Assembly (NCBI RefSeq): GCF_024453815.1 | Contig: NZ_CP072934.1 | Coordinates: forward strand, 1,798,001 to 1,862,000 | From: Corynebacterium pseudogenitalium | GTDB lineage: Bacteria; Actinomycetota; Actinomycetes; Mycobacteriales; Mycobacteriaceae | DNA length: 64,000 nt | Direction of reading: 5' to 3' | Shown: one piece after another, positions 1 through 64,000 of the stretch | Position numbering within the stretch: position 1 is the first letter of the stretch | Layout of the letters: each line of letters begins with the position of its first letter | Made by a program: the position numbers and the translations under genes | Notes under the pieces: generated by a model | What the model was told of the DNA's origin: nothing | The model's input: the letters and a program-made list of their open reading frames with translations, nothing else | The model's database searches: none

Positions 1-1
1 C

Positions 2-211
2 CCGAAGCTCTACATCGGCATCGGCATTTCCGGCGCTGTGCAGCACCTCGTGGGCATGCAGACAGCCGACACCATCATCGCGATCAACAACGATGAGGAC
101 GCTCCGCTGTTCGATATCGCGGACTTCGGCATCATTGGCGATCTCTTCGACGTGGTGCCGGAACTCATCGAGCAGATCGCAGCTCGCCGCGGCACGGAGG
201 CGTCCGAGTAA
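2..211 (+). CDS. etfA: Electron transfer flavoprotein alpha subunit, C-terminal part
   Basis: Only the last 69 residues are in the window; the gene begins upstream. They match the FAD-binding C-terminal domain of Etf[11 protein letters not shown] followed by [18 protein letters not shown] and [12 protein letters not shown], the segment that cradles the flavin adenine dinucleotide. EtfA pairs with EtfB (expected upstream) to carry electrons from acyl-CoA and other dehydrogenases to the respiratory chain in the cytoplasm. The TAA stop overlaps the ATG of the next gene by one base (TAATG), suggesting translational coupling with the cytochrome-like protein downstream. Confidence 0.93.
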
Positions 212-1659
212 TGCAGGTGCACCTTCGTCGTGGCCTGCCCCGCGTAGCGAGCGGCCAGCCGTGGCCACCAGTTGATGAGGTCGCGCTCGAACCCGATCCG
301 GCCGTGACCGGCGATCTGGTCGGCGCTCAAGCGGCTCCGGCCCCAGCGCAACCCGAAGGCGTATCGACGCCCCTCCGTCGCGGCCTGCCTCGTACCCCGA
401 GCGGCCAGCCATGGCCTCCTACCGACTCGGTCGCAGTCGCTACGGACCCTGCCGTGCAGCAGGTGTTCCCAACGGCTGCAGAACGCACTGCTGCCGAACA
501 GCCCGCGGAAGGGCAACCAGCTGGCCCGCTCACCACGGTCGCCGTGCGTCAGGGCCTTCCGCGTACTGCCGGGGCTGGCCCGTTCCCGCCTGTCGCCAGT
601 GTCGACGTCCCAGAGGACCCCGCTGTGGCGGTTCCTCCGCTCTACGGCGCAGCGGCGAAGGCTGCAGAACAGGCGCCGGAACAGGTAGCGGCAGTCGAGT
701 CCTCGCCGCAGCTAGCACAGCCCGAGCGGCCGAAGTTGGCGGCACAGCCCGTGCCTGCGCCGACTCAAACTCCATCGCGTCGCTGGTGGGCGTACGGTGG
801 CGTCGCGCTGCTCGCTGCGTTCGTAGTCGCGGTCCTGGTGGCGCGCTGGTTCGTCAGCACCCCGACGGGCAGCAGCTTCATCGAGCGCTACACCGGCCAG
901 CAGCCCCTGCCGGAAGGCGCACCTGTTGGGCTGCCCGCATGGTTGGGGTGGTCGCACTTCTTCAACATGCTGTTCATGGCGCTCATCATCAAGACTGGTA
1001 TGACCGTGCGCCACGAGCGCAAACCCGAAGCGTATTGGGCGCCGCGCAAGAACCCCAAGAAGAAGATTTCTCTTACCCTGTGGCTGCACCTCACCATTGA
1101 CGTGCTGTGGGTGGCGCTCGGCGTGGTGTTCTACATCGTGCTGTTCGCCACTGGCCAGTGGATGCGCATTGTGCCCACGAGCTGGGAGGTCATCCCGCAA
1201 GCGGTCTCCGCGGGGATCCAGTACCTCAGTCTGGACTGGCCGACGGAAAACCCGTGGGTGCACTACAACGCGCTGCAGGAGCTGTCGTACTTCGCGGTGG
1301 TGTTCCTTGCCGCGCCGCTGGCGATCCTCTCCGGCGCTCGCATGAGCGAGTGGTGGCCGAAGTCCTGGTCCTTCTTCTCGCTGAAGGCTGCACGCGCCAT
1401 TCACTTCCCCACCATGCTGTTCTTCGTCCTGTTCACCGTGGTGCACGTCTTCCTGGTGTTCACCACGGGTCTGCGCAGAAACATGAACGCGATGTTCGCT
1501 GCCTCCGGTGACGTCGACCCAGACGTGTACGGCACGAGCTGGACTGGCGTCATCCTGTTCCTCGTTGCGGCGGCCGTGATCGCGGTGGTGTGCAGGCTGG
1601 CACGCCCCACGCTGGTAGCCCCGGTGGCGCAAGCGACTGGCAAGGTGACAAGCCGCTAA
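211..1659 (+). CDS. Cytochrome b/b6-domain (b561-like) membrane protein with N-terminal RGLPR repeats
   Basis: A 482-residue protein. Residues 5-32, 55-82 and 112-139 are three 28-residue repeats of the form (L/V)R(R/Q)GLPR...PWPP or PFPP...DPAV, separated by Ala/Pro/Gln-rich linkers. About six membrane segments follow (near 192-212, 247-265, 290-318, 354-378, 393-418 and 441-463). Paired histidines inside helices (SHFFNM, WLHL, IHFP, VVHVF) look like haem b ligands. The family resembles membrane cytochromes that exchange electrons with quinone or flavoproteins; the electron partner is unknown. The start overlaps the etfA stop, so EtfAB may be functionally linked, which is inference. The repeats are on the N-terminal side of the first helix and are probably cytoplasmic. 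Confidence 0.8.
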   Translation: MQVHLRRGLPRVASGQPWPPVDEVALEPDPAVTGDLVGAQAAPAPAQPEGVSTPLRRGLPRTPSGQPWPPTDSVAVATDPAVQQVFPTAAERTAAEQPAEGQPAGPLTTVAVRQGLPRTAGAGPFPPVASVDVPEDPAVAVPPLYGAAAKAAEQAPEQVAAVESSPQLAQPERPKLAAQPVPAPTQTPSRRWWAYGGVALLAAFVVAVLVARWFVSTPTGSSFIERYTGQQPLPEGAPVGLPAWLGWSHFFNMLFMALIIKTGMTVRHERKPEAYWAPRKNPKKKISLTLWLHLTIDVLWVALGVVFYIVLFATGQWMRIVPTSWEVIPQAVSAGIQYLSLDWPTENPWVHYNALQELSYFAVVFLAAPLAILSGARMSEWWPKSWSFFSLKAARAIHFPTMLFFVLFTVVHVFLVFTTGLRRNMNAMFAASGDVDPDVYGTSWTGVILFLVAAAVIAVVCRLARPTLVAPVAQATGKVTSR

Positions 1660-1662
1660 AGT
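1657..1662 (+). promoter_or_regulatory. -10 hexamer of leaderless aldo/keto reductase mRNA
   Basis: TAAAGT fits the actinobacterial TANNNT -10 and ends 7 nt before the ATG at 1670. No Shine-Dalgarno sequence lies in that gap, so the transcript probably starts at the A of the start codon. Confidence 0.55.
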
Positions 1663-1669
1663 AAAGCGC

Positions 1670-2503
1670 ATGGTACCCATGTTTGCGCTTCACGACGGCA
1701 CATCAATCCCCCAGCTCGGCTACGGCCTCCACCGCGTAGACCCGCAGGAGGCCGAGCGGTTGGTCAGCGAAGCGCTGGAGGCAGGTTACAGGCACTTCGA
1801 CACCGCCCACATTTATGGGAACGAAGAGGGCGTCGGCAAGGCAATCGCGAAGTCGGGGATCCCGCGCGAGGAGCTGTACATCACCACGAAGCTGTGGAAC
1901 AACCGCCACCACGATGCCCCGGCGGCGCTCGAGGAGTCGCTAGAGAAACTCGGTCTTGACCACGTGGACCTCTACCTCATTCACTGGCCGCTGCCCGGAC
2001 AGGGCGCATACGTGGATGCGTGGAAATCCCTCATTGGACTCCGCGAGGCTAAACTCACCACCTCCATCGGCGTCTCAAACTTCCTGCCAGAGCACATTGA
2101 GCAGATTGAGATGCACACCGACGTCACCCCCGTGGTTAACCAGGTTGAGCTGCACCCGCTGTTCCAAAACTGGAAAGAGCTCGACGCGATGCGTGTGCAC
2201 AATATCGCCATCGAGGGCTGGGCTCCGCTCGGCGGCGGCGCCTACGACCTGACGGACTTCCCGGAAATTACCGACGCCGCCGAGGCACACGGCAAAACGC
2301 CAGCGCAGGTGGTGCTGCGCTGGCATCTACAAAACGACGTGATCGTGTTCCCCAAGACCACGTCCGCGGAGCGGATGCGTGAAAACATGGACATTTTCGA
2401 CTTCACGCTCAGCCCCGAAGAAATGTCCGCCATCGTCGCGCTCGACGAGGAGGAGTTTGGGCGCCACGGCCCGCACCCCACGGACTACGAAGAACTGGGC
2501 TAG
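1670..2503 (+). CDS. Aldo/keto reductase (2,5-diketo-gluconate reductase type)
   Basis: A 277-residue single-domain NADPH-dependent oxidoreductase of the aldo/keto reductase family, predicted cytoplasmic, reducing aldehydes or ketones; substrate not predictable. The catalytic tetrad is visible: Asp44 and Tyr49 in GYRHFDTAHIYGNE, Lys74 in TTKLWNN and His105 in LYLIHWPLPG. The family signature GVSNFLPEHIEQI and the cofactor phosphate-binding stretch VFPKTTSAERMREN are present. The start at 1670 is supported by a -10 hexamer ending 7 nt upstream. The gene converges on rpiB; the two stop codons overlap in the palindrome CTAG at 2500-2503. Confidence 0.92.
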   Translation: MVPMFALHDGTSIPQLGYGLHRVDPQEAERLVSEALEAGYRHFDTAHIYGNEEGVGKAIAKSGIPREELYITTKLWNNRHHDAPAALEESLEKLGLDHVDLYLIHWPLPGQGAYVDAWKSLIGLREAKLTTSIGVSNFLPEHIEQIEMHTDVTPVVNQVELHPLFQNWKELDAMRVHNIAIEGWAPLGGGAYDLTDFPEITDAAEAHGKTPAQVVLRWHLQNDVIVFPKTTSAERMRENMDIFDFTLSPEEMSAIVALDEEEFGRHGPHPTDYEELG

Positions 2504-2964
2504 ATAGCCGGGGCTTCGCCCGTCTCCTCGTACTTGGACAGGATGTCGATGCGGCGCTGGTGGCGCTCCTCGTTGCTCCACTCCTGACCAATGAACGCGT
2601 CGACGATCTTCAGTGCTTCTTCCTCGGTGTGCATGCGCCCACCGATACCGATGAGCTGCGCGTTGTTGTGCTCGCGTGCCAGGCGCGCGGTCTCCTCAGA
2701 CCACGCCAAGGCGCAGCGAGCGCCCTTCACCTTGTTCGCGGCGATCTGCTCACCATTGCCAGAGCCGCCCAGCACGATGCCGAGGGAGCCTTCGTCCGCT
2801 ACCGTCCGCTCAGCTGCGGCGATGCAGAACGCTGGGTAGTCGTCGAGGGCGTCATACTCGTGCGCACCACAGTCGATGACTTCGTGGCCCTGCTTTTCCA
2901 GGTGGGCCTTAATCTGATTCTTTCGTTCGAAACCGGCATGATCTGCCCCAAGGTAAATTCGCAT
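2500..2964 (-). CDS. rpiB: Ribose-5-phosphate isomerase B
   Basis: A 154-residue RpiB/LacAB family enzyme interconverting ribose 5-phosphate and ribulose 5-phosphate in the pentose phosphate pathway. The N-terminal YLGADHAGFERK motif and the GGSGNGEQIAANK loop are clear. The catalytic base position has Glu72 in GNGEQ instead of the Cys of E. coli RpiB, the form described for M. tuberculosis RpiB. The C-terminal helix (SNEERHQRRIDIL) is complete. It lies upstream-to-downstream with the DsbA-like gene on the same strand (21 nt away), as in Rv2466c-Rv2465c of M. tuberculosis. Confidence 0.95.
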   Translation of the reverse strand: MRIYLGADHAGFERKNQIKAHLEKQGHEVIDCGAHEYDALDDYPAFCIAAAERTVADEGSLGIVLGGSGNGEQIAANKVKGARCALAWSEETARLAREHNNAQLIGIGGRMHTEEEALKIVDAFIGQEWSNEERHQRRIDILSKYEETGEAPAI

Positions 2965-2985
2965 GCGCTCTACCCTACCTTCCTG

Positions 2986-3603
2986 CTAGCTCACCTGCGG
3001 CGGTTCCGTGCGGGAACGCTTCAGTTCGAAGAAGTAGGGGTATTCGCTCAGTGCCAGGGAGGCGTCGAAAAGCTTGCCTGCCTCCTCACCCGTTGGGACG
3101 CGGGTGATGACCGGCCCAAAGAATGCGGTGTCTCCTAGCTTGACCACCGGGGTGCCCACCTCGTCACCGACGGCGTCCATCGCACCCTGGTGGTAGGTGC
3201 CGAGCAGCTCGTCCATCTCGTTGGTGTTGGCAAGGTCGGCGTAGCTGGCGTCGAGACCTACCTCTTCGAGTGCTGCCGCGATGATCTCGTCGTAGGCGCC
3301 GTAGCCCTTCTTGCCGCCCTGCTCCCCGGCGTGAATGGCGGTGCCCATCGCGGTGTAGAGCGCGTCGATCTTCTCTGGGTGGTCGCGCTTCACCGCTGCG
3401 AACACGCGCGCGGGACCCCAGTTGGCCTCCATCATCTTGGCGTAGTCGGCGGGGATGTCGCGGCCGTCGTTAAGAATGGACAGTGACATCGGCACCCACT
3501 CGACCGTGATGTCGCGGACCTTTTCTACTTCCTTCATCCAACGCGAAGTGAGCCAGCAAAATGGGCAGCTTACGTCGAACCAAAAGGTAACTGGTGCAGT
3601 CAC
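2986..3603 (-). CDS. DsbA-family thioredoxin-fold protein, mycoredoxin/mycothiol-dependent reductase type (Rv2466c-like)
   Basis: A 205-residue thioredoxin-fold oxidoreductase with the active site C13-P-F-C16 close to the N-terminus and an inserted helical domain, matching the Rv2466c (Mrx2) family, which works with mycothiol in oxidative stress defence. I chose the GTG at 3603 because GGAGGA lies at suitable spacing upstream; reading further 5' adds a stretch unlike the family and overlaps the pepN promoter. A cis-Pro region (GTPVVKLGDTAFFGPV) supports the fold. It diverges from pepN, the same arrangement as Rv2466c/Rv2467. Confidence 0.9.
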   Translation of the reverse strand: MTAPVTFWFDVSCPFCWLTSRWMKEVEKVRDITVEWVPMSLSILNDGRDIPADYAKMMEANWGPARVFAAVKRDHPEKIDALYTAMGTAIHAGEQGGKKGYGAYDEIIAAALEEVGLDASYADLANTNEMDELLGTYHQGAMDAVGDEVGTPVVKLGDTAFFGPVITRVPTGEEAGKLFDASLALSEYPYFFELKRSRTEPPQVS

Positions 3604-3672
3604 AGAATCATTCCTCCATTCGTTCCGGAAATTATGCAGCCACCATAGCGAAAAACACACAGGTACGGCGAG

Positions 3673-3678
3673 TATGTT
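3673..3678 (+). promoter_or_regulatory. -10 hexamer of pepN
   Basis: TATGTT ends 7 nt before the ATG at 3686. A GGAGG string lies only 2 nt before that ATG, too close for a normal ribosome site, so leaderless initiation is the better reading. Confidence 0.45.
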
Positions 3679-3685
3679 GGAGGAC

Positions 3686-6094
3686 ATGAAGACAAACCTC
3701 AAGCGCAGCGACGCACAACTTCGCGCACAACTTATCTCAGATGTCCATTACGATATTGCGCTCGATGTCAACGGAGCAGAGCAGTTCACGTCGACCACCA
3801 CGGTCACGTTCCGCTCGGGCGCAGGCGAGACGTTCTTCGATCTGGTCGCCGACGAGTTCTCCGCAACGCTCGACGGCCGCCCCGTCGACGGCCGCACCCT
3901 CACGCTCACCGAGGGCGAGCACACCTTAGTTGTCGACGCCACCATTACCTACAACCACACTGGTGAAGGCCTGCACAAGTTCGTCGACCCGATGGACAAC
4001 AAAGATTACCTCTACACCCAGTTCGAACCCGCGATGGCGATGAAGGTGTTTGCTTGCTTCGACCAGCCGGACATCAAGGCCACGTATAAGATTGCCGTCG
4101 ACGCGCCAGAGGCCTACACGGTCGTACTCAACGAGGAGGCGACCCGTGAGGGCAACGTGTGGTCCTGCACCATTGATTACCCACTGTCGACGTACCTGGT
4201 GGCAATCTGCGCCGGCGAGTACGAGTTCGTCGAAGACGAGTACGTCGACGATCTGAAGCGTATCCCGCTTCGCATCTTTGCCCGCGCCTCACTCATGGAG
4301 CACCTCGACGCAGAACGCTTGTTCCGCCAGACGAAAGACGGCTTCGCGTACTACCACAAGAATTTTGCGATTGCGTACCCGTTCGGCAAGTACGACCAGA
4401 TTTTCTGCCCCGAGTACAACATGGGCGCAATGGAGAACGCCGGCGCGGTGACGTTCCGCGATGAGTACGTCTTTACTTCCGAGCCAACCCCGTATCGCCT
4501 CGAGCGCCGCAACGACACGATCCTGCACGAGATGGCGCACATGTGGTTCGGCGACCTCGTCACGATGCAGTGGTGGGACGACTTGTGGCTCAACGAGTCC
4601 TTCGCGACCTGGTCCGCAGCCATTGCCCAGACCGAGATCGGCGAGTACCCGAATGCGTGGACGACGTTCGCGGCCGTCGAGAAGGCATGGGCCTACCAGC
4701 AAGATCAGCTGCCGACGACCCACCCAATCGCCGCTGACGCCCCGGACATCGAGACCGCCGAGCAGAACTTCGACGGGATCACCTACGCCAAGGGCGCGTC
4801 CGTGCTGAAGCAGCTGCAGGCATACGTTGGCCGCGACGAGTTCTTCGCGGGCGTGCGCGATCACTTCAACAACCACAAGTTCAGCAACGCTTCCTTCGAC
4901 GATCTTCTGGGCGCGTTGGAGAAGTCGTCGGGCCGCGATTTGAGCGAGTGGTCCCAGCAGTGGCTGCGCACCACCGGTGTGTCCACCCTTCGCCCCGAAA
5001 TCACTGAGGATTCCTTCGCAGTCGTGCAGGAATCCGATGTGCTGCGCACCCACCGGGTCGGCATCGGGCTGTACAAGCTTGACGGCGACAAGGTCGTGCG
5101 CACCCACCACGTAAAGGTGGACATCGAGGGGGCTCGCACTGAGGTTCCCGAGCTCGTCGGCATCGACCACGACCTCGCGCTGGTCAACGACGAAGACCTC
5201 ACGTACTGCAAGATGCGCCTCACGCCGGAACACACTGAGTTCGTGCTGGAGCACATCGGGCAGATCGAGGACCCACTTGCGCGCACCCTGTGCTGGTCAT
5301 CCCTGTGGGAGGCCGTCCGCGACACGCTGCTGCCAGCGCGCAAGTTTGTGATGGCCGTGGCCAACTTCAGCCGCCTCGAAGACCAACCGAGTGTGCAGGA
5401 GCGCCTCCTCGCGCAGGCGACGCTGGCGGTCAAGCAGTACGTGGCATGGTCCTGGCAGCGCACCGGCTTCTACATGCTCAGCGAGGCATTCCGCGGCCAG
5501 GAGCCTGCAGGTATCTACCAGCGCGCGCTCGCCCGCCTGCAGCCTTCGAAGCAGAACACGACGTACTTCCACGAACTCCTACAGTCGCTGGATAACCAGG
5601 AGATTCGCTGGCTCGTGCTCACGAACCTTGTCGCAGGCGGCGCCATGCTGGCCAAGACCGCCAAGAACGAGGAGGATCCGTCCTCCGAGGGTGCGCTGTC
5701 GCGCCTGCGCATCGACGCCGTCACGAACAAACAGTGGGCGTGGGATGAGATCGTCAGCGGTACACGCACAAACCTTGAGGTGCGCTTCCTTATCGACGGC
5801 CTCACCTTCACCTCCGAAGGCATGGACGGCTTGGCCGAGCGCTACTTCGAGATCGCGCCAGAGCTGTGGGACAAACTGACCAACGAGATGGCTCAGAACA
5901 CGCTCGAGGGCCTGTTCCCGCTGTGGGATATTTCGATTGCTACAGTCGAGCGCGCCGAGGCGCTCCTTGCGCGGGAGGACATTCCGGCGGGCCTGCGCCG
6001 CATCGTTTCGGAGGGTAAGGCCCGCGTGGAGCGCGCGCTGCGCAACCGTGTTGGTGACGCAGGCGCGGAAGGCGCAGCGAAAACGCTGCGCTAG
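3686..6094 (+). CDS. pepN: Aminopeptidase N (M1 family zinc metallopeptidase)
   Basis: An 802-residue cytoplasmic aminopeptidase that removes N-terminal residues from peptides. The exopeptidase motif G247-A-M-E-N251 and the zinc site H281-E-M-A-H285 with the distal glutamate E304 in LNESFATW are intact. The C-terminal ERAP1-like helical domain is complete and ends in VERALRNRVGD. Length is normal for the actinobacterial family (about 850). The start at 3686 (MKTNLKRSDAQ) fits the homologous N-terminus; an upstream open frame to 3455 is only the shadow of the opposite gene. It corresponds to Rv2467. Confidence 0.95.
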   Translation: MKTNLKRSDAQLRAQLISDVHYDIALDVNGAEQFTSTTTVTFRSGAGETFFDLVADEFSATLDGRPVDGRTLTLTEGEHTLVVDATITYNHTGEGLHKFVDPMDNKDYLYTQFEPAMAMKVFACFDQPDIKATYKIAVDAPEAYTVVLNEEATREGNVWSCTIDYPLSTYLVAICAGEYEFVEDEYVDDLKRIPLRIFARASLMEHLDAERLFRQTKDGFAYYHKNFAIAYPFGKYDQIFCPEYNMGAMENAGAVTFRDEYVFTSEPTPYRLERRNDTILHEMAHMWFGDLVTMQWWDDLWLNESFATWSAAIAQTEIGEYPNAWTTFAAVEKAWAYQQDQLPTTHPIAADAPDIETAEQNFDGITYAKGASVLKQLQAYVGRDEFFAGVRDHFNNHKFSNASFDDLLGALEKSSGRDLSEWSQQWLRTTGVSTLRPEITEDSFAVVQESDVLRTHRVGIGLYKLDGDKVVRTHHVKVDIEGARTEVPELVGIDHDLALVNDEDLTYCKMRLTPEHTEFVLEHIGQIEDPLARTLCWSSLWEAVRDTLLPARKFVMAVANFSRLEDQPSVQERLLAQATLAVKQYVAWSWQRTGFYMLSEAFRGQEPAGIYQRALARLQPSKQNTTYFHELLQSLDNQEIRWLVLTNLVAGGAMLAKTAKNEEDPSSEGALSRLRIDAVTNKQWAWDEIVSGTRTNLEVRFLIDGLTFTSEGMDGLAERYFEIAPELWDKLTNEMAQNTLEGLFPLWDISIATVERAEALLAREDIPAGLRRIVSEGKARVERALRNRVGDAGAEGAAKTLR

Positions 6095-6097
6095 AGG

Positions 6098-6811
6098 CTA
6101 GAGCTCCTCGACGATGCGGATCTGCGCCGCATCCGTGCGAGCCACGATAGAGGCGAACATGACCAGCGTGTCACCCTCAAAGAGCTTGCGCGTGATGCGG
6201 TGCACCGGGGTGTTCGCCGCCAAGGAGAGGCTCTCGCGCTCCTTATCGGTCGGGTTGGCCGGGAACAGGATGTCCTCGCGGCGCAGGTGAGGAGTCACGC
6301 CACCCAGGTCGGTACGCTGGCCACGTGCGTAGTCGACGGAGCTACGGCTGTACTTGGACTCATAACCGGGGCGAACGTACGTGGTTTCAGCGAACACCGG
6401 GTTACCGTTGGCAAAGTGAACGAGCTCGCTGGTGAGCAACTTATCGCGGGAGTCTACGCCGAATGCAGAGACGACGATCTGCGGTGCGGGCGCAGCGGTC
6501 TCCGAAATCAGTTCGGAAGAGACGTCCAGACCATGCGCGATAAGCTGCTCCGTCAGCGATACCTTGCCCGTCAAGTCGATGATCGGAGGCAGCGCGCGAA
6601 CGAATGTGCCACCGGTGCGGCCACGCTTACGCTCAATAATTCCTTCGAGCTGCAATAGGTCCAGTGCATGGCGCACGGTCATGCGTGCCACCCCGTACAT
6701 GTCTACAAGTTCGCGTTCTGGCGGTAGCTTGTCGCCGGGTTCGAGCTCGCGCGATTCGATCTGGCTCCGCAGAGCATCAGCAATCGCTACATACGCTGGC
6801 TTTTTCGCCAT
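6098..6811 (-). CDS. GntR-family transcriptional regulator with UTRA ligand domain (HutC subfamily)
   Basis: A 237-residue regulator. Residues about 5-70 form the winged helix (LPPERELVDMYGVARMTVRHALDLLQLEGIIER), and residues about 90-235 form a UTRA effector-binding domain ending in FASIVARTDAAQIRIVEEL. AGGAGG stands just before the ATG at 6811. The ligand is unknown; no obvious metabolic operon adjoins it. It converges on pepN with only 3 nt between stop codons. The 336-bp AT-rich gap upstream is long enough for autoregulation, which is inference. Confidence 0.9.
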   Translation of the reverse strand: MAKKPAYVAIADALRSQIESRELEPGDKLPPERELVDMYGVARMTVRHALDLLQLEGIIERKRGRTGGTFVRALPPIIDLTGKVSLTEQLIAHGLDVSSELISETAAPAPQIVVSAFGVDSRDKLLTSELVHFANGNPVFAETTYVRPGYESKYSRSSVDYARGQRTDLGGVTPHLRREDILFPANPTDKERESLSLAANTPVHRITRKLFEGDTLVMFASIVARTDAAQIRIVEEL

Positions 6812-7147
6812 AAATTCCTCCTATTTTTGCGGCTGCGTTTAGGTTCACTGCCGCCCGCCCATAACTCCAGGTGTGACGCCAAAAGGTACAACACCAAAAT
6901 CTCAGTTGTTTCTAATATAGTTCATTGGACCATAAAAGTACCTAACAATAAATTTGAACAAAGTGCGCGACACTTGACACGTCCATAAATTGCAAAGTCA
7001 TACTTTCAGTTGAACCCTATCGACGTGCCAAATTCAGGAATCTCCAACGCCAATTACAACATCGCCCAAGCCACGGCCAATACCCCCATTTGCGGTAACC
7101 CGGGTGCTCGACGGCTGCTCGAGACGTAGCGCGTAAACTAGAGCACA
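6812..7147. other. Intergenic region between divergent gntR-type regulator and mscS
   Basis: No gene is visible. The stretch is AT-richer than its surroundings. It contains the ribosome site of the regulator (AGGAGG close to 6816-6824, minus strand) and, near 6885-6955, AT-rich DNA with GGTAC and GTACC half-sites that could be an operator. At the right edge is a TAAACT hexamer at 7134-7139, 8 nt before the mscS ATG. Confidence 0.5.
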
Positions 7148-8176
7148 ATGTTTTCTCTTACGCAGTTTTCTCCATCAGTCTTAGCCAAATCCGTGAGCGT
7201 TCCAGATGTCGACGAAGCCGTCGACTCCGTCACCTCGTGGTGGAATGACCCCGCCACGCGAGACATCTTTGTGACCCGCCCCCTGTGGATCCTGGTCATC
7301 CTGGCCATTGCCCTTGTGTTGCACATCGTGGTGCGCAGAATCATTACGAAGGCCGCGAACAACGCCATCAACTCCTCCAGCGCGGCTCTCCCCTTCCGCC
7401 GCCGCGCTGGCGCCGTGAAACCCGACACTGCGCATTCGCGCTCGCGGGAGCAGCGCCGCCAGCAGCGCATCCTCACGCTGGCGAACGTAGGACGCTCCGC
7501 GGCAGCAATTGTGATTTGGGTGTGGGCGGTCCTCGCGGTGCTCGACCAACTCGGGGTCAACGTCGCCCCGCTCGTGGCCTCTGCGGGCGTCGTCGGCGTC
7601 GCCCTCGGCTTCGGCGCGCAGTCCCTTGTGAAAGACTTCCTCAGCGGCATCTTCATGTTGCTGGAAAACCAGTACGGTGTCGGTGACGTCATCGCGGTCA
7701 ACGACATTGAGGGCACTGTAGAGCACGTCACGATGCGCATCACCACCGTCCGCGATATTGACGGCACCCTCTGGTACGTCCGAAACGGTAACATCGATCT
7801 GCTTGGCAACCAGAGCGACGTCTTCTCCGTTGCCCGCCTCGAGATCCCTGTTTCCATCCAGGCTGATCCGGAGCAGGCAGCCAGCGTCGTCGAGGCCGCA
7901 ATGCAGGACGCAGTGACGCGCCCCGAGATCAAGGACAAACTCGTCGGTGAGGCCACCATGCTGGGCATTTCCAAGTTCGACCCGGAGTGCGCAACCCTGC
8001 GCGTGATGGTCAATACGCTGCCTGGCGAGCAGTGGGGCGTCTCCCGTTTCATGACCGCGGTCATCCTCGAGGCGCTTCACACGCACGGCGTGCCGCTGCC
8101 TGGCACGGAGCCGACCTACATCCGACACCTGGACCGCACCCCTGGAGGCGAGAACAACGATGCAGATCAGCAATAG
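7148..8176 (+). CDS. Small-conductance mechanosensitive ion channel (MscS family)
   Basis: A 342-residue membrane protein. The first helix is near residues 46-66 (LWILVILAIALVLHIVV), a basic cytoplasmic loop follows, then the second helix (AIVIWVWAVLAVLDQLGV) and the pore-lining TM3 signature VVGVALGFGAQSLVKDFLSG, which identifies the family. The beta domain follows (GVGDVIAVNDIEGTVEHVTMR). Such channels release solutes on hypo-osmotic shock. The stop overlaps the start of the globin gene by 17 bp, so the two are probably co-transcribed. A -10 TAAACT lies 8 nt before the ATG. Confidence 0.9.
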   Translation: MFSLTQFSPSVLAKSVSVPDVDEAVDSVTSWWNDPATRDIFVTRPLWILVILAIALVLHIVVRRIITKAANNAINSSSAALPFRRRAGAVKPDTAHSRSREQRRQQRILTLANVGRSAAAIVIWVWAVLAVLDQLGVNVAPLVASAGVVGVALGFGAQSLVKDFLSGIFMLLENQYGVGDVIAVNDIEGTVEHVTMRITTVRDIDGTLWYVRNGNIDLLGNQSDVFSVARLEIPVSIQADPEQAASVVEAAMQDAVTRPEIKDKLVGEATMLGISKFDPECATLRVMVNTLPGEQWGVSRFMTAVILEALHTHGVPLPGTEPTYIRHLDRTPGGENNDADQQ

Positions 8177-8582
8177 CAACGAGGCACAGCAAACGCTCTA
8201 CGAAGCCGTCGGCGGCGAGGAGTTCTTCCACACGCTCGTGCACCGCTTCTACGCCCAGGTCAAAGAAGATGACCTCATCGGCCCCATGTACCCCGACGAG
8301 GACTGGGAAGGCGCCGAATCCCGCTTGCGTTGGTTCCTCACCCAATACTGGGGCGGGCCACGCACCTACCAGGAGCGCCGTGGCAACCCAATGCTGCGCC
8401 GCCGCCACTTCCCGTTTGCAATCGGGGAGGCTGAGGCGGACCGCTGGCTCGAGCTGATGGGCAAGGCAATGGCCGAGTTTGACGACGCCACCCTGCCCCA
8501 GCCCTACCGCGCCGCCATGTGGAATCACATGCAGCGAGTCGCGTACATGATGATCAACCAGGGCCCGCGGTCATACGAATAG
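8160..8582 (+). CDS. glbO: Truncated haemoglobin, group II (trHbO)
   Basis: A 140-residue 2-over-2 globin. Proximal haem ligand His83 lies in RRRHFPFAIGE. Distal pocket tyrosines are Tyr31 and Tyr44, and Trp121 in AAMWNHMQRVA corresponds to the G8 tryptophan typical of group II. It binds oxygen or handles reactive nitrogen species; the mycobacterial homologue is Rv2470. It begins inside the end of the mscS gene (17-bp overlap) and converges on the next gene with a 12-bp overlap. Confidence 0.93.
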   Translation: MQISNSNEAQQTLYEAVGGEEFFHTLVHRFYAQVKEDDLIGPMYPDEDWEGAESRLRWFLTQYWGGPRTYQERRGNPMLRRRHFPFAIGEAEADRWLELMGKAMAEFDDATLPQPYRAAMWNHMQRVAYMMINQGPRSYE

Positions 8583-9209
8583 GCTCAGCGACTTGCTGTG
8601 GTAGACGGTGCCGAAGGGGGCGTCGATACGCACCCACCTGCCTGCGCTCGAAACCCGCAGGTAGCGAGGCACTTCGACCGGGGCTTCGAACCCCGGAATG
8701 AGCCCAAGCGAGGTGCAGGTAAACACCGCACGCATGGGTATTTCAAGTTTCGGGCCGCGGTCGTCCGCGTCGACGGTGATGACCACGGCGTCGAGAAGTG
8801 AAACCGGCGGGCCGAGCGGGCCCGCGAACTGGCGCGCAAGGTTTCGGCCTTCGTCGGCGAGCTGACGCGCTGTAGAAATAGGCACCTCTTCGCGCAGCAC
8901 GAACCCTTGCGCCGGTGGCAGTGCCCCAGGCCAGTTCTGATCCTGCGCCGCGCCAAGTGTTCCCGTCGCAGTTTCGAGTGCCTCGAGAACCCGGCGCGCA
9001 GGCACCACCGCACCGTCGCGGGAGATAGTTCCGCGGACCCGGCGCGAGGCGACGCAGTCGAACGGGGTGGTGACAAAGACATCGACGTCGTGTTCCCCGA
9101 CTCGCTGGAACCGCGCGTAGGCGTCATCCTGGAGTGCGAGGGCGCGCTGCAGCAGGGCGCGCAGTCCGCGCTCCCCCTGCTCAACAACAAGCGTTTCGGT
9201 GGTAGCCAC
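8571..9209 (-). CDS. Conserved actinobacterial protein of unknown function (Rv2474c-like position)
   Basis: A 212-residue protein with no signal peptide or membrane segment. The N-terminal half is helical and charged (QGERGLRALLQRALALQDDAYARF), and the C-terminal half is beta-rich. I recognise no domain. It sits directly downstream of the thioesterase gene (stop and start one base apart), so the two are likely co-translated, and the same gene order occurs around Rv2474c-Rv2475c in M. tuberculosis. A role linked to acyl-CoA thioester hydrolysis is inference from position only. Confidence 0.8.
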   Translation of the reverse strand: MATTETLVVEQGERGLRALLQRALALQDDAYARFQRVGEHDVDVFVTTPFDCVASRRVRGTISRDGAVVPARRVLEALETATGTLGAAQDQNWPGALPPAQGFVLREEVPISTARQLADEGRNLARQFAGPLGPPVSLLDAVVITVDADDRGPKLEIPMRAVFTCTSLGLIPGFEAPVEVPRYLRVSSAGRWVRIDAPFGTVYHSKSLSLFV

Positions 9210-9668
9210 CTATGCCTGCCCCAGCTCGTCGTCACCGTCGAGCGTTGTGTAGGCGCGGGCAAGGATGCCGAGCTCCTGCGAGGTGATTGCTCGCGGGCTC
9301 GCCGTCCGTTTATCCACGGTGACCTGTACGCAATCAATCACGCAACAGACGCTGCCTTGTGCGTCCTTGATCTCCTGACGCGTCGTAAAGGACGTGTTGC
9401 CGAGGTGGATCACCTGCGTATCAACGGTCACTGCCTGCGTGTTCGGCAGCACTGGGCGAACGTAGTCCGCTTCGATGCGCCGAACGAACACCACAAACTC
9501 GTACCCCTGAGACTCGAAGAACTCCTGGGCAAACGCGAGTCGCGCCTGCTGCGCGATCTCGATGTAAGCCGAGTTTGTCACATGGCCGTACCGGTCAAAA
9601 TCGTTCCACCTCAGCGAGATGGAGTGCGTGTGAATCCTGCCGCGCATATTCTGTTCCGACATAGCCAT
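9210..9668 (-). CDS. Acyl-CoA thioesterase (4HBT hotdog family)
   Basis: A 152-residue hotdog-fold thioesterase. The family active-site segment is LRWNDFDRYGHVTNSAYIEI, where the aspartate of the NDFDRYGHVTN stretch is the expected catalytic residue, followed by a long helix (QQARLAFAQEFF) and beta strands. It hydrolyses acyl-CoA esters; chain preference is unknown. An AGG-rich ribosome site lies just before ATG 9668. Co-directional with and 18 nt downstream of ettA, as Rv2475c is near Rv2477c. Confidence 0.88.
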   Translation of the reverse strand: MAMSEQNMRGRIHTHSISLRWNDFDRYGHVTNSAYIEIAQQARLAFAQEFFESQGYEFVVFVRRIEADYVRPVLPNTQAVTVDTQVIHLGNTSFTTRQEIKDAQGSVCCVIDCVQVTVDKRTASPRAITSQELGILARAYTTLDGDDELGQA

Positions 9669-9686
9669 TTCCTACCTTTTCCGCTG

Positions 9687-11357
9687 TTAGCGGCTGAGCT
9701 TGCGGTGGGTGACGCGCGACGGCTTCGCCGCTTCCTCACCGAGGCGCTCAACCTTGTTCTTCTCGTAGTCGCCGAAGTTGCCCTCGAACCAGTACCACTT
9801 GCCTTCCTCAACGTTGCCTTCCCAGGCGAGGATGTGGGTACAGGTGCGGTCCAGGAACCAGCGGTCGTGCGAAATCACGACAGCGCAACCTGGGAACTTT
9901 TGCAGCGCATTCTCAAGCGAGCCAAGGGTTTCGACGTCCAAGTCGTTGGTCGGCTCGTCGAGCAGGATCAGGTTGCCGCCCTGCTTCAGCGTCAGCGCCA
10001 GGTTCAGGCGGTTACGCTCACCACCGGAGAGCACCTTGGACGGCTTCTGCTGGTCAGCGCCCTTGAAACCGAACGCCGAGAGGTAGGCCCGCGACGGCAT
10101 TTCGTTCTGGCCGACCACGATGTAGTCGAGGCCGTCCGAGACTACTTCCCACACCGTCTTTTCCGGGTCGATGTTTTCGCGGTTCTGGTCGACGTAGGAC
10201 AGCTTCACGGTCTCACCGACCACGACGGTGCCTGCGTCTGGCTCTTCCAGCCCAACGATGGTCTTGAACAGGGTGGACTTACCCACACCGTTCGGGCCGA
10301 TCACGCCCACGATGCCGTTGCGCGGCAGCGTGAAGGACAGGTCCTTGATCAGGACGCGGCCGTCGAAGCCCTTGTCCAGGTGCTCGACCTCGACGACCTT
10401 GTTGCCCAGGCGTGGAGGCGTCGGGATCTGGATTTCTTCGAAGTCCAGCTTCTTGTACTGCTCTGCCTCGGCAGCCATTTCCTCGTAGCGTTCCAGACGC
10501 GCTTTGTTCTTCGCCTGGCGCGCCTTCGGCGAGGATCGTACCCACTCGAGCTCGTTCTTCAGACGCTTCTGCAGTTTCTGGTCCTTCTTGCCAGCAACCT
10601 CGAGGCGCTCGGCCTTCTTCTCCAGGTAGGTGGAGTAGTTGCCCTCGTATGGGTAGAGCTTGCCGCGGTCGACCTCACAGATCCACTCGGCCACGTTGTC
10701 CAGGAAGTAGCGGTCGTGGGTAATCGCCAGAACTGCGCCCGGGTAGGACTGCAGGTGCTTCTCCAGCCACAGGACGGACTCGGCGTCCAGGTGGTTCGTT
10801 GGCTCGTCGAGCAGCAGCAGGTCCGGTTCGGACAGCAGCAGCTTCGCCAGCGCGACGCGGCGGCGCTCACCACCGGAAAGCTTGGTCACCGGGCTATCGG
10901 ACGGCGGGCAGCGCAGTGCTTCCATCGCCTGCTCAATCTTGGAATCGACCTCCCAGGCGTCAGCGGCGTCGAGCTCCTCCTGGAGTTTGCCCATTTCTTC
11001 CATGAGCTCGTCGGTGTAGTTCGTCGCCATCTCTTCAGCGATTTCTTCGAAGCGCTGCTTCTTCTCGAAGATGTCGCCGAGGCCCTCTTCGACGTTCTCT
11101 CGAACGGTCTTCTCCTCGTTCAGCGGTGGCTCCTGCAGGAGGATGCCGACCGTTGCGCCGGGATCCAGGAATGCTTCGCCGTTGTTTGGCTGGTCAATCC
11201 CCGCCATGATCTTGAGTAGCGAGGACTTACCTGCGCCGTTTGGCCCAACGACACCAATCTTGGCGCCGGGATAAAAGGCCATGGTGACATTGTCCAAAAT
11301 GACCTTGTCACCGATGGCCCTGCGAACGTTTTTCATCGTGTAGATGAACTCAGCCAC
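9687..11357 (-). CDS. ettA: Energy-dependent translational throttle protein EttA (ABC-F)
   Basis: A 556-residue soluble ABC-F protein with two ATPase domains. Walker A motifs are GPNGAGKSS and GPNGVGKST, signatures LSGGERRRVALAKLL and LSGGERNRLNLAL. A charged interdomain linker of about 80 residues (YLEKKAERLEVAGKKDQKLQ...) is the P-site tRNA interaction motif, and the short arm insert in domain 1 fits EttA rather than resistance-type ABC-F proteins. EttA binds the ribosomal E site and gates translation according to ATP/ADP ratio. No membrane segments. Orthologous to Rv2477c. Confidence 0.95.
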   Translation of the reverse strand: MAEFIYTMKNVRRAIGDKVILDNVTMAFYPGAKIGVVGPNGAGKSSLLKIMAGIDQPNNGEAFLDPGATVGILLQEPPLNEEKTVRENVEEGLGDIFEKKQRFEEIAEEMATNYTDELMEEMGKLQEELDAADAWEVDSKIEQAMEALRCPPSDSPVTKLSGGERRRVALAKLLLSEPDLLLLDEPTNHLDAESVLWLEKHLQSYPGAVLAITHDRYFLDNVAEWICEVDRGKLYPYEGNYSTYLEKKAERLEVAGKKDQKLQKRLKNELEWVRSSPKARQAKNKARLERYEEMAAEAEQYKKLDFEEIQIPTPPRLGNKVVEVEHLDKGFDGRVLIKDLSFTLPRNGIVGVIGPNGVGKSTLFKTIVGLEEPDAGTVVVGETVKLSYVDQNRENIDPEKTVWEVVSDGLDYIVVGQNEMPSRAYLSAFGFKGADQQKPSKVLSGGERNRLNLALTLKQGGNLILLDEPTNDLDVETLGSLENALQKFPGCAVVISHDRWFLDRTCTHILAWEGNVEEGKWYWFEGNFGDYEKNKVERLGEEAAKPSRVTHRKLSR

Positions 11358-11463
11358 GTAAAAACCCCTTTAACTGAAGCGGACATACATCGTTTCACAG
11401 GGTACATCAGCGAAAGGTGAACGTGCGCTTCCCCAGCGCCGAGCGAGAGCGCAACCGCGGGCG

Positions 11464-12072
11464 TCAGAACGGCGCGGGGCCGTCGTCACTTTCGCCGCTG
11501 CCAGCACCCACAGCTACCGGCTCGAGTTCAGGCGACTGCGGTTGTGGTTCCGTAGCCGCCGCCGAGTCCGACGCCTGCATCTTCATTTGCTCGAAGTAGA
11601 ACTCGCGCTCCTCTTCCGTCATGAAGTCGACCGCCGTCTTGATCTTCACCGCAGGCTGGCCCTCGAGTGTGTGGCCGTTCTCGGTGATCTTCCAGGAGGA
11701 GATCTGGTGCATGCCGAGCTCGAACGCGACCTTGTCCGCTTTCAGCACGGTGCGGTACCGGTTGAGCTTCTCACCGGCGTCGTTAGTTTCCACCCAGGTC
11801 TCCGTGACCAACCGTCCGGAGACCATCACCGGCGCGCCACGGAACAGTGAGGTGCGCGCGTTGATGGCGAGCTGGTTCCAACACTCGACGTCGATGTAGA
11901 GCTGGTCCGTGTCCTCCCAAATGTCGCGGCCTTGGTTGTCCTGCTCGCCCGTGCGCCGCCTGCGGGAGGACGCGATGCGCATCTTGCACACCGAGTTTCC
12001 CGACGCCGGGAACCACTTAAAGTACGGTGCTGCCGTCAAGTTTCCGCATACGGTGACGTTCATCTGGCTCAT
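11464..12072 (-). CDS. Single-stranded DNA-binding protein (second actinobacterial paralogue, Rv2478c-like)
   Basis: A 202-residue protein with an N-terminal OB fold (MSQMNVTVCGNL ... DIWEDTDQLYIDVECWNQLAINA ... SLFRGAPVMVSGRLVTE), residues about 1-115. A variable tail follows, ending in the acidic tip DDGPAPF, which in SSB proteins recruits partner proteins. It is upstream of ettA on the same strand (106 nt). The main ssb of this genus lies beside rpsF/rpsR; since those genes are absent here this is the extra paralogue, by position equivalent to Rv2478c. Confidence 0.88.
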   Translation of the reverse strand: MSQMNVTVCGNLTAAPYFKWFPASGNSVCKMRIASSRRRRTGEQDNQGRDIWEDTDQLYIDVECWNQLAINARTSLFRGAPVMVSGRLVTETWVETNDAGEKLNRYRTVLKADKVAFELGMHQISSWKITENGHTLEGQPAVKIKTAVDFMTEEEREFYFEQMKMQASDSAAATEPQPQSPELEPVAVGAGSGESDDGPAPF

Positions 12073-12206
12073 TGTTGTGTCCTTTCAATTGTTTGCTGAA
12101 CTGGTACAACTCGGAGCTTTCCAGTGCAGAAACAGAAAAGAAAGGATGCGGCCTTGCAGCCTGTGGATTGATTTTTGGAATTCCACAGATCCCAGGGAAT
12201 CGTCGA

Positions 12207-14231
12207 TTAGCCCTTGTGCTGCGGGGTATCCGACGTGTACTGTGCGAGCATTTCGTTGTAGGCGCGCCACTCGGCGTCGTCAGTCTCGTCCGCGATGCGG
12301 TCGACCTCTGCGGTTTCTGCGCGGTCCTCGCGCCACCACAGGATGAACAGCACACCGAACACGATAACCAGCGGGAACGAGCCCGACGCCCAGGCGATAC
12401 CGCCGCCCACCTTCTGGTCCGCCAGCAGATCCGGGTCCCACGGCAGGAGCAGCGAACGGTAGAACTCCTCGCCCATCACGGTGTTGAGCTGCATGAGGTA
12501 CACACCCATAAAGAGGTGCACCGGCATGGAGATCCACAGCCACAGCAGGCGCGTCTTCGCCGTCACGCGCCCCTCGATGTAGTCCGGGCCGATGAGCTCC
12601 CAGAAGTAAAAGTAGCCCGACACCAGGAACACCGCGTTCATGATGACGTGGCCCGCGTGCTCCGAAATCATCAGCTCGTACAGGTCAGTGAACACGTACA
12701 TGACATAGAAGAACACCAGGAACTGCACCGCGGACACCGGCGGGTACGTCACGATGCGCAGGAACTTACTGCGCTGGAAGGACTGCGCCCACAGCCGGGG
12801 GTTGAACTCCCCGGACGGGTAGGCGTCGATAATGAGCGACAGTGGCGCGCCCAGCACGAGGAACACCGGCACCCCCATCGACAGGATCATGTGGACGGTC
12901 ATGTGCGCCGAGTAAGAGGCCGGCATGTGCAGCCCGATGCCGGAGCACATCGTGACTACGACGGTCGCGCAGCCCAGCAGCCACCACGCCGTGCGCCCCT
13001 TCGACCACCCGCTCACCCGGCGCGTCAGGTGCAGGTAGTAGACGGCCAGCAGGATCGCGATCACGCTGTAGAGCAGCTCGAATCGCCACAGCCCGACCCA
13101 GTTCGCCCAGGTCAGTGGGTCCTCGAGGTTGTAGCCCATCTGGATCTGCATCGGGGTGAGGTTCGGGTCTCGTGGCGGTGGCGGCGGAGTGCGTCCGAGC
13201 GTGACAGCGAGGCCAGTCACGGCGGCCATCACCAGCACTTCCACCGCGCCGAGCCGTACGAACGCTCTGCGTTGCGACGGCCCCTCCGCCTCAAGCGCCG
13301 GAATCGTGCGCTCGCGGTGCGCATACCCCATCAAACCAAGCAGCAGTATGCCAACCAGCTTGCCCACCAGCACCCAGCCGTAGGCGTAGCGGGTGATGTC
13401 GTCCAGGTGCACGCGGATCGCGCCATTAATCACGCCCGACACCGCCATCGCTACGAACGCGAACAGCGCGATGCGCGAATATCTGCGCACCGCCGGTGCC
13501 AAGTCCGGCCCCAACCTGAAACCGTGCGCCACCAGCGCCATCAGGGCACCAACCCACACCAGCAGGAACACCAGGTGCCAGATGAAGGAGTTCGTGCCGA
13601 AGTCGTGATCGCCACCGGTCGCGGAGTGACCAGTCAGCGCCAGCGGCATAATCGCCAACAACGAGCCGATGAACAAAGCCACTTGCGACCACCAGCACGA
13701 CACCCGGTACCCCGCCACGGCCACACACGCCGCGATTGCCGCGACAATCAGCCAGACGCGGGCGTCAGCAACCTTGTCCAGCGCCAAGGTCCAGGCGTCG
13801 ACCTCAAACATCACGGTGCTCAGCGGCTGGCCTGAGACGTCGGAAAGCACCAGCGGCACCATCACCACTCCGATCAGCGCCAACCCCGCGGATGATGCCG
13901 CCCCCGTCCGGGAAGCAATCACCCCGTCGACGGTCAAGTGCGCGCCGTTGAGGTCAGCGCCCGTCTGCTTCGGCGGCAACAACCACGCCGAGAAGAGAAA
14001 GGACCCAGCTGCCAGCGCGGCCAGTACCCACGCTGCGCCCCGCAGCGCCGGCAGTCCGAACGTCGTCAACGCCCCCGGATCCGGGATGCCCAACGCCGCG
14101 AGCGAGGCGCCCGCGAACATCTCCGAAATCACCCCGGCGATGAGCGCCGCGACGAGCCCCGCCGCAAGATACAACGGAAACGCCGCTTTCACCGCCGACT
14201 TTGAGGCAACCTGCGCATTTGACATGCTCAC
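12207..14231 (-). CDS. Copper-resistance D / cytochrome c oxidase assembly (CtaG) fusion membrane protein
   Basis: A 674-residue integral membrane protein with roughly fourteen hydrophobic segments. The N-terminal half has CopD-like features (e.g. SNAQVASKSAVKAAFPLYLAAG, GTNSFIWHLVFLLVWVGALMALVAHG). The C-terminal half has the CtaG/caa3-assembly pattern with membrane histidines (GLHMPASYSAHMTVHMILSMGVPVFLVLG, SEHAGHVIMNAVFLVSGYFYFWELIGPDYIEG). The family is proposed to handle copper for cytochrome oxidase. The start is at 14231 with a palindrome-rich region further upstream. It ends with a short acidic cytoplasmic tail. Confidence 0.9.
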   Translation of the reverse strand: MSMSNAQVASKSAVKAAFPLYLAAGLVAALIAGVISEMFAGASLAALGIPDPGALTTFGLPALRGAAWVLAALAAGSFLFSAWLLPPKQTGADLNGAHLTVDGVIASRTGAASSAGLALIGVVMVPLVLSDVSGQPLSTVMFEVDAWTLALDKVADARVWLIVAAIAACVAVAGYRVSCWWSQVALFIGSLLAIMPLALTGHSATGGDHDFGTNSFIWHLVFLLVWVGALMALVAHGFRLGPDLAPAVRRYSRIALFAFVAMAVSGVINGAIRVHLDDITRYAYGWVLVGKLVGILLLGLMGYAHRERTIPALEAEGPSQRRAFVRLGAVEVLVMAAVTGLAVTLGRTPPPPPRDPNLTPMQIQMGYNLEDPLTWANWVGLWRFELLYSVIAILLAVYYLHLTRRVSGWSKGRTAWWLLGCATVVVTMCSGIGLHMPASYSAHMTVHMILSMGVPVFLVLGAPLSLIIDAYPSGEFNPRLWAQSFQRSKFLRIVTYPPVSAVQFLVFFYVMYVFTDLYELMISEHAGHVIMNAVFLVSGYFYFWELIGPDYIEGRVTAKTRLLWLWISMPVHLFMGVYLMQLNTVMGEEFYRSLLLPWDPDLLADQKVGGGIAWASGSFPLVIVFGVLFILWWREDRAETAEVDRIADETDDAEWRAYNEMLAQYTSDTPQHKG

Positions 14232-14379
14232 TACCCTACGTTTGCAATCTGCATGTTCCCAAGTTTTTCGACGCCCACTTCTCCCCCTCTACGTCACAAG
14301 TGTGAACAATAGCTTCTTGCTCAGCCCCACCAGGACTCAGACCTGTCGGGGACAGTTCACTTAAAAGAACGCTGCCATC

Positions 14380-14895
14380 CACCATTCGCTGATTCCGCGC
14401 CGCGGACACTCGGCTTGCCACACCCTGTCCGCGGCAGCACGTTCACCAGCCGTTTGAGAAAACCAACCGCTTAATCTGTCCGCCCCACGGACACGCAACC
14501 GATGATGCCTCAACCCGGAAAAACTGTCCGCCCCGCGGACAACCCGCATGCCACACCCTGTCCGCGGCACCCCTCCCACCTTGCGGATTGAGCAGAACCA
14601 ACCACTTACCCTGTCCGCCCCGCGGACACGCACCCGATGATGCCTCAACCCGGAAAAACTGTCCGCCACGCGGACAACCCGCATGCCACACCCTGTCCGC
14701 GGCACCCCTCCCACCTTGCGGATTGAGCAGAACCAACCACTTGCCCTGTCCGCCCCGCGGACACGCACCCGATGATGCCTCAACCCGGAAAAACTGTCCG
14801 CCCCGCGGACACCCTGACCGCACTCTGTCCGCGGCAGCCCTCTCACCAGCAGCTCCAGAAAACCCACCACCAATAAGTGTCCGCCGCGCGGACAC
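14380..14895. repeat. Array A of 17-bp palindromes (TGTCCGC-NNN-GCGGACA) with a 135-bp tandem unit
   Basis: At least eight full or near-full palindromes with 7-bp arms and a 3-nt spacer occur, e.g. at 14477, 14525, 14612, 14660, 14747, 14795 and 14878, plus half-elements TGTCCGCGGC near 14426, 14560, 14695 and 14825. A longer unit repeats in tandem: copies begin at 14476, 14611 and 14746 (135 bp apart), the third diverging after about 70 bp. Each unit carries two palindromes and one half-element. Apparent open frames on both strands here (rich in CPPRGH, RGADR) are by-products of the repeats. Confidence 0.9.
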
Positions 14896-14935
14896 CCAAC
14901 GCAGAGGGTCCGTCGCGAAAAACGCCACGGTGGAT

Positions 14936-15498
14936 TTACGAGTCTGATTCAGCAGCGCGGCGCTGACGCTGTAGCTTCCCGTGTGCACGGGCGATGCGGT
15001 AGAAAGTCCGCAAGCTCGCGAGCTGCAACCCGCTGTCTTGCGCCTTCTGATAGATGGCGTCCGCGCTCAGGTCGGGGTGGGCGTCGAAAAGATCGAGAAT
15101 CTGTTGTACATCTGAATCCGGAATACGTGGGATGTTTCGTTCGCGGTGAGGGATCGGATTTTCCTTTTTGGGCCTCGGGTTGGTCTGGTAATAGCGCCTC
15201 GAGCGTGAGATCTTCAAAATTTTGCAGGCGCGACTCATAGAATGCCCGACGCCCATGAGTAGATCCAGGAACTCGTTTTCTTGACGTACTCCTTCCTCGT
15301 ACCGCTTCGTTTCTTCGGGGCTTAGAATTTTTCCGCCGCGTCGGAGGTCCCGCCATGTTGCTTTGGCAGAGACCCCATAGCTTTTCCCAGGACATCGCTA
15401 GTGTCCTTCCACAGCTTGGCTTCTTTGCGCAGTCGAGCATTTTCTCGTTTCAGCGCCTCGTATTCTTTGCGTGGCATCGTTACTTCGTCGTTGCTCAT
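14936..15498 (-). pseudogene. IS3-like transposase remnant (OrfA-like leucine zipper plus truncated OrfB)
   Basis: A 58-codon frame (15322-15498) encodes a coiled-coil segment LKRENARLRKEAKLWK like the zipper at the end of IS3-type OrfA, but lacks the usual N-terminal helix-turn-helix. It ends at TAA just after an A5 run; in the -1 frame reading continues as KILSPEETKRYEEGVRQ ... MSRACKILKISRSRRYY ... SLRTFYRIARAHGKLQRQRR to 14936. That section matches the N-terminal HTH part of IS3-type OrfB. The DDE catalytic core is missing, so it cannot transpose. The break lies next to palindrome array A. Confidence 0.6.
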
Positions 15499-15564
15499 GG
15501 TTTTCCTTTCGCTTAGGGCCTAGCCAAGATATTGCCACACAGTTAAGGGCAAACCCCCAGGCGC

Positions 15565-15570
15565 TACGCT
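15565..15570 (+). promoter_or_regulatory. -10 hexamer of the deo regulator
   Basis: TACGCT ends 7 nt before the ATG at 15578, with no ribosome site between, indicating a leaderless mRNA. Confidence 0.5.
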
Positions 15571-15577
15571 GTAGTGC

Positions 15578-16522
15578 ATGGACACACGTGATCGGGATGC
15601 GCTGACGGCTGCCAAGTTGTATTACCGCTCGGAGCTGAGTCAGGCGGAGGTTGCTGCGGAGATGGGCTGCTCCCGTCCTACGGTGGCGAAGCTTCTGCAG
15701 CACGCGAAGGACCGTGGCTACGTCACTATTGAGGTACACGACCCGCAGGAGGCGGACGAGATCCTGATCGAGGATCTCACCTCCCGGTACACGCTGGAGG
15801 GTGTGCGGATTGTTCACCCGGCGAACCCATCTGCAGCGATCATGGAGGATCTTGGGGTAGCGGGCGCGCGCTACCTGGAGTCGATGCCGTTGGATGGCCT
15901 TTCGGTGGGGGTGTCCTGGGGAAAAACGCTGCTCAACATTGCGCGGAATCTACGATCGACGAACATGCGGGCGCGCCAGATTGTGCAATTGAAAGGTGGG
16001 TCGTCGCGTTCCAACCTGGCAACGAATGACTTTGAGACGATCACCGGTTTCTGCACCGCGTTCAACGCGCCCGCGTTAACGCTCCCACTGCCTGTCATTT
16101 TTGAGCGAGTGGAAACTAAGGAGATCGTGGAGCAGGATTCCCATATTGCGGACGTACTGCAGCAGGGGCGGGAGACCGACGTGGCGGTGTTCACGGTGGG
16201 TTCTGTGCGAAAGCAGAGCTTGCTGATGAATCTGGGGTACCTGTCTGAGGAGATGTCGCGGGAGCTGCTCGGGGTTGCGGTGGGGGATGCTTGTTCGCGG
16301 TTCTACACGCGGGAGGGGGATGTGGCGTCGAAAAGAATTGATGATCTGACGGTGGGCATTGAGCTTGACGAGCTGCGGGCGAGACCACGTCGAGTGCTGG
16401 TAGCTGGGGGTTTGTATAAAGCTGAGGCGATTGAGACGGCGCTGTGGATGGGGCTGGCCAGTGATTTGGTGATTGATCAGCCGACGGCGGTTCGGGTGCT
16501 GGAGATTGCGAAAACTCGCTAA
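15578..16522 (+). CDS. SorC/DeoR-family transcriptional regulator of the deo operon
   Basis: A 314-residue regulator. Residues about 12-50 are the helix-turn-helix (LYYRSELSQAEVAAEMGCSRPTVAKLLQHA). The rest is a sugar-phosphate-binding domain of the SorC family (GVSWGKTLLNIARNL, GDACSRFYTREGDVAS, VLVAGGLYKAEAIETALWMGLASDLVIDQ). The position immediately upstream of deoD-deoC suggests it represses the deo genes and responds to deoxyribose 5-phosphate, as B. subtilis DeoR does. The inducer is inference. A 34-bp inverted repeat lies between its stop and deoD. Confidence 0.9.
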   Translation: MDTRDRDALTAAKLYYRSELSQAEVAAEMGCSRPTVAKLLQHAKDRGYVTIEVHDPQEADEILIEDLTSRYTLEGVRIVHPANPSAAIMEDLGVAGARYLESMPLDGLSVGVSWGKTLLNIARNLRSTNMRARQIVQLKGGSSRSNLATNDFETITGFCTAFNAPALTLPLPVIFERVETKEIVEQDSHIADVLQQGRETDVAVFTVGSVRKQSLLMNLGYLSEEMSRELLGVAVGDACSRFYTREGDVASKRIDDLTVGIELDELRARPRRVLVAGGLYKAEAIETALWMGLASDLVIDQPTAVRVLEIAKTR

Positions 16523-16568
16523 TTGACGCCCCTTCTCCCCCATCTGGGGTGTATCGCACCCCCAATCA

Positions 16569-16602
16569 GAACATTTGCAAACTTTAATATTGCCATATGT
16601 TC
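16569..16602. promoter_or_regulatory. Candidate operator of the deo regulator
   Basis: An imperfect inverted repeat: GAACAT at 16569-16574 and ATGTTC at 16597-16602, with inner GCAA at 16577-16580 and TTGC at 16590-16593, in the AT-rich gap just upstream of deoD. Size and symmetry fit a SorC-family operator; binding by the adjacent regulator is inferred. Confidence 0.5.
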
Positions 16603-16660
16603 CTAGCGGTCTTAGAGTGGACACCGAAAGGTCAACCAGATACTGCAAAAGGAGTTGCAC

Positions 16661-17380
16661 ATGTCCACCCCGACCGTCTCCACCCCGCACATCGTCCCAA
16701 CCGGACCTATCGCTGAAACCGTCCTCATGCCGGGCGACCCACTGCGCGCGAAGTTCATCGCAGAGACCTACCTGGAAAACCCAGTCCAGTTCAACGCCGT
16801 GCGCAACATGCTCGGCTACACCGGCACCTACCAAGGCCACGAAGTTTCCGTGATGGGCTCCGGCATGGGCATTCCGTCCATCAGCCTCTACGCCTACGAG
16901 CTCATTCACTTCTTCGGCGTAAAGAAGCTCATCCGCGTCGGCTCCTGCGCATGCTTCCAGCCTGACATGAAGCTCTTCGACATCATCGTCGCCTCCTCCG
17001 CATCCACGGACTCGCACTTCATCGAGCAGTACGACCTGCCGGGCACCTACGCCCCGACCGCGTCCTGGAAGCTACTTGAGGCGACCTACAAGGAGTCGCA
17101 GAAGCAGGGCGTCGACATCCATGTGGGCAACATCTTGTCCTCCGACGTCTTCTACAACTTCAAGGACGACGTCAACGACCGCTGGGCGAAGATGGGCGTA
17201 CTCGGCGTCGAGATGGAATCCGCCGGCCTCTACGCCGTCGCCGCCGAGGCAGGCGTTGACGCGATGGGCATCTTCACCGTGTCCGACGTCATCGGCTCCG
17301 GCGAGAAGGCTTCCGCTGAGGAGCGTCAGAGCGCGTTTACCCAGATGATGGAGCTGGCGCTTCCGCTGGCCGCCGTCTAA
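16661..17380 (+). CDS. deoD: Purine-nucleoside phosphorylase, DeoD type
   Basis: A 239-residue hexameric-type phosphorylase cleaving purine (deoxy)ribonucleosides to base and (deoxy)ribose 1-phosphate. Seen: phosphate-binding GDPLRAKFIAE, GSGMGIPSISLYAYEL, RVGSCACF, substrate loop VEMESAGLYAVAA, and the catalytic Asp in TVSDVIGSGEK. ATG 16661 is chosen because AGGAG lies 6 nt upstream; a TTG two codons earlier is not needed. First enzyme gene of the deo operon, 138 nt after the regulator gene, followed by the permease 36 nt later. Confidence 0.95.
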   Translation: MSTPTVSTPHIVPTGPIAETVLMPGDPLRAKFIAETYLENPVQFNAVRNMLGYTGTYQGHEVSVMGSGMGIPSISLYAYELIHFFGVKKLIRVGSCACFQPDMKLFDIIVASSASTDSHFIEQYDLPGTYAPTASWKLLEATYKESQKQGVDIHVGNILSSDVFYNFKDDVNDRWAKMGVLGVEMESAGLYAVAAEAGVDAMGIFTVSDVIGSGEKASAEERQSAFTQMMELALPLAAV

Positions 17381-17416
17381 CCCGCAACCCATCCCACACG
17401 TTTGAAGGAACTCACC

Positions 17417-18781
17417 ATGACATCTCAAACAGTTCAAAAGGCGCTCAACCCGAAGCGGGCCGTGCCGATCATCCTGTTTACCTTCGTGTTCTCACTGATC
17501 ATCGATAACGGTTTCAAGTTCATGACCGACTCGATGGGTGAGGCACTGAATCTGTCCCTCAACGAGGTCAGCTTGCAGGCCTCGCTTGCTGGCGTGATCA
17601 TCGGCATCGGCGCGGTGGTGTACGCGGCGCTGGCTGACGTGGTGAGCATCCGCAAGCTGCTGATGGTCGGCATCACGCTGACACTGGTCGGTTCGGTCAT
17701 CGGCTACCTCGGCCAAAACGTGTGGGGGCTGGTGCTGGTCGGCCGCGTGGTGCAGACCACCGGCCTCGCTGCGGCGGAGACGCTCTACGTCATCTACGTG
17801 ACCAAGCACCTCAGCGAGAAGGATCAGAAGACCTACCTTGGCTTTTCTACCTCCGCGTTCCAGGGCGCAACGCTCTTCGGTGCACTGACGTCCGGGTACA
17901 TCGCCACACATATCTCGTGGACCGCGATGTTCTTGATCCCGCTCATCCTGGTCTTCGCCGTCCCGGTCATCATGAAGACGGTCCCGGAGGAGGCCTCCCT
18001 GGAGTCGGGCCACGTCGACTGGCTCGGGCTCTTCCTCATCGCTGTGCTGGCCACGAGCGCCATCATGTTCATGCAGGCCTTCCAGTTCCTGTGGCTCATT
18101 CCGCTCGCACTCGCGCTCATCGCGTTCATCGCGCACGTGAAGAAGGGCAAGCGCCCGCTGGTCAACCCGGAGTTCTTCCAGAACCGCGCTTACGTCACCG
18201 CCATCGTGCTGGTCGCGATTGTCTACTCGGTGCAGCTCGGCTACCTGGTGCTCTTCCCCGCAATGGCGAAGGCCGTCCACGGGCTCAGCGCTGACGACGC
18301 CTCCCTGCTGCTCATCCCGGGCTACACCGGCGCCGTCATCGTCGGCGCGCTCTCAGGCAAGATCGGCAAGTTCTTGCCGACGCGCCCCGCGATCTTCACC
18401 GCACTCGCCTCCATCACCATCGCGTTGCTGATCCTCGCAGTCGGGATGGAAGCCAGCCCGTGGGTGTTCATGCTTTCCTCCCTGCTCTTCGCCTGCGGTT
18501 TCGCCCTGCTGTACGCGCCACTGGTCGCGACGGCAATCGGCAACATCCCCGCTGCGAAGTCGGGTATCGCAATCGGTTTCTACAACCTCACAATCAACGT
18601 CGCCGTCCCGCTCGGCATCGCGTACAGCGCGAAGCTGGTGGATCTCGGCCTTGGGGTGCCAGGCTTCCTGCCACAAAACTCGGGCAGCTACCCCACCGTC
18701 ATGCTCATCCTGGCCATCATCGCAGTCGCCGGCACCGCGCTCTACGCAGCGCTCACCGCTCGCATGAAGCAACCGGCTTAA
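17417..18781 (+). CDS. MFS permease of the deo operon (putative nucleoside transporter)
   Basis: A 454-residue major facilitator with about 12 membrane segments, from FTFVFSLIIDNGFKFMTDSM to LILAIIAVAGTALYAALTARM. The ATG at 17417 follows GAAGGA at proper spacing. It resembles drug/proton antiporter-type MFS members rather than NupG or concentrative nucleoside transporters, so the substrate is assigned only by context: it sits between deoD and deoC, suggesting uptake of deoxynucleosides or deoxyribose. The next gene starts 36 nt downstream with AAGGAG. Confidence 0.82.
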   Translation: MTSQTVQKALNPKRAVPIILFTFVFSLIIDNGFKFMTDSMGEALNLSLNEVSLQASLAGVIIGIGAVVYAALADVVSIRKLLMVGITLTLVGSVIGYLGQNVWGLVLVGRVVQTTGLAAAETLYVIYVTKHLSEKDQKTYLGFSTSAFQGATLFGALTSGYIATHISWTAMFLIPLILVFAVPVIMKTVPEEASLESGHVDWLGLFLIAVLATSAIMFMQAFQFLWLIPLALALIAFIAHVKKGKRPLVNPEFFQNRAYVTAIVLVAIVYSVQLGYLVLFPAMAKAVHGLSADDASLLLIPGYTGAVIVGALSGKIGKFLPTRPAIFTALASITIALLILAVGMEASPWVFMLSSLLFACGFALLYAPLVATAIGNIPAAKSGIAIGFYNLTINVAVPLGIAYSAKLVDLGLGVPGFLPQNSGSYPTVMLILAIIAVAGTALYAALTARMKQPA

Positions 18782-18817
18782 CCTGCACACTTTCTACACA
18801 TCAAGGAGTTTTTCAAC

Positions 18818-19468
18818 ATGCTTACTCGCCACAATGTCGCCCAGATGATCGACCACACGCTGCTCAAGCCGGAGGCCACCCACGAGGACGTCGCCAAGCT
18901 TATCGACGAAGCTTCGCACCTCGGCACGTTCTCCGTCTGCGTCTCCCCATCCATGCTGCCAATCGAGACCCCAGCTGACCTGAAGGTCGCAGTGGTGTGT
19001 GGCTTCCCGTCCGGCGCGGTCCCAACTGAGGCAAAGGCAGCCGATGCCGCGCACAGCGTCGCAAATGGCGCGGACGAGGTTGACATGGTCATCGACCTGG
19101 GTGCCGCCAAGGAAGGCAAGTGGGACGTCGTACGCGACGACATCGCCGCGGTAAAGAAGGCGTGCGGCGACAAGCTGCTCAAGGTCATCATCGAGTCCGC
19201 CGTCCTCACGGACGACGAGATCGTCGCAGCGTGCAAGGCTTCCATGGAGGCCGGTGCCGACTACGTGAAGACCTCGACAGGCTTCCACCCCGCCGGTGGT
19301 GCCTCCGCGCACGCCGTGAAGCTGATGCGTGAGACCGTCGGCGACAAGCTCGGTGTGAAGGCTTCCGGCGGCATCCGCGACGCCGCCACCGCGAAGGAAA
19401 TGATTGAGGCTGGCGCGTCCCGCCTGGGCCTGTCCAGCTCCGCTGCCGTGCTGGAAGGGTGGAAGTAA
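18818..19468 (+). CDS. deoC: Deoxyribose-phosphate aldolase
   Basis: A 216-residue class I aldolase splitting 2-deoxyribose 5-phosphate into acetaldehyde and glyceraldehyde 3-phosphate. The Schiff-base lysine is Lys151 in [11 protein letters not shown], helped by Lys181 in VKASGGIRD; the TIM barrel starts with [11 protein letters not shown] and has [14 protein letters not shown] is placed well before ATG 18818. Two bases separate its stop from the following mutase, so the pair is probably co-translated. Confidence 0.96.
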
Positions 19469-19470
19469 CA

Positions 19471-21138
19471 ATGGCTACTGATCTTCGTGCACAGGCCGAG
19501 GCGTGGATCGCGCAAGATCCCGACCCCGCCACCCGAGAGGCATTAACCGCCGTCCTCGACGACGAGGCTGAGCTCGCGAAGGCCTTCGCAGGCCCCCTGC
19601 AGTTCGGCACCGCCGGGCTGCGCGGCGAGATCGGCTTCGGCGAGTCCCGCATGAACCAGGCCGTGGTTATGCGCGCCACCGCCGGTCTCATGGATTGGCT
19701 CAAGCAGCAGGTAGACACCCCTCGTGTGGTCATCGGGTGCGACGCCCGCCACGGCTCCTCCAAGTTCGCGCAGGCCGCAGCTGAGGTCGTCGCCGGTGCT
19801 GGCGGCCACGCCATGCTGCTGCCGCTGGCCCAGCCGACCCCGCTGACCTCCTTCAGCGTGCGCGCACTCAACGCCGACGCCGGCATCATGGTCACCGCGT
19901 CCCACAACCCGAAGTGGGACAACGGCTACAAGGTCTACCTCGGCGGGCGCATCGTCGACGCAGACAACGCTGCCGGCTGCCAGATCATCTCACCTGCCGA
20001 CGCCGAGATCGCCGCCTGCATCGCCGCCGCACCCGGCGCGACGGAGCTCCCCCTCGACACAAACATCGAGCAGGTGGACACCCGCGAGGGCTACGTCGCC
20101 GCCACCAGCGCGCTTAGCGACCTCGACGGCACCCCACCGATCACGATCGTGCTCACACCAATGCACGGCGTCGGTGGCGAACTCGCACGCACCACCCTGG
20201 AGGCTGCGGGCTTTGGGGACGTAGTGGGCGTCGAGAAGCAGTGGAAGCCTGATCCTGACTTCCCCACCGTTGCCTTCCCCAACCCGGAGGAGGACGGTGC
20301 CCTCGACCTCGCAGTCGAGAAGGCGAACGAGGTCAACGCGGACGTCATCATCGCCCTCGACCCCGACGCCGACCGCTGCGCAGTCGCCGTCCCGGCGCGC
20401 ACCACCCCAAGCGCGGGCACCCCGCTGGGCAACGGCTGGGTGAAACTCTCCGGCGACGAGACCGGAGCACTGATCGGCGAGTACATGGCGTCGCGCGCGC
20501 AGGGCGGTTCGACGGCGTGCTCGATTGTTTCGGGCAGGCTGCTCGGCAAAATCGCGGCAGCGCACGGGCTCGAGCACGCAACGACGCTCACCGGGTTCAA
20601 GTGGATCGGACGCACCCCGCAGCTTGTGTTCGGCTACGAAGAGGCGATCGGCTACTGCGTCGACCCGGCGCACGCCCGCGACAAGGACGGCATGTCCGCT
20701 GCGGTGATTGTCGGCTCGATTGTAGCGCAGCTCAAGGCCCGCAACATGAGTGTGCTCGAGCAGTTCGACGCCCTGGCCAGCAAGTACGGCCTGTACCGTA
20801 CCCAGCCGCTGACCTTCCGCGTCGAAGACCTCTCCCTCATCAGCGACGCCATGCAGCGCCTCCGCGCACACACCCCGACGGAGCTCGCTGGCTCTGAGGT
20901 TGTCGAGTACGTCGACCTCAACAACGGCTACGGCGCCACCCCAGGCACCAACGGCATCCTGATCCGCACCGCGGACAACGACCGCGTAGTCATCCGCCCG
21001 AGCGGCACCGAGCCGAAGCTGAAGTGCTACCTCGAGGTGGTCCTGCCAGTCGAAACGGGAGAGGCGCCTGACTGGGCCGCCGCCGATGCCCGCCTGGCCA
21101 CCATCAGCGACGCCACCCGCGCGCTGTGCGGAATCTAA
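19471..21138 (+). CDS. Phosphohexomutase-superfamily enzyme, probable phosphopentomutase of the deo pathway
   Basis: A 555-residue alpha-D-phosphohexomutase. The phosphoserine is Ser144 in TASHNPKWDNGYKVY, the metal loop is DPDADR, the sugar loop is GYEEAIGY and the phosphate loop is RPSGTEPKLK. Length and pattern match the PMM/PGM group, to which Bacillus phosphopentomutase-like and M. tuberculosis PmmB-type enzymes belong. Within this operon the logical reaction is (deoxy)ribose 1-phosphate to 5-phosphate, filling the place of DeoB; that is inference from context. ATG 19471 lies 2 nt after the deoC stop. Confidence 0.88.
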   Translation: MATDLRAQAEAWIAQDPDPATREALTAVLDDEAELAKAFAGPLQFGTAGLRGEIGFGESRMNQAVVMRATAGLMDWLKQQVDTPRVVIGCDARHGSSKFAQAAAEVVAGAGGHAMLLPLAQPTPLTSFSVRALNADAGIMVTASHNPKWDNGYKVYLGGRIVDADNAAGCQIISPADAEIAACIAAAPGATELPLDTNIEQVDTREGYVAATSALSDLDGTPPITIVLTPMHGVGGELARTTLEAAGFGDVVGVEKQWKPDPDFPTVAFPNPEEDGALDLAVEKANEVNADVIIALDPDADRCAVAVPARTTPSAGTPLGNGWVKLSGDETGALIGEYMASRAQGGSTACSIVSGRLLGKIAAAHGLEHATTLTGFKWIGRTPQLVFGYEEAIGYCVDPAHARDKDGMSAAVIVGSIVAQLKARNMSVLEQFDALASKYGLYRTQPLTFRVEDLSLISDAMQRLRAHTPTELAGSEVVEYVDLNNGYGATPGTNGILIRTADNDRVVIRPSGTEPKLKCYLEVVLPVETGEAPDWAAADARLATISDATRALCGI

Positions 21139-21189
21139 CTGCGCTATACTATCGAAGGCTTGGGCGCCGATTTGTCGACGCCCAGCTCA

Positions 21190-21263
21190 GCCTCCATAGC
21201 TCAGTGGATTAGAGCAACCGGCTTCTACCCGGTGTGTCGCGGGTTCGAATCCTGCTGGGGGCG
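21190..21263 (+). tRNA. tRNA-Arg (anticodon UCU)
   Basis: Full cloverleaf: acceptor GCCTCCA with TGGGGGC (one T-G pair), D stem GCTC/GAGC, anticodon stem ACCGG/CCGGT around loop CTTCTAC (anticodon TCT), T stem GCGGG/CCTGC with TTCGAAT. CCA is not encoded. Confidence 0.95.
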
Positions 21264-21273
21264 CTTTTCGTTT

Positions 21274-21319
21274 ACCCCCGCTGCCTGGCGTTTTGCCTGG
21301 TGGTGGGGGTGTTTTTGTT
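21274..21319 (+). terminator. Hairpin after tRNA-Arg
   Basis: CCCCC and GGGGG arms with an inner TGGC/GCC(T) pairing, followed by GTTTTTG. It probably ends the tRNA transcript. Confidence 0.5.
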
Positions 21320-21349
21320 GGTATGGTGGGTTTGAAGAAAGGACCCACA

Positions 21350-21475
21350 ATGAGATTCACACTCCTTGGAGCCGGAACCGGCATCATCACCACCCTCGCA
21401 GGCGCCAACCCTCTTTTCGGTCTCGCCTTCCTTGCCGTCGGTTACGGCATCGACAAGAACAAAAAGAAGGCATAG
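21350..21475 (+). CDS. Small hydrophobic protein, 41 residues
   Basis: MRFTLLGAGTGIITTL then a Gly/Ala-rich hydrophobic run and the basic tail DKNKKKA. GAAGAAAGGA precedes ATG 21350 at good spacing, supporting translation. Looks like a single-helix membrane peptide with a cytoplasmic basic end. Function unknown; it stands alone between tRNA-Arg and a toxin-antitoxin pair. Confidence 0.55.
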   Translation: MRFTLLGAGTGIITTLAGANPLFGLAFLAVGYGIDKNKKKA

Positions 21476-21718
21476 CCGTGCAGCCCATCATTATCGATGA
21501 GTAGACCGGCCGCGCCTATGGCGCGTTCCGGAATGTGCCGAGCACTGTGGCGTCTCCCCTGTCACGTGGCGCGCCAGCCGCCCAGGCAGCCCCGTAAAGA
21601 ACAGCCCTCAAGCAAAACAACTTCACTCGTAGCACACTCGTATGTGCTGGTAGGATAGCGGTCCATTAGGTTCGAGTACCGTTGGGTTCCTGAAGCCTCT
21701 CTAAAGTTGGTGATCACT

Positions 21719-22291
21719 ATGTCCAATATTCTTGACGCCGGCCAGTATGTGACCGAACTCATCCCCGGCGTCGACAAGATGAAGCTTTATAAAATCTGCT
21801 TCTTTTCCCAAGGCTGGCACCTTGCCTGGACCGGAATGCCATTATTTGAAGAAGAGCTGCAAGCTTGGGCAAAAGGACCCGTCCCCTATGACCTCCGCCG
21901 CAGTACAGAAAACGTCGCGCGTGGATGGGAGGTCCCACACGTTCCTGGTGGGAATTCTTCGGCACTTTCGCCATTTGCCCGAGCAACGATTGAAAGCGTT
22001 GTGAATTTCTACGGTTCGCTGACATCCGCGGAGTTGTCAGACATGAGCCACGGTCGAGCTTGGCAGGAAGCACGCAGCAACGCGGTCGGGGGCACGCATT
22101 GTAGCAGCGCTTTGAGCATGACCACGATGCGCGAAGAGTTCACGGAGTTGCTCCAGTCAGGACATTCTGTCCCAGACTCGCCTTCCCTGCCAGACGTGGA
22201 TCACCTTCCTAGCTTCGATCATCTGCTTGCCACTGCACATGAAGTCGAAGCGGAATGGCACAACACCCTTTCACTCCTCGCGGACCGGTAA
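21719..22291 (+). CDS. Panacea-domain (DUF4065) protein, probable antitoxin
   Basis: A 190-residue protein whose N-terminal two thirds match the Panacea/SocA-like fold: helix KLYKICFFSQGWHLAWTGMPLF, then ELQAWAKGPVPYDLRR, a typical DUF4065 signature (W..GPV...L). The C-terminal part is variable. Panacea domains are known to act as antitoxins paired with many unrelated toxins. The next gene, 9 nt downstream, is a Doc-type protein, a fitting toxin. ATG 21719 was chosen over GTG 21710 and TTG 21707; no strong ribosome site is visible. Confidence 0.85.
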   Translation: MSNILDAGQYVTELIPGVDKMKLYKICFFSQGWHLAWTGMPLFEEELQAWAKGPVPYDLRRSTENVARGWEVPHVPGGNSSALSPFARATIESVVNFYGSLTSAELSDMSHGRAWQEARSNAVGGTHCSSALSMTTMREEFTELLQSGHSVPDSPSLPDVDHLPSFDHLLATAHEVEAEWHNTLSLLADR

Positions 22292-22300
22292 TCAACGCAA

Positions 22301-22807
22301 TTGTCTGACCACAGTGAAGCTTCCAGAGAGCAGCTTTTAGCTCAAATGCTCGTGGAGTTGGCGTGCGCAGTGAATCAAGGCTGCGGGGATCGTGTAAACG
22401 CGAACGGAGAACCGGAGAGTTATCTTGGATTTACTGTGGACCGGGCTTCTTTGGAAAGTGCAGTTTACGCCCCGTTCCAGTTATTCAGTGGCCAGCCCCG
22501 GTACGCCTCGGTGTTTGATAGAGGAGCCGCGCTCACCGTCCATATAGCCAATAACCATCCGTTTGCCGATGGCAACAAGCGCACCGCACTTATCGTTGGG
22601 CTCACTTATCTGCGCTTGTTTTCGGTTCATGTCCGAGAGCCAGAGGGCAAGGGACCTGATTTAGCCGCAGGCGAAGAAGGCGCCCGACTGATGGAGTACA
22701 TCGTTACACATGCCGCGGATTTGGATTCGGTCATCGCACACACCAGCCGCGCATTTCAACGCTGGGCCGATATTGATGGTCTAGCGCGGCGCTACCGACA
22801 AAAATAG
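22301..22807 (+). CDS. Fic/Doc-family toxin (death-on-curing type)
   Basis: A 168-residue protein with the Doc core: DRASLESAVYAPFQLF, then the active-site motif HPFADGNKRTAL. In the family this loop binds the nucleotide phosphate; the GNKR variant (Lys instead of Gly in GNGR) is that of Doc, which phosphorylates EF-Tu, rather than of AMPylating Fic proteins. No N-terminal DNA-binding domain. Start uncertain: TTG 22301 is only 9 nt from the Panacea stop, but an internal ATG at 22346 would also leave the core intact. Pairing with the Panacea gene indicates a toxin-antitoxin operon. Confidence 0.85.
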   Translation: MSDHSEASREQLLAQMLVELACAVNQGCGDRVNANGEPESYLGFTVDRASLESAVYAPFQLFSGQPRYASVFDRGAALTVHIANNHPFADGNKRTALIVGLTYLRLFSVHVREPEGKGPDLAAGEEGARLMEYIVTHAADLDSVIAHTSRAFQRWADIDGLARRYRQK

Positions 22808-22833
22808 CATCGCCCCCGATGTACCATGGCGCC

Positions 22834-23262
22834 ATGTCCGTCTCTATTTCTTCCGTTCAGGCCCGCAAGTTGCTGGCCGCAGCGCATGAAACCGAGGAGC
22901 GCACCAGGGAGAAACCGGCCGTTCCTTGGGGGTGGATCTTGTGCGCGGCGGTCTGCTTCGGGGCGAGCCTACCGCTGATCTTTGTTCTCGACCAGTTTTG
23001 GCCGTTCCTCCTGTTTGTGCCATGTATCGGGTGCATCGTTGTCATCGAGCGACGCAGGTCAAACGGCGTGCGCTCAAGCATCCGACAGCCGGTCAAAGAG
23101 GACCCAAAAATGTCGTTTCTTCCCTTCGGCGTGTACTTCCTCTGCATATCGCTCTTGCAGGTCGCCCCGCTTCAGAACAAGGTGTTCTCGAGTCTGCTCG
23201 GCGCGTTCGCGACCGTCGTTTTCGTCGTTACGTACGCGAGGAGCTGGAGGAACAATGCCTGA
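22834..23262 (+). CDS. Membrane protein of unknown function
   Basis: A 142-residue protein with four predicted membrane segments in two pairs: WGWILCAAVCFGASLPLIFV with FWPFLLFVPCIGCIVVI, and SFLPFGVYFLCISLLQV with VFSSLLGAFATVVFVVTYA. A TACCAT hexamer ends 6 nt before ATG 22834, suggesting a leaderless start. The ORF overlaps the following winged-helix gene by 8 bp, so the two are translationally coupled. Such membrane-protein plus winged-helix pairs are common in actinobacteria; the function is not known. Confidence 0.75.
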   Translation: MSVSISSVQARKLLAAAHETEERTREKPAVPWGWILCAAVCFGASLPLIFVLDQFWPFLLFVPCIGCIVVIERRRSNGVRSSIRQPVKEDPKMSFLPFGVYFLCISLLQVAPLQNKVFSSLLGAFATVVFVVTYARSWRNNA

Positions 23263-23584
23263 TATTTTGTTGCAACCCTCGTGCTTGAGCATCTGCGCCG
23301 CACTCTTTGCCGCCGAGGCCACCACCAGCGACGTCGGCGCCGCGGAGAACAAGGAGATGCACCCCAAGCGGCTGCGCACCCTCACCCAGCTAGATAGCGA
23401 CGCCTACCTCACGGCCATCGACGCACTCAAAGAGGCCGGCTACGTGTCCCTGTTTACGGACCGCAAGGCGAACCCAGACAAAAACGTGGACTGGGTCACC
23501 CTGACCGCGACTGGAGCCCGCGCATACCAGGACTGTATCGAGGAGTTGCGCTCGATTGCGGAGTCGGGCAGTCGGGTACCCTGA
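23255..23584 (+). CDS. Winged-helix transcriptional regulator (HTH_34/MarR-like)
   Basis: A 109-residue single-domain protein. The N-terminus (LSICAALFAAE) begins the winged helix, with recognition region LTQLDSDAYLTAIDALKEAGYVSLF, wing FTDRKANPDKNVDWVTLTATG, and C-terminal dimer helix ARAYQDCIEELRSIAES. ATG 23255 lies within the end of the membrane protein gene and is preceded by GGAGCTGGAGG. It probably regulates its own two-gene operon. Target unknown. Confidence 0.78.
   Translation: MPDILLQPSCLSICAALFAAEATTSDVGAAENKEMHPKRLRTLTQLDSDAYLTAIDALKEAGYVSLFTDRKANPDKNVDWVTLTATGARAYQDCIEELRSIAESGSRVP
23577..23582 (+). promoter_or_regulatory. -10 hexamer of cmrA
   Basis: TACCCT ends 7 nt before ATG 23590, overlapping the end of the previous gene; leaderless start likely. 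Confidence 0.45.
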
Positions 23585-23589
23585 GGTGC

Positions 23590-24396
23590 ATGACGTTTCC
23601 CTCCCCAACTACTGATTCTTTCGCGCTAATTACTGGCGCTTCGCAGGGCATCGGTGAGGCGGTTGCCCGCCAACTTGCTGCTGCTGGCTATAACGTGCTG
23701 CTGGTGGCGCGTCGAGAAGCGGTGCTGATGCAGCTTGCCAAGGAGCTGGCACAAGCGCATGGCATCAACGCCGAAGTCTTCGCGGCCGACCTGTCCAAGG
23801 AGCGCGACGTGACCGCGCTGCTGGACTACATCGGGCAGAAGAAGATCACCATCTGCGTGAACTCCGCCGGTATCGCCTCCTTTGGTCCGTTTATGAAGCA
23901 GGACTGGAACTACGAGACGGACCAGTTCAACCTCAACGCGACGGCGGTGTTCCGCATCACGAAGGCGGTACTGGACCAAATGGTGCCGCGCGGCGAAGGT
24001 GCACTGTGCAACGTCGGCTCGGCAGCAGGCAACACGCCGATCCCGAACAACGCAACGTACGTGTTTACAAAGGCGGGCGTCAATACGTTTACGGAGGCCC
24101 TGCACTACGAGCTCAAGGACAGCGGCGTACACTGCACTCTGCTCGCGCCGGGCCCGGTGCGAGAGGCAGAAGTTCCTGAGGAGGAGCAGTCGATCGTGGA
24201 CAAGGTCGTGCCTGACTTCCTCTGGACCACGTACGAGTCCTGCGCGAAGGACACCATCAGCGCGATGCGCAGCAACAAGCGCCGCGTGGTGCCGGGCCCG
24301 CTTTCCAAGGTGATGGATTTCGTATCGACGTACGCTCCGCGCGGCGCCCTCGCCCCGATCATGGGGCGGTTCTACGCAAAGATGGGAGAAGAATAG
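23590..24396 (+). CDS. cmrA: Short-chain dehydrogenase, mycolate reductase CmrA
   Basis: A 268-residue SDR enzyme: cofactor motif TGASQGIGEAVA, NSAG, catalytic Ser in NVGSAAG and the YVFTK Tyr-Lys pair. Sequence and adjacency to orn match the corynebacterial CmrA / M. tuberculosis Rv2509, which reduces the beta-keto group of newly made mycolate precursors, the last chemical step of mycolic acid synthesis. Presence indicates a mycolate-bearing organism. The stop abuts the orn start directly. Confidence 0.9.
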   Translation: MTFPSPTTDSFALITGASQGIGEAVARQLAAAGYNVLLVARREAVLMQLAKELAQAHGINAEVFAADLSKERDVTALLDYIGQKKITICVNSAGIASFGPFMKQDWNYETDQFNLNATAVFRITKAVLDQMVPRGEGALCNVGSAAGNTPIPNNATYVFTKAGVNTFTEALHYELKDSGVHCTLLAPGPVREAEVPEEEQSIVDKVVPDFLWTTYESCAKDTISAMRSNKRRVVPGPLSKVMDFVSTYAPRGALAPIMGRFYAKMGEE

Positions 24397-25032
24397 ATGG
24401 ATGTCCCTGCAAAAAACGACCGCATCGTGTGGGTCGACCTGGAGATGACGGGCCTGGATACGTCCCGCCACGTCATCGTTGAGGTCGCAGCGCTCGTCAC
24501 CGATGCCCAGCTTGAGATTCTCGACGAAGGCCTGGACCTGGTCGTCCACGCCACCGAGGATGAGCTCGCCGAAATGGACGACTTCGTACTGAACATGCAC
24601 ACCGAGAACGGGCTTCTCGACGAGATCCGCTCCTCCTCAGTGTCCATCAAGGAGGCCGAGGACGCCGTCCTCGCGCTGATTGCAAAGCACTGCGACCCGG
24701 AGCACCCGGCGCCGCTTGCGGGCAACTCCATCGCCACCGACCGTTCCTTCATCCGGGAGCAGATGCCGCGTCTCGACGCCGCCCTGCACTACCGCATGAT
24801 CGACGTCTCCACCATCAAGGAGCTGTCCCGTCGCTGGTTCCCGCGCGCCTACTACAACCAGCCCGAGAAGGGTCTGGCGCACCGCGCGCTCGCCGACATC
24901 GTGGAATCCATCCAGGAGCTCGACTACTACCGCCGTTCCGTATTCACGCCGGACCCAGGCCCAGATTCCGAGCAAGCTGCTGACGCCGCAGCCGCCGCAC
25001 ACGCTCACTACCAGCGGTTTTTGCAATCTTAG
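24397..25032 (+). CDS. orn: Oligoribonuclease
   Basis: A 211-residue DEDDh 3'-5' exonuclease degrading RNA dinucleotides and pGpG to mononucleotides. Seen: Exo[11 protein letters not shown] (Asp, Glu), ExoII around [16 protein letters not shown], and Exo[17 protein letters not shown] with the His. The N-terminus starts immediately after cmrA. The C-terminal 25 residues ([16 protein letters not shown]...) form a variable Ala-rich tail. Order cmrA-orn parallels Rv2509-Rv2511. Confidence 0.95.
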
Positions 25033-25075
25033 GCTTTCGTTGTAAAGTAGTTCCCGCTGTTGAAAAACAGCGATG

Positions 25076-25148
25076 GTGGCTGTAGTTCAGCTGGTAGAGC
25101 ACCAGGTTGTGATCCTGGGTGTCGCGGGTTCGAGCCCCGTCAGCCACC
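25076..25148 (+). tRNA. tRNA-His (anticodon GUG)
   Basis: Acceptor GTGGCTG/CAGCCAC, D stem GTTC/GAGC (with a G-T pair), anticodon stem CCAGG/CCTGG around TTGTGAT (anticodon GTG), T stem GCGGG/CCCGT with TTCGAGC. An encoded G at 25075 provides the G-1 typical of tRNA-His. Confidence 0.95.
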
Positions 25149-25154
25149 CCGAGA

Positions 25155-25190
25155 GTGCCCCGTGGCCTGTATAAACAGGTTGCGGGGCAC
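25155..25190 (+). terminator. Hairpin after tRNA-His
   Basis: Arms GTGCCCCG (25155-25162) and CGGGGCAC (25183-25190) with an inner CCTGT/ACAGG stem. No strong T run follows, so termination is likely but unproven. Confidence 0.5.
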
Positions 25191-25393
25191 ATTGCTTTCG
25201 ACGGCAGGTACGTTAAGCCAAGAATTGTTCCCGGAGCTTTCGATGAGCGGGGAACGTTCTTCATGGACAGGCGTCGAGACCTGGGAAAACACATGTGCTA
25301 GTCGACCGAAATGGGCCTGAAACCCAAAAAAGTTCCCGGGCTCAGTGGTGATTTTCGCCTTACTACCCATGAAGATAGTTGGAAGGAAGTTGA

Positions 25394-25861
25394 GTGATAT
25401 TCATGACTGGTTCAAGTTATCGATCAAGAGTATTTGGATATAATTTTAGTCGGATCGTACTTATCTTCGCAGTACTCTTATTGTGTGTCTACTTCTTGAC
25501 CAGAAGAGATCAAACCGCCTTTATCACATGCGGTCTTTTAGTGTCTCTGGCAATTTTCTTTAATGTCGGGGTGTTGCTGAATGATGAAATCCTTCGGATT
25601 TCAGTTCTTGGCATTCCAGTTAGCAACGTTCGTTTGGAATCTCTGAAGGGGGCGGAGATCCTTCCCTCGGGCCCCATACTCGAATCCCAAACGTTTGGGG
25701 TTCACTTCCTGGATGGCACTATTTCATTCCATGCCGGTTCTGCAAATATCCTCCTACACCGCAATATCGGAAGACCCATTCGCTTGACGGTTAAAGACCC
25801 AGAGGAATTTTTACACCTCCTAGCGGAGAACTCCGCTATTCGACCCGCTTCTCACAGTTAA
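25394..25861 (+). CDS. Membrane-anchored protein of unknown function (PH-like)
   Basis: A 155-residue protein, AT-richer than its neighbours. Two membrane segments near the N-terminus (IVLIFAVLLLCVYFLT and TAFITCGLLVSLAIFFNVG) are followed by a soluble beta-rich part (VRLESLKGAEILPSG ... TISFHAGSANILLH ... LTVKDPEEFLHLL), a layout like PH-domain-type membrane proteins. AAGGAAG is suitably placed before GTG 25394; ATG 25403 is an alternative. Base composition suggests recent acquisition. Confidence 0.65.
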   Translation: MIFMTGSSYRSRVFGYNFSRIVLIFAVLLLCVYFLTRRDQTAFITCGLLVSLAIFFNVGVLLNDEILRISVLGIPVSNVRLESLKGAEILPSGPILESQTFGVHFLDGTISFHAGSANILLHRNIGRPIRLTVKDPEEFLHLLAENSAIRPASHS

Positions 25862-25893
25862 GCCCCCGGTGCCGACACAACTGGCAACCAAAA

Positions 25894-26175
25894 GCATACC
25901 TCGAAGAGCTACTCACTCAAGCATCACCCGATCTGTCGCGTCAGATGCTCGGTGATTTCATCAACCAAATTCTATCTTCCCAAGACGATACTGTCGGCAG
26001 CGCTGACTACGGCACCACCAGCGACAACCGCGTCAACCACCGCAACGGCTACCGCCACCGACTACTGGATACACGGGTCAGCACCGTCGATGTGGCTATC
26101 CCGAAACTACGCCACGGTTCCTTCTTGTCTGACTGGCTGTTAGAACGACGAACCTGTAGCGAACGTACCATGTAG
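25894..26175 (+). pseudogene. IS256-family (Mutator) transposase N-terminal fragment
   Basis: An open frame reading AYLEELLTQASPDLSRQMLG ... NRVNHRNGYRHRLLDTRVS ... PKLRHGSFLSDWLLERR, the N-terminal part of IS256-family transposases (family length about 400 residues). Reading ends at TAG 26173-26175 after SERTM, before the DDE catalytic core, so it is inactive. No flanking terminal inverted repeats or target duplication are evident. Confidence 0.8.
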
Positions 26176-26275
26176 ATAAGCCTCTGGGCACTAAAGTACT
26201 CAGAGGTACTATGCAGTTGGTATGGACTGCGGAAGCTGCATTGACTGTCAGTAGCGCGAATACGAGGAGTAAAAC

Positions 26276-26707
26276 ATGGTAGACAATTGGAACATAACGT
26301 CTTTTGCCTATTACATGAATTCGCTTTTAAAGCGGTATTTTGCTCAAGAAAACCTCATTTCTTCCGGAGCTGTCGAGCTACGGGCAGCTTGGAGAACGGC
26401 TCAGTACGTCTACTGCGTATTCTCAGTAATGTCCACGAAAGGACTTGCGTATGTTGGCATGGAAATGCCCCCAATACCGAGTACTGGGGGAGTCTCATCG
26501 GAAGAAGATACTGCTGTCAAGGCCTGGGCAGATCAGCTTGCCGGTGATCCATTCGCCGGGGATTTAGACTACGGTTGCGGAGATAAAATAAAATGGCTCG
26601 GAACCGTTAACGACAACACGCCTCAACGCTTTATAGAATTGAGGAGAGCGAAGGCAGACAAAAAGATGGGCACAGAGCTTTATATTCCACGAACCGGCCA
26701 CGGTTAA
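26276..26707 (+). CDS. Hypothetical protein, 143 residues
   Basis: GAGGAG precedes ATG 26276 by 6 nt, so translation is likely. The product has no signal peptide or membrane helix; the first half is aromatic and helical (FAYYMNSLLKRYFAQENL), the second half has a Cys pair-free loop (GDLDYGCGDKIKWLG). I recognise no domain. It lies in the AT-richer patch with an IS256 remnant and a convergent orphan gene, so it is probably cargo of a former mobile element. Confidence 0.55.
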   Translation: MVDNWNITSFAYYMNSLLKRYFAQENLISSGAVELRAAWRTAQYVYCVFSVMSTKGLAYVGMEMPPIPSTGGVSSEEDTAVKAWADQLAGDPFAGDLDYGCGDKIKWLGTVNDNTPQRFIELRRAKADKKMGTELYIPRTGHG

Positions 26708-26737
26708 TCATTTACCCCCTGCCTCACCGCGCCTGTT

Positions 26738-27154
26738 TTAATCTATGTTTTTCTCAATATTGAACCACTGGGGAACCACGTCGCTGCCATCATTGGACTC
26801 ACGTAGCGGGAACATTGTCTTCACCCCACGTGGCTCTAGTCCGCCAGGGACCCACACTGTAGTTTCTATTACTGCTCGAAGTTCGAACGATCTGCCAGGT
26901 CCAATCTTCTTTCCGTCATTTGTACGGAGAGCCTCATAGATAGGAGTTTCATAGATACGGTCGGTACCTTCCATCCTCGCTTCGCAGAGCCCTTTAAAGT
27001 ACTTGTTTATCGTATATAGGTTCCAAATTCCGTGCTTATGCCTGATCTTGTCATAGCCCCAAGGGCCCCATTTTCCCCTTTTAGCATCCGGGGTGTACCA
27101 ACCGCGTCGTAGTACCACAGGGGTCCCGCACCTGTCCCGAGTAGACAGCACCAC
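26738..27154 (-). CDS. Hypothetical protein, start uncertain and possibly frameshifted
   Basis: The C-terminal part (WYTPDAKRGKWGPWGYDKIR, HGIWNLYTINKYFKGL, then ETTVWVPGGLEPRG) has the texture of a real protein. The frame stays open upstream into the end of the L,D-transpeptidase gene, which cannot be coding there. I place the start at GTG 27154; a GGAGG at about 27177 leads instead into another frame (ATG 27171) with a hydrophobic start, hinting at a frameshift near the 5' end. Family not recognised. Confidence 0.45.
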   Translation of the reverse strand: MVLSTRDRCGTPVVLRRGWYTPDAKRGKWGPWGYDKIRHKHGIWNLYTINKYFKGLCEARMEGTDRIYETPIYEALRTNDGKKIGPGRSFELRAVIETTVWVPGGLEPRGVKTMFPLRESNDGSDVVPQWFNIEKNID

Positions 27155-27252
27155 ATCATCAGTATAGTCATTACCTCCAGCGATTCCGCTACCTTGTAGG
27201 GTAGGTGCATCTTGTTCGAGTCCTGCTCGGGAACTTTTTCTAACAGACCGAC

Positions 27253-28434
27253 TTAAGCGTTCGGGTCCTTTGAACCGCCGGAGCGCTGCTCCCAGTCCAG
27301 GTTCCAGTAGCCCAGGCCGTCGTAGCCGTTGAGCGTGCCGCCATTCGTATTCTTGATGATGACCGGATCGCCCCGCTTTACGGTCTGCTGGAACCACTGC
27401 GCGTCCGAGTACGTCGCGTTGACACAGCCGTGCGACTGGTTCGTAGAGCCCATCGCCCACACCGCCCACGGCGCGGAGTGCACGTAGATGCCCGAGTAGG
27501 ACAGCTGGGTGGCGTAGTCCACGGGGGTGACGTAGCCGCCCTGCCCCAGCCCAAGCCCGAACGTACGGGAGTCCATCACGAGCGAGGTGTGCTCATCGCC
27601 AACGACGTAGGTGCCGTTCGGGGTGTCGTACTGGAAGTCGGTACCCAGCGATACCGGGAACGAACGGATCTGCTCGCCATTTTGGTAGACGCGCAGCACC
27701 TTTTCGTTGTTGTCGATGACTGTCTTCACCTCGTCCCCAATTTCGAAGGTGGTCTCGTTGTCCTGCGCGCCGTAGACGCCGCCGCCGAGGTCCTTGCCGT
27801 AGAGGTCGGCCGTCACCTTCACCGTGGTGCCTGGCTCCCAGAACTCCTTCGGGCGCCAGCGCAGCTCGTATGGGTCCAGCCAGAAGAAGCCGCCCTCGGT
27901 GTCGTTCGAGGTCTCGACGTCGATGAGCTCCTCAAGTGCCTTCGTATCCTGGATGGGGACGTCGAAACGGAACGTGATCGCCTGCGCGACACCAACAGTC
28001 GATCCCTCAAGCGGGCCCATGTACACGTTCGTAGTTGCCGCTGGGACGACCGTGGAAAAGCTCACGGTCTTCTTCTGGCCAGCCTTATCCTTCGCCACGA
28101 TGGTGTAGTAGCGGCCGTACCCAAGCGGTTCGGTGACCTCCCACTCGGTGCGGTCATCATTGAAGGACGATTCGATAACCTTGCCTGCCTCGTTGGTCAT
28201 CTCGACTTCTTCGAGCCCGGCTTCGGACTTCACCGTAATCGGGTCGAGGGGTTCGACGTCTGTCGCCTCGTCCTTCACCGAAAACGCCGGGGGCTCTGGT
28301 TTGACGGTCGTCTGACCAGTGGTTTCCGCCACCTGGTTGATGCCTTTGCCCGCCTCCGACGAGCACCCAACTACACCCGCCGCCAACACGGCGACAAGGC
28401 CAACACCAATGAGAGACCGCCGCATGCTTGTCAC
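27253..28434 (-). CDS. L,D-transpeptidase lipoprotein (Ig-like plus YkuD domains)
   Basis: A 393-residue exported lipoprotein: N-terminal MRRSLIGVGLVAVLAAGVVG ending in the lipobox Cys24. Two Ig-like beta domains (about 45-260) precede the YkuD catalytic domain, whose active-site motif is SHGCVN with His335 and Cys337; HSAPWAVWAMG is the substrate-binding strand. The C-terminal extension is short. It forms 3-3 cross-links in peptidoglycan outside the membrane, like mycobacterial LdtMt2, and is insensitive to most penicillins. It stands alone, with a 208-bp AT-rich region upstream. Confidence 0.93.
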   Translation of the reverse strand: MTSMRRSLIGVGLVAVLAAGVVGCSSEAGKGINQVAETTGQTTVKPEPPAFSVKDEATDVEPLDPITVKSEAGLEEVEMTNEAGKVIESSFNDDRTEWEVTEPLGYGRYYTIVAKDKAGQKKTVSFSTVVPAATTNVYMGPLEGSTVGVAQAITFRFDVPIQDTKALEELIDVETSNDTEGGFFWLDPYELRWRPKEFWEPGTTVKVTADLYGKDLGGGVYGAQDNETTFEIGDEVKTVIDNNEKVLRVYQNGEQIRSFPVSLGTDFQYDTPNGTYVVGDEHTSLVMDSRTFGLGLGQGGYVTPVDYATQLSYSGIYVHSAPWAVWAMGSTNQSHGCVNATYSDAQWFQQTVKRGDPVIIKNTNGGTLNGYDGLGYWNLDWEQRSGGSKDPNA

Positions 28435-28642
28435 GTTTCTCGCTTCCTCACAACACCCGAAGTTTTAGCAACCAACAACACTATCGCCCCAGCACAACGA
28501 AACGCTACTTTACAACGACCCGAAACGATAACCGTTACATAACGATCGAAAATAACCACCTTGACCAGGCGATTTTACACCCTGCAAACCTTAGTGTTAC
28601 TGTATTCAACGTTGCCAACGAGGACAGCCTCCAAGACAACAA

Positions 28643-28718
<76 letters not shown>

Positions 28719-28726
28719 CCTTAACC

Positions 28727-28768
28727 CCCCTGACCAGCGGGAACAGTACCGCAGGCCAGGGGATTTTT
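28727..28768 (+). terminator. Terminator after tRNA-Lys
   Basis: CCCCTGACC (28727-28735) pairs with GGCCAGGGG (28754-28762), followed by ATTTTT. Confidence 0.7.
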
Positions 28769-28838
28769 CGTATCTTAACCCAAATCCCCCATAAATTCCC
28801 CCATACTTTGAAACGCCCCGAGCAGGCGCGCCACCGGC

Positions 28839-28844
28839 TAGGCT
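28839..28844 (+). promoter_or_regulatory. -10 hexamer of pncA
   Basis: TAGGCT ends 6 nt before ATG 28851; no ribosome site in the gap. Confidence 0.45.
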
Positions 28845-28850
28845 ATCGGC

Positions 28851-29414
28851 ATGACTGTCGCTTGCATCCTTGTTGATATCCAAAATGACTTCTGCCCCGG
28901 CGGCTCCCTCGGCACCGCGAAGGGTGATCTCGTCGCCGAAGGCGTGCGCACACTGCTCGAAGAACACAGAGACGACTACGACTTCGTGCTCGCCACGCAG
29001 GACTGGCACATCGACCCGGGCACCCACTTCTCGCAGGACCCGGATTTTGTGGATACGTGGCCAGTCCACTGCGTTGCTGACACCGATGGCGCACAGCTCC
29101 GCGCACCGCTGGCGTCGATAAGTATTGACAAGTACTTCCGGAAGGGGCACTACACCGCTGCTTATTCCGGGTTTGAGGGCGTCACTGACGGCGATGTGCT
29201 GCTCGGCGACTGGCTGCGCGAGAACGGCGTCACCGCCGTCGATGTGTGCGGCATCGCGACGGACCACTGCGTGCGCGCCACGGTGCTTGACGCTCGCAAG
29301 GAGGGTTTCGACGTCCGCGTCCTCGCCGACCTGTGCTCCCCCGTCGATGAAGAGCGTGGGCAAGCCGCGCTGCGTGAGATGGAAGCGGCAGGTGCGACGA
29401 TCGTCGTGAAATAA
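28851..29414 (+). CDS. pncA: Nicotinamidase / pyrazinamidase
   Basis: A 187-residue isochorismatase-fold amidohydrolase converting nicotinamide to nicotinate and ammonia in the NAD salvage pathway; homologues also activate pyrazinamide. The triad is visible: Asp9 in LVDIQNDF, Lys98 in FRKGHY and Cys140 in ATDHCVRAT. The metal-binding Asp/His set is in ATQDWHIDPGTHF. Works upstream of PncB (36.9 kb) and NadE (60.1 kb) in this window. A hairpin terminator follows directly. Confidence 0.95.
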   Translation: MTVACILVDIQNDFCPGGSLGTAKGDLVAEGVRTLLEEHRDDYDFVLATQDWHIDPGTHFSQDPDFVDTWPVHCVADTDGAQLRAPLASISIDKYFRKGHYTAAYSGFEGVTDGDVLLGDWLRENGVTAVDVCGIATDHCVRATVLDARKEGFDVRVLADLCSPVDEERGQAALREMEAAGATIVVK

Positions 29415-29418
29415 CAGA

Positions 29419-29452
29419 AAACCCCGCTCCTCCAGCGTGGAGGGCGGGGTTT
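29419..29452. terminator. Bidirectional terminator between pncA and the DUF3618 gene
   Basis: AAACCCCGC (29419-29427) pairs with GCGGGGTTT (29444-29452) with an inner CTCC/GGAG; A and T tracts on both sides serve the two convergent genes. Confidence 0.85.
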
Positions 29453-29461
29453 GATTGTGAA

Positions 29462-29737
29462 CTAGCGCTGAGAGAGCAGCTCCTGCAGCTTCTTCAGCTC
29501 GCTCTTGCGCTTGCGGCTATTAAACACCTTGATGCCGACAAGTGCTGCCACGCCAACGCCGATGCCGATCAGGACCTTCTGGACGGTCTCATCCTGCAGC
29601 CAGTTGGCAGCTTCGCTCTTCGCGCTGTCTGCAAGGTTGGATGGCTGAGCGCGGTCTGCGAGCTCATCGAGGGTGCTAGCGAGCTTCGAGCGGGTCTCTG
29701 CAAGGCTGCGCTCAATGTCATGAATATCTCGTGCCAC
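29462..29737 (-). CDS. DUF3618 membrane protein
   Basis: A 91-residue protein: an amphipathic N-terminal helix RDIHDIERSLAETRSKLASTLDELADR, the DUF3618 signature, then a single membrane helix (VLIGIGVGVAALVGIKVF) and a basic cytoplasmic tail. Widespread in actinobacteria; function unknown, possibly a membrane-associated helper. Convergent with pncA across the terminator and divergent from bcp. Confidence 0.88.
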   Translation of the reverse strand: MARDIHDIERSLAETRSKLASTLDELADRAQPSNLADSAKSEAANWLQDETVQKVLIGIGVGVAALVGIKVFNSRKRKSELKKLQELLSQR

Positions 29738-29807
29738 GATCTACATACTCCTAGATGTGTTAACTATTTACAGAACTTCCAACCAATCTAGTGTAAAACG
29801 GGGAATT

Positions 29808-30299
29808 ATGACTGACAACATTCGACTCGAACAAGGCGACACCGCCCCCGCATTCACCCTGACCAGCGACAAAGGCGAAACCGTTTCGCTTGCAGACTTC
29901 GCCGGCAAGCGCGTTATTGTCTACTTCTACCCACGCGCCAACACCCCGGGCTGCACCAAGGAAGCTTGCGACTTCACCGAGCACCTCGAAGTGTTTAACG
30001 ACGCCAACATCGCTGTCGTCGGCATCAGCCCCGACAAGCCGGAGAAGTTGGCGAAGTTCCGCGAAGACCACGACCTGAAGATCACCCTGCTTTCCGATCC
30101 GTCCAAGGAAACCATGACCGCCTACGGCGCATTCGGTGAGAAGAACAACTACGGCCGTATCGTGCAGGGCGTCATCCGCTCCACCATTCTCGTTGGCGCC
30201 GACGGCAAGGTTGAGCAGGCGCAGTACAATGTTCGCGCAACCGGCCACGTCGAACGCATCCTGCGTGACTGGGACCTGAATGCAACCACCGGCGCATAA
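29808..30299 (+). CDS. bcp: Thioredoxin-dependent thiol peroxidase (BCP/PrxQ)
   Basis: A 163-residue peroxiredoxin reducing hydroperoxides. Peroxidatic Cys49 and resolving Cys54 lie in PRANTPGCTKEACDF, the PrxQ pattern with five residues between. Substrate loop GAFGEKNNYGRIVQGVIRST is normal. I start at ATG 29808 (MTDNIRLEQGDTAPAF); the open frame reaches further upstream but lacks homology. Ribosome site is weak (GGGGAA). Confidence 0.95.
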   Translation: MTDNIRLEQGDTAPAFTLTSDKGETVSLADFAGKRVIVYFYPRANTPGCTKEACDFTEHLEVFNDANIAVVGISPDKPEKLAKFREDHDLKITLLSDPSKETMTAYGAFGEKNNYGRIVQGVIRSTILVGADGKVEQAQYNVRATGHVERILRDWDLNATTGA

Positions 30300-30304
30300 G
30301 ATGA

Positions 30305-30310
30305 TATCTT
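30305..30310 (+). promoter_or_regulatory. -10 hexamer of the small membrane protein gene
   Basis: TATCTT ends 7 nt before GTG 30318 and supports that start as leaderless. Confidence 0.45.
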
Positions 30311-30317
30311 TGGCGCC

Positions 30318-30536
30318 GTGGATAAGAATACGACGCCAAACCAAGACCCCTACCTCAAAGACGAGTACAACCCCGACCGCCCTGCCGAGCCCAAGAAGCA
30401 GCGCGCAATAATCGCGACCATCGCGATCGCGGCCTTGGTCGCTCTCGGCGGCTGGCTCATCTACGGGCCGGAGCAGGACGAAGCACCCACCCAGTCGACA
30501 GACGGCTCTGTCCAGTTCCCGATCGACGCGCCGTAG
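30318..30536 (+). CDS. Small single-pass membrane protein, 72 residues
   Basis: A polar charged N-terminus (NTTPNQDPYLKDEYNPDRPAEPKKQ), one membrane helix (AIIATIAIAALVALGGWLIYG) and an acidic exported tail. GTG start is supported by the -10 hexamer 7 nt upstream. No domain recognised. It follows bcp and precedes a terminator and tRNA-Leu. Confidence 0.68.
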   Translation: MDKNTTPNQDPYLKDEYNPDRPAEPKKQRAIIATIAIAALVALGGWLIYGPEQDEAPTQSTDGSVQFPIDAP

Positions 30537-30582
30537 TTTTGCGGCTTCCGCTACTCAGCTTTTGGCTTTTGCGGCGCGCACA

Positions 30583-30627
30583 AAAGAACCTCCGACACTG
30601 CGTCATTTGCAATCCCGGAGGCTCTTT
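30583..30627. terminator. Terminator between the small membrane gene and tRNA-Leu
   Basis: AAAGA-CCTCCG (from 30583) pairs with CGGAGG-TCTTT (to 30627) across a 20-nt loop; symmetric, so it can serve both the + strand gene and the minus-strand tRNA. Confidence 0.7.
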
Positions 30628-30634
30628 CCTCTTG

Positions 30635-30715
<81 letters not shown>

Positions 30716-30800
30716 ATAAAGCGCCTTTCATCCTACACACTGCACAAGTGGGCACAAACTAGCAGGAAGGACCGGGGTTGCTGCTACCAGGTTGGGGGAG

Positions 30801-31154
30801 GTGTCCGCCGCGCGGACACGCGATCCACTCCACCGGTCAGCGGCAAGACATCAAATGTTTCCGCCGCGCGGATACACAACCCCATTTCATCTTCCGCCCC
30901 GCGGACTCTTCTACCTCACTGTCACTGTCCGCCGCGCGGACTCTCGATCCCCTGCATCTGTCCGCGGCGACACGCTTACCAGCACCAACCTTCCAGCATC
31001 GCATCAGGGGTGTCCGCCGCGCGGACACACAACCCCCTTTTCATCTTCCACCCCGCGGACACAGGATCCACTCCCCCGTTGTCCGCCGCGCGGACACGCG
31101 ATCTGCTCCACCTGTCAGCGGCAAGACGCCAAATGTGTCCGCCGCGCGGACACA
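30801..31154. repeat. Array B of 17-bp palindromes (TGTCCGC-NNN-GCGGACA)
   Basis: About eight copies, four of them exact with spacer CGC (30802, 31011, 31081 in part, 31136) and others with one arm degraded (30858, 30892, 30926, 31051). Half-elements TGTCCGCGGCGA (30959) and the related TGTCAGCGGCAAGAC (31114) occur as in array A. Spacings are irregular. There is a partial larger duplication: CACACAACCCCNTTTCATCTTCC recurs after the copies at 30858 and 31011. No gene is credible here; open frames rich in RAADT/CPPRG arise from the repeat. Confidence 0.88.
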
Positions 31155-31220
31155 CGCAACCACAGAACAAGTATCGGGGCCGCAAAACTTGTCGGAGGGG
31201 GCGTCGATAAGTGTTGTTGC

Positions 31221-31226
31221 TAGACT
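31221..31226 (+). promoter_or_regulatory. -10 hexamer upstream of the membrane protein gene at 31235
   Basis: TAGACT ends 8 nt before GTG 31235. Confidence 0.4.
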
Positions 31227-31234
31227 GAAGCACT

Positions 31235-31708
31235 GTGAGCGAGCAAAACAGTTTCCCAGGTGAAGAGGGCGCGCCGAAGCGTCGGCACGTTCGGGTTCGC
31301 GCATGGCACGTCGTGTTGCTCATCGCCGCGGTGATTACGTGCTGTCTGCTGGCGTACTGGCAGTGGACTCGCTACCAGTCCGGGACGGGGACGTTCCAGA
31401 ACCTGGGGTATGCGTTGCAGTGGCCGTTCTTCGGTGCGTTTTTCGTCTACGCCTACAAGGCGGGGTTAAAGATGGAGAACGAAAAGATTGATGCGCTGAA
31501 CGCATCGGGGTCGATGGATGAGCTCTACGAGGCGGACCTTGCACGCTACGGTGCGGACGGCAGCCGTGATCCGGTGGAGATTGATGAGGATTTCCTGCCG
31601 GAGCGCCCTACTCTCGATGTGGAAGAATACAACTCGATGCTCGCACCACGCCGTCGTGGTTCGACGGAACCAAACAGCGAGCCGAAGAGCGAACCGAACA
31701 GAAAGTGA
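31235..31708 (+). CDS. Conserved actinobacterial membrane protein of unknown function
   Basis: A 157-residue protein with a basic N-terminus (KRRHVRVRAWHVV), two membrane helices (VLLIAAVITCCLLAYWQW and WPFFGAFFVYAYKAGL) and a long acidic cytoplasmic tail with a polar repeat-like end (EPNSEPKSEPNRK). The lead QWTRYQSGTGTFQNLGYALQWP is typical of a conserved family located next to DUF3817 in Mycobacteriales. Function unknown. The next gene starts 13 nt downstream. Confidence 0.85.
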   Translation: MSEQNSFPGEEGAPKRRHVRVRAWHVVLLIAAVITCCLLAYWQWTRYQSGTGTFQNLGYALQWPFFGAFFVYAYKAGLKMENEKIDALNASGSMDELYEADLARYGADGSRDPVEIDEDFLPERPTLDVEEYNSMLAPRRRGSTEPNSEPKSEPNRK

Positions 31709-31721
31709 GAGGCCTGAAAGC

Positions 31722-32090
31722 ATGACCCAGCCGCAGCCAAACGCAGCAGCACCCAAGATTCACCCGGAGCGTCAGCGCCGAGTAAAGCAAGCGCTCACGG
31801 CGTTCTCTGTCGCAGCGTGGACAACGGGCATCCTGCTGCTGCTCCTATGCGCGCGCATGATCATGCAGTACCTCCTACATATGGACGTGTCCATGCTGGA
31901 GTGGGTGGCGCGCGTGCACGGGCTGGCGTACATCCTGTTCCTGGTCACATCGCTGAACCTGGGACTGAAGGCCCGTTGGGCTGCGCAGACGTGGGCGGTG
32001 ACCGCGATTTCTGGCGTCGTCCCCTTCTTGTCTTTCTGGGTGGAGGCGAAGCGCCGCAAGGAGGTCACTCGCACGTTCCAGCTGCGCTAG
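31722..32090 (+). CDS. DUF3817 membrane protein (Rv1342c-like)
   Basis: A 122-residue membrane protein with three to four helices; DUF3817 core WVARVHGLAYILFLVTSLNLGLKARW and a terminal basic stretch EAKRRKEVTR. ATG 31722 is the start; the longer open frame lies over the previous gene. AGAGG stands upstream. Function unknown; position next to rdgB matches M. tuberculosis Rv1342c. Confidence 0.9.
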   Translation: MTQPQPNAAAPKIHPERQRRVKQALTAFSVAAWTTGILLLLLCARMIMQYLLHMDVSMLEWVARVHGLAYILFLVTSLNLGLKARWAAQTWAVTAISGVVPFLSFWVEAKRRKEVTRTFQLR

Positions 32091-32099
32091 CCGCCCACG

Positions 32100-32723
32100 C
32101 TAGCTGCGCAGCGCCGCGATGTGCGGTACCAGCGCCCGCAACGCCGTCCCGCGGTGAGAGCGGGCGTTTTTCTCTTCCGGTGTGAGCTGCGCTGATGAGC
32201 GGCCGGGGGTGTCGGCTGGTTGGAAGATGGGGTCGTAGCCGAAGCCGTGCTCGCCCTTCGGCGCTTCGAGCAGGCTGCCCTCCCAGCGGCCTTCGGCGGT
32301 GAACTCCTCGCCTTGCGGGGTCACGAGCGCACAGCAGGACACGAACGCCGCGTCACGCTGAGCGATGTCCGCCATCTGTGCGAGCAACAAGTTGTTGTTC
32401 GCGGTGTCGGTGTCTACGGCGCCGTGCGGCCCGGTATGCCCGGACCAGCGGGCGGAGAGCACGCCGGGCATCCCGTTGAGCGCGGCGACAGCCAGGCCGG
32501 AATCGTCCGCCACACATGGCAGCCCGGTGGCTGCTACCCCGGCGCGCGCCTTGATCAGCGCGTTCTCCTCAAACGTCAGCCCGTCTTCTTTCGGCTCCGG
32601 GTACGGCTCCACCTCACCGAGGGCGACGAGTTCCACGCCGTCGATGCCGCAGTCGTCGAGTACCTGCTGAAGTTCTTTGAGCTTCTTTGCGTTATTGGAC
32701 GCAACCAGCACCCTTACCGTCAT
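32100..32723 (-). CDS. rdgB: XTP/dITP diphosphatase (non-canonical purine NTP pyrophosphatase)
   Basis: A 207-residue HAM1/RdgB enzyme hydrolysing XTP and dITP to keep deaminated purines out of nucleic acids. Seen: [14 protein letters not shown] at the N-terminus, catalytic region [32 protein letters not shown] and [13 protein letters not shown] overlaps the rph stop by 4 bp (ATGA), giving a coupled rph-rdgB operon as in Rv1340-Rv1341. Confidence 0.95.
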
Positions 32724-33451
32724 GCCAGCGCGGCTTTCTGCGCCTGGATGAGCTCGTTCAAGCCCTTTTGTGCCACGTCGAGCATCTGGTTGAGCTCCTC
32801 GCGGCCGAACAGGCCGTGCTCGCCGGTGCCCTGGATTTCGACGAAGTTGTCGCCCTCCTGCATCACTACGTTGAGGTCAACTTCAGCGCGGGAGTCTTCT
32901 TCGTACGGCAGGTCGAGGCAAACGCGGCCGTCGATAATCCCTACGGAGACTGCGGCGACTGGCGCGAGCAGCGGCTCACCCGGTACGACGCCGCGTTCCT
33001 TGAGGACGGAGATGGCGTCCGCAAGCGCGACGTACGCGCCGGTGATGGAGGCGGTGCGGGTGCCGCCGTCGGCTTGGAGGACGTCGCAGTCGAGCTGGAT
33101 TGTGTTCTCCCCCAGCTGGCGCAGGTCCACCGCAGCGCGCAGCGAACGCCCGACCAGGCGGGAGATCTCGTGGGTGCGGCCCTTCACCTTGCCGCGCATC
33201 GATTCGCGTGGCATGCGCTCGTGGGTTGCGGCCGGGAGCATGGAGTATTCGGCGGTCAGCCAGCCTTCGCCGGAATCCTTCTTGAAGCGCGGCACGCCTT
33301 CCTCGATGGAGGCGGTGCACATGACGCGGGTGTTGCCGAACTCTACAAGGACGCTACCTGCCGGGTTCGAGGTAAACGAGCGGGTGATACGCACCGGTCG
33401 CATTTCGTCGAGAGCGCGCCCGTCTGCGCGCAGAAAATCAGAAGTTGTCAT
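32720..33451 (-). CDS. rph: Ribonuclease PH
   Basis: A 243-residue phosphorolytic 3'-5' exoribonuclease that trims tRNA 3' ends. Motifs: [81 protein letters not shown]. The ATG 33451 is preceded by TACCCT 7 nt upstream (33459-33464), so the operon is probably transcribed leaderless. Confidence 0.96.
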
Positions 33452-33474
33452 GCACTCCAGGGTAACGCACTGCG

Positions 33475-34251
33475 CTACAGCTCGAAGCAGGCGCCGGGCT
33501 CGCCGAGCACCGTCGGCCCGCCGAACTCGCGCGCAGCGGCCTCAAGGGTGGCCTGCTGGTCCGCCCACGGCTGGATGTGCACAACCACGAGCTTTTTGAC
33601 GCCCGCTTCGCGCGCAATCCGCCCCGCCTCTTCACCAGAAAGGTGCATGCCGGGCGCCATCCCCTCGGATGTCGGACCCCAGGCGGCCTCGCAGAGGAAG
33701 AGATCCGCGTCGCGGGCCGCCTCGACTAGGTTAGGCGTGACCCCGCTATCGCCCGAGTAGACCAGCGTCGCGCCGGTCTTCTTGCACGTAACCCGCAGCG
33801 CGTGCGATTCCTGCGCCGGGTGATCCACCGGGAACGGGGTGACCTGCACGCCATCTATCTCAACCGGGGTGCGAGGGCTCCACGTGTGTACGTCAAAGGT
33901 GTCACTGATGTCGTCGACCTCGTCGGCAGTGTTCGCAGCCATTCGGCCAAAGTGTGTCGCGGCGTGGCCTGGGCCGTACAGCTTATGCGCGCACTCCGCG
34001 GGCTTCTCCGGGTGGTAGCGCCGCCATACCAGCAGCGAGGGCACGTCAGAGCAGTGATCCGCGTGCAGGTGCGAAAAAATCAGGTGCGCGTTGGAAGGAT
34101 CCATTTCCTCGCGCGTCTGCATCGCAGCCAATGCGCCTGGCCCAAAGTCCATCAGTATGTCCGGATTGCCCGGAGTACTGATCACATAGGACGAGCCGGG
34201 ATTACCGGGGGCGCCTAAACTCCCTGAACACCCGAGAATGGTCAACTTCAT
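33475..34251 (-). CDS. MBL-fold metallohydrolase (Rv1339-like, cyclic nucleotide phosphodiesterase type)
   Basis: A 258-residue metallo-beta-lactamase-fold protein with metal motif H61-L-H63-A-D65-H66 in [12 protein letters not shown], then [13 protein letters not shown] and [26 protein letters not shown]. Homologue Rv1339 has been described as an atypical class II cAMP phosphodiesterase; RNase Z-like enzymes are related. Activity here is inferred from homology and position (between rph and murI). Confidence 0.88.
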
Positions 34252-34346
34252 GGAATTACTGTGCCATGAAAACTACGTAATTTCTAACGTTTCCACTAAA
34301 AACGCTCAGTTTTGTAGCCATGTCAGTAAAATCTGGCAGCTGTGGC

Positions 34347-35153
34347 CTAGCTCATGGGGTGGTTTACGGCGTGCACCATCGGCCCAAGGAAGCGCGTCGC
34401 GAGGGAGTCAAACACTGCCGGGTCGCCGGTGGATTCAAAGGTTCGCGTTGGTTCCACCTCGGGATCCGCCAGCAAGTCGCGCTCAGTGAGGATGCGGAGC
34501 ACGTCCTTCGCAGTCTCCTCCGCTGAGGACACGAGCGTGACGTCGTCCCCCACGGCCAGCTGCACGATGCCAGAGAGAAGCGGATAGTGGGTGCAGCCCA
34601 GCACCAGCGTATCGACGCCCGCTTCGCGCTGCGGCGCCAAGTACTCCTTGGCAATGCTGAGGATCTCCGGGCCCGACGTCACGCCACGTTCCACGAACTC
34701 GACAAACCGCGGGCAGGCAGTGGCCGTCACCTCCAAACTTGAGTTGAGCGCGAACAGGTCCTGGTAGGCCCTGGAGGTGATGGTGCCCTGGGTGCCGATC
34801 ACACCAATCTTGTTATTTCGCGTGGTCGCGATTGCGCGCCGCACTGCCGGCTGGATGACCTCGACGACGGGGATGTCGTAGCGCTCGCGGGCGTCGTGCA
34901 AGAACGCTGAGGTGGCCGTGTTGCAGGCGATGACCAGCATCTTGCAGCCGCGGGCAACGAGTTCGTCTGCGATACGCATCGCATGTTTGCGCACCTGCGC
35001 AATCGGCTGTGGACCATACGGGCTGTTCGCGGTGTCACCGATGTAGACCATCGACTCGTTGGGCAGCTGGTCGATGACGGCGCGGGCTACCGTCAGGCCG
35101 CCCACGCCAGAGTCGAAAAGACCGATAGGAGCATTGTTCTCGAGCGTTTTCAC
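34347..35153 (-). CDS. murI: Glutamate racemase
   Basis: A 268-residue cofactor-independent racemase making D-glutamate for peptidoglycan. Two catalytic cysteines: Cys77 in [11 protein letters not shown] and Cys187 in [10 protein letters not shown]-terminal [18 protein letters not shown] 35153 is preceded by TAGGAT (35162-35167) 8 nt upstream, within the end of the rhomboid gene. Six bases separate it from that gene's stop. Same order as Rv1338. Confidence 0.95.
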
Positions 35154-35159
35154 GTCACA

Positions 35160-35951
35160 TCATCCTAGCCCATAGGGCTGATTCGGATTCTTGCGCTGTT
35201 TCTTCTGCGCTTTCTTCATCGCGAGCTCCGGCGGGTCGTCCGAGGTGATAATCATGCCCGCCGCCATGCCGCCAATCGCTCCAAAGAGGTGCGCCTGCCA
35301 GCTAACGCCCTCGACGAGCGGCAGCACGCCCCACATCAGACCCGAGTACGTAAACCCGAGGATGACACCAAGCAACACCTGGCGCGCCGACCTATTAAAG
35401 AAGCCGCGCACCAGCAGGTACGCCAGCCACCCGTAGACCAGGCCCGAGGCGCCAATGTGGTTCGTGCCGATACCGCCAAACAACCAGGTTCCGATGCCGC
35501 CAATCAGCACCACAAAGGCCGTGACCTCCCAGAACACCCGCTTACCGGAGTACCCCACCAAGAACGCGAAGAGCGCCCCCAATCCGGTGTTGCCGATCAG
35601 GTGGTCCAGGTCAGCGTGCAGCAGCGGCGAAGTGAGAATGTGCCAAATACTTGTCAGATCCAGCGGGTGCACGCCAAAGTCGTTGAGCGCCCCGCCGAAC
35701 ACTGCCATGTTCAGGATGTGCACGGCCCAGATAATCGCGATGTAGCCGAGGGCGAACAGCAGCCCGGTTCTGCGCTGCTGCTTGAACTTGCTCTTGCGCT
35801 GCGCGGCGGGGTCCATCGCAGGGTCGACGCCAAACGCGGCAAGCTGCTGGTCCGGGTGCGAGAACGGGCGGTCGAAGGGCTTGCCGTAACCCGGCTGCCC
35901 AGTCTGGCCGTAGCCCCAGCCTGGCCTTGGTGCGTGTGGAGGTTGCGTCAT
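35160..35951 (-). CDS. Rhomboid-family intramembrane serine protease
   Basis: A 263-residue protein with a Gly/Pro/Tyr-rich cytosolic N-terminus (about 60 residues) and six membrane helices. Catalytic dyad Ser169 in GASGLVYGW and His221 in WQAHLFGAIGGM; oxyanion residues in HLIGN (117-121). It would cleave membrane helices; substrates unknown. Homologous to Rv1337. It follows the DUF2017 gene by 4 nt, in one operon. Confidence 0.92.
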   Translation of the reverse strand: MTQPPHAPRPGWGYGQTGQPGYGKPFDRPFSHPDQQLAAFGVDPAMDPAAQRKSKFKQQRRTGLLFALGYIAIIWAVHILNMAVFGGALNDFGVHPLDLTSIWHILTSPLLHADLDHLIGNTGLGALFAFLVGYSGKRVFWEVTAFVVLIGGIGTWLFGGIGTNHIGASGLVYGWLAYLLVRGFFNRSARQVLLGVILGFTYSGLMWGVLPLVEGVSWQAHLFGAIGGMAAGMIITSDDPPELAMKKAQKKQRKNPNQPYGLG

Positions 35952-35955
35952 ATGC

Positions 35956-36498
35956 TTACTCGCCCATCATCGCCTGCAGCAGCGACTCCTGGCAGAACGC
36001 CAACCACTCGATGAGCTGCGCGCGCTGCTGCTCGGCGGCTTCGCCGCCACGGTCGTCGGCCGAGACGTAGAGGCGCATATCGTTGAGCGCCGCAAGGAAC
36101 TGGTGTGCTTCCTCTTCCTCGATGGTCACCTCAACGCCGCCTGTCGGACCCAACGCCTCGTTGACCACCTGCAGGTTCGTCAGCTTTGCCTTAATAATGT
36201 CGTTTTCGTGCAAGCTGCGAAGCAAACCGTTGTCGCCTTCGAACTCCTCGTCCTGCTCCCGTTCAAAGTCAGGCAGCAGGCGCAGGAGCTTCGGGTCCGT
36301 CGGCGCCTCCGAATGCCCCACTGAGAGTCCCATCATCTCCGAGAACTCGTCGCGCGGCGCGGACTGCGCTCGGGCGATCAGCGCCTCGGACACCGTCGCC
36401 GTCAAGTCCCCGATGATCTCGCGCTCGAGGGGGTCAAACAGCGTCGTAAATTTGATGCCTGAGCGCAACAGGCCCTTCTTCTTCCGCCAAGCTTGCAT
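35956..36498 (-). CDS. DUF2017 family protein
   Basis: A 180-residue conserved actinobacterial protein, mostly helical, with the DUF2017 texture (FDPLEREIIGDLTATVSEAL, VTIEEEEAHQFLAALNDMRLYV, LIEWLAFCQESLL). Always next to clpS in actinobacteria (as Rv1332 near Rv1331), hence possibly a regulator of ClpS-dependent proteolysis; that is inference. The first residues MQAWRKKKGLLRS are strongly basic. It begins 24 nt after the clpS stop. Confidence 0.9.
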   Translation of the reverse strand: MQAWRKKKGLLRSGIKFTTLFDPLEREIIGDLTATVSEALIARAQSAPRDEFSEMMGLSVGHSEAPTDPKLLRLLPDFEREQDEEFEGDNGLLRSLHENDIIKAKLTNLQVVNEALGPTGGVEVTIEEEEAHQFLAALNDMRLYVSADDRGGEAAEQQRAQLIEWLAFCQESLLQAMMGE

Positions 36499-36522
36499 TC
36501 GCTACTTTCTCCTTGCCCTGGC

Positions 36523-36822
36523 CTAGCCGGCCTGCTGCATTGTTGCCCAGAGGCCAGCGGTGTGCAGCTTCTTCACGTCGCCTTCGACCTTGTCTTTTTC
36601 ACCAGAGGACACCACCGCTTTCCCCTCGGTGTGCACCTGCATCATGAGCTCCTGGGCGCGCTTGCGGTCGTAGCCCAAGACGGTTTGGAAAACGTAGGTG
36701 ACATAGCTCATCAGGTTGACGGGGTCGTCCCACACTATGCACATCCACGGCAGGTTTTCGCTCGTCGCAACCTCGACGTCGATGGCTTCGTCGAGCTCAG
36801 GAGACGCCATTGGCGAACTCAT
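36523..36822 (-). CDS. clpS: ATP-dependent Clp protease adaptor ClpS
   Basis: A 99-residue N-recognin that delivers N-degron substrates to ClpC/ClpP. Core [21 protein letters not shown] and HTEGKAVV contain the N-end binding pocket residues (Asp in DDPVN, His in VHTEG). I chose ATG 36822 with AGGA 8 nt upstream; ATG 36855 would add 11 residues not typical of the family. Confidence 0.92.
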
Positions 36823-36926
36823 CGCTACAATTCCTGTCTTTTTCATGTGCACCACCTTACCTGCTTCAGAAACACGACGTCCGCAAGCATTGTGTGCTAA
36901 TGCACCCAGCAGTCCCGTCTACGCAC

Positions 36927-36932
36927 TACACT
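36927..36932 (+). promoter_or_regulatory. -10 hexamer of pncB
   Basis: TACACT ends 8 nt before ATG 36941. Confidence 0.4.
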
Positions 36933-36940
36933 CATCGAAC

Positions 36941-38278
36941 ATGACTGAAAACCAGGCCCACCCCAACTACTCGACGGCATTCCTGACGGACATGTACGAG
37001 CTGACCATGCTCGACGCCGCCATTCAAGACGGCACCGCACACAGGCAGTGCGCCTTCGAGGTCTTTACCCGCCGCCTGCCGAATGACCGCCGCTACGGCG
37101 TCGTCGCAGGCACCGCCCGAGTTGTCGATGCCATCCAGAACTTCCGTTTCACCGACGCGCAAATCGAGGCGCTCGACTTCCTCTCTGACGAGGCCAAGGA
37201 ATATCTGCGGGACTACTCGTTCTCCGGCCAGGTCGATGGCTACCGCGAGGGCGACATTTACTTCCCATACTCCCCCATCATGACGGTGCGCGGCACCTTC
37301 GCCGAGTGCGTGATCCTGGAGACAGTCATCCTGTCGATCCTCAACGGCGACTCCGCGGTGGCCTCCGCCGCGTCCCGTATGGTCACGGCCGCTGATGGCC
37401 GCCCGATCATAGAGATGGGCTCGCGACGCACCAACGAGCAGGCAGCGGTCTCTGCTGCGCGTGCCTCCTACATCGCGGGGTTCGTCGGCACCTCCAACAT
37501 GGAAGCCTCCTACCGATACGGCATCCCGGCCTCCGGCACCGCCGCCCACGCGTGGACGCTGCTGCACGTCGACGAGGAAGGTCGCCCCGACGAAGTCTCC
37601 GCGTTTAAGGCACAGGTCGAAAGTCTGGGCAAGGACACCACCTTGCTCGTCGATACGTACGACATCACCAAAGGCATCGAGCACGCACTCGAGGTCGCGG
37701 GCACTGAGCTCGGCGCGATCCGCATCGACTCCGGCGACCTGGGCATCGTGTCGCGTCGCGTGCGCGCCCAACTCGACGAGGCCGGCGCGTTCAACACCAA
37801 GATCATCGTCTCCTCCGACCTCGACGAATTCGCCATCGCGGGCCTGCGCGGCGACCCTGTCGACGGCTTCGGCGTCGGCACCTCGGTGGTCACCGGCTCC
37901 GGCGCACCGACGGCCACGCTGGTGTACAAGCTTGTAGAGGTCGACGGCCACCCCGTGGCCAAGCGTTCCTCCGGGAAGCGCACCTACGGCGGCGCCAAAC
38001 TGGCCAAGCGCGCCTACCGCGCCTCCGGTGTCGCGGTGGCGGAGCTCATCTACCCGCTGCGCGCGGAAATCGATACGAAGCCAGCCCTTGAGTACCGTGA
38101 CCTGGTGGTACCGCTGATTCGGGACGGAGAGGTCGTCGACAAGCATGACGAGCTCGAGGCTGCCCGCGAGCTGCACAATACCGCTCGCACCACCCTGCCG
38201 TGGGAGGGCCTGGCGCTGGCGAAGGGCGATGCGGCGATCCCGACGCGCTTCGTCGGCTTCCCTGAGCCCACCGAGTAG
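36941..38278 (+). CDS. pncB: Nicotinate phosphoribosyltransferase
   Basis: A 445-residue enzyme joining nicotinate and PRPP to form nicotinate mononucleotide. Motifs: N-terminal YSTAFLTDMYELTML, GSRRTNEQAAVSAARASYIAG, GTAAHAW, and the phosphate loop region IRIDSGDLG with DGFGVGTSVVTGSG. The open frame extends upstream only by overlap with clpS on the other strand. Together with pncA and nadE the window carries the nicotinamide salvage route. Next gene dinG 15 nt downstream. Confidence 0.95.
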   Translation: MTENQAHPNYSTAFLTDMYELTMLDAAIQDGTAHRQCAFEVFTRRLPNDRRYGVVAGTARVVDAIQNFRFTDAQIEALDFLSDEAKEYLRDYSFSGQVDGYREGDIYFPYSPIMTVRGTFAECVILETVILSILNGDSAVASAASRMVTAADGRPIIEMGSRRTNEQAAVSAARASYIAGFVGTSNMEASYRYGIPASGTAAHAWTLLHVDEEGRPDEVSAFKAQVESLGKDTTLLVDTYDITKGIEHALEVAGTELGAIRIDSGDLGIVSRRVRAQLDEAGAFNTKIIVSSDLDEFAIAGLRGDPVDGFGVGTSVVTGSGAPTATLVYKLVEVDGHPVAKRSSGKRTYGGAKLAKRAYRASGVAVAELIYPLRAEIDTKPALEYRDLVVPLIRDGEVVDKHDELEAARELHNTARTTLPWEGLALAKGDAAIPTRFVGFPEPTE

Positions 38279-38293
38279 GTAGACTTTCCCGAT

Positions 38294-40255
38294 GTGAGTG
38301 ACCAGCCTTTCGCCCAAACGACCGAAGACCTGCTCGCGGCCGCCGTCGCCGCCCTCGGTGGCGCAGAGCGCCCCGGGCAGGTCGCGATGGCGAAGGCCGT
38401 CACCAAAGCGATCGATGCCGGACGCCATCTCGCCGTGCAGGCTGGCACTGGCACCGGCAAGTCGCTCGCCTACCTCATCCCCGCGATTCGGCACGCGCAG
38501 CAGTCGGACAGCACCGTCGTCGTATCGACGGCCACCATCGCGCTGCAACGCCAGCTCGTCGAGCGCGACCTGCCCCGGCTCGCCGACGCCCTCGAGCCGC
38601 TTTTGGAGCGCCGCCCGACGTTCGCCATCCAGAAGGGCCGCAACAACTACGTTTGCCTGCACAAAATCGGGCTAGACGAGGAGACGCCGGAGGCGCTCAT
38701 CGAGGAAGACGACATTTCCTGGCTGGGCAAACACGTCAAGCGCGTCGCCGAGTGGGCACAGGACACCGAGACCGGCGACCGCGACGACCTCGAACCCGGC
38801 GTACCCGATTTGGCGTGGCGCCAGGTGTCCGTTACTTCCAACGAGTGCCTGGGAGCGAGCCGCTGCCCGCACGGCGACGAATGCTTCGCCGAGCTCGCAC
38901 GCGAGAAAACCCGCTCCGTCGACGTGGTGGTAACTAACCATGCGCTGCTAGCTATCGACGCCCTCGCAGACGTTGACGTACTGCCGGAGCACGACGTCGT
39001 CATCATCGACGAGGCCCACGAGCTCGACGGGCGCATCACCTCCGTAGCAACCAACGAGCTCTCCGCCCGCGCGCTGACGCTCGCTGCCCGGCGTGCGGGC
39101 AAGCTCGGTGCGGATAAGGCGATCCTCGAAGACGTCGCCGACGACTTCAGCGCGGCGCTCGCTCTGGAGGAGCCCGGCCGCTGGGAACGCATCTCCGATC
39201 CCGCGCGCGGCGCCTTCACCGGTGTCCGCGATGCACTGTGGCGCACGCGCAACGCCATCGCGGACGCCCCCGAGGGCGAGGCCGCGAACGACCCGGAAAC
39301 CGCCGCCGAGCGCGGCAACCTCAAGAACCACCTCGAGGACTTGCACGACGCCACCGTCCGCATCCTCGAAGTTTTCGACGAGGACGACCCAGCCAAGCAC
39401 TACGACGTGGTGTGGCTGACACGCTCCGACAAGTACGACGACTCCGTGGCCGTCGCGCCACTCTCCGTCGCCGCCCTGCTGCGGGAGAAGCTCTTCGGCG
39501 AACACACCGTGGTGCTCACCTCCGCCACGTTGACGGTCGGCGGGAACTTCAACGCCATGGCGGCCTCCTGGGGTCTTCCGGACAAGACATGGGACAGCCT
39601 CGACGCCGGCACCCCCTTCGACCCGGCGAAGTCCGGCATCCTCTACACCGCCAAGCACCTGCCTGCACCTGGACGCGACGGCCTGTCGGACGCGACGCTC
39701 GACGAGATCGCCGAGCTCATCACCGCCGCTGGCGGCCGGACGCTCGGTTTGTTCTCTTCGCGCCGCGCCGCCCAGCAGGCCGCGGAAGCGATGCGCACAC
39801 GCCTCCCCTTCGACATCATGTTGCAGGGCGAAGACTCCACCGGCGCGCTCGTGGACAAGTTCGCCCGCAACGAGAACAGCTGCCTGTTCGGCACGCTGAC
39901 CCTCTGGCAGGGTGTCGACGTCCCCGGCCGCTCGCTGTCCCTCGTCATCATCGACCGCATCCCGTTCCCCCGCCCCGACGATCCGCTGTTGCAGGCACGT
40001 GCCAACGCCGCGGATGCTGCCGGGCGCTCCGGGTTCATGGAGGTCTCCGCGACCCACGCCGCCCTCCTCATGGCGCAGGGAGCGGGCCGCCTGCTGCGCT
40101 CGGTCAGTGACCGCGGCGTCGTCGCTGTGCTCGATAACCGCTTAGTCACGAAGCGCTACGGCTCATTCCTACGCCGCAGCCTCCCAGCCTTCTGGGAGAC
40201 CACCAACCCCGATACCGTCAGAGGCGCGCTGCAACGCTTAGTGGCGGCTCGCTAA
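38294..40255 (+). CDS. dinG: ATP-dependent DNA helicase DinG/XPD-type
   Basis: A 653-residue superfamily 2 helicase. Walker A GTGTGKS with Lys56, DEAH box D239-E-A-H242, and four cysteines around NNYVC, NECLGASRC and DECFAE, which bind the FeS cluster. C-terminal motifs TLWQGVDVPG and QGAGRLLRS (motif VI). GTG 38294 is preceded by TAGACT (38280-38285), 8 nt. Homologue Rv1329c lies next to pncB likewise. The stop overlaps the end of the convergent PTH2 gene by 38 bp. Confidence 0.94.
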   Translation: MSDQPFAQTTEDLLAAAVAALGGAERPGQVAMAKAVTKAIDAGRHLAVQAGTGTGKSLAYLIPAIRHAQQSDSTVVVSTATIALQRQLVERDLPRLADALEPLLERRPTFAIQKGRNNYVCLHKIGLDEETPEALIEEDDISWLGKHVKRVAEWAQDTETGDRDDLEPGVPDLAWRQVSVTSNECLGASRCPHGDECFAELAREKTRSVDVVVTNHALLAIDALADVDVLPEHDVVIIDEAHELDGRITSVATNELSARALTLAARRAGKLGADKAILEDVADDFSAALALEEPGRWERISDPARGAFTGVRDALWRTRNAIADAPEGEAANDPETAAERGNLKNHLEDLHDATVRILEVFDEDDPAKHYDVVWLTRSDKYDDSVAVAPLSVAALLREKLFGEHTVVLTSATLTVGGNFNAMAASWGLPDKTWDSLDAGTPFDPAKSGILYTAKHLPAPGRDGLSDATLDEIAELITAAGGRTLGLFSSRRAAQQAAEAMRTRLPFDIMLQGEDSTGALVDKFARNENSCLFGTLTLWQGVDVPGRSLSLVIIDRIPFPRPDDPLLQARANAADAAGRSGFMEVSATHAALLMAQGAGRLLRSVSDRGVVAVLDNRLVTKRYGSFLRRSLPAFWETTNPDTVRGALQRLVAAR

Positions 40256-40970
40256 ACGCCAGCGCCGTCACCGAGCCTGGCGCGACCTCCGTGAACCCTG
40301 CGTCGGCGACCACCACGCCGTCGTGTTCGCGCGCGTACGCCAAGCACTCCGCAAACACGCCGCTGTCCGCCTCGCGGACACTCAGCGGGAAGCCGTCCTC
40401 GGCCCACTCCTGCACCCACTCGAGCGGGCGCTGCGCAGCAAGCAGCATTGAGGCATGCCCCACCTGTGCGGCCGCCTTCCCCGCAGACATCTCGAGCCCA
40501 GCATCCACCACAATCACAGGTGTCGACGCCCCCACCTGCCCCTCCACCGGCTCCATCGGCAGGTCCGTCCCCTTGATCTGCAGCTTCGATACCTCGTGCG
40601 GCACGTCGCACACCGCGGATGGCACAAACGCCCGCACCGACCCGACCGTCACTCCGGGCACCTCCTGCACGTCCAACCAAGCCTTGTTTCGCGCACGGCG
40701 AGTCACCTTGCGGATGCGGTGGTCGTACCAGCGCTGCAGGTGCTCCCGCCACGGCCCGGGCTCGCCCGCTTGTTCCGCGAGGCAGACGGCGACGGTGGCG
40801 CGGGCGGCGTCGACTAGCACCGCGTTGCGTGGTGGCGGGTCCTGCTTCGGCAGGTTGATCACCAGCTGCATCGCCTGCACCGTCTCGGGGTCGCGCGGGT
40901 CCTCGGTGCGCTGCCGGTAGTCAGCGCTGGTGCGCTCGTGCAGGAGCTGCCAAGCTAACTGTCTGCTCAT
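40218..40970 (-). CDS. Aminoacyl-tRNA hydrolase domain (PTH2) protein with N-terminal extension
   Basis: A 250-residue protein. The C-terminal part (about 145-250) has the Pth2 core: VIVVDAGLEMSAGKAAAQVGHASMLLAAQ, then GVVVADAGFTEVAPGSVT. Pth2 enzymes release peptides from tRNA and are rare as free-standing enzymes in bacteria. The N-terminal 130 residues (LAWQLLHERTSADYRQR, HRIRKVTRRARNKAWL) have no recognised domain. The ATG overlaps the serB stop by 4 bp, so it is translated with serB. A TGTCCGC-CTC-GCGGACA palindrome lies inside at 40364-40380. Confidence 0.8.
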   Translation of the reverse strand: MSRQLAWQLLHERTSADYRQRTEDPRDPETVQAMQLVINLPKQDPPPRNAVLVDAARATVAVCLAEQAGEPGPWREHLQRWYDHRIRKVTRRARNKAWLDVQEVPGVTVGSVRAFVPSAVCDVPHEVSKLQIKGTDLPMEPVEGQVGASTPVIVVDAGLEMSAGKAAAQVGHASMLLAAQRPLEWVQEWAEDGFPLSVREADSGVFAECLAYAREHDGVVVADAGFTEVAPGSVTALAFSEPPLSVAARL

Positions 40971-42232
40971 GCTTCGCGGTTTGTCAGAGCGACGCGACCA
41001 TCGATGCCCTGGCGTTCATTCGAGTCGTCGATCTCGTCACGCGGGATGCCGATCATGTAGAGCACCTCGTCCAGGAACGGGTGGTTCACCGACGCGTCCG
41101 CGATCTCCTTCAACGCCGGCTTCGCATTAAACGCAATGCCCAGACCAGCGACAGAGAGCATATCGATGTCGTTCGCGCCATCGCCCACCGCGATCGTCTG
41201 GTCCATGCGCAGGCCGCTGTCCTCAGCAAACTCGCGCAGGAACTCCGCCTTCGCCTGGCGGTCCACCACCTTGCCGATCACCCGACCGGTCAGCTTGCCA
41301 TCCTCAATTTCGAGGGTGTTCGCGCGCACGTAGTCGAGCTCCAGCTCCTCCGCCAGGCCCTCCAGCACCTGAATGAACCCACCGGACACCACTGCGGTGC
41401 GGTACCCCATCGAGTTCAATGTGCGGATCGTGGTCCTCGCTCCAGGCGTGAGCACAATGTCCTTCGCCACCTGCTCAATCACCGACGCGTCGAGCCCCGC
41501 CAGTGCCTTCACTCGCTCGCGCAGCGACTCCTCAAAGTCCAATTCGCCGCGCATCGCGCGCTCAGTCACAGCAGCGACCTCAGCCTCACGTCCCGCGTGC
41601 GCAGCCAGCATCTCGATGACCTCGCCAGTGATCAAGGTCGAGTCACAGTCGAAGCACACCAGGCGCTTCATCCTGCGGTGCAAGCCCGCGTGTTCCATCG
41701 CGAGATCAATCCCCAGCTCTGCTGAGATCTCCGCGAGCTTCTTGCGGATCTCCTGCCCGTCACCCGGCGAGTAATTCGGGATCGTAATGCACAGCTCCAA
41801 ACCTGTCACCGGGTACTGCGCGATCCCGCGAATCGTGTCAATGTTTGCGCCTACCGACGCCAACTCCGTCCCCAGCCGTGACACCGCCTCAGCCGTAACC
41901 GGGTTGCCAAGGACCACCACCACGTGCGTGGAACGCGGGCGCTGGTCCGCGCGGGCGGAGACATCCGTTTCGATGGTGACGCGCTGACCATAGTCCCACA
42001 GGGCGACGCGCAGCTCACGCTCGATATCCACCAAGTCGTTTGGGTCCATGCCCACGAACGCTGCCAGCATCAGGCGCCCTCGGAAGTCCGTCTGCTCCAC
42101 GTCGAGCAACTGGACATTGTGGCGCGACAGGGTTGTGAAAAACGAACCCGAAACGCCCGGGCGGTCTGGGCCCGACGCGGTGATAACCGCAGGCTTGAGA
42201 CCTGCTTGCAGCTCTACCTCAAACGCCGTCAT
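40967..42232 (-). CDS. serB: Phosphoserine phosphatase with two ACT domains
   Basis: A 421-residue enzyme for the last step of serine synthesis. Two ACT-like domains occupy about 1-180 (VITASGPDRPGVSGSFF, THVVVVLGNPVTAEAV). The HAD catalytic core begins CFDCDSTLITGEVIEML with nucleophile Asp195 and Asp197, followed by VVSGGFIQVLEGLA and AVGDGANDIDMLSVAG. AAGGAG lies upstream of ATG 42232. Similar to Rv3042c, whose neighbour is ctaD. Confidence 0.95.
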   Translation of the reverse strand: MTAFEVELQAGLKPAVITASGPDRPGVSGSFFTTLSRHNVQLLDVEQTDFRGRLMLAAFVGMDPNDLVDIERELRVALWDYGQRVTIETDVSARADQRPRSTHVVVVLGNPVTAEAVSRLGTELASVGANIDTIRGIAQYPVTGLELCITIPNYSPGDGQEIRKKLAEISAELGIDLAMEHAGLHRRMKRLVCFDCDSTLITGEVIEMLAAHAGREAEVAAVTERAMRGELDFEESLRERVKALAGLDASVIEQVAKDIVLTPGARTTIRTLNSMGYRTAVVSGGFIQVLEGLAEELELDYVRANTLEIEDGKLTGRVIGKVVDRQAKAEFLREFAEDSGLRMDQTIAVGDGANDIDMLSVAGLGIAFNAKPALKEIADASVNHPFLDEVLYMIGIPRDEIDDSNERQGIDGRVALTNREA

Positions 42233-42298
42233 TGGTGGTGTGCTCCTTCGTGTTACTGGCTGACTGTGATGAGAGTAGCACTTTTGAGCAACACAAAA

Positions 42299-42324
42299 CC
42301 CCTCATCGGAAAACCGATGAGGGG
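42299..42324 (-). terminator. Terminator after ctaD
   Basis: CCCCTCATCGG, AAAA loop, CCGATGAGGGG: an 11-bp perfect stem, 35 nt past the ctaD stop on the minus strand. Confidence 0.75.
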
Positions 42325-42358
42325 TGTGATCTGTCAGGATGAGGGATTCACCATTTGG

Positions 42359-44095
42359 CTACTTCCCGGAGTTCGTGCCCTTCCACGTTGCTGGCGTATC
42401 AGCCTTGTGGTTGCTGTGAGCCTCGCGGCGCAGCTGCTCGACCATGTGCGGGTAGTGCAGCTCGAACGCAGGACGCTCGGAGCGGATACGTGGCAGCGCG
42501 GTGAAGTTGTGGCGCGGTGGCGGGCAGGAGGTTGCCCACTCGAGCGAGTTGCCGTAGCCCCATGGGTCATCCACGGTAACAATCTCGCCGTAACGCCAGG
42601 ACTTGATGACGTTCCAGATGAACGGCAGCATACCGATGCCCAGGATGAAAGAGCCGACCGTGGAGATCTGGTTCAGCAGCGTGAAGCCGTCGGTATCCAG
42701 GTAGTCAGCGTAGCGGCGTGGCATACCCATGTTGCCCAGCCAGTGCTGGACCAGGAAGGTCATGTTGAAACCGATGAACGTGAACCAGAAGTGGATCTTG
42801 CCCAGGCGCTCGTCCAGCATGCGGCCGGTCATCTTCGGGAACCAGAAGTAGACACCAGCGATTGCGGAGAACACCACGGTACCGAACAGGGTGTAGTGGA
42901 AGTGCGCAACCACGAAGTAGGAGTCATGCAGCTGGAAGTCCAGCGGTGGCGAAGCCAGCATAATACCGGTCAGGCCACCGAAGAGGAACGTGAACAGGAA
43001 GCCCATCGCCCACAGCATCGGAGTCTCAAAGGTGATGTGTCCGTTCCACATCGTGCCCACCCAGTTGAAGAACTTCACGCCGGTTGGGACGGAAATCAGG
43101 AAGGTCATGAAGGAGAAGAACGGAAGCAGAACTGCACCGGTTGCGAACATGTGGTGCGCCCACACAGCCATCGACAGGCCAGCAATCGCGAGCGTTGCAA
43201 AGATCAGGCCGATGTAGCCGAACATTGGCTTACGGGAGAAGACCGGGATGATCTCAGAGATGATGCCGAAGAACGGCAACGCCAGGACGTACACCTCAGG
43301 GTGTCCGAAGAACCAGAACAGGTGCTGCCACAGGATTGCGCCGCCGTTTGCGGTGTCGTAAATGTGGCCACCCAGCAGGCGGTCGTACAGCACGCCCAGT
43401 GCAGCAGCGAGCAGCAGCGGGAAGATCATCAGCGCGATGATCGAGGTGACGAACACGGTCCAGGTGAACGCTGGCATACGGAACATCGTCATGCCTGGCG
43501 CACGCATGGTGAGCACGGTGGTCAGCATGTTGATCGCGGATGCGACGGTACCGATACCGGTTGCGCCCACACCGACGATCCACAGGTTCGCGGATACGGA
43601 TGGGGTGTGCGTTGCGTCAGCAAGCGGCATGTACATGGTCCAGCCGAAGTCAGCCGCACCACCCGGGGTCAAGAACCCAGCCAGCATCGCGAACACGCCA
43701 ACGGAGGTAATCCAGAATCCGAATGCGTTCAGACGTGGGAACGCCACATCCGGCGCGCCGATCTGCAGCGGCAGGACATAGTTAGCGAAGCCCCACACAA
43801 CTGGCGTACCGAACGCAAGCAGCATCACGGTGCCGTGCATGGTAAACAGCTGGTTGAACTGCTCGTTGGACAGGAACTGCAGGCCCGGGCTGAACAACTC
43901 AGCACGGATCAGCAGAGCCATCAAGCCACCAACGAAGAACCAGATGAAGGACATGATGATGTACATGATGCCCAGCTCTTTGTGGTCTGTCGTGGTGAGC
44001 TGCTTATAAATCTGAGAGCCAATCCGGCCATTGCCAGTTGGCTCCGGACGTGTCGACTGGACTTTTGTCTCCAGCCTTGGCGCCACAGCGGTCAT
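42359..44095 (-). CDS. ctaD: Cytochrome c oxidase subunit I (aa3 type)
   Basis: A 578-residue membrane protein with 12 helices; the catalytic subunit of the terminal oxidase reducing oxygen to water. Seen: haem/copper ligands in [35 protein letters not shown] 44095 is chosen with GGAGGA just upstream; the longer frame to 44125 adds nothing. It is upstream of serB on the same strand and ends at a strong hairpin. Equivalent to Rv3043c. Confidence 0.95.
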
Positions 44096-44469
44096 TCGTT
44101 CCTCCTGACTGTAACTTTCGCACACAAAACAGGTACACGAAAGCTAATTGTGATACCGCATCATCTTAAGTGACGCGCCCATACATTTGCCAGCCTTTCC
44201 GGGCCTTTCCCCAACGTCCACCTCGCACCCCTGCCAAGGCCTGACAACAGCCACCATGAGTTACCTGCCGAAACACCAACAGTCACAGCAGCCACCAAAC
44301 GCATAGCACAAGCCAGTACGCTCGCAACGTTTCGAAACTCCCCCACACACGTCCCCCGTTTAGTATCAACCCAAAGTTTGGGCATGTTTACGTCCGGAAA
44401 CGAAAAACGTGCCACCGCAAACTGCTGCGGTGGCACGAAGTGGCGTCGAAAAGCACTCAGCTGACTGGG
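44096..44469. other. Intergenic region between ctaD and nrdF
   Basis: Contains the ribosome site of ctaD (GGAGGA, 44099-44105) and, near the nrdF end, a terminator hairpin. The middle is AT-richer with AC-rich runs and no credible gene; a 91-codon frame at 44161-44436 lacks a ribosome site and homology. Confidence 0.5.
44408..44437 (-). terminator. Terminator after nrdF
   Basis: CGTGCCACCGCA (44408-44419) and TGCGGTGGCACG (44426-44437) form a perfect 12-bp stem with a 6-nt loop, 33 nt past the nrdF stop on the minus strand. Confidence 0.7.
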
Positions 44470-45600
<1,131 letters not shown>

Positions 45601-45723
45601 TTAGGATTCACCCCCTCCTACCCCCACCCATGCCCGACTCGTTGCGTTGTAGTTCACAGCCGGGGTTATGCTGATTAATAGTCTCAATTCAAACTCTCCG
45701 ATACGAGAAAAAGGATGAATAGC

Positions 45724-46446
45724 ATGCCTCTCACCCTCGATCCTGCCGAATCCGCCGAAGGACCTCTTCTGACCAAGGTGCTCGACGAGCTTGGGGGCGA
45801 GATTGTATCGGGGACAATGGCGCCGGGAGAGCGCTTTACGCTCCAGGATCTTTCCAGCCGGTTTGGGATTTCGCGCACAGTCGCGCGTGAGGCAATGCGC
45901 GCGCTGGAGCAGCTCGGGCTTGTGAGCTCCTCTCGCAGAGTCGGCATTAAGGTGCTGCCGGAAGAACACTGGGCTGTCTTTGACCAGGCGGTGATCCGTT
46001 GGCGTCTCAGCAGCGAAGCGCACCGAGCGAAGCAGATCGTGTCACTCGACCAGTTGCGCAAGGCAGTCGAGCCGGTCGCAGCAGCGCTCGCAGCGACGAA
46101 CGCAACGAAGGAACAAGCACAGGAACTCAAGGCGCTCGCCGAACAGCTCATGGAGCTCTCCGAAGCTGGACAGGGCAACACGGACGCGTTCCTCGAGGCG
46201 GATAAACGTTTTCACACCTTAATATTGGAGTGCTCCGGCAACGAGATGTTTAGCACCCTCACCCTTCCCATTCTGTACGTGCTTGAAGGGCGCACCCGCT
46301 ACGGCATCATGCCGAACGACCCACACCTTGATGCAATGGCATACCACCTGAAAGTGGCAGAAGCCATCCAATCCGGCGACTCAACAGGAGCAGAAAACGC
46401 ATCCTGGAGCCTTCTGCGCGGAGTGGACGGCTTCGTCGAGTTCTAA
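45724..46446 (+). CDS. gntR1: GntR/FadR-family regulator GntR1
   Basis: A 240-residue regulator: winged helix (ERFTLQDLSSRFGISRTVAREAMRALEQLGLV) and a C-terminal FCD ligand domain (HTLILECSGNEMF, PHLDAMAYHLKVAEAI). In C. glutamicum GntR1 (cg2783) lies in the same ctaD-nrdF-nrdE neighbourhood and controls gluconate catabolism and PTS sugar uptake, relieved by gluconate. I assign the name from this context and fold. ATG 45724 follows AAGGA by about 9 nt. Confidence 0.85.
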   Translation: MPLTLDPAESAEGPLLTKVLDELGGEIVSGTMAPGERFTLQDLSSRFGISRTVAREAMRALEQLGLVSSSRRVGIKVLPEEHWAVFDQAVIRWRLSSEAHRAKQIVSLDQLRKAVEPVAAALAATNATKEQAQELKALAEQLMELSEAGQGNTDAFLEADKRFHTLILECSGNEMFSTLTLPILYVLEGRTRYGIMPNDPHLDAMAYHLKVAEAIQSGDSTGAENASWSLLRGVDGFVEF

Positions 46447-46470
46447 GCCAGCACTGTTCTCAACCAGCGC

Positions 46471-48639
46471 TTACAGCATGCAGGATACGCAGCCCTCGAT
46501 CTCGGTGCCCTCCAGGGCCATCTGGCGCAGGCGGATGTAGTACAGGGACTTAATTCCCTTGCGCCATGCGTAGATCTGCGCGCGGTTCAGGTCGCGCGTC
46601 GTCACCGTGTCCTTGAAGAACAGGGTCAGCGACAGGCCCTGGTCGACGTATTTCGTAGCGACAGCGTAGGTGTCGACGATCTTCTCGAAGCCGATCTCGT
46701 AGGCGTCGTCGAAGTACTCGGTGTTCTCGTTGTTCAGGTGCGGTGCCGGGTAGTAGACGCGACCGATCTTGCCTTCCTTACGGATCTCGATCTTCGACGC
46801 GATTGGGTGGATCGAGGAGGTTGAGTTGTTAATGTAAGAAATCGAGCCGGTCGGCGGGATTGCCTGCAGGTAGCGGTTGTAGATGCCGTCGCGAGCGACC
46901 GCTTCTTTCAGTGCTGCCCATTCTTCGGCCGTCGGCACTGCAATCGTCGACTTTTCGAACAGCGCCTTGACCTTCTCCGTCTTCGGCTGGAAATCCTCCG
47001 GGTTGTAGCGGTCGAAGAACTCGCCGGTGGCGTACTCGGAGCGCTCGAAGTCTTCGAACTTCTCGCCCGTCTCCACTGCGATCTTGTGCGATGCCTTGAT
47101 GCACTCGTACATCACGGCCGCGAAGTAGGCGTTCGTGAAGTCGAGGCCTTCCTCTGAGCCGTAGTGGATGTGCTCGCGGCCAAGGAATCCGTGCAGGTTC
47201 ATCTGGCCCAGGCCGATGGCGTGGGAGGCGTCGTTACCCTCACGGATCGACGGCACCGAGTCAATCGACGTCTTGTCCGCCACCGCCGTAAGACCGCGGA
47301 TTGCGGTCTCGACGGTGCGGGAGAAGTCGTCGGAATCCATCGCCATCGCAATGTTCAAGGAGCCAAGGTTGCAGGAAATATCGTGGCCGACCTTCGCGTA
47401 CGTCAGGTCAGCGTTGAGCTCCGACGGGGAATTGACCTGCAGGATCTCGGAGCACAAGTTGGACATGTTAATGCGGCCAGTCTTGACCGGGTTCGCTCGG
47501 TTCGCGGTGTCCTCGAACATGATGTACGGGTAGCCGGACTCGAACTGGATCTCCGCCAGCGTCTGGAAGAACTGACGCGCATTAATCTTCGACTTGTGGA
47601 TGCGCGGGTCTTCCACCATCTCTTCGTACTTCTCGGTGACGGAGATGTCGGCGAACGGAACGCCGTAGACGCGCTCGACGTCGTACGGCGAGAACAGGTA
47701 CATGTCGTCGTTACGCTTCGCCAGCTCAAAGGTGATGTCTGGGACGACGACGCCCAGCGAGAGCGTTTTAATACGAATCTTCTCGTCAGCGTTTTCGCGC
47801 TTGGTGTCCAGGAACTTCATGATGTCAGGGTGGTGCGCGTTGAGATACACAGCACCTGCGCCCTGGCGTGCGCCGAGCTGGTTTGCGTAGGAGAAGGAGT
47901 CCTCCAGCAGCTTCATCACTGGAATCACACCAGACGACTGGTTCTCGATGTGCTTAATGGGCGCGCCGGCCTCACGAATGTTCGACAGCAGCAACGCTAC
48001 GCCGCCGCCGCGCTTCGACAGCTGCAACGAGGAGTTAATCGCACGGCCGATGGACTCCATATTGTCCTCGATGCGCAGCAGGAAGCAAGACACGAGCTCG
48101 CCGCGCTGCGCCTTGCCTGCGTTGAGGAATGTCGGCGTCGCCGGCTGGAAGCGGCCCGTCATAATCTCGTCGACGAGCGCGGATGCGACCTCTTCCCTAC
48201 CGTCGGCGAGGAAGAGCGCGGTCATCGCCACGCGGTCCTCGAAGCGCTCGAGGTAACGGCGACCGTCGAATGTCTTCAGCGTGTAGGAGGTGTAGTACTT
48301 GTACGCGCCCAGGAAGGACTTGAAGCGGAACTTAAAGGCATACGCACGCTTGAACGTGTCCTTCACGAACTCCCAGTCATATGCCTCAATAACCTCGGGC
48401 TCGTAGTACTTGTTGTCCACCAGGTACTTCATCTTCTCTTCGAGGTCGTGGAAGTACACCGTGTTCTGGTTCACGTGCTGCAGGAAGAACTGATTCGCAG
48501 CCTCGCGGTCCTTATCGAACTGGATCTGACCGTTTTCGTCGTACAGGTTCAGCAGTGCGTTGAGCGTGTGGTAGTCCAGCATGTCAGCCTCGTTGACTGG
48601 CTCCGGCACATTCTTGCCATGAATAGGGTTCGTAGACAC
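46471..48639 (-). CDS. nrdE: Class Ib ribonucleotide reductase, alpha subunit
   Basis: A 722-residue catalytic subunit converting ribonucleoside diphosphates to deoxy forms. Catalytic region [20 protein letters not shown] and NLCSEIL provide active-site cysteines; the radical-transfer Tyr pair lies near [19 protein letters not shown]-terminal redox pair Cys717 and Cys720 (GCVSCML) is re-reduced by NrdH. Missing the ATP-cone, as usual for NrdE. In operon nrdH-nrdI-nrdE (minus strand). Confidence 0.96.
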
Positions 48640-48667
48640 AGATATCCTCTTGATGGTTCAGCGTTGA

Positions 48668-49213
48668 TTAACGATCGGCGTTACGGTATTTATTTGTATA
48701 TTTCTCGCGCAGTTGCGCTAAGCGTTGTGCGTTTTCCTGCCCCGGCAGCTGCCCAACCGACTCTAGCGCGTCTTCCTGCTCGGGGGTCAGCGGCAGCAAA
48801 CCGAGGCGGTCGGCGTGCTCGATCAGCTGATTGCGCACGCGAAGCACGTCGTCATCAGTACCCAGCAGCTCAAAGCGGAAAAGGTACGGGACGTTGCACT
48901 TCTCCGATATTACGTCACCAGCCAGGCCGTAGTCCGTGCCAAAGTTGGAGTTGCCAGACGCGATGACGCCACGGATATAGCTGCGGTTGTGTTCGTCATT
49001 CAAAAACTTGATGACCTGCGGCGGGACAGGTTTGGTGTTCACGTGCGTCATCGATACGCCCCCGCCATAGGTCGGGCAGATGAGGACGTAGGGCTCGTCG
49101 ATAATTGGTGCTGGGTCCGTGCGCCGCAACGGAATACGCTGCGCCGGAAGCCTCACCTTATCGACGAACCGCTTCGTCGTCTCTGTCAACGACGAGAAGT
49201 ACACGATCAACAT
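48668..49213 (-). CDS. nrdI: NrdI flavodoxin-like protein
   Basis: A 181-residue FMN protein providing the oxidant to assemble the NrdF dimanganese cofactor. The N-terminal FMN loop [26 protein letters not shown] and [18 protein letters not shown] are typical. The C-terminus is about 35-40 residues longer than common NrdI ([17 protein letters not shown] ...), a charged tail found in some corynebacteria. It lies 28 nt upstream of nrdE and 69 nt after nrdH. Confidence 0.93.
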
Positions 49214-49282
49214 GTTGGATGCCCTCTACATAAAAAGAGCCGCCAATGTGTAAAACACTAGCGGCGTGAGACGTCGGAAGAG

Positions 49283-49510
49283 TTAAGCCGCAGCCAGGCC
49301 ACGGATGCGCTCCGGGCGGAACCCAGACCAGTGCTCGCCGTTTACCTCAACGACTGGTGCCTGGAGGTAGCCGAGCGCGAGGACGTAGTCACGCGCTTCG
49401 TCGTCGACGGAGATATCTACGAGGTCGTACTCCAGCCCTGCTTTTTCGAGTGCTTTGGTAGTTGCTTTGCACTGCATGCACGCCGGCTTGGTGTAAACGG
49501 TAATAGACAT
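49283..49510 (-). CDS. nrdH: Glutaredoxin-like NrdH redoxin
   Basis: A 75-residue thioredoxin-fold electron donor for NrdE. Active site Cys11-Met-Gln-Cys14 in KPACMQCKATTKALE, plus the NrdH-specific WSGFRPERIRGL C-terminus. First gene of the nrdHIE operon; two NrdR-like boxes lie upstream at 49595-49642. Confidence 0.95.
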   Translation of the reverse strand: MSITVYTKPACMQCKATTKALEKAGLEYDLVDISVDDEARDYVLALGYLQAPVVEVNGEHWSGFRPERIRGLAAA

Positions 49511-49594
49511 AACCTGTGGGCTCTCTCTCTACATAAAATGAAGACTATTTCGGGAGTTTTCCCCGCGCCGTCTTGATCGGCGCTACAAGAGAAG

Positions 49595-49642
49595 ACACTA
49601 TACCTTGGGTGATATTTCTGCAAGTGATACTACATATAGTAG
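49595..49642 (-). promoter_or_regulatory. Pair of NrdR-like boxes upstream of nrdHIE
   Basis: Two 16-bp sites, ACACTATACCTTGGGT (49595-49610) and ATACTACATATAGTAG (49627-49642). Against the core CWAtATaTWG of the NrdR consensus the second matches 9 of 10 and the first 8 of 10. Starts are 32 bp apart, about three helical turns, as usual for NrdR. They lie 85-132 nt upstream of the nrdH ATG. NrdR would repress the operon when dATP is high. Confidence 0.75.
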
Positions 49643-49736
49643 TTACACGCGTGGTATTCCCAGCACGGCTCCCACCGCGGGTCCACATGTAGCCTAGACT
49701 ATGAAAAATCACTTCCGATGACCTGAAAGCCCACCA

Positions 49737-50600
49737 ATGTTTCGCTCCCACCCCAGCCCGCAGCAACGCTACAGCCACATGGCACGGCGCGCCGCGAGCG
49801 AGGTCATTGGCAGCTATTCGACGAGCTTCGGCGCCGCCACGCGACTACTTCCCGAGCCGCAGCGAACCGACATCCGCAACCTCTACGCGGTGGTGCGCAT
49901 CGCCGACGAAATTGTGGACGGCGCCACCCCCTCCCCCGAGCGCGCGGTAGCCCTCAAGGACTACGAGCAGTGCGTCCGCAGCGCCACAGCAACCACGTTC
50001 CACACCGACCCGATCCTGCACGCTTTCGCCGATACCGCGCGCCGCTGCAACTTCGATGACGCCCACCTCGCTGCGTTCTTCACCTCGATGCGCCACGACG
50101 TAACCGGCGAGGCGCACACGGAGGAGTCCGTCGAGCGATACATCTACGGCTCCGCCGAGGTCATCGGTTTGCTGTGCGTGGATGTCTTCTTCGGGGGCCG
50201 ACGCCCTCCCCAGGCCGAGTACAGCAAGCTGCAGGAAGGTGCGCGGGCGCTGGGGGCCGCGTTTCAGAAGGTGAACTTCCTGCGCGACTACGCCGACGAC
50301 ACCAACCGGCTCGCCCGTAACTACTTCCCGCAAGCTTCTTACCCGCTAACCAAGGCCGGCCGAGACGCGATCATCGCGGACATCCGCCACGACTTCGACG
50401 CCGCGTGGTCCGCCATCCCCGCGCTGCCCAAGCGCTGCGGTGTCGCCGTCGCGGTAGCGGCGAACCTGTTCGAAGCGCTCACCGACTTGCTCGCGGACAC
50501 GCCACCAGAAGCCATCCTCACCCAACGGGTCCGGGTGTCCGCGCCGCGGAAAGCAGCCATCATCGCGCGGACGGCGGCGACGGGAAGGAGGCTGCAGTGA
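49737..50600 (+). CDS. crtB: Phytoene synthase
   Basis: A 287-residue squalene/phytoene synthase joining two geranylgeranyl diphosphates to phytoene. Asp-rich motifs: RIADEIVDG and KVNFLRDYADDTNRLARNYFP; substrate signature GSYSTSFGAATRLLPE. The C-terminal basic stretch RVRVSAPRKAAI contains a palindrome-like TGTCCGC-GCC-GCGGAAA at 50536. ATG 49737 lies near no strong ribosome site. GTGA overlap at 50597-50600 couples it to crtI. Confidence 0.93.
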   Translation: MFRSHPSPQQRYSHMARRAASEVIGSYSTSFGAATRLLPEPQRTDIRNLYAVVRIADEIVDGATPSPERAVALKDYEQCVRSATATTFHTDPILHAFADTARRCNFDDAHLAAFFTSMRHDVTGEAHTEESVERYIYGSAEVIGLLCVDVFFGGRRPPQAEYSKLQEGARALGAAFQKVNFLRDYADDTNRLARNYFPQASYPLTKAGRDAIIADIRHDFDAAWSAIPALPKRCGVAVAVAANLFEALTDLLADTPPEAILTQRVRVSAPRKAAIIARTAATGRRLQ

Positions 50601-52147
50601 CGGAGCGCGTTGTCATCATCGGCGGGGGAATCGCAGGCCTGGCAACAGCGTGCCTGCTGGCGAAGCGCGGTTCGGCGGTGGTGGTCGTCGAAAAGAATGG
50701 GCACCTCGGCGGGCGCGCGGACGAGTTGCGCATCGGCGGCTTCCGCTTCGAGACCGGACCCTCCTGGTACCTCATGCCCGAGGCCTACGACCACTTCTTC
50801 GAGCTCATGGGCACCTCCACCGCGGCAGAGCTCGACCTGCAACTTCTCGACCCCGGCTACCGCATCTACCCCGAACACCGCCCGCTTCTCGACGTCCCCT
50901 TCGGTACCGACGCCGTCGCCGACCTCTTCGAGTCCCTCGAGCCCGGCGCGGGCGACGCGCTGCGCGACTACCTCGCCAGCGCGGCCGACGTCTACAACAT
51001 CGCGCTCGACCGCTTCCTCTACACCACGTTCAGTTCGCTGCGGCCGTTCCTGCACCGCGACGTCGTCTCCCGCGCATTCACCCTCGCGGTGTTGCTGCTC
51101 CAGCCGCTGCAGCGCTACGTGGACAAGCGTTTCCGCGACCCGCGCCTGCGCCAGATCCTGCAGTACCCGGCGGTGTTCCTGTCCTCACAGCCGCGCGACA
51201 CCCCGAGCCTGTACCACCTGATGAGCCACACCGACCTGACTCTCGGCGTGCGCTACCCACAAGGCGGATTCAGCGGCATCGTCACCGCGCTCGAGCGGCT
51301 CGCCCGCGCGCACGGCGTCGAAATCCTGCTTGAGCACGAGGCCACCAGCATCGAAGTTATCGACGGCTCCACCACCGGCATACACGTGCTCAGCGAAAGC
51401 GGGACGCGCTTCCTGCCCGCCGACGTCGTCGTCGCCGCCGGAGACCTGCACCACACCGAGACTTCGTTGCTCCCCGCGTCTGCTCGCACCTATTCCGAGG
51501 CGCACTTTAAGCACCACAACCCAGGTGTGAGCTGCGTACTCGCGCTCATTGGTGTGCGCGGTGCGCTGCCGGAACTGCTTCACCACACGCTGTTCTTTTC
51601 CGAGGAGTGGGGCGAAGACTTCGACGCCGTGTTCCCTGCTGACAGCAGCGGCTCGCGCGACGCATCGCGCTCGATCTACGTGTGCAAGCCCTCCGCCACG
51701 GACCCGACTGTCGCGCCCGCCGGGTGTGAGAATCTGTTCGTGCTCATCCCGGTTGCGGCCGACCCGTCGATCGGGCACGGGGACGCGTACGGCGCTGCAG
51801 AGTCCCCGCGTGTCGCCGCCATCGTTGACGCGACACTGGACCTCATCGTCGCACGCACTGGTGTCGCTGACCTGCGGGAACGGGTCGTCGTGAAGCGCAC
51901 CATCGGCCCCGCTGACTTCGCCGGACGCTACTACTCCTTCGCAGGTGGCGCCATCGGGCCCGCGCACACCCTGCGGCAATCCGCGTTCTTCCGCGGTCGC
52001 AACATTTCCGCCAAGGTGGACAACCTGTACTACGCGGGGCAAACCACCGTTCCTGGCGTCGGTGTGCCCATGTGCCTCATCTCTGCTGAGAACGTGGTCA
52101 AGCGCATGCTCGGACTTCGTGACGCATCTCCTATACCAAAACTGTGA
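50597..52147 (+). CDS. crtI: Phytoene desaturase
   Basis: A 516-residue CrtI-type FAD enzyme that desaturates phytoene towards lycopene. N-terminal Rossmann VIIGGGIAGLATACLLAKRGS, GRADELRIGGFRFETGPSWY, and C-terminal FAD motif YYAGQTTVPGVGVPMCLISAENV. GTG 50597 overlaps the crtB stop by 4 bp with AAGGAGG 5 nt upstream: translational coupling. No crtE or cyclase is nearby, so precursor and end product depend on other loci. Confidence 0.93.
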   Translation: MTERVVIIGGGIAGLATACLLAKRGSAVVVVEKNGHLGGRADELRIGGFRFETGPSWYLMPEAYDHFFELMGTSTAAELDLQLLDPGYRIYPEHRPLLDVPFGTDAVADLFESLEPGAGDALRDYLASAADVYNIALDRFLYTTFSSLRPFLHRDVVSRAFTLAVLLLQPLQRYVDKRFRDPRLRQILQYPAVFLSSQPRDTPSLYHLMSHTDLTLGVRYPQGGFSGIVTALERLARAHGVEILLEHEATSIEVIDGSTTGIHVLSESGTRFLPADVVVAAGDLHHTETSLLPASARTYSEAHFKHHNPGVSCVLALIGVRGALPELLHHTLFFSEEWGEDFDAVFPADSSGSRDASRSIYVCKPSATDPTVAPAGCENLFVLIPVAADPSIGHGDAYGAAESPRVAAIVDATLDLIVARTGVADLRERVVVKRTIGPADFAGRYYSFAGGAIGPAHTLRQSAFFRGRNISAKVDNLYYAGQTTVPGVGVPMCLISAENVVKRMLGLRDASPIPKL

Positions 52148-52166
52148 GAAGCTCGTGAAGATTCTG

Positions 52167-52172
52167 TACATT
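52167..52172 (+). promoter_or_regulatory. -10 hexamer of the surface protease-like gene
   Basis: TACATT ends 6 nt before ATG 52179; no Shine-Dalgarno. Confidence 0.4.
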
Positions 52173-52178
52173 TAATTC

Positions 52179-55100
52179 ATGCGAAGCTTCCGACCTGGTA
52201 AGACGCTTATCGCCCTTTTCACAGCCTTCGCGATGAGCACCACTGTCTTCTCCCCGCCCGACGCCACAGCCCAAACGACAAGTCAGTGGGTGCCCGATCA
52301 GCATGAGGAACTGTTCGAGCAGCGGGATGAGCTCTCATTCTCAAAGGGTGGCGCTGAGTACTTTTGCCAAGTTGCCCACATCGCCGACGGGCGCGTGTAC
52401 ACCGATGCGCTTTGCGGCGAAGGGCATTTCTTGTACTACCGCGACTCCGAGGGCTCCATACACTACTTCGAGGACAGGCAGACCGATTTTTCTCGCAACA
52501 AAGATCTCTTCCTGAATCGCTTCGCATCCTACGCGATCCCGGACTCGCTGCTTCCACAAGTCGGTGAGTCAGCTGAGCCAGTTCACGGTTCGTACCTCTC
52601 GGCCGGGGATACCGTGACCGTTCACGGCCCACGGGAAGACTACGATGCAACGATTGAGAACACCACCGATGGTTTCCTGGCGATTACGCTTCCGAGCCAT
52701 GCGTATTTGACACATGGCGCCCCAGTTTCAGTCGGCGGCCACTACCTTGGGATGTATGAGGGGGTCTTTGACAACAACGACCACAGACAGGGACTCGTCC
52801 TCCTCGCAGACCCAGAAGTTCCTCCGACAAGCGAACCGAACAAAGTGGCGTTACTCCTCGAGCGTGAATCCATGCTGTCATATGCTCCGGGCGAAGTAAG
52901 CACGATTAACCAGGGTGACAAGATTTTTAACAACGGTCATCGTTGCACCGTCGGATACATCGATAAGTCCAACAGCCGTATTTTCTTAGCTGGTCACTGC
53001 AGCGATGGCGGCCCTCTCTACTTCACCGACACACAAAAAAGGAACTATTACCTGGGCACGATGGTGACTGAGTTCGACTTCGAGGGAAGTCTCACCAACA
53101 GCACCATGAGCAAAGACTGGGGCTACATCGATATCCCCGAACACCGCTCGGCGTTACTTGGAGAGAATGCCTACACCTCCGACAGCGTCCTCCTACCGTC
53201 GATGCTTCGCGTCGGACAGATGGTGTACGGCTTCGGTCAAACAACCGGCCACGTGATGGAGAACTACGTCATGGGCGTGATTAATAACGTCATCCTCCTC
53301 ACACAACAAAACCCGATGCATGAGGGAGATTCCGGTGGGCCGAACTGGATCGTCGATGACGAAGGAAACCGGCACTTTATCGGGGTCAACTCCGGGAGTG
53401 ACGATGTCCCAGAAGGTCAAGCCCACAAATACGGTATTGCTGTCGGCTGGCACGAAACTCCGAACAGCGACGAGGAAGTCCAATACACAAATCTCGCACT
53501 ACAGCAGTGGGACGCTTACCAAAAGGCACAGAAAGAGGCCGAGAACCCCGTCGCGGTCAACCAGGGCGACACCGTGGGGCTCGACGACAATGACCGCGAC
53601 CTCTTCCTCGACCAGGAGTGCACAGCGAAATACATCGATCACGTCCACCAGCGGATCTACACCAGCCCCGCGTGCACCGGGCCGGGCAGGGCGCGCGGAG
53701 TTTCTACGACATACGGGTGGCCCAAGCACTGGGTACTGGCCGAAATCGGCACATTTTTCGACGCCCATCTGCCCTACATCCAGGCCCCAGATGGCACGCG
53801 GTTAGGCGAAAACCCTGATGCACCTGGGGAGCTCCTTTCGACCGACCAGGTACACCTTGGTGACACGGCTAGCATCGACTGGCGTTCATTGACGGTGGCA
53901 GGCACAGTCGGCGACGCGATCCTACTTCTCCCCTACGGGGATTTTGAGCCGGAGGTGAACACACCAGTCACCATCGGCGACAACGTTGCCGGCCTTGTTT
54001 CCGGGATCTACTACGACGAGAACGGCAACGTGAAAGGCATTGAAGTTCAGAGCCTTCTCGAGACTAATCCGATTGAGCTTCCAGAGGGCTGGCAGGAAAA
54101 CCTTCTCTACGAATACGCGAAGGCAACTGACAAGACCGCTCCCGTGGTTGAGGACGTCGAAAAGAAAGAATTCGACTCCGATGCCGAGATTGAGCCCTTC
54201 GAATTCACCATCACGGACGAGTACAACGAGCTGACTGTCGAGGTAACCGACCTGCCAGAAGGTCTGTATGCGGACATTCAGTACGACGAGCCACGGCTCC
54301 GCGCCACCGTCACTGTTCGAGGGACGCCGACGAAGCCAGGGGAACAAGATGCAACCGTGACGGCACGCGACGCACGTGGGAACGAAAAATCGAGCAGTAT
54401 CAGTTTCCAGATTAACGACGCCACTGCGCCCGTCATCGATACCACTGCGCTGGTCCTGGAGGCTGGCGAGTACGCCGACCTCAAGATTCCGGTCACTGAT
54501 AACAGGGACAGTTTCCTTACTGTGACAGTCAGTGCACTCCCTGATGGCCTCGTGTCATTTAGGGAGTACATCTACGGCACGACCACCGTCGTCGGAACGC
54601 ACGAGCTTCAGGTAACCGCCACGGACGCCGCTGGCAATACTGCAACGGAAACAGTTCAGCTCGAGGTGCGCGACACGAAGAAGCCAGCCATCAACATGCG
54701 GAGCAGCGCTCGCTGGGAAGCCAATTCAGAATTCAATGACTCCATCAGCATTGAGGTTGACGACGCAACCCCAGTCAGTGTGCGCGTCGACGGCCTCCCC
54801 CGAGGCTTGTCTTATGACGACACCAACGGCGTCATCGATGGCGTCACTGACGCGGTCGGCTCGCACTCTGTCACCGTCATCGCTACTGATACCAGTGGCA
54901 ATACATCCGAGGCGGAGCTCGAGCTGGTGGTAGAGGACACCACTGCCCCAACAGTGCAAAACGCCGAGTTTGAGCACGAAATTGGTACACCGTTCTCGCA
55001 TGTTGTTGATGCAACAGACGGCGTAGGGGTGGAACGGGTTACCGTTTCGGGTCTCCCACACGGTCTGCGTTTCGACGAAAGCTCCCGCACCATCAGCGGT

Positions 55101-55796
55101 ACACCTTCAGCGCTGGGCAACTTCCAGACTTCCGTCGAGGCGTTTGATGCGGCTGGAAATACGGGCCAGGGCGCAATTGGATTCCGCGTGGTGGACACCG
55201 TCCGGCCTCGCATCTTGGTGGACCACAACCCGCCTGCGGCAACCAAGTTCGACTTGCCTATCCGAGTCGAGGACGCAACCAAGACCGCTTTGTCCGTGAC
55301 CGGCCTGCCAGCCGGACTGCGGCATAAAGGGAACCGGATTGTTGGTTCGACCAAAGATTCGGGCACACACCGTGTAGTCATCACCGCCACGGATGAAGCT
55401 GGCAATCAAGCTTCCGAGACAATCACGCTGTCGGTGCCGAAGCCTCGCCCAACCAAGACAACAACCGCTTCGAAGCCTTCTACATCAGCTCCACAGAAGC
55501 CGAAAGAGACGACTCCCGCTGCAGAGCCTCCTCGCCAGACACCGGTTCCGACTAAGTCAACAGGCAAGACAACATCGTCTGCAGCACCGTCTGAGAAAGC
55601 TACGGCGACTACCGCACAATCCGAGCCTCCTACCTCAGATCCAACGCAGCCTCAGGTTGCAGAGGACGGCAGCGCTTCCGGTTCCTCGAAGGGTGGAATC
55701 GCCGCACTGGTAATTCTGGGCATCATCGCGTTGGTTGGTGGCATCGTCGCTACGAATCCTCAGCTCATGAAGCAGATTCAGTCGATGCTGCCGTAA
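52179..55796 (+). CDS. Surface protein with three trypsin-like modules and Ig-like repeats
   Basis: A 1205-residue exported protein. Signal peptide 1-31 (cleavage after DATA). Three trypsin-like modules: about 45-205, 240-420 and 465-635. Each begins with a Cys pair around the catalytic-His site (Cys63/79, Cys256/274, Cys481/499). Only module 2 keeps a full triad: His273 (AGHCSDG), Asp313 (KDWGYID), Ser385 (GDSGGP). In modules 1 and 3 the His is Leu78 and Ala498 and the Ser is missing. About five Ig-like/He_PIG domains follow (645-1105; DLPEGL, ALPDGL, GLPRGLSYD, GLPHGLRFD, GLPAGLRH), then a Thr/Pro/Ser-rich linker and a membrane helix (about 1172-1191) with a short basic tail. No LPXTG; anchored by the helix. 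Confidence 0.82.
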   Translation: MRSFRPGKTLIALFTAFAMSTTVFSPPDATAQTTSQWVPDQHEELFEQRDELSFSKGGAEYFCQVAHIADGRVYTDALCGEGHFLYYRDSEGSIHYFEDRQTDFSRNKDLFLNRFASYAIPDSLLPQVGESAEPVHGSYLSAGDTVTVHGPREDYDATIENTTDGFLAITLPSHAYLTHGAPVSVGGHYLGMYEGVFDNNDHRQGLVLLADPEVPPTSEPNKVALLLERESMLSYAPGEVSTINQGDKIFNNGHRCTVGYIDKSNSRIFLAGHCSDGGPLYFTDTQKRNYYLGTMVTEFDFEGSLTNSTMSKDWGYIDIPEHRSALLGENAYTSDSVLLPSMLRVGQMVYGFGQTTGHVMENYVMGVINNVILLTQQNPMHEGDSGGPNWIVDDEGNRHFIGVNSGSDDVPEGQAHKYGIAVGWHETPNSDEEVQYTNLALQQWDAYQKAQKEAENPVAVNQGDTVGLDDNDRDLFLDQECTAKYIDHVHQRIYTSPACTGPGRARGVSTTYGWPKHWVLAEIGTFFDAHLPYIQAPDGTRLGENPDAPGELLSTDQVHLGDTASIDWRSLTVAGTVGDAILLLPYGDFEPEVNTPVTIGDNVAGLVSGIYYDENGNVKGIEVQSLLETNPIELPEGWQENLLYEYAKATDKTAPVVEDVEKKEFDSDAEIEPFEFTITDEYNELTVEVTDLPEGLYADIQYDEPRLRATVTVRGTPTKPGEQDATVTARDARGNEKSSSISFQINDATAPVIDTTALVLEAGEYADLKIPVTDNRDSFLTVTVSALPDGLVSFREYIYGTTTVVGTHELQVTATDAAGNTATETVQLEVRDTKKPAINMRSSARWEANSEFNDSISIEVDDATPVSVRVDGLPRGLSYDDTNGVIDGVTDAVGSHSVTVIATDTSGNTSEAELELVVEDTTAPTVQNAEFEHEIGTPFSHVVDATDGVGVERVTVSGLPHGLRFDESSRTISGTPSALGNFQTSVEAFDAAGNTGQGAIGFRVVDTVRPRILVDHNPPAATKFDLPIRVEDATKTALSVTGLPAGLRHKGNRIVGSTKDSGTHRVVITATDEAGNQASETITLSVPKPRPTKTTTASKPSTSAPQKPKETTPAAEPPRQTPVPTKSTGKTTSSAAPSEKATATTAQSEPPTSDPTQPQVAEDGSASGSSKGGIAALVILGIIALVGGIVATNPQLMKQIQSMLP

Positions 55797-55814
55797 GAGG
55801 GCGCGCCGACGTGC

Positions 55815-57035
55815 TTAGACTTTTGGTGTGTCCCAGTCCCACGTCGGTGCGGCTTCATCCGCAAACGAATCCACACCCCACCCATCCAACTCAATCTCGG
55901 CAGCATCATCGCGATACCCCACCCGACCAGGCTCACACACCCACTGCTCACCACTGGCAAACCGGAAATACAACGTCGGACCAGGCTTGACCACACGGAT
56001 AAACCCATCCGTGACCAACGAATGACACCGCGAGCACAACGGCACCAAATTCTCCAAATCCGTGGTGCCGCCCTCGGCCCAATCCCGAATATGATGCATC
56101 TGTAAAAACCGCGTATGCCCACAGCCTGGCACCGCGCACTTATGCCCCCACATCCCTAGCAGCACCTGCACCTGCTTCGGGCTTGCCAAACGGCGTTTGC
56201 GCCCAAACCTAATCACCTGCCCCTGGGCGTCATAGAGCACACCCATCAAATCTGCATGATCTACCAAGTTGGCAAGCCGTGCGGCAGGCGCCGCCATGTG
56301 ATTCGGCAAAAATGCTCGCCCATCTGATGTCATATGCACCATCACCTGTGCCGCCGGCGCCATCGTGGCGTGTGTGGCGGCCCCGGTGCGCACCATGTGC
56401 ACCATCCCCATCAGTGATTGCAGCATCAACCGTGCCGGTGGCAGCCCGAAGGTCGAGCGCATCATCTGCGCATCCGCCTCATCCATCGCGTTGTCATCCG
56501 CATAGGCGTGTGCTCCTGCCCGCAGGGCTGCTTGAAAGGCCACACCGTCGGTAGCGTTCATGCAAAACCAGCCGCGTAGGTATTGGCCGTCTTCGCGGAT
56601 GGTCAGCCCGCAGTGTTCACCAGCATCCTGGGGTTGTTTGTCGGTGGGGGTTGCGCCTGCCAGGGCGTGTACGAGGCCTTGGTAGCCAGATTCGGCGGCT
56701 ATTTCTACGAGTTCGTGTTGGTTTGCCTCGGTGGCGTAGTCAAGCATGTAGCGCACACTGGTGTAGTCGATACTTCCTTGTCGCAGCGCGTCGAGGATGG
56801 TGGGAAAGCTTGTGAGTTTGCGTGCGACGGCGGCGTATTCGTAGGCGCGGGTGCGTTTCATTTTTAACACTCTGGCAAGCCATGCCCCGGTAGAAGCGCA
56901 GCCGTAGTGCTCGGCGAGGTTATGGGTGTCGAATTCGGCGATCGCGGTCAGTATTTCCGCGTGTGAGTATGCGAACAGGCGTGCGCTTTCAACGATGGTG
57001 TTGATGATGGTGTCGGCGTCGATGGTGGTGTGCAT
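55815..57035 (-). CDS. DUF222 / HNH endonuclease-domain protein (13E12 family)
   Basis: A 406-residue protein. The first ~250 residues are DUF222 (LAEHYGCASTGAWLARVLKMKRTRAYEYA ...). The C-terminal HNH nuclease fold is complete: CAVPGCGHTRFLQMHHIRDW, GGTTDLENLVPLCSRCHSLVT with the HH pair, Asn and Cys zinc ligands. This 13E12 family is multicopy in mycolate bacteria, and has mobile-element traits; native function unresolved. The start is close to palindrome array C (57121-57521), which lies upstream. Confidence 0.9.
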   Translation of the reverse strand: MHTTIDADTIINTIVESARLFAYSHAEILTAIAEFDTHNLAEHYGCASTGAWLARVLKMKRTRAYEYAAVARKLTSFPTILDALRQGSIDYTSVRYMLDYATEANQHELVEIAAESGYQGLVHALAGATPTDKQPQDAGEHCGLTIREDGQYLRGWFCMNATDGVAFQAALRAGAHAYADDNAMDEADAQMMRSTFGLPPARLMLQSLMGMVHMVRTGAATHATMAPAAQVMVHMTSDGRAFLPNHMAAPAARLANLVDHADLMGVLYDAQGQVIRFGRKRRLASPKQVQVLLGMWGHKCAVPGCGHTRFLQMHHIRDWAEGGTTDLENLVPLCSRCHSLVTDGFIRVVKPGPTLYFRFASGEQWVCEPGRVGYRDDAAEIELDGWGVDSFADEAAPTWDWDTPKV

Positions 57036-57120
57036 GGTTCCCCCTGGTGTCTTGGTTGTTTTTTAGTATACGTGTTCGAATGGTAGTGTCAAGAGGTTTA
57101 TCCAAATATTTGTTGATGGG

Positions 57121-57522
57121 TGTCCGCGCCGCGGACAGTGCGCGGGGTGCTTTGCGACGCCCGCCTTCGAGCACGGGTGTGTGGGTGGGTGTCCGCGCGG
57201 CGGACACCTTGATGCAATCGTTGGGGTCTTGAGCTGAACTCGCTCTGTCCGCGCCGCGGACTGTGAACAAGGCCGTCACAAAGGGCTCGAAGTGTCCGCG
57301 CCGCGGACAGCTCAAATCTCGACTCGCCCAATTGGCTTTCGCGCTCTGTCCGCGCCGCGGAATGCTACTGGAGTCGACTAAAGCTTCGTTGGAGTCCGCG
57401 CAGCGGACTGTGCGCGAGGTTGCTTTGCAATAACGGGTAAATTGTCCGCCCCGCGGAAACCTTACTTATTGAGAGGTGGGTTGAGCCAAGCTTCGCCAGC
57501 TGTTTGTCCGCCCCGCGGACAC
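57121..57522. repeat. Array C of 17-bp palindromes (TGTCCGC-NNN-GCGGACA)
   Basis: Eight copies at about 57121, 57190, 57246, 57293, 57347, 57393, 57443 and 57505. The spacers are GCC, GCG, GCA or CCC. Arms are exact in 57121, 57190, 57293 and 57505; the others have one or two changes (e.g. GCGGAAA at 57347 and 57443). Spacing ranges from about 46 to 69 bp. It fills the gap between the DUF222-HNH start and the lipoprotein stop, with no open gene. Confidence 0.88.
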
Positions 57523-57535
57523 CCTCATCAAACAA

Positions 57536-58384
57536 TCAGCATGCCGCAACCGGCAGCTGATCCAGCTGGCTCCGGAGCCGTTCCGCAACGGCGTTGGCCA
57601 TAGCTTGGCCGGTTTGGTAGCTGCCGTCGGCGGGGACAACGACCAAAGCCAATGCAACGTCCTGCCCAGCGGAATTTGACACGAGTCCCATCTGGCGCAC
57701 TTCGTATCCACCGGACGCCGAGGGTCCCCACCCGCCTTTGAACCGCGCATTGGGGAGCTGGCCGAGGCCGTAGTTTTGCCCGGCTACGATTTGCCCCATC
57801 AGTTCAAGGACGGGTACGGCGCCGCTCAGGCAGCTCAGATTGGACATGAAGGTGGATTCCTCGGCGGCGGTAAGCATGGTTTGGCCGAAGGTTGAGAACT
57901 CGGGGCGGATGCGTTCAGTGTTGATGGTTTTCGGTACGCCGCCGTCGCTGAGGACGGTGTCACCTGCGCCGGGTGGCAGGGCGTTCCAGAGTTGCAGTGC
58001 GGCGTCGTTGTCTGAGGCGGTGATCGCGGCGGGTGCTGCGAGCTGCGCGGTGTCGGGCGCCACGCGGTACGCGGCGACTGCGAGTGGGACTTTGATGGTG
58101 GACCAGGCTGGCATCGCTGGGTCGTCGCTGCTTCCTACGCCGCCCGCGGCGACGGCGACGGTGCCTCCGAACTGGTTGGCAACTTCGTCGGCGATAGTGG
58201 AGAGCAGCTTATCGACGCCCACTTCGCCCACCGGCTCGTCAACTGGTACAGGCGGCTGAGCGTTCGGGTGCGTTGTCGTTGAGGTGACGGTGATGGTCGG
58301 CGGGGCGTCGTTAGTGGGTGTCCCGCAGGCCCCGAGGGCGGTCACGGCGAGGAGGGCGCAGCATGCTCGTTTCACCTCCACCAC
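57536..58384 (-). CDS. Lipoprotein of the serine beta-lactamase / DD-peptidase fold
   Basis: A 282-residue exported protein: signal with lipobox ...VTALGAC (Cys20), a Thr/Pro-rich linker, then a penicillin-binding-protein-like fold. Motifs: S95-T-I-K98 (SxxK), S124-D-N126 (SDN) and K216-G-G218. Length and pattern match class A-like serine hydrolases of actinobacteria annotated as lipoproteins. I see no clear equivalent of the deacylating Glu166, so it may be a DD-peptidase-like or inactive relative rather than a beta-lactamase. GTG 58384 starts; GTG 58375 is an alternative. Confidence 0.78.
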   Translation of the reverse strand: MVEVKRACCALLAVTALGACGTPTNDAPPTITVTSTTTHPNAQPPVPVDEPVGEVGVDKLLSTIADEVANQFGGTVAVAAGGVGSSDDPAMPAWSTIKVPLAVAAYRVAPDTAQLAAPAAITASDNDAALQLWNALPPGAGDTVLSDGGVPKTINTERIRPEFSTFGQTMLTAAEESTFMSNLSCLSGAVPVLELMGQIVAGQNYGLGQLPNARFKGGWGPSASGGYEVRQMGLVSNSAGQDVALALVVVPADGSYQTGQAMANAVAERLRSQLDQLPVAAC

Positions 58385-58405
58385 CCTAGTGCCCTAGGCA
58401 CGAAA

Positions 58406-58430
58406 AAACCCGCACACGAGGTGCGGGTTT
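58406..58430. terminator. Hairpin terminator after rpmJ
   Basis: AAACCCGCAC, ACGAG loop, GTGCGGGTTT; symmetric with A and T tracts. It follows the rpmJ stop by 14 nt on the minus strand. Confidence 0.85.
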
Positions 58431-58444
58431 TCACGAGTGCTGAA

Positions 58445-58567
58445 TTAGCCCTGACGAGCCTTGAAGCGTGGCTCCTTCTTGTTCAGGACGTAAACCTTGC
58501 CACGGCGGCGCACAACCTGGGCGCCCGGCTTGTTCTTCAGCGACCGAAGCGACTTGCGGACCTTCAT
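58445..58567 (-). CDS. rpmJ: 50S ribosomal protein L36, zinc-free form
   Basis: A 40-residue protein starting [19 protein letters not shown] and ending in FKARQG. AGGAG is positioned 8 nt before ATG 58567. It lacks the Cys/His zinc ligands of the usual L36 (no CxxC), so this is the C-minus form, which in many bacteria is a paralogue used in zinc limitation. I see no Zur-like site upstream. It is followed by a terminator. Confidence 0.93.
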
Positions 58568-58681
58568 CGGGCGCTCCTTTCTAATCGAGGATCTTCATCT
58601 TCGTGCGACCACTGGAAACAGTCTGGTCGCGACACGTCGCGTTATATTACCCCATCACGTGGGGAAACCAAAACGCCGGTG

Positions 58682-60043
58682 CTACTTGGTGTAGCGTTGC
58701 TCCATTTCCGACGCCACTTCGTCCAGACTCCGGTTCATTGTTTCGGGGACGAAGTAGCGGACGAATCCTGCTGCAAGGATGCCACAGATGATGAAGATGG
58801 AGAAGGTGGCGGTGGCGGAGAGGGCGTCGACAAGTGGGAGGAAGAACTGGGCGACGATCCAGTTCATGACCCACAGTGCGAGTCCTGCGAGGCCCATGCC
58901 GGCGCCGCGGATTTGTGGCGGGACCAGCTCAGAGATAAGCAGCCAGGTCGTGGGCGAAACTGCTGCTTGCTGCGACGCAATGAACAGCGCCATGCAGGCG
59001 AGTGAGACCCACGCGAGTGCGGCGTTGTTTTCCGCGGCACGGTACGTGAGCGTGAGCGCGAAGAGGAAGATGACGTTGCTGCTCAGGCCGATGAGCAGTA
59101 GTCGTTTGCGGCCGATCCTGTCGATGACCTGCAGTCCGACCCAGCACGCGACGACGGAGACGAGCCCGATCACCATAGAGGTGTAGACGGCGTTTTCGGT
59201 GGAGAGGCCGACTTTGTTCATCATCGTTGGCGCGAAGTAGACGATGGCGTTCACGCCCGTGACCTGCTGCGTGATGCCGAGCAGCGCGGCGATCAGCACG
59301 GTCATGCGTAGCCACCGAACGTTGCGTAGGCGTGCCCACTCGCCGCCGCGCTGGGCGCGAAGCTCGGCGTCTTCGGTGGTTTCGAGGGTGAGTTCTTCGC
59401 GGGTCATGCCGACGCGGTCGCCGATGGTGAGGGCTGCGTCGATACGCTGGTGGCGGGCGAGCCACAGGGGTGTTTCAGGCAGGAATGCCATGCCGACGGC
59501 CAGCGCGGCTCCGGGCACTGCGGCGAGTCCAAGCATCAGCTGCCAGCTGCCGGTGGACGCAAGCACCGAGTTCACGGAGTACGCGAGCAGCTGCCCCACC
59601 ACAATCATCAGCGTGTTCAGTGACACCATCTTGCCGCGCACCCGGGCGGGCACCATCTCCGAGATGTACATCGGCGCCACGATAGACACTCCGCCGACGC
59701 CGACCCCTAAGAACGTTCGGGCCGCCGCGAGTGCTTCCACCGACCCCGCAAGCGCGCACCACAGCGAGCCCGCAATGAACACGAGGCCGCCCATTATTAA
59801 GGTGCGTTTGCGCCCGAGCCTGTCCGCGACCGACCCGCCGCTGAGCGCGCCGACTGCTGCGCCGACGAGCAACATCGAGGTCACAAGCCCTTCTTGCCCT
59901 GGCGTGAGCTGGAATTCGGGGGTGATGTAGAGCAGCGCGCCGCTCATCACGCCGGTGTCGTAGCCGAAGAGCAGCCCGCCCAGCGCGGCGACGCCCGCAA
60001 CTTTCCGGACGTAGCTTCGTTGGGCAGTGGTGAGTTGTTGCAT
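58682..60043 (-). CDS. MFS sugar transporter (sugar porter family)
   Basis: A 453-residue 12-helix permease. Family marks: [14 protein letters not shown] in TM1, DRLGRKR between TM2 and 3, [12 protein letters not shown] after TM6, [15 protein letters not shown] in TM7, [12 protein letters not shown] and the end [11 protein letters not shown]. Similar to corynebacterial inositol/glucose permeases of the IolT type; actual sugar unknown. ATG 60043 ([11 protein letters not shown]) is preferred; ATG 60052 adds three residues. Divergent from nadE (36 nt). Confidence 0.9.
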
Positions 60044-60065
60044 GCATACCAATATGCACCGTGGG

Positions 60066-60071
60066 TACGCT
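60066..60071 (+). promoter_or_regulatory. -10 hexamer of nadE
   Basis: TACGCT ends 7 nt before ATG 60079; the GTG at 60061 in the same frame is therefore not the start. Confidence 0.55.
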
Positions 60072-60078
60072 GGTTCCT

Positions 60079-60927
60079 ATGTCTCGGCCAGATTCACCGC
60101 AAGTTAGCAGCAAACAGCAAGAGATCATCGACACGCTCGGGGTCCAACCTTCGATTGATCCCGCGCGAGAAATTGAGCGCCGCGTCGCATTCCTCTGTGA
60201 CTACGCCCGCTCCGCCTCCTCAGCAGGTTTCGTGCTCGGCATTTCCGGGGGCCAGGACTCGACGCTCGCAGGTCGCCTCGCACAGATCGCTGTCGAGCGG
60301 CTGCGGGACTCGGGTGTCGACGCCCACTTCCTCGCCGTCCGCCTCCCCCACGGTGTCCAAGTCGACGAGGACGACGCCCAGTTGGCGCTCCGCTTCATCG
60401 AACCGGATGAAACGGTGACCGTCGACATCGCACCTGCAACGAAAGCGCTCAGCGACGAGGCCGCTGACGCGTTGGGGGCGCCCCTCAGCGACTTCAACAA
60501 GGGCAACGTGAAGGCCCGACTTCGGATGGTGGCGCAGTACGCGCTTGCTGGCGAGCGCAACCTCCTGGTCATCGGCACTGACCACGCGGCGGAAAACGTC
60601 ACCGGTTTCTTCACCAAGTTCGGCGATGGCGCCGCCGACCTCACCCCCCTCGCCGGCCTCAACAAACGCCAAGGCGCCGCCCTCCTCCGCGAGCTCGGCG
60701 CCGACCCTCGCCTCTGGGAGAAAGTCCCCACCGCCGACCTGGAAGAGGACCGCCCGGCGCTGCCCGACGAGGAAGCACTCGGCGTGACCTACCAGCACAT
60801 CGACGACTACCTCGAAGGCAAGCCCGTTCCGTCCGCGGCGGCGGAACGCATCGAGCACCTGTGGCGCATCGGCCAGCACAAACGACACCTGCCACCAGGG
60901 CCAGATTCCTCCTGGTGGAAGGCTTAG
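60079..60927 (+). CDS. nadE: Ammonia-dependent NAD+ synthetase
   Basis: A 282-residue enzyme adenylating and amidating nicotinate adenine dinucleotide to NAD with ammonia; no glutaminase domain is fused, so it uses free ammonia. P-loop G-I-S-G-G-Q-D-S at 54-61, followed by [14 protein letters not shown] and [26 protein letters not shown]. The C-terminus is complete ([13 protein letters not shown]). Leaderless. Converges on the kinase-like gene with stops overlapping at 60924-60927. Confidence 0.95.
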
Positions 60928-61679
60928 CCCGTCACATCTAACGTCGCTTGCGCGGCGTTGGCAAGCTCCCCCGCGTACGCCGGGCCGTGCGTCAACGCGT
61001 GCACGGCCAACGGGTGAAGCTGATGCACCGGGATGCGCCGACGCCAGTCCTCCCCCAGGCTTGCCCGCGACTCGTAGCCCGCAAGGATATCTTCCAAAAA
61101 CGGCGCGCCGAACAACGCCAGCATCGCGATGTCCGTCAACGGGTGCCCACCGTGCGCCGCCGGGTCAATGAACCGCGGGCCCGACTCGTCGAAGAGCAGG
61201 TTGCCCGCCCAAAGATCCCCGTGGATACGCGCCAGCGGGGCCTCCTCATCCTCCTCAACGAGCGCAGCGCAGGCGCGTTCCACGAGCTCTAGCTGCTGCT
61301 TCGAAATATTTCCCGCCACATGTGCGCTCCTAGCGAACGGCAGCACGCGCTGCTCGGTATAAAACTTCGCCCACCGCTGCTCCGGCACGCAGTCCTGCTC
61401 AACCCGGCCGATGAAGTTCGGGCCATCCCACCCGGTCGGCGGCGCACCGAAGGCTTCAGCGCCCATCGCGTGGATCTTCGCCAGCTCCTCCCCCGCCCGG
61501 CGCGCCGCGTCACGAGTGGGCCGCACGGTCTCGACACGTTCTATTCGCAGCGTCCGCTGCTCCTCGTCCACGCCGCAGACCTCCACGACTGCGTCGCTGC
61601 CCTCGCGCAGCCAGCGCAGCCCCGCCGCCTCGCTGCTCGCCTGGCCCGGCGCGATACAACGCTTACTGAAATCACTCAA
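60924..61679 (-). CDS. Fructosamine kinase-family protein
   Basis: A 251-residue aminoglycoside-phosphotransferase-fold kinase of the fructosamine/ketosamine 3-kinase family: catalytic loop [13 protein letters not shown] and metal-binding [22 protein letters not shown]. Predicted to phosphorylate ketosamine adducts on proteins and start deglycation. I choose TTG 61679, which has GGAGG at a 6-nt gap; ATG 61697 is the longer alternative. It overlaps the end of ogt by 8 bp. Confidence 0.85.
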
Positions 61680-62154
61680 GGTGGCCCTCCAATGCAAGCA
61701 AAAATCGCTTCATATCTTCCCCACCACGGTAGCGCCCGAGGTGGCCATCGCTACGCACGACCCGGTGACACGGAATGAGCAGCGGCAGCGGATTTTTCTC
61801 GCAGGCAGTGCCGACGGCACGCACCGCCCCCGGATTATCGACGTCCACCGCTAGCCCCTTATACGTCGTCACCTCGCCGAACGGCACGTGTTGGAGCGCG
61901 TCCAGCACCTTCGTCCGAAACGGCGGGAGGCCTTCAAGGTCGAGCGGGACATCGAAAGACGTTCGTGTCCCGGCAAAGTACTCCTCGAGCTGCCCGCGGA
62001 CGGCACCAATCGGTCCCGGGCGCGCGCCTGTGGCGTGGATTACCTCAGCGGGGTCGTCCGTCGGCAACGCGATCCGGCGTACTCCGCGGGGCGAAACGAC
62101 AACCGTCAGTGTTCCGACCTGCGTCTCGACGGTAGCGAACGATGTTGCATACAT
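61672..62154 (-). CDS. ogt: Methylated-DNA--protein-cysteine methyltransferase
   Basis: A 160-residue suicide DNA repair protein removing O6-alkyl groups from guanine. The acceptor is Cys129 in LLIPCHRVVRSDG, preceded by VPFGEVTTYKGLA and followed by GRYRGGEDMKRFLL. It lacks the Ada-type N-terminal Zn domain, as Ogt proteins do. Divergent from the pseudouridine synthase gene with only 35 bp between starts. Confidence 0.95.
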   Translation of the reverse strand: MYATSFATVETQVGTLTVVVSPRGVRRIALPTDDPAEVIHATGARPGPIGAVRGQLEEYFAGTRTSFDVPLDLEGLPPFRTKVLDALQHVPFGEVTTYKGLAVDVDNPGAVRAVGTACEKNPLPLLIPCHRVVRSDGHLGRYRGGEDMKRFLLALEGHLE

Positions 62155-62176
62155 GGCACCAGTACTAGCACCTTGC

Positions 62177-62182
62177 TATGGT
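62177..62182 (+). promoter_or_regulatory. -10 hexamer of the RluA-type gene
   Basis: TATGGT ends 7 nt before ATG 62190. Confidence 0.5.
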
Positions 62183-62189
62183 GCCAGCC

Positions 62190-63053
62190 ATGACCACCTA
62201 CATTCCCCCACCCGGATACACGGCGATCACGGTCCCGGAGGACCACGATGGGCGGCGGATACACAAGTTCCTCGCCGGCCACACCACGTGCCCCGCGACC
62301 ATGCTGTTCAAACTCGCACGCAAGGGGGCGTTGCGGGTCAACCAGAAACGAATCAAGCAGGATCACCGCGTCCGTGGCGGGGACGTGATCACGTTGCCGG
62401 GTGAGTTCTGTAAGGAAGCGAAGAGGGCGTCGAAAAGTAAGAACCATGGGTTTGAGATGCTGTGAGAGGGGCCGACGGCGCTGGTAGTAAATAAGCCGGC
62501 GGGGGTGCCGGTGCATGCGGGGACAGGGACGCGGCGCGGCGTCATCGAGCGGATCCGTGACGTGTACCCCGACGCTGAGCTTGCGCACCGCATCGATAAG
62601 GAGACGTCAGGGGCGCTGCTGATTGCGCTGAATCACGCGGAGCTACGCCACCTGCAACGAGCCTTCCGCGAGCAGAACGTGATCCGCATCTACCGCGCGG
62701 TCGTGGAGGGACGCTGGGCGGGCGCGCGCGACGTAAAGGCCCCGATCGCGCGAACACCGAAAACCATGGTCGTAAGCGCCGACGGCGACGACGCCCACAC
62801 ACGATTCCGCCGCGTGGAAAACCGCGGGCCGAACACGCTCGTCGAGGCCGAGCTCATTACTGGACGACGCCACCAAATCCGCGTGCACGCCGCCCACGAA
62901 AGCCACCCCATCATCGGCGACCGCGCGTACGGCTCCCGCACGAGCGCGCAGCGCATGTTCCTGCACGCCTACCGGCTGGAGTTCACGCTGCGTAACAGCG
63001 AGCGCGTCGTGGTGACGGCGCCGGTCCGGGAACACAAAAACCGCAGGTCTTAA
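62190..63053 (+). pseudogene. RluA-family pseudouridine synthase interrupted by an in-frame TGA
   Basis: One frame carries both an S4 RNA-binding part (DDHDGRRIHKFLAGH ... ARKGALRVNQKRIKQDHRVRGG) and the RluC/D catalytic part (LVVNKPAGVPVHAG ... AHRIDKETSGALLIAL with the catalytic Asp, GRRHQIRVH). They are separated by a single TGA at 62463-62465 between FEML and EGPTALVV; no frameshift is needed. Either a premature stop has inactivated the gene or the two parts are made separately (GTG 62505 has no clear ribosome site and lacks the first catalytic strand). A sequencing error is possible. Confidence 0.8.
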
Positions 63054-63070
63054 GCAACCTGCGGTCTTTT
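63040..63070 (+). terminator. Terminator overlapping the stop of the RluA-type gene
   Basis: ACCGCAGGT (63040-63048) and ACCTGCGGT (63057-63065), followed by CTTTT; the TAA stop lies in the loop. Confidence 0.8.
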
Positions 63071-63073
63071 CTG

Positions 63074-63146
63074 TGGAGCTAACGGGATTCGAACCCGTGA
63101 CCCCCACACTGCCAGTGTGGTGCGCTACCAACTGCGCCATAGCCCC
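63074..63146 (-). tRNA. tRNA-Ala (anticodon GGC)
   Basis: On the minus strand: acceptor GGGGCTA/TAGCTCC, D stem GCGC/GCGC, anticodon stem CCACA/TGTGG with loop CTGGCAG (anticodon GGC), T stem ACGGG/CCCGT with TTCGAAT. Confidence 0.94.
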
Positions 63147-63189
63147 GCGCACGCTAAAACACGCGTAGGAGTCAGTTTATACCGTGCGT

Positions 63190-64000
63190 TTAATGCGAGG
63201 CAAATGCGACCGGGGCTGCCCGGAGGACCATGATGCTCAGCGGTGGGACAGTAACGTCGCCGTGTGAAGTGAGTGCTCGTGGCGTCTCGTAGACGTCCGT
63301 TGCCTGGATCATCACTTCGTACTCACCGGTTGGCAGCGGCGCCTGCCACGGTTCCGTCGCGGCGTTCACGTACACGAAGGCGTCGCGATTGCCTGGGAAT
63401 GCATTTTTCACGGTGTAGCCAACATGATTCATGTGCACGTTGTCAGCACCAGCAACGATTCCGTGCGTGTACTTGCTGTTAATCGCCTCATAACTCGGCA
63501 GGCGCATGAAGTCGTAGCGCTTGCGGAACGCGTTCAGGTCGCGGAAGAACTGCACGTGCTTTGCAAACTGAGCTGCTCTGTCGTAGTCGAGCGCGTTGAC
63601 CTCATCTGGCGACTTGTACGAGTTGTGGTCGCCCGCCTTCGTGCGCAGAAACTCCTGCCCCGCATGAATGAACACTGCTCCGTTGGCCAAGTACTGCGTG
63701 GCCGTAGCGAGTGCATGACGCCGCGCGATTTCCTCATCAGACGCGTGCGGCATGCTGCCCTTGAGCTTGTCGAACATCGTGTAGTTATCGTGGGCCTCGT
63801 TGTACACCACGGACTGCTCCGGACCCAGGTAGTCCCGCACGTGCTGGGCACCCTTGATGTTGTTCAGCAGGTCCCAAGAACGATGCTCCTGATCCGCGCC
63901 GTTTACAAAGCCAGCATGCTCCAACTCAAAGTTGGAGCCCTTGACGGTGTCGCGGTAGTGATCATTGAAGAACGCGATACCCGGCAGCTTGTCGGCGTTC
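63190..64000 (-). CDS. Type I pullulanase / debranching-type glycosyl hydrolase, C-terminal part
   Basis: The gene runs past the end of the window; 270 C-terminal residues are seen. GH13 barrel end: YNEAHDNYTMFDKLKGSM with the conserved HDN, ATQYLANGAVFIHAGQEFLRTK, HNSYKSPDEVNALDYDR, typical of pullulanase type I acting on alpha-1,6 links of glycogen or pullulan. A C-terminal beta domain follows (VHMNHVGYTVKNAFPGNRDAF, ending LRAAPVAFASH). No signal peptide can be judged because the N-terminus is missing. Confidence 0.85.
   Translation of the reverse strand, partial: NADKLPGIAFFNDHYRDTVKGSNFELEHAGFVNGADQEHRSWDLLNNIKGAQHVRDYLGPEQSVVYNEAHDNYTMFDKLKGSMPHASDEEIARRHALATATQYLANGAVFIHAGQEFLRTKAGDHNSYKSPDEVNALDYDRAAQFAKHVQFFRDLNAFRKRYDFMRLPSYEAINSKYTHGIVAGADNVHMNHVGYTVKNAFPGNRDAFVYVNAATEPWQAPLPTGEYEVMIQATDVYETPRALTSHGDVTVPPLSIMVLRAAPVAFASH

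Follow-up and report, generated by a model that had tools for sequence, protein, structure and literature searches.

A dispersed palindrome in Corynebacterium as the probable cognate site of a DUF222-HNH protein

In REP/RAYT (TnpA-REP) systems, palindromes are dispersed and a cognate Y1 transposase gene lies beside some of them. Other described systems with which the locus reported here can be compared are HNH-type homing endonucleases, the site-binding proteins of ParB/parS and Noc/NBS, and the REP13E12 (13E12) repeat family of mycobacteria. The accessible text of one study presents REP13E12 copies as hotspots of gene conversion in regions said to lack a defined biological function (PMC13061034), and that of another places REP13E12 among predicted LexA targets (PMC4181829). 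Among the literature matches listed, to the extent of their accessible text, the pairing of a palindrome with a DUF222-HNH gene is undescribed, which is not proof of its absence.

We analysed a 64,000-nucleotide stretch of the Corynebacterium pseudogenitalium genome (hereafter the window), in which a short palindrome recurs. Its distribution, its conservation and its association with DUF222-HNH genes across species indicate that the palindrome most likely serves as the cognate DNA site for a DUF222-HNH protein whose gene adjoins one of the arrays.

The palindrome in the window and in the genome

The recurrence of the palindrome, reported in a preliminary description of this DNA, is real and far above chance. 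At up to three mismatches, TGTCCGCNNNGCGGACA has 36 sites in the window (16 exact, 5 with one mismatch, 6 with two and 9 with three), whereas shuffled sequences average 7.45 sites and never exceed 15. As described, the sites form three arrays plus single copies, with eight palindromes per array when sites are set in one strain at three mismatches or fewer. Array A (14392–14894) lies upstream of the start of a CtaG/CopD gene (12207–14231, minus strand), array B (30802–31152) is flanked by a tRNA-Leu gene (30634–30715, minus strand) and a small open frame starting at 31235 (plus strand), and array C (57121–57521) is situated directly upstream of a DUF222-HNH gene. Half-elements do accompany two of the arrays: TGTCCGCGGC is found four times in array A (at 14426–14435 on the plus strand, the others starting at 14559, 14694 and 14826) and once in array B (30959–30968, plus strand). 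Not every copy in array A is independent, since part of the array is a tandem repeat of 135 bp. With the palindromes masked, 2 of 15 array pairs of the window's genome are similar, namely array A and an array at 49 kb (over 24 bases) and array C and array D, described below (over 104 bases).

Two exact single copies are located at 40364–40380, within a PTH2-like open frame (40218–40970, minus strand), and at 45509–45525, near the 5′ end of an open frame (44470–45570, minus strand) that we take from its sequence to be ribonucleotide-reductase-like; a copy with one mismatch lies at 50536–50552, within the open frame 49737–50600. The copy at 40364 has a syntenic counterpart with the same CTC/GAG spacer in genomes G050 and G194, and a copy with this spacer is also present in G178. 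G050 is a same-species neighbour of the window's genome.

In the whole genome (2,389,603 bases), the exact palindrome occurs 32 times and the reversed pattern 0 times; the counts for the core TCCGCNNNGCGGA and its reversed control are 113 and 14, respectively. Clustering of the copies is strong: besides arrays A, B and C there are a large array at 49.0–50.1 kb, an array at 2368.7–2369.0 kb and clusters within genes at 9.3–9.6, 92.3–93.7, 1755.2–1755.9 and 1961–1962 kb (genome coordinates). The intergenic location originally ascribed to the palindrome thus holds for arrays A, B and C but not for the copies at 40364 and 50536, nor genome-wide, as copies outside the window also occur in frame in genes for secreted or surface proteins, within their repeat regions. 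Across the genus, an exact copy is present in 12 of 201 genomes, with at least five copies in 5 of them (32, 26, 19, 17 and 5) and one or two apiece in the remaining 7; carriage in high number is therefore a trait of few genomes.

The arms of the palindrome are strongly conserved and its spacer is variable. We compared arrays A, B, C and D with those of Corynebacterium sp. NML98-0116, treated as Corynebacterium CDC group F-1 in the accessible text of PMC5289680. Changed positions amount to 14 of 430 in the arms, 13 of 93 in the 3-nt spacers and 187 of 1572 in the rest (Fisher's test; P-value = 7e-9 for arms versus rest and 2e-4 for arms versus spacer), a comparison that favours the arms somewhat because the sites were set in one strain at three mismatches or fewer. 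This pattern is consistent with the protein-binding or nuclease site that had been proposed.

The in-frame copies could also be read at the level of the peptide, with the SAxRT peptide of surface proteins under selection and its coding repeats spilled into intergenic DNA. One surface protein does have 15 copies of SA[APTS]RT. However, in the surface protein encoded at 92 kb, the codons of the in-frame copies are nearly fixed (TCC in 15 of 15, CGG in 14 of 15 and ACA in 15 of 15), unlike the same codons elsewhere in the gene (26 of 76, 3 of 25 and 21 of 120), with the reservation that recent tandem duplication would cut the number of independent copies. Such near-fixation points to maintenance of the DNA and not only of the peptide. 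The arrays of the window, moreover, lie outside likely genes, and we regard the peptide-level explanation as scarcely credible.

Terminators and CRISPR arrays were considered and rejected. By eye, no T-run follows the palindromes of arrays A–C, as it would in terminators. A CRISPR array is contradicted by the irregular spacing, which had already been remarked upon, and by inter-palindrome sequence common to arrays C and D; no cas domains occur in the neighbouring proteins scanned.

The DUF222-HNH gene and palindromes upstream of its relatives

The gene beside array C (55815–57035, minus strand) encodes a protein of 406 amino acids, in which Pfam places a DUF222 domain (PF02720; 32.9 bits against a cut-off of 24.4) before an HNH domain (PF01844; 43.1 bits against 21.4) and finds no other domain. 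It is the single DUF222-HNH profile match in the whole window, with none beside arrays A and B. In the C-terminal HNH nuclease domain (residues about 285–370), C300, C305, H314, H315, C334 and H338 are invariant and N329 is nearly invariant among 29 aligned sequences; we presume these to be the catalytic HNH and zinc-cysteine residues. A first AlphaFold2 model, built from 14 sequences, had low overall confidence (pLDDT 60.5). In a second, built from 50 sequences, the N-terminal domain was modelled well and the HNH domain acceptably, but the region between them poorly. Comparison of folds suggested a predicted ParB/Noc-like helix-turn-helix (HTH) domain at residues about 20–130, with matches that span only part of the ParB chains. 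For the N-terminal CTPase domain of the ParB/Noc family, Pfam gave no match, and a sequence profile search against solved structures matched the HNH region and no ParB chain.

A second copy of the gene in the genome (2367377–2368594), 97 per cent identical to the first, has an array (D) directly upstream. The same arrangement is found at the DUF222-HNH copies of strains NML98-0116, NML130628 and NML140438, and the array at the position of array C recurs in NML98-0116 and NML130628. A relative in C. stercoris, 39 per cent identical, has CTCCGC-AAT-GCGGAG twice upstream.

We searched 151 Corynebacterium genomes, of which 138 have DUF222-HNH relatives and 13 have none at E ≤ 0.001, and took one locus from each of the 30 best-matching genomes, two of these loci (L043 and L044) being the gene of the window and its same-species copy. 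Repeated palindromes were found within 500 bp upstream at 17 of the 30 loci, downstream at 1 and in 3 of 300 shuffles; TCCGCNNNGCGGA was found upstream at 17, downstream at 1 and within the gene at 1. When the two same-species loci are removed, both counts become 15 of 28 upstream. A palindrome with arms of at least 8, repeated or not, is a weaker mark (upstream 17 of 30, downstream 8 of 30, shuffles 16 of 300). Either a repeated palindrome or the TCCGC core occurs at 20 of the 30 loci, six further loci (L049, L064, L065, L067, L070 and L071) have one or two palindromes of like form, and L052, L060, L068 and L069 have no fitting palindrome upstream. The palindromes are lineage-specific (AGTCCGC-AAT-GCGGACT, ACTATGC-AGG-GCATAGT, TATGC-ATT-GCATA, GATGC-ACGT-GCATC, GTGCGC-AGCT-GCGCAC and others), and the half-sites found in Corynebacterium have their GC end adjoining a gap of 3 or 4 nt.

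Profile matches to the protein of the window, in some cases confined to its HNH part, were obtained in 171 of the 201 genomes that we sampled across the family. Outside Corynebacterium, 20 better-scoring loci were picked by hand, one per genome and with some rows skipped, and 19 were counted, L147 being left out for its short flank. Palindromes with arms of at least 8 lie upstream at 13 of the 19, downstream at 4 and in 18 of 190 shuffles. Repeated palindromes are rare here (3 of 19 upstream versus 0 downstream); as a rule there is a single site near the start, and typical examples, CGTCCCCGCGGGGACG and GCGTTCCGCGGAACGC, are gapless. At 20 distant DUF222 loci from 8 genomes, there are no repeated palindromes, and long ones are found upstream at 4 and downstream at 3. 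As far as tested, the upstream palindrome is a property of one branch of DUF222-HNH proteins.

SOS-like boxes, defined by a consensus that we assume from general knowledge (at most two mismatches, 250 bp upstream), precede 12 of 30, 10 of 20 and 13 of 20 genes, compared with 0, 1 and 1 downstream, in scans whose start codons, like those of the palindrome scans, were chosen by rule and are in some cases uncertain (L140 and L151 especially). The window's gene and its same-species copy have no such box upstream within two mismatches. Taken over all sets, the boxes favour an explanation by autoregulation and sequestration, in which the upstream sites would be operators and the other arrays decoys that keep a DNA-damage-induced nuclease in reserve for use against other DNA, with the palindrome bound but uncut. 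The single, start-proximal sites outside Corynebacterium suit an operator, and the presence of intact sites throughout the chromosome would be explained more easily. However, a sequence at 57065–57092 (minus strand; TTGACA-N16-TATACT), which we take from its resemblance to the consensus to be the likely promoter, lies between array C and the start codon, so that the nearest palindrome is upstream of it and not over it. Dozens of sites are distant from any such gene, beyond the needs of an operator, and no family of the PADLOC anti-phage defence models was matched at E ≤ 0.001, which also counts against it. We consider this explanation rather unlikely.

Correspondence between sites and proteins

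The association also extends to sites away from the genes. One set of 20 genomes was scanned with each of four palindrome types. TATGCATTGCATA occurs only in G067 (21 sites on the plus and 25 on the minus strand), GATGCACGTGCATC only in G133 (64 sites), ACTATGCNNNGCATA only in G067, G133, G114 and G035, and TCCGCAATGCGGA in 10 of the 20 genomes (at least four copies in G042, G059, G021, G020, G121, G078 and G067, and one each in G000, G050 and G062). The first three are absent from the five genomes without a DUF222-HNH match (G013, G017, G062, G077 and G148), which have 0, 0, 1, 0 and 0 copies of TCCGCAATGCGGA, respectively. Within these 20 genomes and four types, a high copy number is found only where there is a gene with the same type upstream.

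By the places listed, 44 of the 64 sites in G133 and 15 of the 46 in G067 are away from the genes, and 20 solo-array loci (L113–L132, from G133, G067, G059, G020 and G042, with about 3 kb on each side) have no DUF222-HNH profile match. Eight solo arrays of G133 (L114–L121) remain mutually similar when their palindromes are masked (28 of 28 pairs). Such similarity, together with the REP-like scatter, would be expected of a REP- or MITE-like repeat moved by an unrelated transposase, with the DUF222-HNH gene nearby through hitch-hiking. Yet neither the masked gene-side array of L102 nor the solo array L113 matches L114–L121, and the part shared between the gene-side and solo arrays is therefore the palindrome itself. 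Moreover, the gene is accompanied by a different palindrome in each lineage, and its product co-varies with the site (see below), which makes hitch-hiking very improbable. The REP-like mobile repeat put forward in the preliminary description survives only in part, in the dispersed-repeat behaviour of the G133 arrays.

Some arrays combine two types of palindrome. The array unit of G133 (127 bp) contains GATGCACGTGCATC and ACTATGC-GCG-GCATA, the latter being the type that precedes a further DUF222-HNH gene in G133 (L099), and in G067 two solo arrays have TATGC-type and TCCGC-type palindromes in alternation. Across 31 G133 units, the arms of the second palindrome have a mean column frequency of 0.91 versus 0.78 elsewhere, a difference that we count as weak because the corresponding interval ranked only 10 of 96. 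Composite arrays are more in keeping with docking or target sites than with passive debris. They would also suit chromosome organisation of the ParB/Noc kind, in which a protein docked at the arrays gathers, shapes or resolves the chromosome, as would the predicted fold of the DNA-binding domain. On the other hand, the protein has only its two Pfam domains, of which the nuclease would have no clear role; at the above threshold, 13 of the 151 genomes are without a relative; and the number and position of the palindromes vary widely. We find this explanation improbable. The chromosome-organisation site suggested earlier survives only in part, in the modelled resemblance of the DNA-binding domain to proteins of that kind.

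Site sequence and DUF222-HNH protein co-vary in the sequences compared. Of 77 loci, 60 were labelled by site and 17 dropped (27 labels were assigned by hand after viewing the upstream scans); the covariation count uses 45 loci with a half-site class, which collapse to 36 when near-identical N-termini are merged, and leaves out L095, whose array is displaced from its gene. Arg69 is present in 13 of 13 proteins with TATGC or GATGC half-sites and in 0 of 32 with TCCGC, TGCGC or TCTGC half-sites, in a column that was picked after looking and with labels taken from the upstream sequence (12 of 45 by hand). Residue 69 falls within helix 61–74, the second helix of the predicted HTH, and its column is the sole one of 406 without a residue common to both site classes. 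Both site class and Arg69 undergo four changes on the tree, and the three well-supported independent pairs are all concordant (P-value = 0.25, three being too few for significance). A plain hairpin role leaves this covariation unexplained. Of the three candidates originally offered, a target of DUF222-HNH proteins is the one that the upstream sites in many species and the covariation argue for.

A probable matched nuclease and site, and comparison with known systems

Gene linkage, lineage-wise matching of gene and site, covariation at residue 69 and arm conservation all lead us to read the palindrome as a cognate site. The ParB/Noc-like HTH domain would, as a dimer, read two inverted 7-nt half-sites that end in GC and are separated by a 3-nt gap, and the HNH domain would contribute nuclease activity; gene and upstream array would form one unit, and arrays elsewhere in the chromosome would be additional sites. 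Taken as a whole, we regard this explanation as probable.

The copies of the unit bear on how it spreads. Several copies in G067 have in common the array, the gene and, to differing lengths, a 3′ flank, and three copies in G133 are 95–98 per cent identical across their shared stretch. The part shared by the two units of the window's genome starts on the left at approximately the first palindrome and ends on the right only a few bases from the stop codon. By eye, no shared inverted ends are seen at the units of the window's species or at the G067 and G133 copies, and IS ends were rejected on this ground for the two gene units. Among the 31 genomes searched (G067 with 30 relatives), the left flank of copy L097 is conserved, up to the array in G009 and G002, but no right flank accompanies it, and hence there is no exact empty insertion site. 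Relatives are almost absent from plasmids (1 of 72,556 records) and phages (1 partial match in 50,697 records). Judged from these sequences, the spread resembles recombinational copying more than it does classical transposition. In the mechanism that we prefer, the nuclease would nick or cut at bound palindromes or in their vicinity, and arrays and gene would then be copied as the lesion is repaired from another array. That this occurs and makes the pair a homing-like selfish element has, in our estimation, slightly less than an even chance.

More broadly, the data suggest that such matched nuclease-and-site pairs are an overlooked family spread through bacterial chromosomes. We tentatively propose, as a conjecture that is less likely than not, that one branch of DUF222-HNH proteins consists of unrecognized, often DNA-damage-inducible site-specific nucleases, each with a ParB/Noc-type reader, an HNH cutter and palindrome arrays of its lineage's own, some composite for two paralogues and some in surface-protein genes; that programmed nicking sets off gene conversion, by which the pair is spread and the tagged loci become diversified; and that the REP13E12 gene-conversion hotspots of mycobacteria form a branch of this same system. 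If true, an SOS-associated nuclease family would be tied to gene conversion and the spread of repeats in actinobacteria. The cognate site would be readable from genomes and would make such genes a testable system, since each gene foretells the target of its product, which can then be located in whatever genome is at hand. The lineages would also provide a natural series in which a ParB-like fold switches its protein–DNA specificity and a single residue follows the identity of the half-site.

Among known systems, the protein differs from McrA-type HNH nucleases and IscB in that Pfam detects no modification-sensing or RNA-guided domain (the IscB model scores 36.4 of 175 bits, far below its cut-off). 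ParB/parS and Noc/NBS, with the KorB operator proteins, differ in that the DUF222-HNH protein combines its predicted DNA-binding part with an HNH nuclease domain and no further Pfam domain, and in that its sites are lineage-variable, arrayed beside the gene and of varying copy number. As in REP/RAYT systems, there are dispersed palindromes, a cognate gene beside some of them and solo copies across the genome; however, the gene, which beside array C and at copy D is DUF222-HNH, encodes a predicted HTH and an HNH domain and not a Y1 transposase, and the palindromes are on its upstream side. HNH homing endonucleases resemble the present system in having a predicted sequence-specific nuclease gene that is multicopy with variable shared 3′ flanks, but here intact sites persist beside the gene, and no intron, intein or interrupted site is seen. 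For REP13E12, no palindromic site is mentioned in the accessible text of PMC4181829 and PMC13061034 (the string 'palindrom' is absent from the main text of the latter), and the distant DUF222 loci tested likewise contrast in having no repeated sites. What the REP13E12 family does have in common with the system described here is DUF222-HNH genes in several copies.

Palindromes within surface-protein genes

In four genes for secreted or surface proteins, all on the minus strand (L017:5080-7821, L089:3373-6264, L090:4818-7790, and L018:9213-11621), the palindrome TGTCCGC-NNN-GCGGACA, in exact or degenerate form, also lies within the part that encodes the repeat stalk. Two of the four carry Rib/YPDG domains. 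In translation, the stalk palindrome reads SAxRT, and in L017, where they were measured, its codons are almost invariant.

Genes at record ends and possible relics

Both the start and the end of the NML98-0116 chromosome record (NZ_CP017639.1) fall within a DUF222-HNH gene, the middle of which is missing from the record ends. Similarly, contigs of the NML140438 draft break within two DUF222-HNH copies (at the ends of NZ_MLCQ01000008 and NZ_MLCQ01000010). Ends of this kind are what near-identical repeats would be expected to give. In another Corynebacterium genome (G178), a short DUF222-HNH-like remnant containing a stop (C1:1702473-1702718) is situated approximately 2.4 kb from two palindromes at 1705064 and 1705144 and is perhaps what is left of a lost gene. 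Separately, short overlapping frames were seen by eye to the right of array A (window 14949-15440), and from their appearance they may represent a decayed transposase-type gene.

Composite arrays and neighboring motifs

Two DUF222-HNH site types alternate as palindromes in composite arrays of two other Corynebacterium genomes (L113-L121 in G133 and L122-L123 in G067). In the window's own genome, the large solo array at 49–50 kb is flanked by an AbiEi-type regulator on one side and type I restriction-modification genes on the other, a region covered by L016:3825-9041. By eye, a second motif around GGCGTCGA recurs between or beside the palindromes in arrays of different species (at window 14265 and 31186, in array C next to the DUF222-HNH gene, and in the G133 arrays).

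A further motif, the parS-like GTTTCACGTGAAAC, is present four times in the 14-kb locus of the genome's second DUF222-HNH gene (copy D, L019), where the closest copy lies 298 bases beyond the gene end, and once in L112, 574 bases upstream of the gene.
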